Shown here: piece after piece, positions 1 to 46,714 of the stretch
Layout: each line of letters begins with the position of its first letter
How positions within the stretch are numbered: position 1 is the stretch's first letter
Source: Candidatus Bathyarchaeota archaeon
GTDB lineage: Archaea > Thermoproteota > Bathyarchaeia > Bathyarchaeales > SOJC01
Reading direction: 5' to 3'
Assembly (NCBI GenBank): GCA_020352645.1
Contig: CP070683.1
Coordinates: 758,188-804,901 of the forward strand
DNA length: 46,714 nt
The notes under the pieces: generated by a model
The model's input: only the letters and a program-made list of their open reading frames with translations
Told to the model about the DNA's origin: nothing
Databases searched by the model: none
Translations under genes and position numbers: made by a program

Positions 1-67
1 ATTCGCATCTTACATAATCTTGTTTGGAGGATAAGAGCAAACCTACATTCTTCTTTCTATGCAGATC

Positions 68-376
68 CTATTTGGCATGTATATGCAAGCGCAGATCTTC
101 AAGACTTCTCAGAAAGACTGATCCTTTCTCAGTAACCTGGTACTTTCTACCGTCAGGTTCGGGTATCTCTTTGATATAACCCATGTTAGTAAGAAAAAGC
201 AGATACTTATTCAACTGATCGTAGCTCAAGCTAGCGCGCCTCATAATTGTGTATTTTCTTCCTCCTTCATCGCAGCGCTTTATTGTTTTAAGTACATCTT
301 TGAAAATCGTGATTCGATCCCTATATTTGAATGAGGTCATCTGTATGGGGTCGAAGTGAAACATTACGATAACCAC
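68..376 (-). CDS. winged helix-turn-helix protein (HTH_45-like)
   Basis: A 102-residue protein that looks like a single archaeal winged-helix domain, probably a DNA-binding regulator. The core (about residues 18-95) has the pattern seen in HTH_45 proteins: RDRITIFKDVLKTI, then MRRASLSYDQLNKYLLFL as the recognition-helix region, then GYIKE and YQVTEKGSVFLRSL as the wing and last helix. No ligand-binding domain is attached. Starts at residue 5 or 13 are equally possible because no Shine-Dalgarno sequence marks any of the Met codons. It lies downstream of the Fpg/Nei-like gene on the same strand with an 86-base gap, so the two may be co-transcribed. The target is unknown. Confidence 0.8.
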   Translation of the reverse strand: MVIVMFHFDPIQMTSFKYRDRITIFKDVLKTIKRCDEGGRKYTIMRRASLSYDQLNKYLLFLTNMGYIKEIPEPDGRKYQVTEKGSVFLRSLEDLRLHIHAK

Positions 377-462
377 TATGAACTAAGGCGGCTCACACTT
401 TTTAGTCTTTCGTTGAGTCACCCACGTTGGTCTGGCGTTCAGAATTGATACTAGGCACTTGA

Positions 463-1311
463 TCATTGTAGCGTCTTCAACGTTTGGCATTTTGGGCATA
501 TGAAGCTGCTGGTCGAGCCTGTTTTGATTTTCTCTATTAGTGTATTACATCTTGGGCATGGCTTACCAGGCTTATACCCTATTTTGAAGTGTGCTGCACC
601 ATATCCTCCCTTATGACCGTAGAAATCTTTCTCGTATTCTAATCCTCCTAGCTCTACGCTCTTAGTCAGCACAGATTTCATTGATTGGTGAAGTGTACAA
701 ACTTCCTCTTCAGTAAGAGTTGGGATCTTTCGTTTTGGATGAACTTTAGCATTGAACAGCATATCTTGAATATAGACATTACCTATACCTGCAATGTTCT
801 TCTGATCAAGCATGAAACTCTTTATGTTACCTTTCTTCTTTCCTAGAAGTCGCTTGAAATAATCTAAAGTGAAACTTTTTTCCAAGGGCGAAATGCCAAG
901 CTTTCCAACTCTCTTGTGCTCACCTAGCTTGTTTCTTGGAACAAAATGTAGGTAGCAGAACCACCATACGCGGATAGTGAATCCTGTTCCGTCATCAAAG
1001 GAGAATTTAACCTGATACTTGGCAGGAAGCTTACTGCTCTCCTTAAAGTGTATAACATCTGCACCCATTCCCGGATTAAATAAAACTGTTCCTCCAGAAT
1101 CAAGCTTGAAAAAAAGCCATTTACCTAGGCTCTCTATAGAAGTCACTGCTTTTCCAATAATATTCTGTCGGAAGCTTTCAAGGCTTACATTCAAACACTT
1201 GGGGTTACTCACTTCAACACTTGAGACTTTCTTTCCGCTGATTTCCTCGTTCATCTGCCTTCCCAAAATAGTTAATTCAGGGAGCTCCAAACTATCACCG
1301 TGATTGTTCAT
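463..1311 (-). CDS. Fpg/Nei-family DNA glycosylase, variant active site
   Basis: Base-excision-repair glycosylase/AP lyase of the Fpg/Nei family (282 residues from ATG at 1311). Seen: an N-terminal LELPEL block, a GKWLFFKL strand with the conserved Lys, the helix-two-turn-helix core LDQKNIAGIGNVYIQDMLF, and a C-terminal zinc finger with two CxxC pairs (CPRC, CPKC). The canonical start is M-P-E-L-P-E with Pro2 as the Schiff-base nucleophile; here Leu sits in the Pro2 position while Glu3 is kept. The zinc-finger hairpin Arg is replaced by Thr (KTGSTSSFICPKC). A TTG at 1290, preceded by GGTGAT, would start the protein as M-E-L-P-E and also lacks Pro2. I recall similar starts in some clostridial homologues, so this may be a subfamily rather than a dead enzyme. 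Confidence 0.88.
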   Translation of the reverse strand: MNNHGDSLELPELTILGRQMNEEISGKKVSSVEVSNPKCLNVSLESFRQNIIGKAVTSIESLGKWLFFKLDSGGTVLFNPGMGADVIHFKESSKLPAKYQVKFSFDDGTGFTIRVWWFCYLHFVPRNKLGEHKRVGKLGISPLEKSFTLDYFKRLLGKKKGNIKSFMLDQKNIAGIGNVYIQDMLFNAKVHPKRKIPTLTEEEVCTLHQSMKSVLTKSVELGGLEYEKDFYGHKGGYGAAHFKIGYKPGKPCPRCNTLIEKIKTGSTSSFICPKCQTLKTLQ

Positions 1312-1416
1312 CAACGAACAAATTACTGTGGTTGATAATTAAATAAGATTTCCCGGAACCGAAGCCTCCTTATAATCAACAAGGGCCCAGTTAGACTCTT
1401 TGCGGCTGAGTCAAAC

Positions 1417-1469
1417 ACACATGGTTTCAAGCCATGTGAGACAAACAACACATGCTTTTAAACCATGTC
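1417..1469. promoter_or_regulatory. tandem imperfect palindromes upstream of tldD
   Basis: Two related 22-base elements at 1417-1438 and 1448-1469. The first has perfect 7-base arms (CACATGG / CCATGTG, spacer 7); the second has arms ACATG / CATGT. The copies agree at 18 of 22 positions and start 31 bases apart, close to three helical turns, in the 188-base gap between the divergent glycosylase and tldD genes. This layout suits a dimeric regulator bound on one DNA face. No binding protein is known. Confidence 0.5.
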
Positions 1470-1499
1470 TGATAGACAATACCTGTAAGGGAAAATTCA

Positions 1500-2948
1500 A
1501 TGTCATCTGATTTGGGAAGATTAGGATTGAAGGAAGCGATCGAAGAAGGCGCTTCCTATGCCGACATACGAATAGGGGAAATACTGGATGAAAACCTAAC
1601 GGTGAAGAATGGTGTTCCCGACGAAACAAACTTGTTGCATACCAAAGGGTTCGGAATACGAGCAATGATAAAGGGCGCATGGGGATTCGCAGCCTCAGTA
1701 GATGTGACAAGAAAGGAGGTCATAGAGACATCGCGTGAAGCTGTAGCAATCGCAAATGCGAGTGCAAAGCTTAGGAAGAAATCCGGCTCACTCAAAAAGA
1801 GATTGGTTAGAAGAGACAAATATTCCACGGCAATGAAGAAGGACCCGGCTGATGTCCCTCTCGAGGATAAAATGGAAGTTCTTATGGACGCCGAACGCAC
1901 TCTAGCTAGACACTCGCCATTCATCAAAGTTTCGTACGCTTTCTTCAGGGCTATGCTGGAAAAGAAACTGTTTATGAGTACAGACGGAGATGAGATCAGT
2001 CAGCAAATAAACTGGTGTGGCGGTGGGATCGCGGCTGTCGCCATAAAGAATGGAGAAGTCCAACGTCGCTCCTACCCGAGCTCTTTCCGCGGAAACTTCG
2101 CAACGAGCGGGTATGAATTCTTCGAGTCTCTGGATCTACCTCAACACGCCAGACAGACAGCAGAGGAAGCGGTGAACCTTCTCTCAGCAGAGAAATGCCC
2201 TTCTGGAACTAAAGATTTGATTCTTACAGGCGATCAATTGGCGCTCCAGATTCATGAAAGCTGTGGACACCCCACAGAGCTTGACAGAGCTCTAGGTATG
2301 GAGGCTGATTATGCAGGTACAAGCTTCCTGACCACAGACAAACTTGGGAAATTCAGGTATGGATCCAAGAATGTCAGCATAGTTGCTGATGCAACCGTGC
2401 CAAAGGGATTAGGCACCTTTGGATATGATGATGAAGGAACCCCAGCAAAGAAAGTTTACCTGGTAAGAGATGGCATGTTTGTCGGTTATCAATCATCGCG
2501 TGAAACCGCAACGCTATTGAGGCAAGATGAGAGCAGCGGAGGAATGCGTGCAGATTCACCCTTGGCATTGCCACTCATTAGGATGACAAACATCAACTTA
2601 CTCCCCGGCAAATGGATGGCAGAAGAAGTTGTCGAGAATACCAAAGATGGAATCTTAATGGAAACAAACCGATCTTGGAGTATTGATGATAGACGGCTGA
2701 ACTTCCAATTTGGCACAGAAATAGGCTGGACGATTAAGAGAGGATCCAAGGAGAAGCTGGTGAGGAACCCAACTTATACAGGCTCCACTCCGGATTTCTG
2801 GGGTTCATGTGACGCAGTGAGTAAAGACGACTGGAAAATGTGGGGCACACCTAATTGCGGCAAAGGAGTGCCAGGCCAAGTTATGTATGTAGGACATGGT
2901 TGCGGAACAGCCCGATTCAAGAAAGTCAAAGTAGGGCTGATCAAGTAG
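1500..2948 (+). CDS. tldD: TldD-family metalloprotease subunit
   Basis: TldD/PmbA-family protein of 482 residues, the catalytic partner of a TldD-TldE heterodimeric zinc protease. The HExxxH zinc motif is intact (H252-E-S-C-G-H257, followed by PTELDRALGMEADYAGTSF). The C-terminal part keeps family features CGKGVPGQVMYVGHGC and ARF. The start is supported by GTAAGGGA about nine bases before ATG. The tldE-like gene follows after 15 bases, so the pair is probably one transcript and one complex. In bacteria the complex trims peptides such as microcin precursors and CcdA; its archaeal substrate is unknown and no peptide precursor is recognisable nearby. Confidence 0.94.
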   Translation: MSSDLGRLGLKEAIEEGASYADIRIGEILDENLTVKNGVPDETNLLHTKGFGIRAMIKGAWGFAASVDVTRKEVIETSREAVAIANASAKLRKKSGSLKKRLVRRDKYSTAMKKDPADVPLEDKMEVLMDAERTLARHSPFIKVSYAFFRAMLEKKLFMSTDGDEISQQINWCGGGIAAVAIKNGEVQRRSYPSSFRGNFATSGYEFFESLDLPQHARQTAEEAVNLLSAEKCPSGTKDLILTGDQLALQIHESCGHPTELDRALGMEADYAGTSFLTTDKLGKFRYGSKNVSIVADATVPKGLGTFGYDDEGTPAKKVYLVRDGMFVGYQSSRETATLLRQDESSGGMRADSPLALPLIRMTNINLLPGKWMAEEVVENTKDGILMETNRSWSIDDRRLNFQFGTEIGWTIKRGSKEKLVRNPTYTGSTPDFWGSCDAVSKDDWKMWGTPNCGKGVPGQVMYVGHGCGTARFKKVKVGLIK

Positions 2949-2963
2949 AGGGTTGCGACAAGC

Positions 2964-4334
2964 ATGGTTACTAAAAGACTGATGGAAATCGCGAATGAAA
3001 CAGTGCAATTTGCACTGGAAAATCGTGTGGATCAGGTACAAGCAGCTTCCTTTTTCGTGGATTCCGCGCTGACACGATATGCAAACTCACTCATTCACCA
3101 AAATGTAGCCTCTAAGAGAGGTGGGATCCAGATGAAGGTGGTAATAGGCAAACGACTTGGAACACTAAGAGCTAACTCACTGGAAAAGACAGAAATCGAG
3201 AGATCCGTCAGAAAGGCTGTCAGTCTAGCAAAGGTTACGCCGCCGAACAAAGATTTCAAGTCACTTCCGAAACCACAGAGGTGGACCCAGATAAGAGGCA
3301 CATTTGACAGGAAAACTGCAGAATGCACGGCTGACTTCAGAGCTGACCAAGTGAAAGAAGCAATTGATGTAGCACTCTCAGAATCTGATAAAGTGAATGC
3401 AGTTGCAGGGTACTACTACACTGGAACCTCTGCCTATGCGGTTGCCAACTCGTTAGGAGTCTCAGCTTCGGCAAAGATTTCATCTGCTTCCATGCAAACA
3501 ACTGTCATCTCGAAATCTGGAAACAGTCAAGGCTTTAGCTCAGAGGAGGAGCATTCTAGGCAAGTCGATGACATTGACCCAGTTAGCATAGGTAGTAAAG
3601 CCGCAAAGAAATCATTAAGAAGTCTAGACCCGGGAAAGATACCTATTGGAAATTACGAAGTTGTCCTATCGCCACGTGCTGTAGCTGGACTCATAACGTA
3701 TCTTGGGTATATCGGCTTTTCAGCTACTTCCTATCAAGACGGGCAATCTTTCATCAAGTACAACCTAGACAAACAGATATTCGATTCGGAACTGAATGTG
3801 ATGGACAATCCAAGAGATACCAAGACCCTATATTCATTTCCTATTGATGGTGAAGGGGTCCCGAAGAAGAAAATGCAGCTGATAAGAAATGGTGAAGTAT
3901 CCGAGAAAAGCATTTGCTACGATTCATTTACAGCCGGAAAAGAGGGTAAGAAGAGTACAGGGCATGCATTGCCTCCGATATACGGGTATTACGGCAGACC
4001 ATTTCCTCTGAATATCGTGGTCAAACCAGGCGACTCGACAATTGGTGAGATGGTGGAAGAGACTAAACGAGGCGTGTATGTCACTAGGTTCCATTACACT
4101 AATCCTGTTGAGCCTACTAAAGCGATTTTGACAGGTTTGACAAGAGACGGGACTTTTCTCATTGAGAGTGGGGAAATGACTAAGCCCGTGAAGAACCTGC
4201 GATACACTGATAGCATGCTTTCAGCGCTTAAGGAAGCTCCGATGTTTGGCAGAGACCTTGAAATTGTTGAAGAGGTCACCGCACCCGCGATGAAACTAGC
4301 TAAACTCCGCTTCACGGGAATAACTGAACACTAG
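2964..4334 (+). CDS. tldE: TldE/PmbA-family protein
   Basis: A 456-residue TldD/PmbA-family protein, shorter and more divergent than its neighbour and without an HExxxH motif, as expected for the non-catalytic TldE subunit. Recognisable family features are an N-terminal segment beginning VQFALENRVDQVQAASFFVD, a central VVLSPRAVAGLITYL, and C-terminal GEMVEETKRGVYVTRFHY with FLIESGEM. It follows tldD by 15 bases. It likely supplies part of the substrate chamber of the heterodimer. The family call is firm; TldE rather than PmbA-like is by pairing. Confidence 0.92.
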   Translation: MVTKRLMEIANETVQFALENRVDQVQAASFFVDSALTRYANSLIHQNVASKRGGIQMKVVIGKRLGTLRANSLEKTEIERSVRKAVSLAKVTPPNKDFKSLPKPQRWTQIRGTFDRKTAECTADFRADQVKEAIDVALSESDKVNAVAGYYYTGTSAYAVANSLGVSASAKISSASMQTTVISKSGNSQGFSSEEEHSRQVDDIDPVSIGSKAAKKSLRSLDPGKIPIGNYEVVLSPRAVAGLITYLGYIGFSATSYQDGQSFIKYNLDKQIFDSELNVMDNPRDTKTLYSFPIDGEGVPKKKMQLIRNGEVSEKSICYDSFTAGKEGKKSTGHALPPIYGYYGRPFPLNIVVKPGDSTIGEMVEETKRGVYVTRFHYTNPVEPTKAILTGLTRDGTFLIESGEMTKPVKNLRYTDSMLSALKEAPMFGRDLEIVEEVTAPAMKLAKLRFTGITEH

Positions 4335-4361
4335 AAAACACTCCTTTCTACTGGCTTGAAG

Positions 4362-5462
4362 ATGTATAGCGTTCGAGTTGTAATACACATTGATTTCGAC
4401 TATTTCTTTGCGCAAGTGGAGGAAAGAGAAAATCCGCGAATAAAGGGCAAGCCAGTAGTGGTCTGCGTTTATTCCGGTAGAAGCGAAGATAGTGGCGTGG
4501 TTAGCACAGCCAATTATGAAGCTCGAGAGCATGGTGTGAACTCAGGTATACCCATTGCCTTTGCCAAGAGAAAACTGAAAAGCGTCCACGCTGTGTTTCT
4601 TCCTGTTAACCATACCCTTTATGATATCGTCTCCGAGAGGATCATGGGCATAATCCGCAAATACAGCGACAAGTTTGAGCAGGCAGGAGTTGATGAGGCC
4701 TACATAGAAGTAATTGGACGATCTGGGGAAAGCTTCGAAAAAGCAAGGGAACTTGCTGAGAAGTTGAAGGAAGAGATCTTCACCAAGGAAAGGATCACTT
4801 GCTCGATTGGAATAGGCCCAAATAAGCTCGTTGCAAAGATTGCAGCAGGAAGACAGAAACCGAATGGGCTGACAACAGTTACACCTGAAGCCGCCGAGAA
4901 ATTTCTTTCACCTTTGCCAGTCCGTGAACTCATTGGTGTAGGCAGGAAAACAGAGCGGGTGCTCCATTCGATTGGTATCAAAACCATTGGAGATTTGGCA
5001 TCTTACGGTAAAGACAAGTTAACTGGGGTTTTCGGCAGCTCGCTAGGTCTTTATCTCCATAATTCTGCGATAGGTGTTGATAAGTCCCCTGTTGAGGAGC
5101 GAAGGAAATCTGAATCTGTGAGCCGGATCTCAACGCTGAAGGAAGATACCAGAGATATAGATGAGATAGGGAAAGTAGTTGAGAGTTTGGCAGAAGAGGT
5201 TCATAGAAATGTCGTAGAGGAACAAGGACTTATGTTTAAAAGCGTTTCACTGATGGCTGTGATGGATGACCTCAGTATTGCAAGTCGCTCCCAAACTTTT
5301 CGAAATCCAACTGGAAGCGTGGAAGCTGTGAAGAAAACTGTCAAAGTTCTTCTAAGGCAATTCTTGGATCAAGAACCGGATCACTTAGTGAGGCGAGTCG
5401 GTGTGAAGATCTCGAATCTCATTGAGGTTTCTGGACAAAGAATGCTTCCAGAATTTGCTTGA
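4362..5462 (+). CDS. dinB: DNA polymerase IV (Y-family, DinB/Dpo4-like)
   Basis: Translesion DNA polymerase of about 366 residues, close to Sulfolobus Dpo4. Palm motif 1 is IDFDYFFAQVEE with metal ligand D11 and steric-gate F16 (Dpo4 has Tyr there). The second metal site is GVDEAYIEV, with D111 and E112; the residue before V-D-E is Gly where Ser is usual. CSIGIGPNKLVAKIA and the helix-hairpin-helix GVGRKTERVLHSIGIKTIGDLA follow, then the little-finger domain. The extreme C-terminus, GQRMLPEFA, loosely fits a PCNA-binding box (QxxLxxF). I chose ATG at 4362 over an in-frame TTG at 4356 because it fits the family N-terminus. It may be co-transcribed with tldDE. Confidence 0.95.
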   Translation: MYSVRVVIHIDFDYFFAQVEERENPRIKGKPVVVCVYSGRSEDSGVVSTANYEAREHGVNSGIPIAFAKRKLKSVHAVFLPVNHTLYDIVSERIMGIIRKYSDKFEQAGVDEAYIEVIGRSGESFEKARELAEKLKEEIFTKERITCSIGIGPNKLVAKIAAGRQKPNGLTTVTPEAAEKFLSPLPVRELIGVGRKTERVLHSIGIKTIGDLASYGKDKLTGVFGSSLGLYLHNSAIGVDKSPVEERRKSESVSRISTLKEDTRDIDEIGKVVESLAEEVHRNVVEEQGLMFKSVSLMAVMDDLSIASRSQTFRNPTGSVEAVKKTVKVLLRQFLDQEPDHLVRRVGVKISNLIEVSGQRMLPEFA

Positions 5463-5505
5463 TTCTCTCAGTAACGGCGTCTGCCTCCATACTGTAAGCG
5501 CCTTG

Positions 5506-6771
5506 TCATCTTGCCTTGACTTTAGCTGCAATTAGGTCGATGAGATTCTTGGCGACTTCTCGCTTTGTTCTGAGGGAAATATGAATGACTCTTCTCTTCT
5601 TGTCCACAATGAACACTTCGTTGGTTTCAACATTGAATCCTACGTCTTTCCGAGCTATATCGTTGGCAACTATTAAATCGGCGTTTGAATCTTTGAGCCT
5701 CTTAAAGGCTCTTTCAACCAATTCACTATCAGATACGTTGTATTCCGCCTTGAAAGGTACAAGAAAAGCTTGGGGACTAGTTCTTCTCGCGACATCTATG
5801 ATTTTAGGTGTGGCTTTAAGTTTCACATCAAGAGATGGGGCTTTGCGTGTTGGAACCTTGTAATCGTATTGTTTCACCGGAGTCCAATCTGCGGCAGCCG
5901 CAGTTGCTACTATAGCATCATATTTCCGGGATTTCAGCTCAGAAATGACGGCCTCATACATTTCTGCAGTTGTTTCCACACGAATGATTCTTGCTCCTTC
6001 AGGTGGACTGGCTGTTCCCGGACCGAATATCACTGTGACTTCAGCTCCTCGCCACAAGGCTTCCCTTGCCACTTCTATACCCATCAAACCAGAGCTTTTG
6101 TTTGTGATCACCCTTATAGGGTCTAGATACTCGAGTGTAGGACCTGCTGTAACAAGAATCTTGGTTCCCGCGAGGTCTCCACATGCATAGAACTTGCTCA
6201 CAACAGCTTCCACTATTTCTTCAGTTCCAGCGATCTTCGCTTTTCCCTCTTCAATTCTAGGTCCTACAAACGTGACCCCCAACGTTTTCAGCTTTCGAAT
6301 ATTCTCCTCCAAAACCGGATGCTGGTACATGGATTCATGCATAGCAGGAACAATAACTATAGGAGTCCCTGAGCCGAAGGCTGTTGAAGCGACAGATGTG
6401 ACAGTTGTATCATCGACTCCTAATGCAATCTTGCTGATGGTGTTAGCAGTTGCAGGCGCAACAAGAATTAAGTCAGCCTTTTCCTTCTGTGCTCCAGCCA
6501 ATGTAACATGCTCAATTCCTCCAGTTAGCTCTGTCACCACGGGATTTCCTGTAGCCCACTCCATTAAGTAGGGATGAATGATCTTCTGAGCCATAGGTGA
6601 CAGCACAGCGAAAACTTCTGCGCCACATCTCATCAACTGTCTGGCAATTTCCGGGCATTTGACAGCAGCAACACTTCCAGTAATGCACAAGACTAGGCGT
6701 TTCTCCTTTAGTTTCGCGCCCCTTGTTTGCAGAATGTCCTTAGAAGGATGAGGGAAACCAGATTTTCTCAA
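5506..6771 (-). CDS. coaBC: bifunctional phosphopantothenoylcysteine decarboxylase / phosphopantothenate-cysteine ligase
   Basis: Fusion enzyme (421 residues) that joins cysteine to 4'-phosphopantothenate and decarboxylates the product, giving 4'-phosphopantetheine. The N-terminal flavoprotein half (about 25-200) has LVLCITGSVAAVKCPEIAR, LVAPATANTISKIALGVDD and PAMHESMYQHP (bacterial enzymes have PAMN). The C-terminal ligase half starts near ILVTAGPTLEYLDPIRVITN, with SSGLMGIEVAREALWRGAEV and DLIVANDIAR. The start is a TTG placed directly after the preceding gene's TGA; AAGGAGAT in the end of that gene is a good Shine-Dalgarno sequence for it. It is the last gene of the CoA operon and is convergent with dinB. 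Confidence 0.95.
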   Translation of the reverse strand: MRKSGFPHPSKDILQTRGAKLKEKRLVLCITGSVAAVKCPEIARQLMRCGAEVFAVLSPMAQKIIHPYLMEWATGNPVVTELTGGIEHVTLAGAQKEKADLILVAPATANTISKIALGVDDTTVTSVASTAFGSGTPIVIVPAMHESMYQHPVLEENIRKLKTLGVTFVGPRIEEGKAKIAGTEEIVEAVVSKFYACGDLAGTKILVTAGPTLEYLDPIRVITNKSSGLMGIEVAREALWRGAEVTVIFGPGTASPPEGARIIRVETTAEMYEAVISELKSRKYDAIVATAAAADWTPVKQYDYKVPTRKAPSLDVKLKATPKIIDVARRTSPQAFLVPFKAEYNVSDSELVERAFKRLKDSNADLIVANDIARKDVGFNVETNEVFIVDKKRRVIHISLRTKREVAKNLIDLIAAKVKAR

Positions 6772-7161
6772 TCAACGGATCTCCTTTACAATTGTCTTAA
6801 GGTCCTCGAGAAAGTTTTGAACATGTACACGCTTAAAATGAGGCATAACCGGAATTCGAATGTGATTAGGAAACATGGAAACGACCCCGTTTTGTTTTCT
6901 CAGCCTCCACGCTAATTCATGAATATCTATGTCTATACCATTCGACGTGATTCCAACAATGTTCATAGTAGGCTTCGTTAGAAGGCTTATCTTTTTCATA
7001 TTTTCTATACCTTCAGCAAATTTATGATGCTTTGTGTCTATTGAGCCAAGTATTTGTCCAGACCCATATGTGAAGTCCTCCTGGAGTCCCGATTCGAGTT
7101 TCTGAAGAACCATAGCATCGGTCAAACCCTTTTCCCTCAAGTTTGCCCACCAAGCCACCAA
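6772..7161 (-). CDS. internally deleted MfnA / aspartate decarboxylase-like protein (probable remnant)
   Basis: 129 codons resembling the two ends of archaeal tyrosine/aspartate decarboxylase MfnA joined together. Residues about 8-50 match its N-terminus (REKGLTDAMVLQKLE, then DFTYGSGQILGS). Residues about 58-129 match its C-terminal domain (KPTMNIVGI, then HIRIPVMPHFKRVHVQNFLEDL). The 250 or so residues between, which hold the PLP lysine and substrate site, are absent, so decarboxylation is not expected. In archaea this enzyme makes beta-alanine for CoA, which explains its place between panB and coaBC. The start (TTG at 7161 or the next GTG) has no Shine-Dalgarno sequence. It could be a decaying gene or a retained small protein; the open frame and the ribosome site it carries for coaBC may explain its survival. 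Confidence 0.7.
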   Translation of the reverse strand: MVAWWANLREKGLTDAMVLQKLESGLQEDFTYGSGQILGSIDTKHHKFAEGIENMKKISLLTKPTMNIVGITSNGIDIDIHELAWRLRKQNGVVSMFPNHIRIPVMPHFKRVHVQNFLEDLKTIVKEIR

Positions 7162-7169
7162 ATTAGCAT

Positions 7170-7937
7170 TTAATGATAAGTGTGTTTGTTGTCTGGATAT
7201 AGACCGCTCAAAACTTCTTCCTGAAACTTCGCAATAGCCCTCTTAATGGTTTTGTTTAGGTTGGCATATCTCTTCAAATACTTCGGAGCAAAACCCTGGT
7301 CATAACCGAGGATGTCATTTGTCACCAAGACTTGTCCATCGCAGAATTTCCCAGCCCCAATTCCGATGGTAGGCGCCATCACAGCCCTAGTGATTCGTCC
7401 AGCAAGGGCTTCGGGTATACATTCTAACACCATTGAGAAAACACCCAGTCTATCTAGCTCGCGCGCGTCACTAAGGATTGTTCGAGCTTCTGTGGGTTGC
7501 TTTCCTTTCACTCGATGGCTTTCTGCGGTTTGAGGTAGAAGTCCTACGTGCCCCATGACTGGAATCCCTGCGTCTAATAGCACTCTGATAATCTCTGGCT
7601 TATTTCCCTCGACTTTTACTCCTTGAGCTCCTGATTCAACGAATCGTCTGGCATTTCTCAGAGCGTCTTTCACAGTTCTGGCGCTTCTGATTGGCATGTC
7701 TCCAATTACTGGAGTGTGTTTCGCTCCTCTTGCCACAGCGCGCATATGATAAAGCATGTCTTGCATGGTCACTTTCTTCGTGTCTCTGTACCCTTGAATC
7801 ACCATTCCTAGACTGTCGCCTACAAGTATAAGGTCGATTTCTGCCTCATCAAGTATTCTAGCCATTTGCCAATCGTACGCAGTGAGCATCACGAGTTTCT
7901 TTTTCCCTTTAATTTCCCTTAGCTCGTTAAGCTTCAT
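7170..7937 (-). CDS. panB: 3-methyl-2-oxobutanoate hydroxymethyltransferase
   Basis: Ketopantoate hydroxymethyltransferase of 255 residues: transfers a one-carbon unit from methylene-tetrahydro(methano)pterin to 2-oxoisovalerate. Family blocks are clear: KKLVMLTAYDWQMARILD, ILVGDSLGMVIQGY, TPVIGDMPIRSA, GAQGVKVEGN, GIPVMGHVGLLPQ, MVLECIPEALAGRIT and IGIGAGKFCDGQVLVTNDILG. Length is normal for the family. Its ATG lies inside the last codons of panE (11-base overlap), so translation is probably coupled. Confidence 0.96.
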   Translation of the reverse strand: MKLNELREIKGKKKLVMLTAYDWQMARILDEAEIDLILVGDSLGMVIQGYRDTKKVTMQDMLYHMRAVARGAKHTPVIGDMPIRSARTVKDALRNARRFVESGAQGVKVEGNKPEIIRVLLDAGIPVMGHVGLLPQTAESHRVKGKQPTEARTILSDARELDRLGVFSMVLECIPEALAGRITRAVMAPTIGIGAGKFCDGQVLVTNDILGYDQGFAPKYLKRYANLNKTIKRAIAKFQEEVLSGLYPDNKHTYH

Positions 7938-8826
7938 TTTCTCTTTTCTCCAAGAACTTGATTAAGCCTACCAGAAATGCGTTTATATGCGTTGGAATAC
8001 CATGTTTTTTTCCGAGTTCCACAATCTTTCCGTTTAGGAAGTCGATCTCTGTTTTCTTCTGCTTCATTATGTCTTGGTACATGGAAGAAAAATTGGTGTA
8101 TCTTGCGATCTTCCGATCAACACACTCCTCAAGGTTCGATTGAAAGCATATTCCTTCCGCTTTTCCCACGTTAATGCATTCTCGCACTATTCCATGCCTA
8201 ATTTCTCTAAGGCTGTCGAGCAGGATATTCTTGTTTCGAACCTGGAGAATGGCTGTCAATGGATTCAGGACGCAATTGACAACCAGCTTGTTCCAGATCT
8301 CTTCTTGCATTTCACTCGAAATGATGGTTTTCAGGCCAGCTTCGCAGAAAATCCCTGCAATCCTTTCAGAAGTTCGAGTTGACTCCAATATAGTTTCTCC
8401 CTGCCAAGAAGAAATCTTGCCTGGTTCAAAGAACTCTGCAGCAGATGTTACCAAGCCCCTTACAACTTCAGTCTTGTCATCAACAACCTTCTCTACAGTA
8501 TCTTTGATTCCCAAACCGTTCTGCAGGATTAACATAACTGTGTCTTCTCTCAGCAAGGGCTTGATCTGTGCGACTGCAGAAGCTGCATCGTGTGCCTTTG
8601 TGGTCAGGATAATCAGAGTGTCAACAGGAATTTCGTCTATTACAGTCTTAGCTCTCACTAAGAATCTGCCAGAGATGCCCCCTGAAAGAAAGAGGCCACT
8701 CTTGTTGATTACGTCTACATGCATTTTGCGGCCGATCAAGGTGACATTGTTTCTTCGAGACAACAACGCTCCAAATGTGCTTCCAATTGCCCCTGCACCC
8801 AGAACAATGATTTCTTTGAAACTCAT
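7927..8826 (-). CDS. panE: 2-dehydropantoate 2-reductase (ketopantoate reductase)
   Basis: NAD(P)H-dependent reduction of ketopantoate to pantoate; about 299 residues. The Rossmann motif IIVLGAGAIGSTFGALLSRR is at the N-terminus, followed by LIILTTKAHD, LQNGLGIKD and the C-terminal helical domain with EEIWNKLVVNCVLNPLTAI (catalytic Lys and conserved Asn region). I place the start at ATG 8826, because it forms a 4-base ATGA overlap with the PPS stop; an ATG two codons upstream is possible. Third step in the order of the operon. Confidence 0.95.
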   Translation of the reverse strand: MSFKEIIVLGAGAIGSTFGALLSRRNNVTLIGRKMHVDVINKSGLFLSGGISGRFLVRAKTVIDEIPVDTLIILTTKAHDAASAVAQIKPLLREDTVMLILQNGLGIKDTVEKVVDDKTEVVRGLVTSAAEFFEPGKISSWQGETILESTRTSERIAGIFCEAGLKTIISSEMQEEIWNKLVVNCVLNPLTAILQVRNKNILLDSLREIRHGIVRECINVGKAEGICFQSNLEECVDRKIARYTNFSSMYQDIMKQKKTEIDFLNGKIVELGKKHGIPTHINAFLVGLIKFLEKRENEA

Positions 8827-9626
8827 GTCCATCCCTTCTGTGAAGGCGTAAGGTACGTTCCTTTCTCAGCAAGTTGTGATAGTCGCCTGTTGATAAGGCG
8901 GATTGCTTCGCTCAGACTTTCCTTGTTGCTGAAATCTGCTATGATAGCCTGCAATCTGCTTCGATCCTCATTCTTGAGTTTCTGAGCGATTCTTACTAAG
9001 GCAGGCATAGCTCTCACGATGTTGTCGACAATTGTGACTGTAGCAAACTGAGCCGTTCTTGACAGAGGATTCAAATCCACGGCGATAACATTCTTTTTCA
9101 TCTTTGCCAATGCTTCAGTTCGATCTCCATCCTCCAGCGGAACCATAACCACATCTGCAACAAGAATGCCTTCTGGATCAACCCGCCTTCTTTCACTTCC
9201 AATCTCATGGATTCTACCGGACGCGGCCTTACCAACGCCCAAGACCTTCCCAGCACCTGCTTCACTAAGCAGTGTTTCGATGGCGATTTCTCTCTTCGTC
9301 GAACGGTAGAAGAGGTTAACCTCGATCTTGGATTTTGTGACCTGGGCGAGTTCAACTATGTCTTTTCCAACAAGAGCTGCTGCGTTTCCATTAACGGAAA
9401 TAACAGGATGCTCAGCATTCAGCAACATCGCTGCAGCAGCTTTTATCGCTTTCAATGCATTATCACCCGTTTTTTCGCCTAGTAAGTAGTCAAAAGCTTC
9501 TCCTCTTCCATGTGCAAACAAGCCAGCGTCTGCAACAATTCCGGACTTGTAATGTTGAATCAGTCTCTTCCGAATTGACAGGGATTCAGCTCGAGGGTGC
9601 TTTGTTTTAATGGTTGTTTCGTTCAT
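8823..9626 (-). CDS. 4-phosphopantoate--beta-alanine ligase (phosphopantothenate synthetase)
   Basis: The archaea-specific ATP-dependent enzyme joining 4-phosphopantoate to beta-alanine (267 residues). Diagnostic blocks: HPRAESLSIRKRLIQHYKSG, GLFAHGRGEAFDYLLGE, VISVNGNAAALVGKDIV, VEVNLFYRS-type IEVNLFYRSTKREIAIE, GRIHEIGSERRRVDPEGI, ADVVMVPLEDGDRTEAL and VIAVDLNPLSRTAQFATVTIVDN. It replaces bacterial PanC. Overlaps both neighbours by 4 bases (ATGA): pantoate kinase upstream and panE downstream. The other substrate, beta-alanine, would normally come from the decarboxylase that is deleted in this operon. Confidence 0.96.
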   Translation of the reverse strand: MNETTIKTKHPRAESLSIRKRLIQHYKSGIVADAGLFAHGRGEAFDYLLGEKTGDNALKAIKAAAAMLLNAEHPVISVNGNAAALVGKDIVELAQVTKSKIEVNLFYRSTKREIAIETLLSEAGAGKVLGVGKAASGRIHEIGSERRRVDPEGILVADVVMVPLEDGDRTEALAKMKKNVIAVDLNPLSRTAQFATVTIVDNIVRAMPALVRIAQKLKNEDRSRLQAIIADFSNKESLSEAIRLINRRLSQLAEKGTYLTPSQKGWT

Positions 9627-10537
9627 AGGAGTCTTGCTCCAATGAAGTCGATGTCAGTCACAATCACACTACGTTTGGAAGGTGCATATTTGCAGAAAAT
9701 GCTGAGGATCTCTTCGATCTGGTCCCGCCCTACTACCGAGAAAATAGTCTCCCCAAGCATGGCCATGCTGCATTCAAGTCCTATGCGATCAGTCTCTTGC
9801 AAGACCTTTCGCATTCTTACGGTGACTAATCCCAAATGCTCAGCGAATCTCCGAGAAAGCTTCATGAAATCGTGAATCGAAGGGTGCCTAACCAGCTCTT
9901 CCACCAGATCTCCGCCCAACTCGTTTATACGTTGCCTAGCAACTTTGCTCGCCAAAATCTCTGATGTCGGTATTTTCCCAAAGCTCAAACACACAGCAAC
10001 GTGATCCTCGCTAGCAAGAATTGGCTCTGTTTCCCCTATACCTGGCGCACCAGGCTCCACCCTTATCTGAAATCCTCCGAAAGTTGCATCAATGACAGTG
10101 CCAAGCCCAGTTTTGCATTTGATTTCAGCAGCATGTGCTATCTGCGCTGCTTTCAGGTACGGCATCTTGAGATCAAGAACCTTGTTCAATGCTAGAGCCA
10201 GACTTAGGCTGCCTGCACCACTTGAGCCCAATCCACATCCAACCGGTATTTTGATGTCATGTTCAACGTGAACCTCATAATTACCATCGACATGAGTAAG
10301 AAGCGTTCGTACAACGTGCTCGGAAACCGATGCTGATTTAACGTTTTCACCAGGCGTCAAAATCTCAACGTGATTCTTCGTTGATTTCTTTGCTGACACC
10401 TTAGTTGCGACCCCTAGACTCGTGGAAAACCCTGCTCCTCTAGATCCTTTCAGCAAGGGATCTCTTGATTGGTCACACACCTGGAAGAAACCAGTTATAT
10501 GCCCCGGTGAAAAAGCTTTAGCTTCATTCAAGGTCAA
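9623..10537 (-). CDS. pantoate kinase (GHMP family)
   Basis: Archaeal pantoate kinase, 304 residues, phosphorylating pantoate to 4-phosphopantoate. GHMP-kinase features: N-terminal AFSPGHITGFFQVCD, GSRGAGFSTSLGVATKV, the ATP-binding glycine/serine loop PVGCGLGSSGAGSLSLALAL, and a C-terminal GLECSMAMLGETIFSV. First gene of the CoA operon; the promoter must lie in the 271-base gap at 10538-10808 shared with the divergent PNGase-like gene. With PPS it forms the archaeal branch absent from bacteria and eukaryotes. Confidence 0.95.
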   Translation of the reverse strand: MTLNEAKAFSPGHITGFFQVCDQSRDPLLKGSRGAGFSTSLGVATKVSAKKSTKNHVEILTPGENVKSASVSEHVVRTLLTHVDGNYEVHVEHDIKIPVGCGLGSSGAGSLSLALALNKVLDLKMPYLKAAQIAHAAEIKCKTGLGTVIDATFGGFQIRVEPGAPGIGETEPILASEDHVAVCLSFGKIPTSEILASKVARQRINELGGDLVEELVRHPSIHDFMKLSRRFAEHLGLVTVRMRKVLQETDRIGLECSMAMLGETIFSVVGRDQIEEILSIFCKYAPSKRSVIVTDIDFIGARLL

Positions 10538-10808
10538 ACACTAGCAGATTCGCTGACTCATTTAGTTAGGCAAGGCTATTGAAACAGAGTGTTGGAATAA
10601 GCATTTCGTATGATTTGTTTGGACTCCTCTAGACAGAAACATTACACTAGCCTAGAATGGTTAGCACGGAATTTTATCATAACTCCCTAAAGAAAGCAGA
10701 ATGATTCCAAACAATACAGCAGTCTGTATTTCCCCTTCAGAAGACATTTCCTAAGTATTCTATAATCTTATTCACTGGACCAGTACCTCGAAGGAGTGTG
10801 AGGCAAGT

Positions 10809-11294
10809 ATGACATCGAATACGCCGCCTTCACAAATCATCGAAATGTATCGAAGTGCAAGCAAAAGCCTTTCAGATCCCTCTCTTCTTCGCCAACTTCA
10901 GGAATTCTTTGACGAGAAGCAGACCCTGGTCGAACTCTTGGAATGGATTCATAGCAGAGTCAAGTTTGACAAAGGGGAGATTGCTCGGAACACTGATCCC
11001 TTAAAAATAGTCAGATACGGGCGAGGGAAGTGTAGAGAGTTCAGTGTCTTATTCACTGCCTTATGTCTAGCCAATGGTTATCGTGCCAGACTGATACTAG
11101 ATATGTCAGATCATGCATGGTCTGAGATTTGGGATTCAAAGCAAATGAGATGGGTCCATGTTGATCCTTCAGAGAAAAGGGTTGATGATCCCAAGATGTA
11201 TGAACGGGACTGGAAGAAGAACTTGAAAGAAGTTTACGCCTTCGAAAACGGTGAGCTTGAGGATGTAACTGAACATTACAGAGTAAGCGCATGA
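10809..11294 (+). CDS. transglutaminase-fold protein resembling the PNGase core
   Basis: A 161-residue papain-fold protein with an intact triad: C75 in GRGKCREFS, H102 in MSDHAWSEIW and D119 in WVHVDPSE. The stretch from the Cys onward resembles eukaryotic peptide:N-glycanase (Png1) beyond the triad: ALCLANGYRARLILDMSDH, then DPKMYERDWKKNLKEVYAF and ELEDVTEHY match in order the Png1 segments after its DPCE motif. The zinc-binding CxxC pairs of Png1 are missing, so this is a minimal core. A deglycosylase, protease or transglutaminase role is not decided by sequence. A strong GGAGTGTGAGG lies before the ATG. No signal peptide, so it is probably cytosolic. Confidence 0.85.
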   Translation: MTSNTPPSQIIEMYRSASKSLSDPSLLRQLQEFFDEKQTLVELLEWIHSRVKFDKGEIARNTDPLKIVRYGRGKCREFSVLFTALCLANGYRARLILDMSDHAWSEIWDSKQMRWVHVDPSEKRVDDPKMYERDWKKNLKEVYAFENGELEDVTEHYRVSA

Positions 11295-11375
11295 TCTTGA
11301 AAGAGACAGACACACTGGCAGATCTTATAAGGCTCCCAGCATATTATCGACTCAGAATCCGAGTGTGGGAAAAAA

Positions 11376-12071
11376 ATGGAATATTCAATCAAATACAAAC
11401 CATCCTATTCGATGGTTGTCGTTAACCTGGATCCAGGCGAAACAATAACGGCTGAATCTGGGGCACTGACCTATATGACTCCAAACATTGAAGTAAAAAC
11501 CAGAAGACGCGAAAAAAGCATCCTTGGAAGCATTGGCTTGAAGCTGATCGGACGTCAATCATTCTGGGTCAACGACTACAACGCTATGCAGAGTAAAGGA
11601 GAGGTTGCCTTCGTCTCAGCTCCAGTTGGAGACATAGAAACCTTAGAAGTCAAGCCCAATCAAGGCTACGTGGTTCAAAAAGCAGCGTATATCGCCTCAA
11701 CACAGGACGTGGAATTGGATATTCAATGGCAGGGTTTCACAAAAGGACTCTTCGGCCAAGGATTATTCATGATAAAAGTTACAGGCGACGGAAAGATGTT
11801 TATAAACACTTTTGGGGCAATAGACAAACACACCCTAGGCCCAGATCAACAGCTAGTCGTTGACAACTTCCATCTTGTCGCTTTTAGCGATACATGTGCC
11901 TACAAAGTAAAGAAGTTCGGGGGACTGAAAGAGACACTATTGGGCGGAGAGGGCTTGGTGACTGAGATCAAGGGGCCAGGCGATGTGTATATACAGACTA
12001 AGAACCTTAGAGAATTCGTAGACTGGCTCTGGACTCTGCTCGAACCAAGAGTCAGATCTCGCGCAAGATAA
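11376..12071 (+). CDS. AIM24 / TIGR00266 family protein
   Basis: A 231-residue protein of the AIM24 family, which folds as a beta-rich barrel and has no established enzymatic role in archaea. Family features: an N-terminal repeat beginning YSMVVVNLDPGETITAESG, ALTYMTPNIEV, GGEGLVTEIKGPGDVYIQTKN near the end, and internal glycine-rich FTKGLFGQGLFMIKVTG. Length is typical. In mitochondria AIM24 affects membrane architecture; transfer of that role here would be speculative. It follows the PNGase-like gene by 81 bases on the same strand. Confidence 0.93.
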   Translation: MEYSIKYKPSYSMVVVNLDPGETITAESGALTYMTPNIEVKTRRREKSILGSIGLKLIGRQSFWVNDYNAMQSKGEVAFVSAPVGDIETLEVKPNQGYVVQKAAYIASTQDVELDIQWQGFTKGLFGQGLFMIKVTGDGKMFINTFGAIDKHTLGPDQQLVVDNFHLVAFSDTCAYKVKKFGGLKETLLGGEGLVTEIKGPGDVYIQTKNLREFVDWLWTLLEPRVRSRAR

Positions 12072-12308
12072 TAACTAGTTGTTTCTCAGTCAATTGAACT
12101 AAACAGAAGACAACTACCCCACCTTCAAAGGTCTAGGACTGCAAGATCCTATTAGTCAAGGCGACTACAGCTCTGTTGAGGCATATGTGAAGTCCGGAAC
12201 GAGCGGGTAGGATAGGAGCCTGCCTTGACATCTGGGATTTAGAGCGCCTGCGGGATTTCTTGGCAAAAGACTAAAGTTCCAATTGCGAAGAATATGATGG
12301 GGAATTAA

Positions 12309-12875
12309 ATGCCCATCAGCGTCAAAGAGTTCAATAATGGAAAGCTTCATAGCAAACTGGAAGGGGAGATCACATCTTTTCTGGAGGAAAGAAAAGATCG
12401 AGGCTTCACAACCCAAGAAGTAATGGAGGGCCTTCATTATCATGCAGATTTCACCACGCCGGAAATCTCAAGAATCTCTTCTTTCGTGATAGCAGACTTC
12501 ACGACTTTCCTGCATCAATTGGTTGAGAGAGGAAAGATCAGGATGAAAATTGTAAGAGGTCGTACCTACGTGATGGCAGCAGCAGAAGCAATTGGAAAGT
12601 GTCCTAGATGCGGGTTGAAAGCGGAAAAGCCCAAGAAAACATGGAAGATGGCAGGGCGACCGAGTAAGACGGGGGAGAGGCTTGAGCTTACCATAGGTCT
12701 CTTTGAATGCCCAAAACATGGATCTTTTAGGAAGGTTCTATCGAAGAACAAAATCCGAACTCAACGTAGGTCAAAGGACAAACCGAGGAGAAAAAACAGG
12801 AAAGGTCCCAGCAAGAAAGGAAGAAGAGTTGTTAGGAAAAGCAAAAAAGAATCAGCTGCATGGCTGGTGGCTTAA
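12309..12875 (+). CDS. winged-helix plus zinc-motif protein with Lys/Arg-rich tail
   Basis: 188 residues that I do not recognise as a named family. The first ~95 look helical and winged-helix-like (TTQEVMEGLHYHAD, then FTTFLHQLVERGKIRMKIVRGRTYVMA). A possible zinc site follows: CPRCGLKAEKP near residue 98 and FECPKHGSF about 40 residues later, giving three Cys and a His. The last 45 residues are extremely basic (KNKIRTQRRSKDKPRRKNR, then KGPSKKGRRVVRKSKK). The whole suggests a nucleic-acid-binding, perhaps nucleoid-associated, protein. The 237-base upstream gap (12072-12308) shows no gene. GGGGAATTAA precedes the ATG. Confidence 0.75.
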   Translation: MPISVKEFNNGKLHSKLEGEITSFLEERKDRGFTTQEVMEGLHYHADFTTPEISRISSFVIADFTTFLHQLVERGKIRMKIVRGRTYVMAAAEAIGKCPRCGLKAEKPKKTWKMAGRPSKTGERLELTIGLFECPKHGSFRKVLSKNKIRTQRRSKDKPRRKNRKGPSKKGRRVVRKSKKESAAWLVA

Positions 12876-12993
12876 ACTGGAGCTATGATTTACAGTCTCT
12901 TGAGGTGTCCTTAGGAAGTCTGACTCAACAGAAGGATGGCGCTTTGGTTTTATATTGAGTTAAGACTATTTCATGTAACGCAGAGGCTGAACT

Positions 12994-13524
12994 ATGAAGA
13001 CAGCAGAATCTTTGCGGGAGGGTCTGAGGCAATTGCCTATCAGACCAGTTTATCTGATCTCAACTGCGGATCAGGAAAGGAGCAATATCATAACAATTGG
13101 GATGTTCGCCTTCTTTTCCGGGAATCCCTCCTTAGTTGGAATCGGCGTAAAGCCTTCAAGGTACTCCTACGATTTAATTCGAAACAGCGGTGAGTATGTC
13201 GTTAATGTCGTCAATGAGAGACTTATGAGTGCTGTTCGGACTTGCGGAGAGAACTCAGGGAGAGACTTCGACAAGTTCAAGAAGGCACAACTTACACCAG
13301 TAAAAGGGGATAAAGTCAGCGCTCCCTACATAAAAGAGTCTCCTATGAGTATTGAGTGCAAAGTTGTGCAGACCATGGAAACTGGTGATCACGTTTGGTT
13401 CATAGGTGAGGTTCAAACGGTTCACAAGGATGAAGCATATGATTGGACTCAGGGATTGCTCTTCAAATGGATAAAAGATCAAGGCTTCTACTTCAAAGTT
13501 GGAGAGCGGATGGGAGCGTATTAG
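12994..13524 (+). CDS. flavin reductase-like FMN-binding protein
   Basis: 176 residues of the flavin-reductase-like split-barrel family. Motifs: LPIRPVYLISTADQERSNIITIGMF at the N-terminus (FMN phosphate region), NPSLVGIGVKPSRYSYDLI, GEYVVNVVNERL and VWFIGEVQTVH. In anaerobic archaea such proteins often act as NAD(P)H- or ferredoxin-linked flavin oxidoreductases, but partner and substrate cannot be told from the sequence. It is convergent with the pyroglutamyl peptidase gene; the two stop codons overlap by about three bases. Confidence 0.92.
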   Translation: MKTAESLREGLRQLPIRPVYLISTADQERSNIITIGMFAFFSGNPSLVGIGVKPSRYSYDLIRNSGEYVVNVVNERLMSAVRTCGENSGRDFDKFKKAQLTPVKGDKVSAPYIKESPMSIECKVVQTMETGDHVWFIGEVQTVHKDEAYDWTQGLLFKWIKDQGFYFKVGERMGAY

Positions 13525-14204
13525 TAAGACTTTGCTCCCATATTGCTCGACTCCGCTGTGAATGTGGTTGTCTTAATTGCAATCTCTAGCGCATTTGTTA
13601 TTGTGCCTTGGCTCATACTAGGTATTCTTCTTCCTTGCTTTCTGAGTTGCGCTGCTTGAGATGGAAGGCAGGGAACGTGAATGAAACCAGCGAGGGCTTT
13701 CGAACCTTCGCTGTTTATCTTGTGCATAAGATGGAAGAAAATCTGATTGCATCCAAAGGTGCCAGCGTTGTAAGATATTTCTGTGGGGATGTGATTTTTC
13801 CGCAGATCGCGAAGTATTTCCCGTAGAGGTAGTGTGGAGAAATATGCGTTTAATGCTTGCTTCTCTAGCGTTTCATCTTGTGGGCGTGTTTTGCAGTTGT
13901 ATAGTGTCGTGGATTCTGTGAGGTCTGCTAAGTTTATGGCTACTTTTTCCAAGGAGATTAATGGATGGTAAGATTGGCCTAGGCTGATGATTATTGCGGG
14001 ATTCTCCCTATCGACTATTCTTGTTATCGCTGGCTTGATTTCTTGGTATACAAGGGGAATTCGAAAAGACTTGATTGTGAAAGAGCTTACTATCTTTCCA
14101 TCTAGTTCCTTTGCAGCTTCCCATGACGGATTGACTCTGAAGTCAGCGAAAGGTTCAAAACCTGTTAGGGCAACCGTTTTTTCAGGTGTTTCTGGGTTGC
14201 TCAA
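13521..14204 (-). CDS. pcp: pyroglutamyl-peptidase I (C15 family)
   Basis: Cysteine peptidase that removes N-terminal pyroglutamate; 227 residues. N-terminal VALTGFEPFADFRVNPSWEA is the family signature. The triad is intact: E86 in ISLEKVAINLAD, C152 in SYNAGTFGCNQIFFHLM and H176 in GFIHVPCLPSQA. It ends the long minus-strand run that starts at the ferredoxin, 50 bases after the unrecognised 253-residue gene. Cytosolic, no signal peptide. Confidence 0.95.
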   Translation of the reverse strand: MSNPETPEKTVALTGFEPFADFRVNPSWEAAKELDGKIVSSFTIKSFRIPLVYQEIKPAITRIVDRENPAIIISLGQSYHPLISLEKVAINLADLTESTTLYNCKTRPQDETLEKQALNAYFSTLPLREILRDLRKNHIPTEISYNAGTFGCNQIFFHLMHKINSEGSKALAGFIHVPCLPSQAAQLRKQGRRIPSMSQGTITNALEIAIKTTTFTAESSNMGAKSY

Positions 14205-14254
14205 CTGCTACCTTCCTCCATCTGGGCATTTGTACTAGCTAGAACAGTGGAATT

Positions 14255-15016
14255 TTACTCGATTATTGGAAGCACATCTTCAAGCACATAGTTTATGAAT
14301 TCGTCCAGTGTGCTTTTGCTGAAAAGTGTAACTACACAATTTCTTGTAATGCCGACCATGATTCCGCGTTTCTGGCTTTCAAAGACAACATACCATATTT
14401 CTCCATGATCTAAGTATTCACGATAGAGTTTCGTGTCAACAAGGTCGGATCCGGTTAGGCAGAGCTTCCCCACGCCAGGTATGTCAACATGGTCGAACCA
14501 TATCAGTTTGGTCGCCTGAGGGTTTGATTCGTGGAGATTTCGGAGGGTTTCACTCAGTGCTTCCACTTCCACTATCGCATGAGTTGTTATGAATAGGATC
14601 TTACTCAGTTTGTTTGCTACGTAGTTTGTTAATAGCTTTTTCACACCTCGAGCTACAGAGGGCGCTGACACTATGATGAAAGTTCTTTCTCTGAATTGTT
14701 TTATCCAGAAAGGTGACTCCTCGGTCACTGGGTTTTCGATTAGTCGGCGTCTGTAGAATCTTCTGCGAATGAAGTCCTTGCTGAGAACCCCATACAGCGT
14801 GTCCTCTTCCAGTTTCAAATCCAGAATTTCAGTCACTAGCGTCGATTTTTCTCCACTCTCAGCTTGATAAAGCTCTTCTTCGCGAAAATCCTTCAGTTTC
14901 CCAGCTATTAATCCAAGACTGATCTCTTCCTTTATTTCAAAGACTTTCGCAGGCAGTACCAATTCTTGCACCGTAACACAGTCTAAGTATCTCACATTAA
15001 AAGGTTCTACAAACAT
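14255..15016 (-). CDS. hypothetical protein, 253 residues
   Basis: Not recognised. The protein is mixed alpha/beta without transmembrane segments or cysteine clusters. An N-terminal half ends with a basic patch (KDFIRRRFYRRRLIENP); the second half alternates hydrophobic strands and helices (ERTFIIVSAPSVARGVKKLL, ILFITTHAIVEVEAL, GEIWYVVFESQKRGIMVGIT), recalling ligand- or phospholipase-like domains attached to archaeal regulators. That comparison is weak. It lies between AOR 1 and pcp on one strand; a structured inverted repeat at 15069-15145 lies just upstream. Confidence 0.75.
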   Translation of the reverse strand: MFVEPFNVRYLDCVTVQELVLPAKVFEIKEEISLGLIAGKLKDFREEELYQAESGEKSTLVTEILDLKLEEDTLYGVLSKDFIRRRFYRRRLIENPVTEESPFWIKQFRERTFIIVSAPSVARGVKKLLTNYVANKLSKILFITTHAIVEVEALSETLRNLHESNPQATKLIWFDHVDIPGVGKLCLTGSDLVDTKLYREYLDHGEIWYVVFESQKRGIMVGITRNCVVTLFSKSTLDEFINYVLEDVLPIIE

Positions 15017-15068
15017 GCTTGTCTATGAATCAAGCACAATAGATTCTCCCCCCTTGAAATTGGGAGTT

Positions 15069-15145
15069 GGAGAGGCAGGGCAAGAATCTCTCAGCTGTGT
15101 GACGGGTCAGACAACGTCTTATTGCTTTGAGATTCTAACCTCTCC
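15069..15145. repeat. interrupted long hairpin between AOR 1 and the 253-residue gene
   Basis: Outer arms GGAGAGG (15069-15075) and CCTCTCC (15139-15145) enclose inner arms AGAATCTC (15083-15090) and GAGATTCT (15129-15136), all perfect, with a 7/2-base internal loop and a 38-base apical loop. It sits in the 198-base gap upstream of the 253-residue gene on the minus strand. It could be a leader structure, a processing site or a transcription end; the sequence alone does not decide. Confidence 0.4.
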
Positions 15146-15214
15146 AAGGAAAACTACTTCGCGTAACATATAATGATTTTGCGTTGATTGATGACGCAGC
15201 TTGACCGCAAATTG

Positions 15215-17359
15215 TCATGCGCCCGAATTTGCAGAGCTCTGCAAGTTCCCCTGAATCACTTCTATGATCCTTGGAAAGTCTATTCCCAGCTGCTTCGCCT
15301 TTTGAAGTGTTGGTATTCCTTCTCTATTCCAACCTCTTCTCTTGTATACTGCGTCCATAAGCTTTTCATATTCAGCTTCACGGTGCTTTCTCAGAATGGC
15401 AATTTTCTCTTCAGTCGAATTGCTCTGGGGATTGCAGCCGATTTTTTCGAGTTGTCCATCATAGCGTTTCTCGCGGCTCTCGTATTCTTCCCTTGTTACT
15501 GGTCCTACTGCCCGGTACGGTATTGCATCATGTGCCCTCTTGCCAAAGCCCATTCTCAAATTGAAAATCCGTTGGAAGTTATATACCCTTTCGCTCATCA
15601 AAATGATTTCGTCAGCCGTAATCTTCCTTCCAGTAACTGCGTAGAAGAACTTGGCATAATTCTCGACGTGAGAGATTACCTTAGCGGGCTCTCTTGTGTT
15701 CTTATTGCCTTCAGGTACAACATCGTTCCAAGGAAGCTTGCACAGACCGTTCAACCCGAACCACGTGCGAAACATCGGAAACCAGTGAAGATTTTCAGCT
15801 TTCTGTTCAAAAGTTGGCATGAGGTTGTGAACCATGTCCAAAAATATCAGCCAAGCCTCATCATGCTGAGGTCCCTTTAGGGCAAGTCCATATCCGCCTT
15901 GCTGCGCAAGAGATTCCTTTGTCACATACTCGGAGAATTCTAGCCCCTTTGCCTCCATACCAATGTCTTCCAGGAATTCAACGTCAGCACCATGTTTCTC
16001 TACAAGTATTTTCTTCATTTTCTTCACACCTCGACCAATAACCGTTCCGAAACCTTCGCCTCTCGCCATCTGATGTAGAAGCTCCAAGACAGTTTCCTTC
16101 TCACCAAACCGCAAATCTAGACCGTCAGTAGCGCTTCTATCGATGACTCCGTTCTCATAGCATTCCATTGCAAGTGCTATTGAGGTGCCAACGGATATTG
16201 TGTCTAAACCATATAAGTCGCAATAGTAGTTTGCTTCGATAACATGGTCGGCATCAAATATGCCACAGTTGCTTCCAATCCCAGCGATTGTCTCGTACTC
16301 TGGTCCGTTAACAAAAACTCTTCTACCCTTGTAAGGTCCGGTCTTCAGCTCGAAATCCTTCACTCCATGTGCACAAGCTAGTGAACAGCCCAGCCAACAA
16401 CCGTCGAAGCCTTCATGGAATTTTCTCCTGTATATTTCACTCCCTAACTCCGAGGCTTCGGGGTGACTGCCGAAGCGGAAGTTGCGCACCGGCAGAAGAT
16501 CGAAATCATTCATTATCGTAACGAGGTGTGTTGTGCCGATTCTAGCCATTTCGTTTTGATTCGGATCTAGTTTTCTAATCTCTTGATTATAGGCTCTGCC
16601 GATTGCCTTGACCATATCTACGTCGGCCGGATTGTTGGATTCCACAGTGATTTGTCCTGAATACTTCACGATAATAGCCTTTATCTTTTTGTCACGAAGA
16701 ACCGTTCCCAAACCACCTCTGCCTGCTTGTTTAAATCTGTGTATTTTCCGTCCCGCGTCGTACCACGAAAAGTTCAGACAGCCGAAGTATGTGTGTTCAG
16801 CTCCCGGTCCGGAGGATACAACTGAGATGCTTTGGGGGTTTTCAGCTGCGAATCTGTCAGCAAGTATTTCAACAATGAATTCAGTCTCAGTTGGAAGCTC
16901 CGAGGCATCTTCGATTTGAACTTTGTTCTTGTCCCCATCTATGAAAACGAGAATTTCGGAGTGTGCTTTGCCTTGGATTTCAAGCGCGTCCCACCCGGCA
17001 AATTTCAAGTAAGAGCCAAAATACCCACCAACATTTGAGTCTAAGACAGAACCTGTCAAAGGAGACAAAGAAACTACAATGCTCTTTCCACTTCCTGGAA
17101 ATACTGGTGTACCACCTAGAGGTCCACAAGCAATGCAGAGTTCGTTCTCGGGATCATTCCATTTGATGATTCGATCGTGTGGGAGTGAATTCCACAGGAG
17201 CCATAGATCGAATCCTCGGCCACCTACAAATACGTCTCTCATTACTTGTGATACTTGCTTACCAGAGATTTCCATAGACGACAGGTTTACGTATAGCGTT
17301 CTGTTGTTGTAGCCTTGATCAATCCTCTTTGGCTCATATTCGAACGTAACGATTGCCAA
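15215..17359 (-). CDS. aldehyde:ferredoxin oxidoreductase family protein (AOR 1)
   Basis: Tungstopterin enzyme of the AOR family, 714 residues, about 100 longer than Pyrococcus AOR. N-terminal domain: YNNRTLYVNLSSMEISGKQV, FVGGRGFDLWLLW, ACGPLGGTPVFPGSGKSIVV, DSNVGGYFGSYLKFAGWDAL. Pterin-binding AGRGGLGTVLRDKKIKAIIV follows. The [4Fe-4S] ligands appear as C-x3-C-x3-C (about C319, C323, C327, in GCWLGCSLACAHG) with a distal Cys near residue 540 (NGLCKLPW). Pyrococcus AOR has C-x2-C-x3-C, so this is a different clade. A 50-residue C-terminal extension looks helical. Likely cytosolic, oxygen-sensitive, and coupled to ferredoxin; the aldehyde or other substrate is unknown. Confidence 0.94.
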   Translation of the reverse strand: MAIVTFEYEPKRIDQGYNNRTLYVNLSSMEISGKQVSQVMRDVFVGGRGFDLWLLWNSLPHDRIIKWNDPENELCIACGPLGGTPVFPGSGKSIVVSLSPLTGSVLDSNVGGYFGSYLKFAGWDALEIQGKAHSEILVFIDGDKNKVQIEDASELPTETEFIVEILADRFAAENPQSISVVSSGPGAEHTYFGCLNFSWYDAGRKIHRFKQAGRGGLGTVLRDKKIKAIIVKYSGQITVESNNPADVDMVKAIGRAYNQEIRKLDPNQNEMARIGTTHLVTIMNDFDLLPVRNFRFGSHPEASELGSEIYRRKFHEGFDGCWLGCSLACAHGVKDFELKTGPYKGRRVFVNGPEYETIAGIGSNCGIFDADHVIEANYYCDLYGLDTISVGTSIALAMECYENGVIDRSATDGLDLRFGEKETVLELLHQMARGEGFGTVIGRGVKKMKKILVEKHGADVEFLEDIGMEAKGLEFSEYVTKESLAQQGGYGLALKGPQHDEAWLIFLDMVHNLMPTFEQKAENLHWFPMFRTWFGLNGLCKLPWNDVVPEGNKNTREPAKVISHVENYAKFFYAVTGRKITADEIILMSERVYNFQRIFNLRMGFGKRAHDAIPYRAVGPVTREEYESREKRYDGQLEKIGCNPQSNSTEEKIAILRKHREAEYEKLMDAVYKRRGWNREGIPTLQKAKQLGIDFPRIIEVIQGNLQSSANSGA

Positions 17360-17533
17360 ATCCTACACCTCATAGCTACATTTAGAATGATCTGTAAAAC
17401 ATAAACTTACAGCCTATGGGCAGTTGATACGCCTTGTGACCAAGGAATCTTGTTTCAGCATGTGCGAATTGCAGAAGATGAGTTATAGGTGCACTTCTTC
17501 GAATACGCGTGCTTAACAGCGCGGAATGGCGGT

Positions 17534-17965
17534 CTACCCTTCTTTGGAGATGTGTGTTGAGATTTCGATTGCGTCCTCTATATTCCTTCTCAGTTCGCTC
17601 ATTCTAGGTGAAACGCCTCGGTAGTATTCAAAGGCGCCTCGATCTCTGGTTCGAAGTAGAATTAGGTTGGTGGGATAGAAATAGTGTCGGAAAACCTCTT
17701 TACTTTTCAGGGATTCTTCTTCGGAATCACGAGAGTATTTGACATGTATTTGCGTGAAAAGTGCCTTGTTCTTATGCTTGCTTTCTAAGTCCTCTGCCAG
17801 TTTTTCCATTTTTGGTTTCTGGTTTGCGCATGCTGGACATCCGTCGCGCGTGATGGCCATGACGTAGACCTTACCAATAGCGGGAGCTAAGTACTCAAGG
17901 TAAGACTTACCTGTCTTTTTGATGTTTTTCTCAAGTCTCGAAAACTCAATTTTCCCAATCGACAT
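17534..17965 (-). CDS. thioredoxin-fold protein with CPAC motif
   Basis: 143 residues with a thioredoxin fold: hydrophobic strand KVYVMAITRDG leading into CPACANQKPKMEKLAEDL (active-site C-P-A-C), a second strand LFTQIHVKY, and a later YPTNLILLRTRDRGAFEYYRG where the usual cis-Pro loop falls (YFYPTNLIL). No signal peptide is visible, so it probably acts in the cytosol as a disulfide reductase or redox partner. It lies between the two AOR genes on the same strand, with the zinc-ribbon gene 35 bases upstream; a role in maintaining AOR cysteines is possible but only inferred from position. Confidence 0.85.
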   Translation of the reverse strand: MSIGKIEFSRLEKNIKKTGKSYLEYLAPAIGKVYVMAITRDGCPACANQKPKMEKLAEDLESKHKNKALFTQIHVKYSRDSEEESLKSKEVFRHYFYPTNLILLRTRDRGAFEYYRGVSPRMSELRRNIEDAIEISTHISKEG

Positions 17966-18000
17966 CCTAGTTCCTCACATGCTTTCTATGATTGTTGTCA

Positions 18001-18165
18001 TCATTTGGCATAGATTCGATTTGGTTTTTCACATTTGGGGCATGATTTCATGGTTGTGTTTACCCAAGTCTTACAACTCGGGCATTCCTCCCGTAATAAA
18101 GTGCCACAGTTTACACAATAGAAGAAATCTCGAGCTTCCTTCCCGCATTTCGGACACTTGGTCAT
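18001..18165 (-). CDS. small double zinc-ribbon protein
   Basis: A 54-residue open frame from ATG at 18165 to TGA at 18001 that encodes eight cysteines in four CxxC pairs: CPKC, CVNC, CPSC, CPKC. The spacing fits a double zinc ribbon (DZR-like), with the basic end NRIYAK. Regular CxxC spacing with no frame break makes a real gene very likely despite its size. It sits directly upstream of the CPAC thioredoxin-fold gene (35-base gap) within the AOR cluster. It may be a metal-binding adaptor; no function is established. Confidence 0.8.
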   Translation of the reverse strand: MTKCPKCGKEARDFFYCVNCGTLLREECPSCKTWVNTTMKSCPKCEKPNRIYAK

Positions 18166-18348
18166 CAGAGTACACCACAAGCTAATGGCTTCAAGGGATT
18201 CTTAAGCTTTAATTCAAAAGGAAAGCGTGCTCACTCTCAGATAACACGGGAGAATGTGTCGTTTGCATGCAAATTTGCTTCACTCGTAGACTGGCGGTGT
18301 TAGGTGTTTCGTTGAACCTAGGTTTTCAGAAGTGAGTTGGGAGAGCTT

Positions 18349-20229
18349 CTAATCAGTTGCTTGGCGAATTTTGTCTAGAGCTTTGTCAACATCTTGCAGT
18401 CCCAGTTTTCTAAGGATTCTCGGTTTGGGGATTCCATTTTTGTCCCAGCCAGCGGCTTTGTAATATTTCCTCTTTGTTTTATCAACACGCGCCCTTCGAA
18501 GGACCTTTCCTTTGTAAGGACCTGATGGTAGGGGTTCGTAGAATCGCGCGGGGTTGTCATCATCCGTCTCAGGATTCCATTTTAGGTCCGGCCCACCCAA
18601 CAAGAGCATAGCTCTTTGCAGCTGAAGTATTCTCAAGGCCTTTGTGCTACACCATTCTTCTGGAGTTAATTCTACCCCTGTCGCCGCTTCGTAGAAATCA
18701 AATCTAATCTTACGTCGCAAACCGAAACTGTTGAAGTTGCAATACACTGCAGAGTCGTTGAAGATCTCCCACAGCTCGCTTCCAGGATCGTTTATCGGGA
18801 AGGCTGCAGTTGATGTATGATCCCCACCTTGCACCGAGCATGCATATGAAATTATGTCTGGATAGTCTTTGCCACTGCGGATTCCGTGTGCTCCGATGCT
18901 GATGCCTTTAGATTGCACAGCATATTCAAGAACCTCAACGTTCTTCATTCGTTCGATCTGTAGGGCTGCACGGTATGTTCCTTCTGCAAGCAGATCGCCA
19001 ATGCCTTCTCTGCGGGCGATTCTTTCGGCCAGTGCGGCAAAGGCTTCTGTGTTGCCCCACGCTAGCCTTAATCCTCCTAAATCTTCAGCACTCAGAATTC
19101 CCCTTTGGAAAAGCTCTGAAGCAAAACCAAGCACGTTCCCTGTTTGTATACCGCACAAGCCCAAGTCATCGATTAATGATGTGAGATACACATTGTCTTC
19201 TGGGGTGAATATTCCCAAGTTTGGTCCAAGGTAAGCTTGCAGTTCATAGTCTGGGTTGTCAGTTATCGCTCCTTTGAATTTCCCGGTTTTGACCATTGAA
19301 ATCTTGAGGCAACACGTGGGACAGCCAAAGTCACTCCATGATTGTTTAATCCACACTCTGTTTTCGAATTTGTCTACACCAAAACTTCTTCTGTTGTGCC
19401 ATTCATCTTGCCAGTTATGTACAGGTTCAGAGCTTGTTTTCGCGCCGACTTCGTATCCTGCTGCTCCTGTTCCCCACCGTCTCCAAAGTTCGCTGTCGTA
19501 GGCATTCTTGTATACTGCTTTGATTAGTCTTCTCATTCTCCGAAGGTTGGCAACTTCAGGGAGTGGGCCTGTGCCTTTAACGACAATTGCCTTCAGTTTC
19601 TTGGCGCCCATGAGCGCCCCGTAGCCGCCGTAGCCTGCTGCATGGGTCCACTTCGCTGCTACAACCGCTGTGCGTACTTTGTTTTCTCCTGCTGGGCCGA
19701 TGTATAGAACTGAAGGTTCCTTCATCTCACCGTACTTTGGAAATTTCTCTGTCAAGTGCCGCCGACATTCTTTTGTAAGAACTCTCAGCGTTTGTTTCGC
19801 ATCTTTTCCCCAAATGTGATCTGCGTCTACGATCTCGATGTTGGAGTCAATGACAAACAAATAGGATGGTTTTCTAGCTTCACCTGTGAAGATTATGCCG
19901 TCCCAACCAGCACATCTTAGCTCTACACCAAATTCTCCGCCAACTGTGGAGCCTACTACTCCATTACTCTGGGGAGATTTTCCTGATACACAAGTTCTTC
20001 CTCCGGGGAAATATCCAGTCAGTGGTCCGGTTAGAAATAGCAGCAGGTTTCTTGGATTCAAAGGGTTCAATGATTCCCACTTGGAACCGAGTCTGTCCCA
20101 CAGGATTTTTGAAGCCAGCCCTCTGCCACCAATATAGTCTCTCAAAACGTCGTCTTCAAGCACTGTCTCTCTGGTTCTTTCTTTTGATAGGTCGACTTCC
20201 AGGAATTTTCCTGCATAGCCACAGATCAA
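18349..20229 (-). CDS. aldehyde:ferredoxin oxidoreductase family protein (AOR 2)
   Basis: AOR-family tungstopterin enzyme, 626 residues. N-terminal domain: GYAGKFLEVDLSKERTRE, YIGGRGLASKILWD, FLTGPLTGYFPGGRTCVSGK, VGGEFGVELRCAGWDGIIF; pterin region AAGYGGYGALMGAKKLKAIVV. The distal cluster Cys is present (about C496, AVYCNFNSFG). The proximal motif is GCPTCCLKIS, i.e. Cys at relative positions 0, 3 and 4 near residue 302; the canonical C-x2-C-x3-C needs one at 7, where Ile stands. Either the neighbouring Cys substitutes or the cluster differs. Its start overlaps the stop of the ferredoxin gene by 4 bases, pointing to a two-subunit enzyme. Confidence 0.94.
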   Translation of the reverse strand: MICGYAGKFLEVDLSKERTRETVLEDDVLRDYIGGRGLASKILWDRLGSKWESLNPLNPRNLLLFLTGPLTGYFPGGRTCVSGKSPQSNGVVGSTVGGEFGVELRCAGWDGIIFTGEARKPSYLFVIDSNIEIVDADHIWGKDAKQTLRVLTKECRRHLTEKFPKYGEMKEPSVLYIGPAGENKVRTAVVAAKWTHAAGYGGYGALMGAKKLKAIVVKGTGPLPEVANLRRMRRLIKAVYKNAYDSELWRRWGTGAAGYEVGAKTSSEPVHNWQDEWHNRRSFGVDKFENRVWIKQSWSDFGCPTCCLKISMVKTGKFKGAITDNPDYELQAYLGPNLGIFTPEDNVYLTSLIDDLGLCGIQTGNVLGFASELFQRGILSAEDLGGLRLAWGNTEAFAALAERIARREGIGDLLAEGTYRAALQIERMKNVEVLEYAVQSKGISIGAHGIRSGKDYPDIISYACSVQGGDHTSTAAFPINDPGSELWEIFNDSAVYCNFNSFGLRRKIRFDFYEAATGVELTPEEWCSTKALRILQLQRAMLLLGGPDLKWNPETDDDNPARFYEPLPSGPYKGKVLRRARVDKTKRKYYKAAGWDKNGIPKPRILRKLGLQDVDKALDKIRQATD

Positions 20230-20798
20230 AGAAACTGCTCTCCCATTTCACCATACAATTTGGTTACCAAGTCATGTGTTATGTCTTCAGGAGTGCGGGC
20301 ATATAGATTGTAGGCGCGGTTTCTGCGTGAAACTTCTGTAAGCACATTCCATCCTCCCTCACTGCAAACTTGCACGCATCTTGGTTTGCCTTTGCACAGA
20401 TCACAGATCAGAACTCGCTTTTCGGTTGGATGCAAATGAGGTACTCTGCCCGGACATGCCTCTATGCATTTGCCACATGCGGTGCACTTTCTTGCCTTGA
20501 CTAGAACTGCACCTGTTCTCTCACTGATTGACAAGGCTTTAACCGGACACGCATCTACACAAGGGTAGTCCTCGCATTGGGCGCAGAAATGAGGAAAGTC
20601 AGCACCTGGAACAAGCATGAAAATTCTTATTCTTGATGCCTCTGGCCATACCTGCTTTTCATGGAAGAGCGAACACGCCACTTCGCATTGTCTGCATCCA
20701 CTGCACTTAGACAGATCTCTTGCTATCCAGATTGCTTGCTTCTCAACCACGTAGGAACCTCCAAGGTAATTCAGAGATTTCTTAAATGATGCTTCCAT
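20226..20798 (-). CDS. four-cluster ferredoxin, electron-transfer subunit of AOR 2
   Basis: 190 residues with sixteen cysteines in four groups: CSGCRQCEVAC, CAQCEDYPCVDAC, CTACGKCIEAC and CDLCKGKPRCVQVC, the pattern of HycB/DmsB-like subunits carrying four [4Fe-4S] clusters. It is the first gene of the minus-strand AOR run and overlaps AOR 2 by 4 bases, so it is the probable dedicated electron carrier. The true start may be a few residues downstream of the first Met. No Tat signal, so cytosolic. Confidence 0.95.
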   Translation of the reverse strand: MEASFKKSLNYLGGSYVVEKQAIWIARDLSKCSGCRQCEVACSLFHEKQVWPEASRIRIFMLVPGADFPHFCAQCEDYPCVDACPVKALSISERTGAVLVKARKCTACGKCIEACPGRVPHLHPTEKRVLICDLCKGKPRCVQVCSEGGWNVLTEVSRRNRAYNLYARTPEDITHDLVTKLYGEMGEQFL

Positions 20799-20994
20799 TT
20801 AAGCCTAGAGTTGTGCAGAAGCACATAGCAGATCTCGATGAGTAGCGGACATTGGAGTTCTTCCATAACTGCCTTTCCCAGAGTTTCTCTTTCTTAAGAG
20901 AGGGACTTTTAGAGTATGTGTGTCCTTGAGTTCTACAGTTTACGAAAAACGTTTATTAAGTCTTAATATTTGTGTTAGAGTGGTTGATAAATGT

Positions 20995-21153
20995 ATGAAG
21001 ACTTCTTCAAATCCAACCAGATGCCGCAAACTTAGAAAATCTTTGGATACTGCCCGCGCTGAGTCCTTGAAGCATGCTATTCTACTGAATCGCCCACTCG
21101 AAGCCAAGATTAGGGAAGCAAGCAAGCCCATATATTTAACTCGTTACGAGTGA
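20995..21153 (+). CDS. small basic hypothetical protein (uncertain)
   Basis: A 52-codon frame from ATG at 20995 (open upstream to 20920). The product is basic and probably helical (RCRKLRKSLDTARAESLKH, then EAKIREASKPIYLTRYE). AT-rich TTTATTAAG and TTAATATTT 25-40 bases upstream could be promoter elements. There is no homologue I recognise and no Shine-Dalgarno sequence. Without this call, 20799-21295 would be an empty stretch apart from a small hairpin (TCTCTT/AAGAGA at 20886-20901). Confidence 0.35.
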   Translation: MKTSSNPTRCRKLRKSLDTARAESLKHAILLNRPLEAKIREASKPIYLTRYE

Positions 21154-21295
21154 TTTCTAAGCGCTTGTCTTTCATTCGGCTTCTTCTGGTCTGTTTCTCC
21201 TAATCTGCTCTATTAGTCTGCAGATTCGAAACTCCATTGGGCTCGCAGCAGTTATCTGGAAAAAGATAAAAGCTGGTAGAAGCCAAATTCCTGGC

Positions 21296-21643
21296 ATGTC
21301 TAAGACTGGTTTAATAGGCCCATATAGACTAGACAGGAAGACGATTGAAGAAAAAGTTGAGTCGGCATCTGCCGGAGTCTTTATTCTAGGATATGTCGGA
21401 ATCGGAGGCTTCATTCCCAAGTACGTGGGGCGCTCCGATCATGATATCGGAGAGGAATTGAAAAGCCGTATCGGTGGAGACTATGGAAGATTCGAATTTG
21501 ATTATTGCGATTCTTCTGAAGAAGCGTTCTCAAAAGAGTGTCACATATTTCATGTTTGGAGAGAGCAACTGACGAATGAGAAACATCCAGAAAGACCTAC
21601 AGGCTCCGATTTCACTTGTCCCGATTGTGATAAATCTGAATAG
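21296..21643 (+). CDS. GIY-YIG nuclease-like protein
   Basis: 115 residues resembling standalone GIY-YIG domain proteins: GVFILGY for the GIY strand, KYVGRSDHDIGEELKSRIG for the YIG strand and following helix with the conserved Arg, and FSKECHIFHVW with a Glu in the place of the metal ligand. The end, GSDFTCPDCDKSE, carries one CxxC pair. An AT-rich GATAAAAGC about 25-30 bases before the ATG suggests a leaderless transcript. Nuclease activity is plausible, not shown; it has no neighbours that explain its role. Confidence 0.75.
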   Translation: MSKTGLIGPYRLDRKTIEEKVESASAGVFILGYVGIGGFIPKYVGRSDHDIGEELKSRIGGDYGRFEFDYCDSSEEAFSKECHIFHVWREQLTNEKHPERPTGSDFTCPDCDKSE

Positions 21644-21799
21644 CAGTATCGAGTGAACGGCACATGCAAGGTTTATGTTCTATCTCATTGAGAACTCACA
21701 ATTGTAACCGATCAGACTCGTTAGATATTAGCTAGCAGCACAAGAAGAATTCAACTAAGCGAGACTGGTGTCGATTATTCCTTTTCTGAGATGTGAGAA

Positions 21800-22600
21800 A
21801 TGAAGAGAGTTGAGCTAACACGTCGGATGATAATCGACGCCCTTGTCAGCGCCTTAGAACCGCTCAGTTATGTGCACGCTCTTTGGGAAGGAGGAGCAGC
21901 AGCTTTCAACAGAATTGATGAATGGTCTGATATCGACGTTTATATGGTTGTAGATGACGAGAGAGTTGACGATGGTTTTTCTGCCGTTGAGAAAGCTCTA
22001 GCATCCTTATCTCCCATCAAGGAAAAGTATGAAACAGGGAAGCTGCCCTGGCCTGATGTCCATCAAGCATTCTACAGGTTGGAAGCCACAGGCGACTATC
22101 TCCTCATCGACCTCGCAGTACTGACTCTCAGTAGTCCAGAGAAATTCTTGGACCCGAAAATCCATGGAAACAACGTTTTCCACTTCAATAAAGCTGGCAA
22201 GGTACAATGCTCCACAATGGATCCAGGTGAATTCGCTAAGAAGTTGTCAAAGAGATTGAAAAGGTTGAGGGCAAGATTCGACATGTTCAACATTTTCATA
22301 CAGAAGGAAATAAACAGAGGCAATTCACTCCAGGCAATTGATCTCTACCATGGTATTACTCTCGCTTCTCTATTAGAGGTCACACGAATTCGTTACAATC
22401 CTTTTCATCATAATTTCAGGACACATTATGCGAATCATGAGCTACCCACCGATGTGATCAGAAAGCTAGAGCGTCTTTACTTCGTTAAAGATCTTGCAGA
22501 TCTTCAAGGGAAATATGAAGAAGCAAGTACAAGGTTTATGGAATTGATGAAATGTCTTCAACAAGAAGAGAAGGGCAAAACGGTCGAGGGGGATCTGTAG
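21800..22600 (+). CDS. nucleotidyltransferase-fold protein
   Basis: 266 residues of the DNA polymerase beta-like nucleotidyltransferase superfamily. The signature is WEGGAAAFNRIDEWSDIDVY: a GG loop followed by D-x-D metal ligands, with a third acid likely in DYLLIDLAVLTL. The C-terminal half is helical (LSKRLKRLRARFDMFNIFIQ and later HHNFRTHYANHELP), as in kanamycin/aminoglycoside-type transferases. Transfer of a nucleotide to a small molecule is possible; an antibiotic role should not be assumed. GAGATGTGAGAA precedes the ATG. Confidence 0.85.
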   Translation: MKRVELTRRMIIDALVSALEPLSYVHALWEGGAAAFNRIDEWSDIDVYMVVDDERVDDGFSAVEKALASLSPIKEKYETGKLPWPDVHQAFYRLEATGDYLLIDLAVLTLSSPEKFLDPKIHGNNVFHFNKAGKVQCSTMDPGEFAKKLSKRLKRLRARFDMFNIFIQKEINRGNSLQAIDLYHGITLASLLEVTRIRYNPFHHNFRTHYANHELPTDVIRKLERLYFVKDLADLQGKYEEASTRFMELMKCLQQEEKGKTVEGDL

Positions 22601-22789
22601 GGTTTCTCTGATTTAGCCGTGGCTCTGCAAACTGGCAAAGTGGTCCGGGGTTAATCGAAAGAATGCAGTTCTAGTCTTTTGGTTCCTGCGTCGTGGTCTC
22701 ATAATGTCTGATGCTGTACAGCTTGAGCGAAGCATTTTTTATTATTCTAAATTCAGAGTCAGAGATAGGAGTAGAAGCTCACAAGACTT

Positions 22790-23323
22790 ATGGTTCCATC
22801 ACACAGTGAAGTTATAGGCGACACCTCTTTGAAAGCTGATACCAATTTGTCGATGATTACAACAGCCTTAGTCGTCGTTTCTGTAGCTTCTCTTATTACA
22901 ATGATTGGACTAAACCAGCTTGACAACTTGGTACATGGTGTTCTATACGATTTCGGGTTGAGATTTAGCCAAGCTTGGGCGATGCCGTTATGGATAAGCT
23001 CAGGGGTCATAGTCGGTCTTTCTTGGTTTAATATAGCCGCTTCGATTTCACTTGTGGTCTACTTGTTTTCAAGAAGGAAAGACCGCGGTCATTTCGGAAC
23101 CCAAGCGGCCGCTACTGTTAGGAACGATACTGGTCAGCGGGAGCTAAGGCATTACCTTGGATCTCAAGAAATGAAAGGGACAGCAAATGTTGAAGAGCGT
23201 ATCACCAAGCCAGAGCAGGAACTTATCGAGGGAGATGTTAAGGGGAGTGCCGAGCTAGTTGAAACCCAAATCATCAGGTATGATGTAAGGCATCCGAAAG
23301 AGATTGTAGACAGTCAGTGCTAG
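22790..23323 (+). CDS. small membrane protein, two transmembrane segments
   Basis: 177 residues, not recognised. Two hydrophobic segments are clear, about 22-43 (MITTALVVVSVASLITMIG) and 67-92 (MPLWISSGVIVGLSWFNIAA and following), then a polar, probably cytosolic tail of about 80 residues rich in Glu/Lys. The 189 bases before it contain no gene. The region 23324-23598 after it (275 bases) holds only a short 40-codon frame near 23460-23588 that I cannot support. Confidence 0.6.
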   Translation: MVPSHSEVIGDTSLKADTNLSMITTALVVVSVASLITMIGLNQLDNLVHGVLYDFGLRFSQAWAMPLWISSGVIVGLSWFNIAASISLVVYLFSRRKDRGHFGTQAAATVRNDTGQRELRHYLGSQEMKGTANVEERITKPEQELIEGDVKGSAELVETQIIRYDVRHPKEIVDSQC

Positions 23324-23598
23324 GCTTTTCAAGCAAGAGTTGTTCCGACATCGAGATCTATTGTGCGAATGATAACATGGATTCTATTCTTTCTCTGGCA
23401 GAAAGATGGCAGCGATAAAGGCATACATAACGACATCTAGATGACCCAAAAGAGTGTGAGGGTATCAATTGGAAAGAATTTGATGAGGATGCCCAGTGGT
23501 TGCACTTCATAACATATGTCATTACGCTTGGCTATGTGCTTCGAGTTGATGAGAAGGTAACTCAGGATGCCCGGTTATTTCTACTTTGAGGTCTTCTT

Positions 23599-23868
23599 CT
23601 ATTTGTTAGCAAGCTCTTGTGTGGCAACACTTGAAAGCCAAAGAGCGTCAAGCTGGTCTTTGGCATCAAGCATTATGTCAATGACGTCTTCTAGATCAGT
23701 GCTCGGTATTGAGAAACTAACATCCGGATGGGGTGAGTAGGGCTTCCTCCTGATGACGACCTTGACCTCTTTGTGGTTTACAAGGGTGACTTCGAGTTGC
23801 CCATAAATGCTGCTACTCTTTCCCCCAATCAGACCTCGAGATAAAGGAGACGTCTTTGATTTTCCCAT
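23599..23868 (-). CDS. hypothetical protein, 89 residues
   Basis: Small protein without recognised family. It has a basic, Ser-rich start (GKSKTSPLSRGLIGGKSSS), a beta-like centre (QLEVTLVNHKEVKVVIRRK) and an acidic helical end (DLEDVIDIMLDAKDQLDALW). Codon use and composition look normal. It is divergent from the 153-residue gene across a 233-base region rich in inverted repeats. Confidence 0.55.
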   Translation of the reverse strand: MGKSKTSPLSRGLIGGKSSSIYGQLEVTLVNHKEVKVVIRRKPYSPHPDVSFSIPSTDLEDVIDIMLDAKDQLDALWLSSVATQELANK

Positions 23869-23958
23869 TGTTAGGGTTCCCTAGATATTCTAAGGTCTTA
23901 GCATTAATTAAATCTTACGATTTCATAATACGCTCCACACATGCCGAGTGCGTGTAAG

Positions 23959-24027
23959 TCGATATATCGAACCCAAAAATATATCGAAAAACGGAATATT
24001 TCGATTTGCGAGTGAAAACATATATTA
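23959..24027. promoter_or_regulatory. TCGATATATCGA palindrome, inverted repeat and TATA box
   Basis: In the divergent gap before the 153-residue gene: a perfect 12-base palindrome TCGATATATCGA (23959-23970), then ATCGAAA / TTTCGAT arms (23983-23989 and 23999-24005), both sharing the half-site ATCGA, followed by a TATA-like ACATATATTAAG (TATA core 24019-24027) about 75 bases before ATG 24102. Candidate operator cluster upstream of a promoter. Confidence 0.5.
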
Positions 24028-24101
24028 AGTCACACGATACGATATGTATGTGGGTAGCTCAGGAAAACAGTTCAACACAAATACACATGGTGTGATCATA
24101 T

Positions 24102-24563
24102 ATGAAGAGCAAGTGTTTAGTTCACCATGAAAATGTGAATGTTCATCTGATTGGTAATCGATCAATCTCCAGCGAAACGTCTAATCTAGAAAAGAGCTCT
24201 ACCAAGAACACCGAATTCGGAAGGCTCCTATTGGAGGCCGTAGATGAGAGTTTTTCTTCACTTGGAGACTCGGCGAAACATGCGATATATTTCTACTTGG
24301 CAGAGAATTTCAAGATTTGTCAGCGGGACATTCCCGGTAGGATTGAAGATTTTTCTAACGCGATAGAGGAGATCTTTGGGCTGGGCTCCAAATTGCTGGA
24401 GATTCAAATATTGAGACGCCTTCACTCAAAGGTTGGATCTGATTTGAGACACTACAGTAGAGAAGGTTGTTTGTCGTTTGTGGATTTCGTGGAAGCATAC
24501 CGAGCTTCTTTAAATGTTAGTAATTGCAGCAGGTTTGTTTCCAAGACACATGTTAAGATATGA
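24102..24563 (+). CDS. conserved archaeal hypothetical protein
   Basis: 153 residues, predicted helical. The centre (FGRLLLEAVDESFSSLGDSA, KHAIYFYLAENFKICQRDIP, DFSNAIEEIFGLGSKLLEIQ) looks like a family I have seen in uncultured archaea but cannot name; it may be small-ligand or nucleic-acid binding. The N-terminal ~35 residues are polar and probably disordered. A TATA-like element at 24019-24027 and inverted repeats upstream indicate its own regulated promoter. Confidence 0.65.
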   Translation: MKSKCLVHHENVNVHLIGNRSISSETSNLEKSSTKNTEFGRLLLEAVDESFSSLGDSAKHAIYFYLAENFKICQRDIPGRIEDFSNAIEEIFGLGSKLLEIQILRRLHSKVGSDLRHYSREGCLSFVDFVEAYRASLNVSNCSRFVSKTHVKI

Positions 24564-24769
24564 TCCACATCTGGCAGATTTAGTAACTCGCAGCATTTTG
24601 AAGACACTGGAGTCATAGAACATTGTTGCAGAAATTATAAATAATACGTGAGATAAGGCATCAATTACGTGAAGTTTCAGAAGCACGTTATAATCAATAC
24701 GTATAAGGCTAGGGGATTGAATAGCGGGGTGGAGAAAGGCTAGGGTACTCTGTCTGGTTTAGCTGGAAG

Positions 24770-24787
24770 CCTTGACAGAAGTCAAGG
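24770..24787. repeat. perfect 7-bp hairpin before the substrate-binding protein gene
   Basis: CCTTGAC-AGAA-GTCAAGG: seven perfect base pairs closed by a four-base loop, about 60 bases upstream of the probable TTG start of the large secreted protein. It may be a 5'-leader hairpin or a regulator site. The surrounding gap 24564-24848 otherwise shows only AT-rich promoter-like sequence. Confidence 0.35.
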
Positions 24788-24848
24788 AAGCGGGTAACTG
24801 CTTAGCTTGAGATGGAAAGCTGAAAGTGGCCCAAAAGGAGAAGGAAAA

Positions 24849-27800
24849 TTGAGAAGAATCGAGGAGAAATATCTATCTTTACTGGTGAAACTAGCAGTTT
24901 TTCTTTTATGCACAGCAGCCACAATGAGAACCCTAAACACCTGCGTCTCTTTAGACGCAGCCCGACATGGACCTAGGGAGGATGACCTTGTCATTAGATA
25001 CTATCCAGATTCGCAGACTGCTTACATGGCCTTGAAGAACGATGAGATTGACTTACTCGATTGGGATGTGACAATCAAACCTCCATCACCGCCGGACCCG
25101 TCACCAAATGGCGTTGAAGATTTCATCTGGGTGACAAACTCAATTTCGCCAGATGGGCTAGCAAACTGGGGATTACCCGGTCACACAACTGTTCCAGTAG
25201 ACGCCGGCGCGTACAACGGCTATGGATTGCCTAATTGGACTGGAAACTTCACTGTAGACCACCCACTTGCCTCAGTGAACAGCATAACCGTGCATGCGTT
25301 GCCCTTCACGCCAGACAGTTACACGTATGCGCTTACTGAAGGGGTGGACTTCGTTGTTCACGCTGACGATGATCTGATTGAACTGCTGAACCCGCTGGAC
25401 GTACAGATAATCAATGAGCACTGGAAAGAGGGTGTCAACAACACCCTAAATGGGTGGCCTTGGATTAGATACGTTGCCTCATGCATTCAGAGTGTTTACG
25501 TTGATTTTAACAACGGTACTGCAAGATGGGCTACCAACAACGGCTTTGAGGTTCCTCCACCAAGTGAATGGTGGTATGAGCCTGACTGGCCTGGCGAACT
25601 TGAAGGATGGTGGGCACTAGGCTACTTTGCTGGACCATGGGCGTGGCCCGCAGGTTCCGAATGGTGGGTAAATTACACCGCGGCTTCTCACATCTCTGTT
25701 GATTACAATGCAGAACCAATACTGACTTGGCCAGCAGACTTTTTCACCGATGCTGTAGAAGATCCTTGCCTTGTGTTAGATGCTGTCGCTGACTTCGGCT
25801 TCTATGAGATCGATTTGAACAACAACTACACCATAGGAAGCTACCCTGGCGTTAGGTCACCAATGAACTATACTGAGATGAGGCAGGCAATTGCCTGGTT
25901 AACTGACAAAGAGTATGTGGTGAGCGAGATTTGCGGTGGGTTTGCGGAGAGAATTGACCAGATGATTGCAGCCCCCCTGAAAGGTTGGGCAGACGAAACG
26001 AACTGGTACCCAAATTACCCCTATGAGTATAACCCGCCAGCTGCTGCAGTCTTGTTGAATAGTAAATTCCCACAGGGGGCAACGATAAACCCTTACTACG
26101 ACTCAGCCTTCCCAGGTTCAGCTGAATACATTAGAACCTATCCTCTTGATCACCCACAGAAAGCTGAACAGAATCTTGATCCACTAATTGTTGTCGTTAG
26201 GGATGATGATCAACGAAGATTGCAGACTGGCCGATTAATCTATAGTAACATGAGGAAACATGGCATACCATGCATTGTAATTGAAGGCAGTGCGCCGGCT
26301 GTATATGACCGAGTGATGGGTGACTTTGACTACCACTTCTACACAGGTGGATGGAAGGTTGGAAGATTCCCAGCCGTAACTCTCTACGGTCTATACCACA
26401 GCGACTTCACATATCCACACGGACAAAACTACGTTACAGGCAATCTAACGCATCCAACTCTAGACGCTCTCTTGGAGGCTGGCAACTACGCTCTAACGTA
26501 TCTTGATGCTATCACTGCCACAAAAAGTGCAGGTGGATGGATGACGGAATACTGTGTGAACGTCCCACTTTGGAGCAACGCTGGATACTATGCTTGGCGC
26601 AGCAGCTTGCTAGGCGTAGTGAACATGGAAGGCAGTGGCCCGATTAATGACTACACTTTTCTCAACGCCTACAAAATCGACGGTTCACCAATACGAGTAG
26701 GACTTACGGACGCCCCACATTCCATGAATATTGTCTACTCTAGCTGGCAGGTGGATTACCGGTGCCTAGACAGAATGAATCTATATGGAGGTCAGGAAGT
26801 AGCTCCATATGACTTAGCAGCTGATCAAAATGGCTTCGTTAAGTATCACGAAATCACCACGTGGAGTGATCCTGATGATGGTGGCGCAATCAAATCAAAG
26901 ATCGTTGAGACTTACAGAACCAACGGATATTATTGTGAGCCTGTAACAGGCAACCAGAAAGCAGTTGTAAACGCTTACGACTACATGTGGAACGCATGGT
27001 ACGACTACCAGCTAAACTACGCGTGGTTTAGCTCAAGCTTTTTCGATTTACACCACATCAACGTCCTCAACAGCACCACACTTGAGATCTACTTCGATAC
27101 TCTCAGCTACTGGAACAACTACGACTGCCAAGGCCCACTCAGACCACGCAACATATGGTTTGCTGAGCCATCACTGGTTGGTAGCGCTATCGAAACCTTC
27201 ACTGAAGGTCCTGGAAACGACTTCGAAGCGCCCGACATCGTTCCACTAGCCAACGAACCAATCTTCATCGATTGGGTTGAGGTAAACGATGTGCCTCTAA
27301 CTCCAAACATAGATTACAACATCTACGCTCGAGGTGGAGGACCAAACGCCTACCTAGAGATTCTTACAAGCATAGCTGACGGCAGCACCGTGGATGTGAG
27401 TTACAGGTATCCTATGGACCCGCGAGGCTACACGCCAGGCAACGTGGCATGGCAGACAATCCTTGAAGGCGGCGGCATGTACTACGCAACCAGCTTCACC
27501 CCAGGCGTGGGCGGCAGCATAACGCTGAAGAAGAACCCATTCTACTACCAGGAAACCCCACCGCTCGGTGAAATCGACTTCATCAGAAAGCCAAGTGGGG
27601 AATACGAAGTTGACATATTCGACATTATAGATGTTGCTGGAGCTTTCGGTAGTCAGGGAAAAGGCATACCAGATGCTAATTGGTTGGCAGGAGCTGATCT
27701 CTTTCCGCCTGGAGGAATCATTGATGATTTCGATGTTGCAGTTGTTCATGTTGCGATGGGCACACCAATGGAGAATCATGACGTTGCAGTACTGGCCTTG

Positions 27801-28916
27801 GAACCTTCGCAGACGGAGGTTACTGTTGGAGATCTGGTCCTGGTAAACGTGACTTTAGAAAACCAAGGTGACTACACTGAAACCTTCGAGGTCACCCTTC
27901 GACTATCATGTTCAGGCACTGAAGTAGACAGTCAGAATGTGACATTGGCAAGTATGGAGACTACAACAATCACTATGGTTTGGAACACGACAGGCTTTGA
28001 AGGATATCACACTATATCCGCCTACGCTGGGCCCGTTTATTACGGAGACAGCTTTCCAGAGCACAACTTATGGGACAACTTCCTCTTCGGAGACTTGATT
28101 CATGTAAAACCAGTCTTCCACACTGTTGTTGTTGAGACAGCGGGTCAGAAATACAACATGACAGTGGAAAGCGACGGCATCCTCACGCACATCGTAGCTA
28201 CGAAGAACTCACTCCATCTTGACGTGTCTGGACCACCAGGCCAAACAGCTTATGTCAACGCCACCATCCCAACTGGCCTCAACACCACAAGTATCAAGGT
28301 ATTCGTCGACAACGTCAAGCTGGAATATCCGCCATTCCCCATCATCACAAGTAACGGAACACACTACTTCGTCTACTTTGAAACGACCCTCAGTATACAT
28401 GGCGTGACTTTCAAATACGCGCTTCCTGATGTTGTAGTAGCTAACATTTCATCTTCAAGGGAGATTGTGGGTCAAGGATACATAGTTGTCATGAACGTCA
28501 CGGTCCAAAACTTGGCCACTGAAAGCAGAATGTGCAACGTGTCAATGTTTGCGGATTGTCATCAAATCTTTCTTGGAGACGAAATTATCGTTGGAATCCA
28601 AAACCTGACTATAGCTGGCGAAAGCAACACAACTGTCACTTTCGTGTGGAACACAACTGGTGTGGATAAAGGGTTCTGGGCTCTCTGCGCAGTGGTTGAC
28701 GATGCACAAGTACATGGCCCGATACTGGTTACGTTAGCCGGTGATGTTGACGGAGACCGAGATGTTGACATCTTCGATATTGTTAGAATGGCAGGAGTTT
28801 ATGGTGTTGCCAAGCCGGATCCGGATTACGATCCTATCATAGACCTCGATGGCGACGGAGATATCGACATATTTGACCTAGTTCGAGCTGCAGGAAACTA
28901 CGGAGAAAGCTGGTAG
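24849..28916 (+). CDS. secreted ABC-type (SBP_bac_5-like) solute-binding protein with two dockerin-like and two CARDB-like modules
   Basis: A very large surface protein, about 1355 residues from a TTG at 24849 (AAGGAGAAGG upstream); TTG 24807 is also in frame. A signal segment (YLSLLVKLAVFLLCTAATM) is followed by a family-5 solute-binding region: DSQTAYMALKNDEIDLLDWD, MRQAIAWLTDKEYVVSEICG and VMGDFDYHFYTGGWK. After it come a dockerin-like module (about 915-970; YEVDIFDIIDVAGAFGSQG), a CARDB-like domain, a beta-rich spacer, a second CARDB-like domain (VVVANISSSREIVGQGYIVV) and a terminal dockerin with two calcium loops (DVDGDRDVDIFDIVRMAG, DLDGDGDIDIFDLVRAAG). Family-5 proteins bind peptides, nickel or sugars; no permease or ATPase gene is nearby. 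Many NxT/S sites fit an exported glycoprotein. Confidence 0.93.
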   Translation: MRRIEEKYLSLLVKLAVFLLCTAATMRTLNTCVSLDAARHGPREDDLVIRYYPDSQTAYMALKNDEIDLLDWDVTIKPPSPPDPSPNGVEDFIWVTNSISPDGLANWGLPGHTTVPVDAGAYNGYGLPNWTGNFTVDHPLASVNSITVHALPFTPDSYTYALTEGVDFVVHADDDLIELLNPLDVQIINEHWKEGVNNTLNGWPWIRYVASCIQSVYVDFNNGTARWATNNGFEVPPPSEWWYEPDWPGELEGWWALGYFAGPWAWPAGSEWWVNYTAASHISVDYNAEPILTWPADFFTDAVEDPCLVLDAVADFGFYEIDLNNNYTIGSYPGVRSPMNYTEMRQAIAWLTDKEYVVSEICGGFAERIDQMIAAPLKGWADETNWYPNYPYEYNPPAAAVLLNSKFPQGATINPYYDSAFPGSAEYIRTYPLDHPQKAEQNLDPLIVVVRDDDQRRLQTGRLIYSNMRKHGIPCIVIEGSAPAVYDRVMGDFDYHFYTGGWKVGRFPAVTLYGLYHSDFTYPHGQNYVTGNLTHPTLDALLEAGNYALTYLDAITATKSAGGWMTEYCVNVPLWSNAGYYAWRSSLLGVVNMEGSGPINDYTFLNAYKIDGSPIRVGLTDAPHSMNIVYSSWQVDYRCLDRMNLYGGQEVAPYDLAADQNGFVKYHEITTWSDPDDGGAIKSKIVETYRTNGYYCEPVTGNQKAVVNAYDYMWNAWYDYQLNYAWFSSSFFDLHHINVLNSTTLEIYFDTLSYWNNYDCQGPLRPRNIWFAEPSLVGSAIETFTEGPGNDFEAPDIVPLANEPIFIDWVEVNDVPLTPNIDYNIYARGGGPNAYLEILTSIADGSTVDVSYRYPMDPRGYTPGNVAWQTILEGGGMYYATSFTPGVGGSITLKKNPFYYQETPPLGEIDFIRKPSGEYEVDIFDIIDVAGAFGSQGKGIPDANWLAGADLFPPGGIIDDFDVAVVHVAMGTPMENHDVAVLALEPSQTEVTVGDLVLVNVTLENQGDYTETFEVTLRLSCSGTEVDSQNVTLASMETTTITMVWNTTGFEGYHTISAYAGPVYYGDSFPEHNLWDNFLFGDLIHVKPVFHTVVVETAGQKYNMTVESDGILTHIVATKNSLHLDVSGPPGQTAYVNATIPTGLNTTSIKVFVDNVKLEYPPFPIITSNGTHYFVYFETTLSIHGVTFKYALPDVVVANISSSREIVGQGYIVVMNVTVQNLATESRMCNVSMFADCHQIFLGDEIIVGIQNLTIAGESNTTVTFVWNTTGVDKGFWALCAVVDDAQVHGPILVTLAGDVDGDRDVDIFDIVRMAGVYGVAKPDPDYDPIIDLDGDGDIDIFDLVRAAGNYGESW

Positions 28917-28928
28917 CTCCCGCACCCT

Positions 28929-28936
28929 CTTTTTTA
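28929..28936 (+). terminator. T-run after the solute-binding protein gene
   Basis: CTCTTTTTT lies about 15 bases after the TAG stop. Archaeal transcription often ends at such U-rich tracts without a hairpin. The next gene starts at 28939 on the same strand, so some read-through is possible. Confidence 0.4.
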
Positions 28937-28938
28937 GC

Positions 28939-29772
28939 ATGCGACCATCAAACCTTCTACAATATCTTAAGAAAGCTGTGGAAAACCGCACAGACTACCC
29001 TAACGCACCGATCGTGTCAATCGTCAAAGTTTTATTCCACGATGTAATCTCGGTCATAGATAAAGCGGATGAAGGGAGGAATGCGTGCACGTATGCAAAA
29101 GAGCCTTTTAGTCCTAGCAATATCATTGTCTTATGTGACTTTGATGGGACAGCTGTCAACATCGACACTTGCCAATTCATCCTAGATAGGTTTGCAGGTT
29201 CAGGGTGGAGAACCTTTGACCAACAATACGAGAGAGGGGAGATCAGTCTCGAAAAGAATATGCGGCTGCAGTTCTCCACTGTGAAAGCTCCTTGGAAACA
29301 AGTCTTAAATCAGCTGGAGGAAGCAGCAGAATACAGAAAAGGATTCCCAGAACTCGTCAACTATTGTGGGCAACGCAATATTCCAGTGATAATAGTTAGT
29401 GCAGGGATCGATTTTGTCATTGGACACCTGTTGAAGATGAAATCATGGGAAAACTCATTGGATGTGCACGCCCCGAGAGCTATTCACACTGCCCAAGGTA
29501 TCAGGTTTGTATTTCCGTCCTTGACCTACAAAACCTCCGAGAACTTCAAAGATGATCTCGTCAGAAATTACAAGAAAGAGAACAGAATAGTATTCTACAT
29601 CGGCGATGGGGCGGCAGACTATCACGCGGCTGTTGAAGCTGACTTCCGATTCGCAATTGAGGGATCCAAGCTAGCTGAACTCCTAAGATTGAGTAGCAAG
29701 CCATTCACTGAGATAGAGAGCTTCGAAAGCGTGGTTAGCTTCATTGAATACTGCAGCGAACAATTGTGTTAA
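28939..29772 (+). CDS. HAD-superfamily phosphatase (MtnX/SerB-like)
   Basis: 277 residues. Residues about 55 onward form a HAD-IB domain: motif I VLCDFDGTAVNIDTCQFIL (nucleophile Asp in DFDGT), motif II in VIIVSAGIDFVI, motif III Lys in the YKTSENFKDDLV region and motif IV FYIGDGAADYHAAVEADF. It resembles the enol-phosphate phosphatase MtnX and phosphoserine phosphatases. About 50 N-terminal residues are outside the domain and may be over-called; an internal start is possible. Substrate unknown. Convergent with the heliorhodopsin gene (27-base gap). Confidence 0.88.
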   Translation: MRPSNLLQYLKKAVENRTDYPNAPIVSIVKVLFHDVISVIDKADEGRNACTYAKEPFSPSNIIVLCDFDGTAVNIDTCQFILDRFAGSGWRTFDQQYERGEISLEKNMRLQFSTVKAPWKQVLNQLEEAAEYRKGFPELVNYCGQRNIPVIIVSAGIDFVIGHLLKMKSWENSLDVHAPRAIHTAQGIRFVFPSLTYKTSENFKDDLVRNYKKENRIVFYIGDGAADYHAAVEADFRFAIEGSKLAELLRLSSKPFTEIESFESVVSFIEYCSEQLC

Positions 29773-29799
29773 TCTATGCGTTGTATCACTCGCTGTGGA

Positions 29800-30624
29800 T
29801 TAGAAGGGTGAGAACACACCCACAAACACAAGCCAAGCTAGGATTGACTTCGCGACAAAGCTTAGTATTATGTAGAATCTTTCGCCATAAAGGTAGTCTC
29901 TCCAGCGCCCGACTCCTTTGTATTGTAACACCATGTTTATGGCGAAGACATTGAACAGAATGAAGTAAATCAACAGTATCAGATACACAAATGGTGGAGG
30001 ATTAGTCTCAGTAGATCCTATTGCTGCTATGAAATATGAGAAAAGCACAATCCAAGGTGTTCCTCCTGAAATGCACCCCACTAGGAATGGTGACCAAGTT
30101 GTCTCCTCAGTCTTCTGATTCACCAACTCCATGAAATACCCAAACATAATCATCATGGTGTTGAGGACGAAGATCATCACGAGCGACCAAATCTCCCAAA
30201 CTCCGACTAACATTGCGATCAGAATGATCATTATCGAGCTTGAGAGTGCGTATTCGTACCATCGGTAAGGGTTAATCCCTTTCTTCAGGCTTTCGTTGTA
30301 TTTGTTATTCTTTAGATATGCAATTGAGAAATGTGCTATTGCAGATATGAGTGGGAAGGAAGCTAGAATGACTCCTAAGTAACTGATAGTGAACGCAATC
30401 TGCGGTTTCGGCACGACTTCGAACACTGGTGGGCTGATGCTTATGATGTCTATGTCGAGATAGAAAGTGTAGATATCTCTGGTCCAGTCCAAGAGAAGGC
30501 CTAGACTTAACATGATGATGCCTTGCATCAGATGCAAGATTCCTGCAGCAGTGTTGAAACGCTTCAGATATGCCAAAGAAATCGGAGAATTGGCAATAAT
30601 CTCTTGCCTTTCTTTGTAATCCAT
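29800..30624 (-). CDS. heliorhodopsin
   Basis: A 274-residue seven-helix retinal protein of the heliorhodopsin family. Seen: Schiff-base lysine K259 in LSFVAKSILAWLVF on helix 7, the counterion Glu124 in RWYEYALSSSIMIILIAMLVG on helix 3, paired polar-cavity His31 (ILHLMQG) and His98 (IAHFSIAY), and LQYKGVGRWRDYLYGERFYI before helix 7, a strong family signature. Heliorhodopsins are inverted in the membrane and mostly do not pump ions; proposed roles are light sensing or enzyme regulation. An AAATCATAAA at 30651-30660 lies 27-36 bases before the ATG, pointing to its own leaderless promoter. No retinal-synthesis gene is in the window. Confidence 0.96.
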   Translation of the reverse strand: MDYKERQEIIANSPISLAYLKRFNTAAGILHLMQGIIMLSLGLLLDWTRDIYTFYLDIDIISISPPVFEVVPKPQIAFTISYLGVILASFPLISAIAHFSIAYLKNNKYNESLKKGINPYRWYEYALSSSIMIILIAMLVGVWEIWSLVMIFVLNTMMIMFGYFMELVNQKTEETTWSPFLVGCISGGTPWIVLFSYFIAAIGSTETNPPPFVYLILLIYFILFNVFAINMVLQYKGVGRWRDYLYGERFYIILSFVAKSILAWLVFVGVFSPF

Positions 30625-30650
30625 AAAATAGATTCTATGAACTCATAGGC

Positions 30651-30660
30651 TTTATGATTT
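30651..30660 (-). promoter_or_regulatory. TATA-like element for the heliorhodopsin gene
   Basis: Minus-strand AAATCATAAA is placed 27-36 bases upstream of the heliorhodopsin ATG, the distance expected for a leaderless archaeal transcript; there is no Shine-Dalgarno sequence. It separates heliorhodopsin transcription from the MFS gene upstream. Confidence 0.4.
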
Positions 30661-30704
30661 TCGCAAAAAGAGTCCAATGCCTGCAATAAGGGAGGGGAAT
30701 CGAG

Positions 30705-31973
30705 TCACTCTTCTTTTTTCTCAGGTTCATGCACTAGAAGAAGCGTTAGCACAAACGATGGCAACACTGAAGCTGCTGCCACGAGGAAAGGAAGGTGGGG
30801 TGAGAAATGCTCGTACAGCACACCGCCAGCTAAATTACCCAGAGCCATGACGATAAAACCTACAAAGTTCGCGAACCCCATTACCTTCCCTCTCTCAGCC
30901 CTGGGAGTGAGATCAGCCTGAAGCGCTCCGAAGGCTGCGTTCAGCATGACCTGCCCGACACCTACTAAGGCAAGAGAGACAAATAGCACGGTTATGTTGC
31001 CATTCATGAAAAGCCACATTGAAGCACCAAATACCAGATAAGACGCTAGAAGGGGGATTTTGCGAGTTGCCTTGTCAACTGCTTTACCCACAGGAATCGA
31101 CAGGATTATTATGGTGATTGGAACTGCTGCCATGATTAAAGGCCAAATCGCGGCGTCTATCAACAGTTCATTTATCGCAAACAGTGGAAAATACAGCATC
31201 ACAGTGGCGAAGCCAAACTGCGTTATCAGAAGCGAAAGGAATAGATATAACATTGACGAGGGAACTTTCTTCCAAACAGCGAGACTCTCTTTCAATGCAA
31301 CTGGATAGCTTTTCAGAATCTCACTAAGGCCAGGTCTCTCTACTGTGACCATGGTTTCTTTCAGCTTGAACGCTCTGAGGATTGCAGCTATGAGAAATAA
31401 GCCCACTATTATACCATATCCAATCCTCATCCCCTGAATCAGTCCAAAATTGCTGAAGAGCAACGCCGCCACGACAGGACCTGGCGTCGTTGAAGCGCTT
31501 GCTATGAGTGTGACAATCCCAAAACCCATACCTCTCTTTTCAGGAGGTAGTGAATCAGCCACCATCGCCATTAAAGCTGGCTGATATGTGGAGTTAAAGA
31601 AGCTCATGAGAACCGCGCCAATAAGGATGAAATGCCAAGATGGTGCTATGGCATAGAAGATATAGCTTAACGTGACGCCAAAGGTCATGGAGGAAATGAG
31701 CCATTTCCTACCAAACTTGTCAGCCAGATAGCCACCTGGAAACTGCATGGATGCTAAAGCCAAGAATTGGAAAAGCCCGATTGTTCCAACTATCGTTTCA
31801 GTAGCTCCCAACCCCAATACGTACAAAGCGTAGTAAGCAACTGGAATTTCGACCGCAAAATCTATCAGAATCCAACTGGTGATAAGGACCGCATAGTTGC
31901 CTTTAATGAAGGAGAATTCTTGCCTGATTCTTTGTATAAAGGACGTAGGCGCTTCGCCAACGGGCACGCTCAT
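30705..31973 (-). CDS. MFS transporter
   Basis: Major facilitator superfamily permease, about 422 residues, twelve hydrophobic segments. The conserved loop 2-3 motif is present as GGYLADKFGRKWLI. Other marks: ALYVLGLGATETIVGTIGLF, SLPPEKRGMGFGIV and LTPRAERGKVMGF, common in drug/H+ antiporter-like MFS proteins. ATG 31973 fits better than TTG 31991 because GAAAGGGAT precedes it. A TetR-type palindrome lies between its TATA-like element and start codon, suggesting inducible efflux. No regulator gene is adjacent. Confidence 0.93.
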   Translation of the reverse strand: MSVPVGEAPTSFIQRIRQEFSFIKGNYAVLITSWILIDFAVEIPVAYYALYVLGLGATETIVGTIGLFQFLALASMQFPGGYLADKFGRKWLISSMTFGVTLSYIFYAIAPSWHFILIGAVLMSFFNSTYQPALMAMVADSLPPEKRGMGFGIVTLIASASTTPGPVVAALLFSNFGLIQGMRIGYGIIVGLFLIAAILRAFKLKETMVTVERPGLSEILKSYPVALKESLAVWKKVPSSMLYLFLSLLITQFGFATVMLYFPLFAINELLIDAAIWPLIMAAVPITIIILSIPVGKAVDKATRKIPLLASYLVFGASMWLFMNGNITVLFVSLALVGVGQVMLNAAFGALQADLTPRAERGKVMGFANFVGFIVMALGNLAGGVLYEHFSPHLPFLVAAASVLPSFVLTLLLVHEPEKKEE

Positions 31974-31996
31974 ATCCCTTTCGCTTCCCAATGCTT

Positions 31997-32053
31997 TAGT
32001 GACTGGTCACTATAATTAGCCATTCTGAGCAGAAATGACCACTTCAATGGTCA
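31997..32053 (-). promoter_or_regulatory. TetR-type operator and promoter of the MFS gene
   Basis: TAGTGACTGGTCACTA (31997-32012; 7-base arms, 2-base centre) lies 24 bases upstream of the MFS ATG. The minus-strand CTAATTATA at 32011-32019 is a likely TATA box abutting it, so a bound repressor would block initiation. A second inverted repeat, TGACCA-6-TGGTCA (32036-32053), reuses the same half-site farther upstream. GTGAC/GTCAC palindromes of this form are typical of TetR/AcrR regulators. Confidence 0.6.
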
Positions 32054-32145
32054 ACTCTCCCAAGCGAGCTGAATCTAACCTTGATCCATTTCACTAGTCA
32101 GAGGTTGAGGACATGAGAACAATGGGGAAACTGTGCTTGGAGAAG

Positions 32146-32460
32146 CTAAGACATTCTCTTATAGCTCCAAGAAAAAACAGTACGACTGTTCAAGCGAACT
32201 CGGTTCGGTAATTGCGAAATTCCTTTAAAGCGGCTTGATGTGTCAAGCTGTTCCTCTTCAGTCATGCCTTCATGAAACTGGGTGTCTCGGACTTTTCGCG
32301 TTTGGTCTTCTCCAATCAGCTGTTGACGACTCAGTTTTCGCTCAATAGTCAGGGCTCTTCTGCGTAATGATTCCTCTGTCTTAGTTAAGCGCAGAAGCTT
32401 ACGTTCAAGCTCCCCCTTCCTCTTTTCGAGCCTCTTTAAGATGAAGTTCATAGCTGTCAA
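32146..32460 (-). CDS. coiled-coil hypothetical protein
   Basis: 104 residues. The first ~60 are strongly helical and charged with heptad-like leucines (LKRLEKRKGELERKLLRL, ESLRRRALTIERKLS), as in a coiled coil; the end is polar and shows no fold. ATG at 32451 is an alternative start. Not recognised. It follows the HD-domain gene on the same strand with a 111-base gap. Confidence 0.55.
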   Translation of the reverse strand: MTAMNFILKRLEKRKGELERKLLRLTKTEESLRRRALTIERKLSRQQLIGEDQTRKVRDTQFHEGMTEEEQLDTSSRFKGISQLPNRVRLNSRTVFSWSYKRMS

Positions 32461-32571
32461 GCCCTTTGCTTCTACATTTCAGATACATAAGTATGTTATG
32501 AAGCCTGAATCAGTATACACGCACAAAGAGAACAAAGTGCAGTATTTGGAGTGTGAGATTGGAATAGAAAG

Positions 32572-33138
32572 CTATTTAGCAGCTTTTCGTTGGGTTTGGA
32601 GAAGCTTGAACATTTCTTTGATCAAAGGCGTTTTGATTTGGTCTTGAACTTGGCTCCAGAATGTTTTGAACTTGTTTGACTTGTATCCCTTCTTTTCGTA
32701 TTCGAATGCTTGGATCACCATTTCGATTTTGTCAATGTCGTTTGCCACAATAGCTTCAGGCGTCTTTCGATTCTCATATTCATTCCACAAAGAGAGATAG
32801 TTGTCTCTCAGTCTAATCGGCAGGCCAGATAGTATTCTTTCTATAGCTGTTCGCGCTTCATTTTTCACTCTGCGGAAACCTCGCTTCTTCTTGGCGGACA
32901 AATCATGATCGCCTGTGAGTGATTCCTGGATGTCATGCAGTAGCAACATACGAATTGTCTTCTCTGAGTCTATTTGCAGCGTGTCGCAAATGCACATGGA
33001 CAGAATGGCGCATCTGAAACTATGATCAGCGACCGATTCAGGCTCATCTATTCCCGCTTGAGTTATCCAGCCCGATCTTTTAACGGTTTTCAGCTTGCCA
33101 ACAGTTTCAAAGAACTCTAGCATTTTTTGAATAGACAT
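32572..33138 (-). CDS. HD-domain phosphohydrolase (YfbR/HDDC2-like)
   Basis: 188 residues of the HD superfamily, closest to 5'-deoxynucleotidase YfbR/HDDC2. Metal ligands are visible: His in SVADHSFRCAILSMCIC, the HD pair in IRMLLLHDIQESLTGDHD, and a late Asp in AIVANDIDKIEMVIQAFEYE. Such proteins dephosphorylate deoxynucleoside monophosphates. The C-terminus KLLQTQRKAAK is basic. Cytosolic; upstream methyltransferase gene lies on the same strand 91 bases away. Confidence 0.92.
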   Translation of the reverse strand: MSIQKMLEFFETVGKLKTVKRSGWITQAGIDEPESVADHSFRCAILSMCICDTLQIDSEKTIRMLLLHDIQESLTGDHDLSAKKKRGFRRVKNEARTAIERILSGLPIRLRDNYLSLWNEYENRKTPEAIVANDIDKIEMVIQAFEYEKKGYKSNKFKTFWSQVQDQIKTPLIKEMFKLLQTQRKAAK

Positions 33139-33229
33139 AGTGGATTCTCCCAGCTTACAACTAACTCCTAGATGTGAATAATGCTTTCCTGGTTTGTGCT
33201 TAGCTTCAGCTTTGGTTGCAGTGTGATCT

Positions 33230-34021
33230 TCAAGTTCGTTTCGCAGTCACCAAGAGCAGGCGGTGGGCTTGTGTAAGTGGGATGTCGCTTTGTTGTTGGT
33301 CAAATCCGTGGTATGCTTTTCTGTATTTCCATCCCGCTTTCTCGAAAAGATCAATCAATTCGTGAAGGCTCCAGAGGCGATGATCTATCACAAATTCCTT
33401 CTTCAGAACAAAATTCGTCTCATCCTGCTGCTCTAGGCAGGTCCATGTCGCCTTCATTCGGGATGTTTCTGTGTCAAAAAACCTCTCCTCTAGGATGATC
33501 ACGTTCTCGCAGCGGGAAAAGCCTCGTCTTTGGAAGTTTCTGATTATCCAATCTCTGTTCATGATCTCTAACGCGAAGAAACCTCCTGCGTCCACAAGCT
33601 TGTTGCATTGCTTCAGGATGTCGATGTTGGTTTTGTCGTCGTAATAGCCAAATGAAGTGAAGAGGTTGAGGACGCCGTCGAATTTTTCCTTGCAGAGTGT
33701 CGAGCTGATCTGCCGCATGTCTACCACTTTGAAATGGACCCTATCATCCACTCTATTCTCTCTAGCCATTTCCTCGGCGATTCGGATATAGTAAGGAGAC
33801 AGGTCAGTTCCCAAGACACTGATGCCTCTCTTGCCAAGTTCAACAGAGTGCCTGCCGATACCACAGTTGAGATCAAGGATCTTTTCAGGATTGAATCCTT
33901 GCTCGTTAAGAAGTCTCAGAAGCAGATTCACTTCAGAATCGGCTCTCGCAGTTCGCTCCTTCAAGAACTCAGCGAAAATCTCTGGGAACTCTACAAATAT
34001 TTCTTCTGTCCAATGCGACAA
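33230..34021 (-). CDS. class I SAM-dependent methyltransferase
   Basis: 263 residues. The SAM-binding core is clear: motif I ILDLNCGIGRHSVELGKRG, motif II VLGTDLSPYYIRIAEEMA, a VHFKVVDMRQI acidic position and motif IV FDGVLNLFTSFGYYDD. The C-terminal half carries FVIDHRLWSLHELIDLFEKAG, found in many small-molecule methyltransferases. Substrate unknown. The gene is convergent with nothing and divergent from the LigB-type gene. Confidence 0.92.
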   Translation of the reverse strand: MSHWTEEIFVEFPEIFAEFLKERTARADSEVNLLLRLLNEQGFNPEKILDLNCGIGRHSVELGKRGISVLGTDLSPYYIRIAEEMARENRVDDRVHFKVVDMRQISSTLCKEKFDGVLNLFTSFGYYDDKTNIDILKQCNKLVDAGGFFALEIMNRDWIIRNFQRRGFSRCENVIILEERFFDTETSRMKATWTCLEQQDETNFVLKKEFVIDHRLWSLHELIDLFEKAGWKYRKAYHGFDQQQSDIPLTQAHRLLLVTAKRT

Positions 34022-34154
34022 TCACATTTCCCCTCTTACAGAGTAATGATTAAGGTAGAATATATTGTGTACGAGTGAATGATGGTTGACATATTCTTTA
34101 AGGAAGCTAGCACTACAAGTGCTTTAAATCCAACCTAATCGAAGAAGTTTGAAC

Positions 34155-34982
34155 ATGAGCATTGTCTACGCTTGTATTGCCCCCCATGGATATGAGATCA
34201 TTCCTAAGCTTGCAGGAAAGCTGTTTGAAGCTTTCGAAGAAACGCGTGAAGGAATGAAGCTAATGGCAAGCACTCTGAAGAGGGGTAGACCTTCGACTGT
34301 CGTCATAGCGACGCCTCATGGTTTGAGGTTGGAACATACGATTGCTGTGGTGACAGCAGAGTATTGTGAAGGGACTCTGAAGGCTCATGGCAAATCCGTG
34401 AATATTCGTTGCAAATGTGACAGAAAACTTGCCAGCTCGATTCTGCAGTTAGCGAGAGGTGCGAAGCTTCCTGTTGTAGGAGCGAATTTCGGGTCGAACG
34501 AGGGACCTAGCTCTTGTATGCCTATGGATTGGGGAACATTCATACCTCTATGGTTCTTCGGTGGGAAACCGAAGACGGCTCCAGAAAGAAAAATAGTGAT
34601 TGTGGCTCCTTCTAGAGAAATCCCGTTGACTGAACTAGTGAGGTTTGGCGAAGTCATTTCCGATGCAGCTGAAAGCTCCGACAAGAAGGTTGCTTTTGTG
34701 GCAAGTGCTGATCAAGGACATGCTCATGACAAAAATGGTCCTTATGGATATCACCCAGCATCTTTGGAGTATGACAAGCTTGTTGTCAAGGCTGTTAAGG
34801 AGAATAACCTAAAGCTGCTCTTGGAGCTTGATGCGGAATTCATTGAGAATGCGAAACCTGACAGTCTCTGGCAGATAGCGATTCTCTCAGGAGTCCTCAC
34901 TCGTGTTCCTTTGAAGGCCAGATTTGTTTCGTATCAAGCGCCCACTTATTATGGCATGCTGTGTGCAGACTTCCAATCTTGA
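34155..34982 (+). CDS. class III extradiol dioxygenase (LigB)-like protein
   Basis: 275 residues from ATG 34155 (TTG 34149 also in frame). The N-terminal IVYACIAPHGYEIIPKL supplies a metal His, and PSTVVIATPHGLRL, SADQGHAHDKNGPYGYHPAS carry further His candidates, as in LigB-type dioxygenases and MEMO-like relatives. In anaerobic archaea such proteins probably do not cleave aromatic rings with O2; the true activity is unknown. Its 3' end overlaps that of the anchored cohesin-like gene by 34 bases on the opposite strand. Confidence 0.85.
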   Translation: MSIVYACIAPHGYEIIPKLAGKLFEAFEETREGMKLMASTLKRGRPSTVVIATPHGLRLEHTIAVVTAEYCEGTLKAHGKSVNIRCKCDRKLASSILQLARGAKLPVVGANFGSNEGPSSCMPMDWGTFIPLWFFGGKPKTAPERKIVIVAPSREIPLTELVRFGEVISDAAESSDKKVAFVASADQGHAHDKNGPYGYHPASLEYDKLVVKAVKENNLKLLLELDAEFIENAKPDSLWQIAILSGVLTRVPLKARFVSYQAPTYYGMLCADFQS

Positions 34983-36265
34983 TGCTTGCCGGTGACCTCA
35001 AACATCGATATTATAGTACTCTTGGTTTTCTCAACGCTCAAAGCTCGGGAATTATCACGTTCACAAGAAGGGGACGAATCGCGAGTTCTCGTTCTTCTTG
35101 CCCTATATAGTAGGGCGATTAGTGTGCCAGCGATGAGTAACGATATGGGAACTATCATTGAGGGGAATTCCGGAACGACGGTGTATTGGTGTGTGTATCC
35201 CAGCTCTTCGCTTGTGATAACGTTGCCCACATTATCTTCAGCTTCAATAACGAACTCTACGGTGGTGCCATTGGCGAATTTCGGGATTGTAGTATTGTAG
35301 AAGCGGCTGAAAGGGTTCATCATTTCCAAAGGGATCCATGTTCCGTCACTTATCGTATAATTCAGGGTGACGCGCTTTACACCTGCGAAATCATCTCCAA
35401 CTGAAGCATTGACTCTTACACTGTCCTCTGGCTGGACGTCATTCACAGATGGGGCTTGAACTATTCCTGTTATGGATGGAGGGCTAGTATCGACAGCAAA
35501 GTGAACAGTGGTAGATTCATTTACAGCGCCTGAAAGATTCGCATAAACAATTATGTAATGCAATCCATCAAGAAGCGTAGAAAGAGTTGTGTTGGCCGTG
35601 ACTGTTTCATTAGCAATGCCATCCAAACTGTATCCGATCCAAGTGGCAGGTTCACTCAAAGCAAACGTGAGATCTACCTCATCGCTTGGATATACCTTGT
35701 TCTCAGGTGAAATTATCGAAACTCCACTAGACTGAACTATCTTCACACTGCTTAGTGAAGTTGTGTGAGGAATAGAAGATGCGCCAGAATCGACCAAGTC
35801 TTCCTTCGTAAACTCCAAATGTGTTGTTCCAACATGATTCAATGCTTTGAAAGTTATCACAACAATTGTTCCGCTTCCATTAAAGGGGACGTCAATAAGT
35901 GTGGCGAATGCGGCCTTGTAGGTTCCATTGATCTGATCCACTGAATCCGAAACTTCATAGCCCGAATATAATATTCCAGCGTAGGGGCTTGGAGAGACTG
36001 GCTCTCGGTGATCATTCCAAGGTGTCGTGAATATATGGTCTATGTATTCAAGATAGCTGGTGTTCCAATTGACTTCAATGTCGAAGCCTTGAAGATCGTT
36101 CACGCTTTCAACTACAACTGCGATTTTGAATACTTGATCAACTTCAACTGTTAAAGGTTGAGGTAGAAATCCTAGCGAAGTAACTTCTTCTCCAAAAGTA
36201 CCAGAGATTGAAGTTAAATACGGAAAAGCAAGGCACAAACCCAGTACCAGTGTGATTAGTCTCAT
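34949..36265 (-). CDS. membrane-anchored cohesin-like surface protein (PEFP-type anchor)
   Basis: 438 residues from ATG 36265, after AAGGAAAT; the signal peptide (MRLITLVLGLCLAFPYL) fits. About 30-180 is a cohesin-like domain: LTVEVDQVFKIAVVVESVND, LQGFDIEVNWNTSYLEYI, SGTIVVITFKALNHVGTTHL, then DLVDSGASSIPH. A module with WIGYSLDGIANETVTANTTL follows, then an Ig-like domain (VRVNASVGDDFAGVKRVTL). The end has VPEFPSMIVPISLLIAGTLI and RARR: a PEFP-type motif, membrane span and basic stop. About 50 residues follow the span, which is unusual for a processed anchor. It probably presents the cohesin outside the cell for dockerin proteins made nearby. Confidence 0.88.
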   Translation of the reverse strand: MRLITLVLGLCLAFPYLTSISGTFGEEVTSLGFLPQPLTVEVDQVFKIAVVVESVNDLQGFDIEVNWNTSYLEYIDHIFTTPWNDHREPVSPSPYAGILYSGYEVSDSVDQINGTYKAAFATLIDVPFNGSGTIVVITFKALNHVGTTHLEFTKEDLVDSGASSIPHTTSLSSVKIVQSSGVSIISPENKVYPSDEVDLTFALSEPATWIGYSLDGIANETVTANTTLSTLLDGLHYIIVYANLSGAVNESTTVHFAVDTSPPSITGIVQAPSVNDVQPEDSVRVNASVGDDFAGVKRVTLNYTISDGTWIPLEMMNPFSRFYNTTIPKFANGTTVEFVIEAEDNVGNVITSEELGYTHQYTVVPEFPSMIVPISLLIAGTLIALLYRARRTRTRDSSPSCERDNSRALSVEKTKSTIISMFEVTGKHQDWKSAHSMP

Positions 36266-36564
36266 ACATTTCCTTGTCAAATCACTCTTCCCACATTAAT
36301 ACTGGTGCATGCTAGACCAGAGCTAAGGTAATGCACACTCCTGCAACAATATATCTTTTGCGCGGCACAGGAGAACACAGGCTCACATTGACGAAAGCTC
36401 ATGCTCAATCTACACGGAACATCATTACTGTCGAAGCGCCTTTGACTGAGGTACTGCACACGTGCTAACTGCTAAAAGCTTATACCTTTGTGTATCGTCT
36501 AGACTAGCTCTCTGAGCAGTTGTCTCAGATGGAATTAAGTGGAAATGAGAACGGAGGAAACACT

Positions 36565-37122
36565 TTGAAAAGGATCATAGCATTGGAAGCTGTATTCATG
36601 ATGCTGATGGCTGCGTTGATCTTTCCAAGCTTCGCTGCATTCTCACCTACAGACGCTCAAAGACCTGCATTCTCAATCGGAATAGTATCTCCCGAAAACA
36701 GAACGTACATTTCCGAATCTGTCCCCGCAAATCTCTCGCTCGAAGTGCAACATAGCCTACCAAGAACGGAGTTCCTAAGCTGGATTGGCTACAGCATAGA
36801 TGGAGCAGAGAATGTTACAGTAGAAGGAAACACAACGATTCCTATTACCTCATATGGATCTCACAGCATTACTGTGTACGCGACCGATGTAAATGGAACA
36901 GACTATGCTTCTGACACTTTGCACTTTACTCTCACAATACCAGGTGATTTTAACGGAAATGGACAGGTCGACATTCCAGACGTCGTACTAGCAGCGATGG
37001 CTTTCGAAGCTACACCAAGTGACCCGAATTGGAACCCTGACGTAGATCTTGCACCAGTCTTTGGAAGAATCGACATATTCGATCTTGCAACTTTAGTTTC
37101 ATACTATGGAAACTCAGCGTAG
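36565..37122 (+). CDS. small secreted dockerin protein
   Basis: 185 residues from TTG 36565, chosen because GGAGG stands seven bases upstream and a clean signal peptide follows (KRIIALEAVFMMLMAALIF). TTG 36520 and ATG 36529 are in-frame alternatives. The mature protein has one beta-sandwich module with SWIGYSIDGAENVTVEGNTT, clearly related to a module in the anchored cohesin-like protein encoded divergently. A dockerin pair ends it: DFNGNGQVDIPDVVLAAMAF and the degenerate FGRIDIFDLATLVSYYG. It has no catalytic domain and may be an adaptor or ligand on the cell surface. Confidence 0.85.
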   Translation: MKRIIALEAVFMMLMAALIFPSFAAFSPTDAQRPAFSIGIVSPENRTYISESVPANLSLEVQHSLPRTEFLSWIGYSIDGAENVTVEGNTTIPITSYGSHSITVYATDVNGTDYASDTLHFTLTIPGDFNGNGQVDIPDVVLAAMAFEATPSDPNWNPDVDLAPVFGRIDIFDLATLVSYYGNSA

Positions 37123-37224
37123 CATAGAAACTCTCTCCCTTTTTCTCTACGCGGGAATATGTGCTCTTTCATCTGAGAGATTTTCCATAAGCAGCTTAGC
37201 CGCGCAAGAATTTGCGCCTGTAGC

Positions 37225-37240
37225 GATATATATTATATAC
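37225..37240 (+). promoter_or_regulatory. TATA box for the TPR/KaiC-like gene
   Basis: GATATATATTATATAC lies about 90 bases before ATG 37322 and inside the false N-terminal extension of the frame, supporting the later start. A T-rich CCCTTTTTCT at 37137-37146 just upstream probably ends transcription of the dockerin gene. Confidence 0.55.
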
Positions 37241-37321
37241 ACGCGGGTACTTTTCTGTAGATTCAAGCATGCGCCCCGAAAGTTTTTCATACTCAGAGAG
37301 AGCATTTCTGGTGGAGATTTG

Positions 37322-40300
37322 ATGCCAACAGAGCTGGAAGACGCGGCGGAAATGAAGAGAGCTAGAGAACACGAAAGCAATTGGGACTGGTTTGAAGCAG
37401 CAAAAGCATACGAAAAGGCGATCACATCAGAAGCGACTGATCAACCAAGGAAAGCAGAGCTTTGGGAAAGAGTGGGATACTGCTATGACTTGGCTTCACG
37501 ACAGGCTGATGAATCGCCTGAATTCGCGAAGTTGAGAAAAGCTTCTGTGGAAGCCTACAAAACTGCAGCTGAACACTTTGAAAACATGCAGAACTCAGGA
37601 AAAAGCCTGCAATGCAAAGCCATAGCCGAACTTGTGAGTTCTTGGTTGGCATCTGATACTTCAGAGAGAAAGAGAGCTCTTGAAGAATGCACTTCGTACG
37701 GTAAAAGAAGCCTGGAGAGTCTTAGAAAGGCAGGCGACAGGCTAGCATATGGAAAGATGTGCAACGAACTTCTTCAATGCACCCTTGAGAAGATTAACGT
37801 TGCATCTGATTGGGAGGAAATGTCAAGTGTTGCTCAAGAAGGAATAGAGCTCGCTAAAGAGAGTATCACAGTCCTGTCACGATTAAACGACAAAACTGAA
37901 CTCCTTCGAACGTATTTTCTCGCAAGCCTTGTGAGTTGGAATGGACATGGAATCATGCCTGAAAGAACAGATCTCATGCAACAAAGTCTAACATGCTGTG
38001 AGAAAGCAATTAGACTGTCAAAGGAAGCAGACGACCCGTACTCGATTGCCAACGCAAACTGGGCCTCATCGGTTTGCAAGCTTCTTTTCACTGAAAAAGC
38101 AGAAGAAGCATTAAACCACGCTAGAACAATGATGAAACAAGGCGAATTGACGCGGGACAATTACCTGAAGGGTATAGCATCATACCTTCTTACTTTTGTT
38201 CAAGATTGGATGATCAAAAGAGAAGGAGATCCCGAAAAAAAGAAGACAGGCCACGAAAAGATAATCAAACACGCAAGAAACGCTATAAAGTATCTTGAAC
38301 CGATTCATCAAGACTTCTTCATTGCCGGCACCTACCTGTTCTACACCGAAACTCACTCGTCCTTGGCGCGAGAGTTTACACCTGGACTGGACGAGAAGCG
38401 GGCAATGTTGAAACAAGCAGTGGAAGCAGGACGAAGCGGGCTCAAACACGCAACCAAATCAGGATCACCAGACGCAACTGGATCTAACCTTCATGCTCTG
38501 AGCAAAGCTTTGCACTTCTACTCCAACATAGAAACCGCTCAAACGAGGAAGAAGAAACTTCTAGAAGAAGCGTTGATGCACAGACAAATGTACATCGATG
38601 TTGCAGAACGATCCTATTCCACCAATAACTGGATCAAGGGAGTTGGAAGAAGCTATGAGGGATTGGTGAGAGTCGATCTTGCCAGAGTCGAAAAAGACAA
38701 GGCGAATAGGAAGACCCTCTTCGAGAAAGCTGTACTCAGCATGGAAGAAGGAATAACCTTCTCCAGAAGATGGATTCTTTCACACCCAAACCCGACTTTG
38801 ATGGCTGTTGTGGCAAGATATGAAGATGGATTTGCAGCGATACTAAAAGAACTCTATCTACTGACAGATGATGCAGAACTTCTAGCAAGAGCAAACGAAG
38901 CCCTCAGTGAAGCAGCATCAAAATTTAAGAGAGTCAGACTGTCGAGCCGAGTCGCCGAGTGTTACTGGAAAATAGCGAACAACCTCGACTATATCGGACG
39001 AAATGAGCAGTCAGGGGAGAATTTTGAGAAAGCACATGGAGAATACAAAGCTGCCGCAAGAGAAATCCCTAATTTCGCTGACTTCTACTCGGATTACGCA
39101 ACATACATGAAAGCATGGAGCGAAATCGAGAAGGCAAAACACGCACACAAAAAAAGAGAATACTCAACCTCATATGAACATTATCAGAAAACCTCAAACA
39201 TACTTGAAGAGTCAAAGCAATGGAATTATCTAGCTCCAAACTTTCTAGCATGGGCACTCTTAGAAAAAGCAGAGGACTATAGCAGAAGAGAAGCTAACAC
39301 TGAATCAACAGAAAGCTTCAAGGAGTCAATCAAAACCCTCCGCAAAGCCAAGCATACACTTCAGACTCAGTCAGAAAAAATCGATAATGCGGACGAAAAG
39401 CAATTGGCAGAGACACTAATCAAAGCCTCAGACATGAGACAGAAATATTGCCTAGGAAGGATCGCGGTCGAAGAAGCGAAGATTCTAGACAGACAAGGAG
39501 ATCACACATCGAGTTCTGCAAAATATGGATCTGCAGCGGAGACGTTCAAGGGAATAGTAGGAAAGGAATTCGAGCAAGCCACCTCAGAGGTGAAACCGCT
39601 AATATATCTCTGCCAAGCATGGCAGAAAATGATGATGGCGGAAGCCAAAGCATCCCCAAGCTTGTTTGGCGAGGCAGCGGAGCTTTTCCAAGAAGTCAAG
39701 AAACACACGACTGATCAATCAACGAGTCTGATGACGCTGGCGCACAGTAGCTTCTGCAAAGCTCTGGAAGCAGGAACCGAGTTTGAAATTAGCATGGACA
39801 TGAAAGACTATACCACAGCTACAAAGCACATGGAGACTGCTGCGAATTACTACTTGAGAGCGGGCTTCAAAGGAGCCTCAGCATATGCAAAAGCAACCCA
39901 ACGGCTTTTCGAAGCATACGTACACCTAAACAATGCAAAGACGGAAATGAATCCGGAGACTCAAGCAAGGTATTATTCAATGGCTGAAAAGATCTTGGAG
40001 ATTTCAGCTGGATACTATGTTGAGGCCCGGCACCCTGAGAAAACGAAGCAAGTTAGACAGCTGCTCCAAGAGGTTAGAGAGGATAGAGAATTAGCTGTCT
40101 CGCTTGGAGAGGTCTTGCATGCTCCAACTATCACCTCATCAACTACAAGCTTCATGACCTTAACTCCTCATGAAGAAACTGCCGTCGGTTTAGAGAGATT
40201 CGAACGGGCGGATATCCAAGCAAAGCTGATTCCACATGAACAGGAGATAAGATCAGGAGAAGGCTTCGACCTAGAAATCCAAATAATGAATGTTGGCAAA

Positions 40301-41248
40301 GAAGCCGTCTTGCTGTCAAAGATTGAGCAAGTTACCCCCGTGGGCTTTGAAATAACGGCAAAACCCGACTACTGCTACTTTGAAGATGGAAATCTTGACA
40401 TGAAAGGAAAACGGCTTGACCCGTTAAAGACTGAAGAGATAAAACTTGCTTTGAAGACTTTCGGTAAGGGAGTCTTCGAAATATCCCCTAGAATTCTATG
40501 CGTTGATGAACACGGAAACAACATACTGAGAGGCCCTGATCCCATCACCGTCACAGTACAAGAGACTGTGCTGCCTGGCCGATTGACAACAGGCTACGAC
40601 GGACTTGATAATCTGTTATTCGGTGGGATACCAGAAGGCTACTCAGTTGTCCTCACATCCCCTTCATGCGACGAAAGAGACGTGCTGATAAGGAAATTCC
40701 TCGAAGCTGGTGTTCAAGAAAATCAAACGACCTTGTACGTTACCATAGAAACGAGCGGAATGGTTGATCTGGTAGAAAAGTTTCAGGACCACCTTCAACT
40801 CTTTGTCTGCAATCCCAGAGCAAACGCTATGATAAAGGATCTACCAAACGTACACAAACTGAAAGGTGTGGAAAACCTAACAGACATCGAGATTGCTCTA
40901 GTGTCAACCTTCCGGCAACTAGGCCCCCAAACCGGGCCGAGAAGAGCATGTATTGCGATAGTCTCAGACATATTGCTGCAACATCACGCCATCACAACCA
41001 GGAAATGGTTAGCTGGACTGATTCCGGAATTGCGCTCCAAAGGCTTCACAACTGTAGCAGTGGTGAATCCGCTAATGCACAGCTCAGAAGAGGTCCATGC
41101 AATCTTGGGCTTGTTCGAAGGAGAAATCTCCATTTACGAAAAGGAAACAGCAAGAGGCATAGAGAAATCTCTACGAGTGAAGAAGATGATAAGCCAGAAG
41201 TACCTGCGAAGCGAAATCGCTCTTAGCATGGAAACAATGGAAACGTAG
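37322..41248 (+). CDS. giant TPR protein with degenerate KaiC/RecA-like C-terminal domain
   Basis: 1308 residues from ATG 37322, after GGTGGAGAT. About 1-940 is a TPR-like helical solenoid, e.g. NWDWFEAAKAYEKAITSEAT and many A-x3-Y/F repeats. A beta-sandwich follows (about 960-1080; IPHEQEIRSGEGFDLEIQIM). Residues from about 1084 are KaiC-like: LTTGYDGLDNLLFGGIPEGY, then LTSPSCDERDVLIRKFLEAG where a Walker A loop should be. No GxGKT remains, so ATP hydrolysis is not expected; the domain probably binds a partner or senses. No signal peptide, so it is cytosolic. Comparable fusions occur in other archaea without known function; a signalling scaffold is likely. Confidence 0.88.
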   Translation: MPTELEDAAEMKRAREHESNWDWFEAAKAYEKAITSEATDQPRKAELWERVGYCYDLASRQADESPEFAKLRKASVEAYKTAAEHFENMQNSGKSLQCKAIAELVSSWLASDTSERKRALEECTSYGKRSLESLRKAGDRLAYGKMCNELLQCTLEKINVASDWEEMSSVAQEGIELAKESITVLSRLNDKTELLRTYFLASLVSWNGHGIMPERTDLMQQSLTCCEKAIRLSKEADDPYSIANANWASSVCKLLFTEKAEEALNHARTMMKQGELTRDNYLKGIASYLLTFVQDWMIKREGDPEKKKTGHEKIIKHARNAIKYLEPIHQDFFIAGTYLFYTETHSSLAREFTPGLDEKRAMLKQAVEAGRSGLKHATKSGSPDATGSNLHALSKALHFYSNIETAQTRKKKLLEEALMHRQMYIDVAERSYSTNNWIKGVGRSYEGLVRVDLARVEKDKANRKTLFEKAVLSMEEGITFSRRWILSHPNPTLMAVVARYEDGFAAILKELYLLTDDAELLARANEALSEAASKFKRVRLSSRVAECYWKIANNLDYIGRNEQSGENFEKAHGEYKAAAREIPNFADFYSDYATYMKAWSEIEKAKHAHKKREYSTSYEHYQKTSNILEESKQWNYLAPNFLAWALLEKAEDYSRREANTESTESFKESIKTLRKAKHTLQTQSEKIDNADEKQLAETLIKASDMRQKYCLGRIAVEEAKILDRQGDHTSSSAKYGSAAETFKGIVGKEFEQATSEVKPLIYLCQAWQKMMMAEAKASPSLFGEAAELFQEVKKHTTDQSTSLMTLAHSSFCKALEAGTEFEISMDMKDYTTATKHMETAANYYLRAGFKGASAYAKATQRLFEAYVHLNNAKTEMNPETQARYYSMAEKILEISAGYYVEARHPEKTKQVRQLLQEVREDRELAVSLGEVLHAPTITSSTTSFMTLTPHEETAVGLERFERADIQAKLIPHEQEIRSGEGFDLEIQIMNVGKEAVLLSKIEQVTPVGFEITAKPDYCYFEDGNLDMKGKRLDPLKTEEIKLALKTFGKGVFEISPRILCVDEHGNNILRGPDPITVTVQETVLPGRLTTGYDGLDNLLFGGIPEGYSVVLTSPSCDERDVLIRKFLEAGVQENQTTLYVTIETSGMVDLVEKFQDHLQLFVCNPRANAMIKDLPNVHKLKGVENLTDIEIALVSTFRQLGPQTGPRRACIAIVSDILLQHHAITTRKWLAGLIPELRSKGFTTVAVVNPLMHSSEEVHAILGLFEGEISIYEKETARGIEKSLRVKKMISQKYLRSEIALSMETMET

Positions 41249-41404
41249 TTGTTGCACCTAAGTCAAGAACCTCTGCTACACGAGGAAAAAGAACAGCCTC
41301 CAAATTCGCAGAACCCTTCAACTAGGAGCTTATTCTGAAAAGTGCTAGCAACATCGTGCTAATGGCCTCGTAAGACGCATATTCTCTTGGGCGGTGTTGT
41401 ATTG

Positions 41405-41635
41405 TCATTGAGTTTCTAGTTTGTAAATCACGTTCAGGCCTTTCAGAGTCTCGTGCACGGCGTTTGCTATCTGGAATATTTCCTCCAGATCAATGGTTCT
41501 ACCCCAGTCGTAAACGTGATCATAATGTCCTTTAACGGGTTTGAAGCCCATGCTTCTAAGCTTTTCAGCAACGACTGTTGGGTTTGAACCTTCACTGTTG
41601 AACCATATTGTCAAATAGGTTTTCAAACAATCCAC
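41405..41635 (-). CDS. conserved small hypothetical protein
   Basis: 76 residues, looks like a compact alpha/beta domain: LKTYLTIWFNSEGSNPTVVA, EKLRSMGFKPVKGHYDHVYD, LEEIFQIANAVHETLKGLNV and IYKLET. Composition and a regular secondary-structure pattern support a real gene. I recall similar short proteins in archaeal genomes without a function. It stands alone between the TPR gene and the cupredoxin-like gene. Confidence 0.65.
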   Translation of the reverse strand: MDCLKTYLTIWFNSEGSNPTVVAEKLRSMGFKPVKGHYDHVYDWGRTIDLEEIFQIANAVHETLKGLNVIYKLETQ

Positions 41636-41752
41636 CTGCGGATTCAGTAACTATATTCTCATTATTGCTCTTTTAAGCCTGCTCAACATTCTCTGGCTGA
41701 GCGCTCAGGAGAAAAGTTGAGAATGTGAAAATAAAAGGGGAAAGGGCTTGTG

Positions 41753-42652
41753 TTACCAGCTTTTACCGTAGTTGGATGCTGCTGCCACTATGTCGAAAAT
41801 ATCAATGTCTCCATCGTCATCTACGTCAGAGTTCGAGTCGTATTTCGGGTGTGGTTTTGAAACTCCGTAAGCTCCTGCCATACGCACAATGTCGAATATG
41901 TCGATATCCCGATCGCCATCAACGTCACCAGCTAAAGTAATCAGCACTACACCATCAACGAAGGAGTTATCGGAGGTTTCAGTCTCACCTGGAACCACAT
42001 CTGCATTGGCATTCAGAGAGTAATTTCCCTTTGAAAAAAGCGTTGTGTTCCAATCGAAGGTTAGAGTATGATTCTCTCCAGGATTGAGTATTACCGAGGT
42101 TTTGAAGATTTCTGTTGTGTTGGCTTTGACTGTTATGTTGAAGTTTTCTATGAAGCCGCCTTGGTTTTCAACCGTCACATTCATTGACACTTTGAATCCT
42201 TGACCAACTGTTGCCTTTGGCAGGCAGCCAGACTTTGAGTGACCCAGACTGGTGACTGCAACATCATGAAGATCTGACGTGACGTTAATGAAGCCAGTTA
42301 TCCAGAGCATGTCAAAGCTGTAGTATTGAAGCTCCACCGAATCGGTGAATGTATGTGACCAAGTTGTGCCGGGAGGTATCGGATCAGAGAGAAGATATGT
42401 AGATCCATTAGCTGTGAAAACGAACCACAGCGTGTGAATGACAGAGTCAGTGTTATTCCACCGAATGGTGTCGCCAGGATTGATTGTGAGATTTTGCGGA
42501 AGAAACGCTAGATTAGAAATCTCCACCTCGTGAGTGACTTGAGCACTGACCCGCTGAACCACATGTGTCGTAAAGAAAAGAGTTGCCACTGAGGCAACCA
42601 ATATGGTAGCCACTGTGAAGCGTCTTTTGAAACAGGATGCTGTTCTGTTCAT
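41753..42652 (-). CDS. secreted cupredoxin-like protein with CARDB and dockerin
   Basis: 299 residues from ATG 42652. Signal peptide (RRFTVATILVASVATLFF), then a cupredoxin-like domain: VEISNLAFLPQNLTINPGDT, IRWNNTDSVIHTLWF, then LQYYSFDMLWITGFINV. Plastocyanin relatives have YYC-x2-H-x2-M in the last loop; here Cys, His and Met are Ser, Met and Ile, leaving only the first His, so type-1 copper binding is unlikely. A CARDB-like domain (FKVSMNVTVENQGGFIENFN) and two dockerin loops follow (DVDGDRDIDIFDIVRMAG, DVDDDGDIDIFDIVAAAS). The dockerin nearly copies that of the large solute-binding protein. It follows the two-cohesin gene by 40 bases and is probably co-expressed with it. Confidence 0.88.
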   Translation of the reverse strand: MNRTASCFKRRFTVATILVASVATLFFTTHVVQRVSAQVTHEVEISNLAFLPQNLTINPGDTIRWNNTDSVIHTLWFVFTANGSTYLLSDPIPPGTTWSHTFTDSVELQYYSFDMLWITGFINVTSDLHDVAVTSLGHSKSGCLPKATVGQGFKVSMNVTVENQGGFIENFNITVKANTTEIFKTSVILNPGENHTLTFDWNTTLFSKGNYSLNANADVVPGETETSDNSFVDGVVLITLAGDVDGDRDIDIFDIVRMAGAYGVSKPHPKYDSNSDVDDDGDIDIFDIVAAASNYGKSW

Positions 42653-42692
42653 AGAGTCCCGCTCCCTTCTAGAGTGGGTGTTTCGAAGCAGT

Positions 42693-44291
42693 CTATGGAT
42701 CGTAGGGGAAGTAACTTGACCACCAATACCAATGTCTCCAGTAAACCCAGTGCCACCACCAACCCCACCAAGGTCGCCAGAATGGTACAACTGTGTACGG
42801 GTAATAGTAGGCCTTAACATAGCAACGCCACCACCAATAGGGTCCCCAGAACCAATTCGGATGGTTGTGACTATCATGCCACCAGTAGTAGAAGTGAACA
42901 ACTCTTCCTACAGGAGTCCAAGCCCACCAGTAGAAGTCTATGAAGAAGTATGGTTCCGCGTTGTATATGATGAAGGGATCTACCTCTGGAATCTGATCAG
43001 GCGGTAGAAGGTTTGTGACGAAGCCCATCGCCATGCTTGAGCCATCGCTCATTTCAGCCGAAAGCAGGCAGGCACGCGTGCCATCTTCCAGCATGTTGCT
43101 GGACCACCATGAGGCTACTGTTCCATTGAACGGTTCTGATCCCGGTTCGAAGTAGATGTCAAAGAATGAATCGACCTGGTATAAGCCTCCGCCGACGTGT
43201 TCGTCAAACACGAATCCTTTTGCTTCAAGCTCAGCCTTCACTTCAGCATAGCCCTCTGCCGAGCCTGGTGGTACAAACGGTATATCTGTCAGGTAGTATG
43301 GATATGGCAGCTCCACCAGATGTTGAAGCTTAAGCGGTTCCCAATACTCTACTTGAAGAACCCTGCCGTCAGCTCCCACGTAAGGTATAAGCCATCCTTG
43401 TGAGGTGTATAAGTTCAGCGAGCTAATGGTTAAGATGCTTTCTCCGCCTCCAGTGCAGTGGAATGTTGCTTTTGCAATGGACCCGCTGCCAGTTGATCCG
43501 CCTGGAGAGGTTGTTGAAACATCGAATTCTATGGTGCCCAGTGAATCGTCAATTAACTTGTAGTCCACTGATACAGGAGGCAGGATGAAGCCGCCGGGTA
43601 CAATGTCGATTGCATCAACGAAGGTAGTGTCGTAGTTCAGTATTAGCTGGAAGCTGGCTAGGTCATATCCTATTGGGATGTCAACCATCACGTCGACAGG
43701 AAATGGTGTGCAGACGGGTACGGTGTAGTCAGCGGGGTCAATCCAAGCAGTTGCTGGTGGTATGGTCTGATACACAGCTGCGTTGTTTGTGTCGATGGCT
43801 GGAACGTGCTCTATTGAAGAGGCGTCTGAGAGAAATATCTCCTCAAGAAAAATTGTGCTTTGGCCTGGGTTGTCACAGTGGAATTCAACATGTGCTAGAG
43901 GAACATCGGTGCTTGTTGTGCTGCCGCCATCTAATGTTTCCGCCCAGCAGTATACTGCGTCGGTGCCTAAACCATAGTAATCGGGCAAGTGTACCCAATT
44001 GAAACTAACAGGTGATTGAAGGAAGCCTCCGTCCCAAGCGCTTACAGGCGTCATTTGGGAAGCGTCGAAGCTCAGATAGAATGCGTAATCGTAGATTGCG
44101 GGAGTCGAGACCCACATCATCCAAACGGTGATGATGAAGTTGTTGCATGGCGCCACGTTTGTTGTGTCTGGTCTGAGGTCAACGATTGCATCTGTCTGTG
44201 CTTGAGCAGGCTGCAGAGTCACAAAGAGTGCTGTTATGACGCAGATGATTAGTGATACACTAATGAGCAATTTCCTATTCACCACTCTCAT
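42693..44291 (-). CDS. secreted protein with two cohesin-like domains and an aromatic-rich C-terminal tail
   Basis: 532 residues from ATG 44291; GTG 44285 has better spacing to GGAGG. Signal peptide (KLLISVSLIICVITALFV), then two cohesin-like domains, about 35-180 (IYDYAFYLSFDASQMTPVSA) and 185-325 (ASFQLILNYDTTFVDAIDIV, SGSIAKATFHCTGGGESILT). A mixed domain (about 330-450) follows. The last 80 residues hold 21 Trp, 13 Tyr, 5 Phe and 6 His, e.g. RVVHFYYWWHDSHNHPNWFW and RPWWGWWWHWVYWRHWYWW. No membrane span or PEFP anchor is seen, so retention at the surface may depend on that tail. The cupredoxin-dockerin gene lies 40 bases downstream. Confidence 0.88.
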   Translation of the reverse strand: MRVVNRKLLISVSLIICVITALFVTLQPAQAQTDAIVDLRPDTTNVAPCNNFIITVWMMWVSTPAIYDYAFYLSFDASQMTPVSAWDGGFLQSPVSFNWVHLPDYYGLGTDAVYCWAETLDGGSTTSTDVPLAHVEFHCDNPGQSTIFLEEIFLSDASSIEHVPAIDTNNAAVYQTIPPATAWIDPADYTVPVCTPFPVDVMVDIPIGYDLASFQLILNYDTTFVDAIDIVPGGFILPPVSVDYKLIDDSLGTIEFDVSTTSPGGSTGSGSIAKATFHCTGGGESILTISSLNLYTSQGWLIPYVGADGRVLQVEYWEPLKLQHLVELPYPYYLTDIPFVPPGSAEGYAEVKAELEAKGFVFDEHVGGGLYQVDSFFDIYFEPGSEPFNGTVASWWSSNMLEDGTRACLLSAEMSDGSSMAMGFVTNLLPPDQIPEVDPFIIYNAEPYFFIDFYWWAWTPVGRVVHFYYWWHDSHNHPNWFWGPYWWWRCYVKAYYYPYTVVPFWRPWWGWWWHWVYWRHWYWWSSYFPYDP

Positions 44292-44434
44292 TCCTCCATT
44301 AATTTGGTTATTTCTTTCATCGCGCCACACACTTGGCGCTCTTAAGGCTACTCAAAATCATCGATCCTCCTTCTCCTAGACAAAATATCTCCTCTGAGTT
44401 CTCCTTGCGCCCACAATGTTTTTGGCACATGTAG

Positions 44435-44521
44435 TATTTAAAATGCGATAGAATTACATTCTATCTTGTATGTAGCAACATTGGCGTCCAACGTAATGTC
44501 GGAGTCCAACATGTGTTGGAC
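44435..44521 (-). promoter_or_regulatory. promoter and palindromes upstream of the two-cohesin operon
   Basis: Minus-strand TTTTAAATA (44435-44443) is a likely TATA box. Immediately upstream lies GATAGAAT-TAC-ATTCTATC (44447-44465), a perfect inverted repeat on the expected BRE/TFB site, and further upstream GTCCAACA-TG-TGTTGGAC (44504-44521). Both have 8-base perfect arms. They could be operators for the cohesin/cupredoxin pair. The gap 44331-44594 holds no gene. Confidence 0.5.
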
Positions 44522-44594
44522 CTACGTCGGAACATCAGTCACTCTATTCTGGGTTTAAGGATTCGTCAGAGTTATCTCAGTCGGTTGAGTATGG

Positions 44595-45239
44595 TCAATT
44601 CTTAAACAGTTTCTGTTGTTTAGTGGATTGCGGGTCATGCTTCCCAGCTTTGTTTATAACGTTTTCAACTGGGTAGACTCTAAGATATCGCCCGTTTACC
44701 TGAACCTCTCTCTCTGCGCTGAAGCCTTTAGTTTCTTTGCTCAAGCGTTCCAGTTTAGCTTGCAGTGCTCGTGGGGATTTGCCTCCTCCGTATCCCACTA
44801 GGGAGAAGTCTGCACCTACAACGCGATGGCAAGGCACTATAGGATAGAGAGGGTTGGTGGCCATTATCTGGCCGACTCTTCTCGGATCAGTGTCAGCTAT
44901 CTTTGCGATGTTGCCATAGGAAGTCACGTATCCTATTGGTATTGCAGCAGCCGCTCTAAGGACCTTTCCAGAAGAGTCCGGAAAGTACTCTGATGCAAGC
45001 GAGAACCTCTTGTTCGCTTCATTGCCGGATTCAAGTTGTTTCAACATCTGCAATGTCTTCCTCGTGAATTCTGAGCCCTCGTCAGCGATCTGATGTTCAA
45101 CATCCGATCGCAGGCTTCTCAGAAGAGCGTTAACTGCTGCTTCTCTAGTCGAGTTTGTGCTCGTAGCCACAATCTCTTCTCCAGTGTAAGCTAATCCAAA
45201 CCATGAATCCTCTAGCTTCTCAACATAAACACTTATCAC
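44595..45239 (-). CDS. ogt: methylated-DNA--protein-cysteine methyltransferase
   Basis: O6-alkylguanine-DNA alkyltransferase, 214 residues. The suicide-acceptor motif is intact: IVPCHRVVG with C137. The helix-turn-helix IPIGYVTSYGNIAKIA, RRVGQIMATNP and the binding loop LVGYGGGKSPRALQAKL are present. The N-terminal ~80 residues form the usual ribonuclease-H-like domain, and there is a basic tail of about 30 residues after the core. It repairs O6-methylguanine by transferring the alkyl group to its own Cys. Stands alone on the minus strand. Confidence 0.95.
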   Translation of the reverse strand: MISVYVEKLEDSWFGLAYTGEEIVATSTNSTREAAVNALLRSLRSDVEHQIADEGSEFTRKTLQMLKQLESGNEANKRFSLASEYFPDSSGKVLRAAAAIPIGYVTSYGNIAKIADTDPRRVGQIMATNPLYPIVPCHRVVGADFSLVGYGGGKSPRALQAKLERLSKETKGFSAEREVQVNGRYLRVYPVENVINKAGKHDPQSTKQQKLFKN

Positions 45240-45420
45240 TTATCTCACTCTGCCAAACTCTAGCAGGTCAAGATACTTTACCTTTTGTCTTCCCACCGTA
45301 TGCGGGCATCGCAGATGAGCGTGCGACCCGCAAGAGATGTAGTTTTAAATCACAGATGAGCAGTCGGTTTCAGCGTTTATCACTTTTTTCTAAGTGAATT
45401 AGATGCAACAGTGGTTACAC

Positions 45421-45486
45421 TTCCTGACTCAGGAAGACCTCTGTATATTGAGAGAGGAATTCAGTCATGATGCTGTATACAGAGGT
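45421..45486. repeat. two inverted repeats in the ogt/DUF362 intergenic region
   Basis: The 326-base gap 45240-45565 holds no gene. It contains TTCCTGA-C-TCAGGAA (45421-45435) and the 11-base perfect arms ACCTCTGTATA (45437-45447) and TATACAGAGGT (45476-45486), separated by 28 bases. They lie 80-145 bases before the DUF362 start and about 180 before ogt on the other side. Candidate operators or a structured leader. Confidence 0.45.
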
Positions 45487-45565
45487 ACGCATCGACGGGG
45501 AAGCCTGAAGCTAAGACTAAAATAGAATGCTTGCCTTGGAAAAGGCACGGAGAGAGGGAGACACG

Positions 45566-46714
45566 ATGCATTTTTCTCATATGAACAACAATAATCGTAA
45601 ACACTTCAAAAGATTGCTCCTTTTCGGAGTTGCAAGTTTCTTGTGGTTTGTATTCCGAACAGGCACTAAGCCCTCCAGGATAGTGTATCCTTGTCAGCGA
45701 GCGGCGTTAGCCAACAGTTCAATGATGCTGAGCACGCTTCTCCCACTATCAGCAGCAGCTCTTCTAATAAGAGCCAAGAAGCTCTTTTCCGAATCCGGAA
45801 AAGCTCTCGCGTTACTTCTTATTCTGGGGAGTTTCGTGATACTCAGTGGCGGATTCTGGGGAGGTTTAAAGATTGTGAGTGCAGTGGATCCCTACCAGGA
45901 AATCCGATTGAACCTTTTCCCTCGAGCCGCAACAATTGAACCTGCGTCTGATGTCTTTGCGGTAAATGGTCGTAGAGTGTCTCCCCATGTCGATGAGCTT
46001 TTGCAGCTTATGGGTTCAAACGGTGTGCTCTTCTACGAGTCAAACTCAACGGGGTCAACCTGCGGACCTGATGGCCTCATTTCAAGTGAAGACGTTGTTT
46101 TGATAAAAATCAACTGTTATGATGATGAACGTGGGGGAACCAACACAGACGTTCTAAAGGAGATCATACAGGCTATCGTCGACCATCCTGATGGTTTTGC
46201 GGGAGAGATTGTTGTGGCAGACAATGGTCAGGGTACTGGAAGCTTGGATTGGCAGCATGGTAACGCTGAGAATCTTGGGCAGTCAGCTAAAGATGTGGTT
46301 GACATGTTTTCGGCTCAACACAATGTCTCAATCTCTGATTGGGCACTCTTTAGAGCTACAAGGGTAGACGAGTATTCGGTTGGAGATATGAGCGATGGAT
46401 ACATACTCTACGATAGTCCTGATCCTGAAACTGGTATCTATGTCTCCTATCCGAAGTTTAGAACGATATATGGGACTTACATAAGCTTCGAGTACGGCAT
46501 TTGGAATGGCACCTCATACGAAAATCGTTTAAAGGTGATAAGCGTTCCAGTTCTAAAATCACATTTCATCTATGGTGTCACAGCATGTTTGAAGCTTTAC
46601 ATGGGCGTACAATCAGAAGGTTCGCCCTGGGCTGGAGGGCTGGGCAATGGCCACAGCACTGTAGGATTTGGTGGAATGGGAACGCTTATGGCTGAGGTCA
46701 GACTTCCAACTCTC
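45566..46714 (+). CDS. membrane-anchored DUF362 protein (3' end outside window)
   Basis: 383 codons open to the window edge, no stop, so the C-terminus is missing. ATG 45566 follows AGAGGGAGACACG; an ATG five codons later also fits. Three hydrophobic stretches open the protein (FKRLLLFGVASFLWFVFRTG, MLSTLLPLSAAALLI, ALALLLILGSFVILSGGFWG). The rest matches DUF362: SSEDVVLIKINCYDDERGGT, GEIVVADNGQG, VISVPVLKSHFIYGVTACLK and LYMGVQSEGSPWAGGLGNGH. Some DUF362 proteins add ferredoxin domains; none is in the visible part. The function is unknown; location suggests a membrane-tethered extracytoplasmic domain. Confidence 0.88.
   Translation, partial: MHFSHMNNNNRKHFKRLLLFGVASFLWFVFRTGTKPSRIVYPCQRAALANSSMMLSTLLPLSAAALLIRAKKLFSESGKALALLLILGSFVILSGGFWGGLKIVSAVDPYQEIRLNLFPRAATIEPASDVFAVNGRRVSPHVDELLQLMGSNGVLFYESNSTGSTCGPDGLISSEDVVLIKINCYDDERGGTNTDVLKEIIQAIVDHPDGFAGEIVVADNGQGTGSLDWQHGNAENLGQSAKDVVDMFSAQHNVSISDWALFRATRVDEYSVGDMSDGYILYDSPDPETGIYVSYPKFRTIYGTYISFEYGIWNGTSYENRLKVISVPVLKSHFIYGVTACLKLYMGVQSEGSPWAGGLGNGHSTVGFGGMGTLMAEVRLPTL

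Follow-up and report, generated by a model that had tools for sequence, protein, structure and literature searches.

The window analysed here is a stretch of 46,714 bp (G000:C1:758188-804901) from the genome of a Candidatus Bathyarchaeota archaeon, which consists of a single contig of 1.68 Mb. A preliminary description of this sequence had placed five genes with cohesin or dockerin modules within 20 kb, two of them encoding exported cohesin-type proteins and three encoding dockerin proteins. All five open reading frames (ORFs) are found where it placed them, and the cohesins proved to be real by profile and fold searches and the dockerins by profile and sequence matches.

The gene at 24807..28916 (forward strand; ORF of 1369 aa with a likely start near 24849) encodes an exported solute-binding protein (SBP) of the peptide/nickel family (family 5). 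This part of the dockerin cargo had been recognised correctly, as the protein matches Pfam SBP_bac_5 (PF00496) with 48.7 bits (cut-off 32.4), in addition to two matches to CARDB. Its architecture comprises a circularly permuted SBP, an inserted domain X, a degenerate dockerin, CARDB repeats and a C-terminal dockerin. Domain X (25110..25730, aa 102-308), for which no Pfam match was found, is inserted near the N-end and is common to the window SBP and two-cohesin proteins encoded near an opp operon elsewhere in the genome (genome positions 1147370-1147978 and 1156984-1157415; 73-78% identity). The C-terminal dockerin (28740..28904, aa 1312-1366) has two complete calcium loops, each with Ile-Phe at positions 10-11. 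A second, internal dockerin (27597..27752, aa 931-982; profile E=1.8e-7, 41 bits), which had been missed in the preliminary description, has degenerate calcium loops and corresponds to the C-terminal end of the binding proteins encoded in Opp operons.

On the reverse strand, 34949..36265 (ORF of 443 aa, extending to 36280) encodes an exported cohesin protein with an Ig-like stalk, a PEFP motif and, just after the latter, a C-terminal membrane helix (35105..35161; hydropathy 2.16 over 19 residues). It is thus the membrane-anchored cohesin protein that had been claimed for the locus, and a candidate anchoring receptor. As regards a possible PEF-CTERM signal for an archaeosortase, the helix is followed by a long tail and no sorting-signal model matched; upstream of the opp operon, at a distance of 10 kb, the genome encodes an archaeosortase-family protein (TIGR04178, 51.7 bits). 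Although no Pfam match was obtained for the whole protein, its cohesin module (35756..36163, aa 40-175) scores 125 bits against a cohesin profile trained on this genome, the iterated training set of which included this and the other window cohesin modules, and it matches the cohesin of the Acetivibrio scaffoldin ScaB (4u3s) in sequence (E=0.002). An AF2 model of the module was built from 3 sequences and is of moderate confidence (pLDDT 72.6); its 50 top PDB matches in Foldseek are cohesin entries throughout, among them the archaeal 2xdh with a TM-score of 0.80 by target. Its divergently transcribed neighbour (36520..37122, forward strand) encodes a small exported protein with an Ig-like domain, 43% identical to that in the stalk of the anchored cohesin, and a C-terminal dockerin (36943-37110) with a degenerate second loop.

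The remaining two genes lie 40 bp apart on the reverse strand. The upstream one (42693..44291; ORF to 44330) encodes an exported protein with two cohesins and a Trp/Tyr-rich C-terminal tail, in which 19 Trp occur in the last 75 residues. It reaches 29.1 bits with Pfam Cohesin (PF00963, cut-off 24.1 bits), and its divergent first module (43803..44171, aa 54-176) and its second module (43365..43742, aa 197-322) score 79 and 101 bits, respectively, with the same self-including genome profile. The AF2 model of the second module is again of moderate confidence (pLDDT 65), and its best 50 PDB matches in Foldseek are cohesin entries with 2xdh in first place. The preliminary description had named an unrelated beta-sandwich fold as the outcome that would speak against cohesins; as far as predicted models can tell, both modelled modules instead fall among the cohesins. 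The downstream gene (41753..42652) encodes an exported protein with a cupredoxin fold (Copper-bind, 21.7 bits in Pfam), a CARDB domain (28.5 bits) and a C-terminal dockerin (41765-41929), which matches the solved cellulosomal dockerin 2y3n with E=4e-4. The cargo had been described as "possibly redox". However, the window protein has Ser in place of the Cys ligand of type-1 copper and Met in place of the second His, and its relatives from G006 and G017 have Tyr for the first His. The lost Cys led us to reject this protein as redox cargo; a redox role appears unlikely from the ligand residues, and the domain would serve in binding or structure and not as an electron carrier. The two-cohesin/cupredoxin-like gene pair is conserved in G006 and in G017, which belongs to another family, with the same Trp/Tyr-rich tail in the cohesin protein. 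In G017, a dockerin-bearing protein that by eye resembles a subtilisin-type protease adjoins the pair.

Against Pfam Dockerin type I (PF00404) the window dockerins score 11.9-17.0 bits, i.e. below the curated cut-off of 22.9 bits, which close paralogues in the genome pass. With the genome's own dockerin profile, the seed of which included all three of them, they obtain E=7e-32 (SBP), E=4e-32 (cupredoxin-like protein) and E=8e-27 (small protein). They consist of duplicated segments of calcium loop and helix, and both loops are complete in the C-terminal dockerins of the SBP and the cupredoxin-like protein.

These genes form part of a much larger set. Genome-trained profiles detected at least 36 dockerin and at least 17 cohesin ORFs, five of which carry both modules, numbers that are lower bounds covering the stretches around Pfam and profile hits. 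The five window genes are therefore not a self-contained system. Dockerins are mostly located at the extreme C-terminus of proteins, which according to Pfam include peptidases of families M14 (two proteins), C11 and C25, besides an arylsulfotransferase-like protein, PQQ-type propellers and NosD beta-helices. Consequently, the previously claimed lack of degradative enzymes holds within the window and fails for the genome as a whole. Pfam scans that covered the window proteins plus 19 other dockerin proteins, a subset of the dockerin genes, gave no glycoside hydrolase. Compared with the 36 dockerin genes, at most 12 genes carry cohesins only, many without a visible anchor, and there are multi-cohesin scaffolds with three cohesins and a dockerin (1152995-1154950) or with three cohesins (1258155-1264193). 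Over 61 genomes of the order, 33 of which possess both modules and 18 neither, cohesin and dockerin counts covary (Spearman 0.83; 0.88 over 34 genus means), with p-values inflated by the relatedness of the genomes.

The modules themselves are not a product of chance; the clustering of the five genes is only weakly above it. Random placement of 48 such genes brought five of them together within 19.5 kb at one place or another in 8.7% of the trials, and other regions of the genome (1252-1270 kb and 1137-1157 kb) are equally dense or denser. Synteny of the window is poor among relatives: in G007 the counterpart of the binding protein has no adjoining cohesin genes, and only the cohesin/cupredoxin-like pair recurs, contrary to the idea of the five genes as a conserved unit. 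In view of the G007 context and the weak clustering, a conserved operon of five genes was rejected.

A different genomic context is more informative for the SBP. An SBP-oppB-oppC-oppD-oppF operon (1137596-1145191) begins with its closest paralogue (69% identity over aa 309-980). The genes that follow oppBCDF encode proteins with two cohesins, with a dockerin, with CARDB and a C-terminal membrane helix, and, in the case of the scaffold, with three cohesins and a dockerin. What sets the window SBP apart from this paralogue is domain X (aa 102-308), which was not found in the operon protein nor in a G012:C37 protein, and the CARDB-dockerin tail. The operon SBP is without C-terminal helix, and its last module is a dockerin (E=5.7e-8) whose loops are degenerate; judging from such loops, calcium-dependent docking may have been lost in the SBPs of these operons. 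The operon with a dockerin-bearing SBP occurs in the present genome, G012, G007, G009 and the named Bathyarchaeota CSMAG_571, and in the first three cohesin genes follow; the order SBP-oppBCDF-cohesin is kept in another genus and is seen in G012:C46 and, up to the contig end, in G007:C18. No permease match was found within the window, and the preliminary description had the binding protein docked on a receptor instead of a permease. With a paralogue that heads an oppBCDF operon also encoding cohesin proteins, it is more likely that docking complements the permease rather than replaces it.

The SBPs with complete C-termini indicate what a dockerin could be good for. In dockerin-rich genomes 16 of them end in a dockerin, three in a membrane helix and five in neither, as opposed to none with a dockerin, 22 with a membrane helix and five with neither in dockerin-poor genomes; no complete C-terminus in this non-random sample has both. 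This mutual exclusion lets us read the dockerin as a replacement of the membrane anchor, and the swap is the best evidence that dockerins would do the anchor's job. A branch of the SBP tree (support 62/64) sets the membrane-helix rows apart, so that a single change suffices and the correlation is not built from independent events; repeated independent swaps need not be assumed.

Regarding partner choice, clostridial dockerins of type I touch their cohesin through positions 10-11 of the calcium loops. Most dockerins of the genome possess Ile-Phe or Ile-Tyr at these positions in both loops, as would be expected of one partner class. Exceptions include the dockerins of the cluster at 1252-1270 kb, and the cohesins of that cluster (1252-1264 kb) branch apart from the anchored cohesin of the window, which groups with the first cohesins of the Opp-linked scaffolds, with weak branch support. 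Together, the differing dockerins and the separate cohesin branch suggest two pairing groups in the genome, with a partner specificity that is predicted from these residues and branches.

We propose that the five window genes probably belong to a non-cellulosomal cohesin-dockerin system for surface display that extends over the genome and in which the dockerin replaces a transmembrane anchor. What is observed are the modules, their arrangement in the proteins, the operon and the mutual exclusion of dockerin and helix; from these we infer that cohesins and dockerins bind each other with some partner specificity, that docking anchors the proteins, that the ligand is a peptide and that it is delivered to the permease. 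Exported proteins would end in a dockerin where otherwise the transmembrane anchor would be, and would be held near the cell by cohesin proteins, some of them membrane-anchored (34949-36265), others multi-cohesin scaffolds with dockerins or X domains of their own. The main cargo so far would be oligopeptide/nickel-family binding proteins and extracellular peptidases, plus beta-propeller and beta-helix proteins. The window SBP is a paralogue, encoded away from the operon, of the OppA-like protein that goes with oppBCDF; its most likely role is to concentrate peptides at the cell surface for OppBCDF or another permease. The surplus of dockerin genes over cohesin-only genes, the degenerate loops in the dockerins of the operon SBPs, the single change on the SBP tree and the poor synteny of the window weigh against the proposal. 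More tentatively, and as a possibility that we would not call probable, peptidases and permuted oligopeptide-binding proteins could be docked together on the scaffolds encoded with oppBCDF, forming a peptide-harvesting surface complex which couples cutting, capture and uptake.

Other readings of these data deserve consideration. The one from which this study started, a dedicated solute-capture complex of the five window genes with the SBP docked on the anchored receptor, draws on their proximity and on an anchored cohesin in a window devoid of a permease match; yet it is quite improbable given that the operon paralogue carries an equivalent dockerin and has neighbouring cohesins, that the G007 counterpart lies apart from cohesin genes and that the clustering is so close to chance. 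We consider it unlikely, to a lesser degree, that the archaeal "dockerins" act for the most part as C-terminal caps stabilised by calcium, or as modules for association with the surface layer, and do not pair with these cohesins. The degenerate loops of several dockerins would fit such a role, but not the covariation of both modules across the order, the conservation of the recognition positions or the recurrence of cohesin-dockerin gene pairs in two families, and archaeal pairs are cited as binding specifically in passages of a paper on ANME archaea (PMC9012536).

A similar degree of doubt attaches to adhesion or cell-cell contact as the main purpose, with nutrient capture being secondary and CARDB, PKD, beta-helix and propeller domains serving as stalks. 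Many dockerin proteins of this genome do possess CARDB, PKD, NosD or propeller domains, and such a function has been proposed for ANME archaea (PMC5244752); nutrition is favoured instead by the peptidases among the cargo and by the cohesin genes linked to the oppBCDF operon. A surface display system with dockerins in place of membrane anchors remains our preferred explanation.

The function of cohesins and dockerins outside of cellulosomes has been called unknown (PMC5244752), and anchoring in place of a membrane helix would give the archaeal ones a concrete, testable job. According to the same passages of the paper cited above (PLoS Biol 2022, PMC9012536), ANME genomes likewise encode many dockerin and cohesin proteins; dockerins are commonly carried there by NikA/OppA-type binding proteins, and some multi-cohesin proteins bear a dockerin themselves. 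Dockerin-bearing OppA-like proteins are therefore already reported, and the present system varies that theme in a different lineage; the Opp-operon link, the anchor swap, permuted SBPs and dockerin peptidases are unreported in those passages. Our literature search, which covered few subscription papers, found no paper on dockerins replacing the membrane anchors of SBPs nor on an Opp-cohesin operon. The non-cellulosomal cohesin of Archaeoglobus fulgidus (PDB 2xdh), a solved archaeal cohesin matched by both modelled window modules, was compared by fold; the present genome differs in encoding dockerin proteins by the dozen together with multi-cohesin scaffolds. The clostridial cellulosome, too, has exported proteins tagged with dockerins, scaffoldins that combine several cohesins with a dockerin, and membrane-anchored cohesins, but the dockerin cargo checked here includes peptidases and binding proteins, not glycoside hydrolases, and no carbohydrate-binding scaffoldin was seen. 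If real, a peptide-harvesting complex would be the proteolytic counterpart of the cellulosome. Anoxic sediments are rich in Bathyarchaeia, some lineages of which degrade detrital protein, while a cultivated member was described as having no extracellular proteases (PMC12694404; PMC10477458). If secreted peptidases and peptide-binding proteins were kept at the cell by docking, this would explain how their products are retained.

Finally, judged by their profile matches, these SBPs are circularly permuted, with their halves not in the canonical order of family 5. The family-5 profile matches them in swapped order (profile positions of about 146-360, then 2-141). No match was found for the operon SBP in the PDB (phmmer), so the permutation is deduced from profiles of relatives and from Pfam positions. 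The signal is weak in the window SBP alone (14.3 and 7.5 bits, the latter for the second piece) and strong in homologues, whose two swapped pieces score 72.6 + 73.1 bits (G026), 78 + 91 bits (G035) and 36 + 112 bits (G013) with a profile from canonical relatives. The new C-terminus is the attachment point of the dockerin or, in other genomes, of the membrane helix. Tp0684/MglB-2 is likewise a naturally circularly permuted ABC-type binding protein, though a sugar-binding one of cluster B (PMC4990184), whereas the SBPs studied here belong to family 5.

Within the Bathyarchaeota genome itself, a dense cluster of seven cohesin/dockerin genes (G000:C1:1252496-1270396) has a permuted binding protein of its own, likewise bearing a dockerin. 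The dockerin recognition residues of this cluster (positions 10-11 of the calcium loop, mostly Ile-Phe or Ile-Tyr in this genome) differ, and it looks like a second pairing group, apart from the first. Dockerin cargo elsewhere includes an atypical one, an arylsulfotransferase-like propeller that also carries CARDB and a C-terminal dockerin (G000:C1:636455-638647, L046). Some ORFs of this genome are fused or split by runs of N (loci L054, L063, L057 and L115), which is an artefact; in L063, for instance, a metallo-beta-lactamase-like start is joined to a PKD-dockerin protein.

Domain X of the window binding protein (25110-25730, + strand), common to a binding protein and cohesin scaffolds, has no match in Pfam. 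It was found in G007 and is missing in the G012:C37 protein, which is similar in other respects. In another type of permuted family-5 binding protein, the canonical stretch 386-509 leads, 36-373 comes after, and a membrane helix lies at the C-terminal end (L158, L145, L140, L141, L155 and L156, from genomes G036, G037, G049, G058, G046 and G048).

Amid the window cohesin/dockerin genes sits that of a 1380-aa protein (37106-41248, + strand), which matches TPR weakly and has a KaiC-like ATPase domain at its C-terminus (41.7 bits in Pfam). The two-cohesin protein ends in a Trp/Tyr-rich tail (42696-42920, - strand; 47% W/Y/F, 19 Trp among its 75 residues), which is conserved in genomes G017 and G006.

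What the first reader, a model, noticed from the sequence alone, without database searches (positions are those of the whole stretch)
42693..42932. Extreme Trp/Tyr/His-rich 80-residue tail on a cohesin-like protein
Of the last 80 residues 39 are Trp, Tyr or Phe (21 Trp) and 6 are His, with runs such as WWGWWWHWVYWRHWYWW. This is far beyond normal composition, is in frame with a well-formed secreted protein, and is not low-complexity at the DNA level. Closely packed aromatics at the cell surface could bind carbohydrate or lipid, glue the protein into the envelope, or form an aromatic chain for electron hopping. None is established.
Basis: partly seen in the sequence, partly recalled or inferred. 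Interest (0 to 1): 0.75.

Follow-up and report, generated by a model that had tools for sequence, protein, structure and literature searches.

The report
Conserved tryptophan-rich archaeal surface domain
Seven species of uncultured Bathyarchaeia share a secreted protein ending in an 85-residue domain that is about a quarter tryptophan; it is strongly conserved, matches no known family, and is always encoded next to a protein carrying a plastocyanin-like domain that has lost its copper site, so the two probably work together at the cell surface.

Summary
In detail: of the last 80 residues 39 are W/Y/F (21 W) and 6 are H. The tail is a real, functional domain. Homologues in six other Bathyarchaeia genomes (7 of 163 in the order) all carry it, with 17 of 21 Trp invariant, a fixed [DN]SH[SN]HPNW[FY]WG motif and strong purifying selection (pN about 0.13-0.27, pS about 0.44-0.88). 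The framing needs correcting. The cohesins are accessories, absent from four of the seven. The conserved unit is a 215-residue C-terminal domain (an alpha/beta part plus the aromatic tail) with no match in Pfam, NCBIfam, PHROGs, PADLOC or the PDB. The gene directly downstream always encodes a cupredoxin-fold domain that lacks the type-1 copper site, in a variant found in exactly the same seven genomes of 257 in the class. That domain sits in changing contexts: CARDB-dockerin, dockerin, PKD-CARDB-transmembrane, or inserted in an OppA-like solute-binding protein. Best reading: a two-protein surface module whose aromatic domain binds its partner plus an apolar ligand or the membrane surface. Electron hopping is disfavoured, as the copper site is gone. 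The tail's structure is not predictable from seven sequences; its function stays inferred.

The parts
42693..44291 (-). Gene A: secreted protein (532 aa from ATG 44291; GTG 44330 would give 545 aa): signal peptide, two cohesin-like domains, C-terminal aromatic domain
   Evidence: ORF and translation; homologues in six further genomes
43402..43790 (-). Second cohesin-like domain of gene A (approximate limits)
   Evidence: PF00963 29.1 bits, cut-off 24.1; genome-level match at C1:801621-801848, i.e. window about 43434-43661
42693..43337 (-). 215-residue conserved C-terminal domain (EPLKLQHLVE...FPYDP): the unit shared by all seven homologues
   Evidence: alignment A3; profile search E 1e-76 to 1e-123 in seven genomes
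42975..43337 (-). Upstream alpha/beta subdomain of the conserved domain (EPLKLQ...NLLPPDQIPEVDP)
   Evidence: predicted helix plus four-stranded sheet, block pLDDT about 53-82 in one of two AF2 models; not found apart from the tail in 257 genomes
42693..42953 (-). Trp/Tyr/His-rich tail subdomain (PYFFIDFYWW...FPYDP); invariant SH.HPNW.WG motif
   Evidence: 17 of 21 Trp invariant, 20 of 21 always W/Y/F/H, purifying selection
41753..42652 (-). Gene B, partner: signal peptide, cupredoxin fold without a complete Cu site, CARDB, dockerin-like end; starts 40 bp after gene A
   Evidence: Pfam Copper-bind and CARDB over cut-off, dockerin below cut-off, dockerin at genome level just under cut-off; adjacent in all seven genomes
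42276..42542 (-). Cupredoxin-like domain of gene B with degenerate type-1 copper site (first His kept, Cys to Ser, second His and Met lost)
   Evidence: profile found at E<1e-42 only in the same seven genomes

Best explanation
Gene A and gene B encode a two-protein cell-surface module of Bathyarchaeia. SHOWN: the core of A is a 215-residue domain ending in the aromatic tail; it is conserved at the residue level and under purifying selection, and always encoded directly upstream of B. The core of B is a cupredoxin-fold domain that no longer has a type-1 copper site and occurs only where A occurs. INFERRED: the two cores bind each other outside the cell. The densely packed Trp/Tyr/His residues make an aromatic, largely non-redox binding surface that holds the complex to an apolar partner: the outer face of the membrane or S-layer, or an aromatic or glycan ligand handed to a solute-binding protein. 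Which of these is not settled. The exchangeable add-ons (cohesins on A in three species; dockerin, transmembrane helix or a whole OppA-like solute-binding protein on B) plug this module into the cohesin-dockerin surface assembly that these archaea use for many proteins.
For: Tail present and positionally conserved in 7 genomes from 3 families of one order; pN well below pS in the tail and tail better conserved than the rest. Gene order A-B with 24-48 bp gaps in 7/7. The B cupredoxin variant has E<1e-42 in exactly these 7 of 257 class genomes, next best 2e-13. Copper ligands: first His kept in 5/7, Cys in 2/7, second His 0/7, Met 0/7, while two of its Trp residues (TLW, LW.TG) are invariant. 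Architectures of B vary around the constant cupredoxin. The own genome holds 7 cohesin matches in 4 open frames and 14 dockerin matches. In ANME archaea dockerins are common on OppA-type solute-binding proteins, and archaeal cohesin-dockerin binding is cited there as verified (PMC9012536). Interfacial partition sum -42 to -48 kcal/mol per 84 residues in all members.
Against: Physical interaction of A and B is inferred from co-occurrence and adjacency only. AlphaFold2 does not resolve the tail: the two models disagree and pLDDT is about 20-55 there. Foldseek finds no relative. Residue-level conservation (SH.HPNW, single Trp positions) is stricter than generic membrane partition needs, favouring a specific site over plain anchoring. 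In G137 A lacks cohesins while B still has a dockerin-like end, so an A-cohesin/B-dockerin bond cannot be the general link.
Confidence: 0.5

Rival explanations
1. Pure membrane or envelope anchor: the tail is an interfacial 'aromatic belt' that glues the secreted protein to the lipid surface, replacing a transmembrane or sorting-signal anchor.
For: Very favourable interfacial free energy, no strongly hydrophobic segment (max Kyte-Doolittle 19-mer <= 0.64) and net charge 0 to +3 in all members; C-terminal position; no C-terminal TM or sorting motif seen by eye.
Against: Individual positions, including His, Asn, Pro and Asp/Asn, are nearly frozen, which an unspecific anchor does not need; anchors are usually reused on many proteins, but this one is single copy and tied to one partner; at least one partner carries its own TM helix (L011).
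Confidence: 0.2
2. Ligand-binding domain: stacked Trp/Tyr residues and conserved His form a binding surface for glycans, peptides or plant-derived aromatic compounds, delivered to solute-binding proteins of ABC importers.
For: In G137 the partner cupredoxin lies inside an OppA-like SBP_bac_5 protein; the window also encodes a 1369-aa SBP_bac_5-CARDB protein with a dockerin-like end at 24807-28916; strict residue conservation.
Against: Only one of seven partners is an SBP; no carbohydrate-binding family match; no conserved transporter genes next to the pair.
Confidence: 0.2
3. Electron-conducting aromatic chain: closely packed Trp/Tyr hop electrons across the envelope, with the cupredoxin as redox partner.
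For: Aromatic density is extreme; a conductive protein filament has been reported in an archaeon (Methanospirillum archaellum, PMC6469973, title and abstract seen); the partner has a cupredoxin fold.
Against: The Cu site is not intact in any of seven partners; no heme protein or other redox protein is conserved beside the pair; no filament-type N-terminus seen.
Confidence: 0.05
4. Secreted antimicrobial (bacteriocin-like) precursor: the alpha/beta part is a propeptide, the Trp-rich tail the active peptide, and the cupredoxin protein the immunity factor.
For: Precursor-like two-part layout; known antimicrobial peptides can be Trp-rich; two-gene unit with patchy distribution (7 of 163 genomes).
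Against: No NCBIfam, PHROGs or PADLOC match; tail slowly evolving rather than diversifying; leader never found with another core; cohesins on the same chain in three species.
Confidence: 0.05

Closest known systems
Archaeal non-cellulosomal cohesin-dockerin surface systems (Archaeoglobus, ANME; PMC9012536)
   Same: Secreted cohesin and dockerin proteins, dockerins on OppA-like solute-binding proteins, many dockerin and few cohesin genes in one genome
   Different: I found none described with a Trp-rich C-terminal domain or a Cu-less cupredoxin partner; cohesins are optional here
Type-1 blue copper proteins (plastocyanin/amicyanin; Cu nitrite reductase C-terminal domain 9cck)
   Same: Partner domain B has the cupredoxin fold by sequence profile (E 5e-11 to 9cck, 3e-6 to amicyanin)
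   Different: Second His and Met ligands absent in all seven, Cys in five; invariant Trp residues instead
Trp-rich interfacial peptides and membrane proteins
   Same: High Trp/Tyr content favouring the lipid-water interface; Trp averages about 1.7% in membrane proteins (PMC11742613)
   Different: 25-29% Trp over 84 residues in a secreted, single-copy, position-conserved domain without a hydrophobic helix

Membership tests
Cohesin (PF00963) | Profile match above the gathering score | tested here: met
   29.1 bits vs 24.1 for residues 224-297 of the window protein; 41.4 bits in L010. The homologue L009 gave no Pfam cohesin hit, and L011, L032, L033 and G137 have no cohesin region
Cohesin (PF00963) | Binds a dockerin | not testable with these tools
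   needs binding assays
Dockerin (PF00404), gene B | Profile match above gathering score, two Ca-binding repeats | tested here: inconclusive
   17.5 bits vs 22.9 in protein scan, 20.5 bits at genome level; two Asp-rich Ca-loop-like repeats visible in the sequence
Type-1 copper cupredoxin, gene B | Cupredoxin fold | tested here: met
   Copper-bind 22.8 bits over 21.2; PDB profile matches to amicyanin, plastocyanin and nitrite reductase
Type-1 copper cupredoxin, gene B | His-Cys-His(-Met) copper ligands | tested here: not met
   No member of seven has the full set; second His 0/7, Cys 2/7
Known Trp-rich or carbohydrate-binding domain families | Match of the 215-aa domain to any curated family | tested here: not met
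   Pfam and NCBIfam none meaningful at E<=1, PHROGs and PADLOC none at E<=0.1, PDB sequences none at E<=1
Bacteriocin-like precursor (considered) | Match to a bacteriocin precursor model in NCBIfam | tested here: not met
   no relevant hit in NCBIfam
Aromatic electron-conducting protein (considered) | Redox-active partner or cofactor | tested here: not met
   partner lacks an intact copper site; nothing redox in the conserved unit

The most novel reading that the evidence does not exclude
A previously undescribed protein domain built on an almost purely aromatic core (W/Y/F/H about half of the residues) with a specific architecture, forming an obligate extracellular complex with a cupredoxin that traded its copper site for aromatic contacts: a new kind of receptor or adhesion domain.
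Probability: 0.35. Interest if true: 0.8.

Novelty: new variant of a known kind. Interest (0 to 1): 0.6.

Why it matters
It defines a conserved domain with an extreme Trp content, outside all the curated families searched, in an abundant and barely cultured archaeal class. It comes with a ready-made hypothesis for its partner: a copper-less cupredoxin found only beside it. Solving it would show how a secreted domain can fold with a quarter Trp, and what Bathyarchaeia bind at their surface.

Tried and rejected
Viral contigs: no relative. Plasmids and phages: none. Wider phylum: only the same order. AF2 on two alignments left the tail unresolved and the two models disagree on it; Foldseek hits had E of about 1 or worse and are meaningless. 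Conservation periodicity in the tail segments gave no clear helix or strand signal. Weak leader-subdomain matches at E 0.007-0.1 look like chance matches to one helix; the idea of a modular leader with exchangeable cores was dropped. Reading-frame artefact rejected: the same frame and C-terminal end in seven genomes, pN far below pS. An A-cohesin/B-dockerin bond as the general link was weakened by G137 (cohesin-less A, dockerin-bearing B). Literature searches found no description of the domain. The named record CP070759 was not available in the annotated collections.

Full report
OBSERVATION. The minus-strand ORF 44330/44291-42693 ends with the reported tail; counts of 21 W, 13 Y, 5 F and 6 H in the last 80 residues are exact. 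Against the composition of the window's other genes this has probability about 1e-20; the next richest 80-residue stretch has 12 W. No tandem DNA repeat underlies it.

CONSERVATION. The window lies in a 1.68-Mb single-contig genome. Among 61 relatives, 163 genomes of the order, 257 of the class and 398 drawn from the phylum, relatives of the C-terminal domain occur in seven genomes of one order, in three families and six genera. Named records among them are Candidatus Bathyarchaeota A05DMB-4, 8_1_Jan_SF_Bin96 and bin28. All carry the tail, ending within two residues of the same place. Alignment A3 shows 17 of the 21 Trp invariant (count) and an invariant SH.HPNW.WG core. Codon analysis gives pN 0.13-0.27 against pS 0.44-0.88 in the tail, and the tail is more conserved than the upstream part.

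ANATOMY. Three members have cohesin-like domains before the conserved domain (window, L009, L010); four are short, with signal sequence plus domain only (L011, L032, L033, and G137, whose gene is split over two contig ends, L035/L031). The conserved unit is thus the 215-residue domain: an alpha/beta part (one AF2 model gives helices and four strands at block pLDDT 53-82) plus the aromatic tail (unresolved). It matches no family in Pfam or NCBIfam, PHROGs, PADLOC or PDB sequences; Foldseek finds nothing.

PARTNER. In all seven genomes the next gene downstream, 24-48 bp away on the same strand, contains a cupredoxin-fold domain. Its profile (A4) finds these seven at E<1e-42 and nothing else in 257 class genomes better than 2e-13. 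Its closest solved relatives are blue copper domains, but the second His and the Met are absent in all seven and the Cys in five, so an ordinary type-1 copper site is excluded; Trp residues at TLW and LW.TG are invariant instead. Around this constant domain the rest of B changes: CARDB and a dockerin-like end (window, L010), dockerin-like end (L009), PKD-CARDB-transmembrane (L011), or inserted in an 878-residue SBP_bac_5 (OppA-like) protein with a dockerin-like end (L037). The L032 and L033 partners are cut by a contig end and by masked bases, so their C-termini are unknown.

SETTING. The own genome encodes 7 cohesin matches in four open frames and 14 dockerin matches, and the window itself holds a 1369-aa SBP_bac_5-CARDB protein with a dockerin-like end whose sequence closely resembles that of gene B. 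In ANME archaea dockerins are common on OppA-type solute-binding proteins, and archaeal cohesin-dockerin binding is cited there as verified (PMC9012536).

MECHANISM. The consistent reading is a two-protein surface module: the aromatic domain of A and the copper-less cupredoxin of B form the core, and exchangeable parts connect it to the surface assembly. That A and B bind is inferred from exclusive co-occurrence and adjacency. What the aromatic surface contacts besides B is open: the lipid surface (interfacial sum -42 to -48 kcal/mol) or an apolar or glycan ligand (strict residue conservation, link to an SBP in G137). Electron hopping has no redox partner to support it.

LIMITS. Seven sequences are too few for a reliable fold. 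All genomes but the window's are drafts or anonymous records. Signal peptides were judged by eye.

Noticed in passing
L010:1121-1510 and 1501-2724 (G006): The gene A homologue is split into two overlapping ORFs in different frames within its first cohesin, by a frameshift (assembly error or real); the Trp-rich domain is intact.
   Followed up: no
L037:444-3080: A cupredoxin domain without a copper site is inserted inside an OppA-like solute-binding protein with a C-terminal dockerin-like end; an unusual domain insertion.
   Followed up: partly
window 24807-28916: 1369-aa SBP_bac_5-CARDB protein whose C-terminal dockerin-like end closely resembles that of gene B, suggesting both use the same cohesin.
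   Followed up: partly
window 15215-20798: Two genes that look by eye like aldehyde:ferredoxin oxidoreductase-like proteins, with a Cys-rich ferredoxin-like gene beside them; other redox genes of the window, unrelated to the finding.
   Followed up: no
tree (A3 domain): The domain tree splits the genomes of family f6: G017 groups with f1 and f7 members, the other f6 members form a second clade; patchy distribution suggests horizontal transfer or repeated loss.
   Followed up: partly
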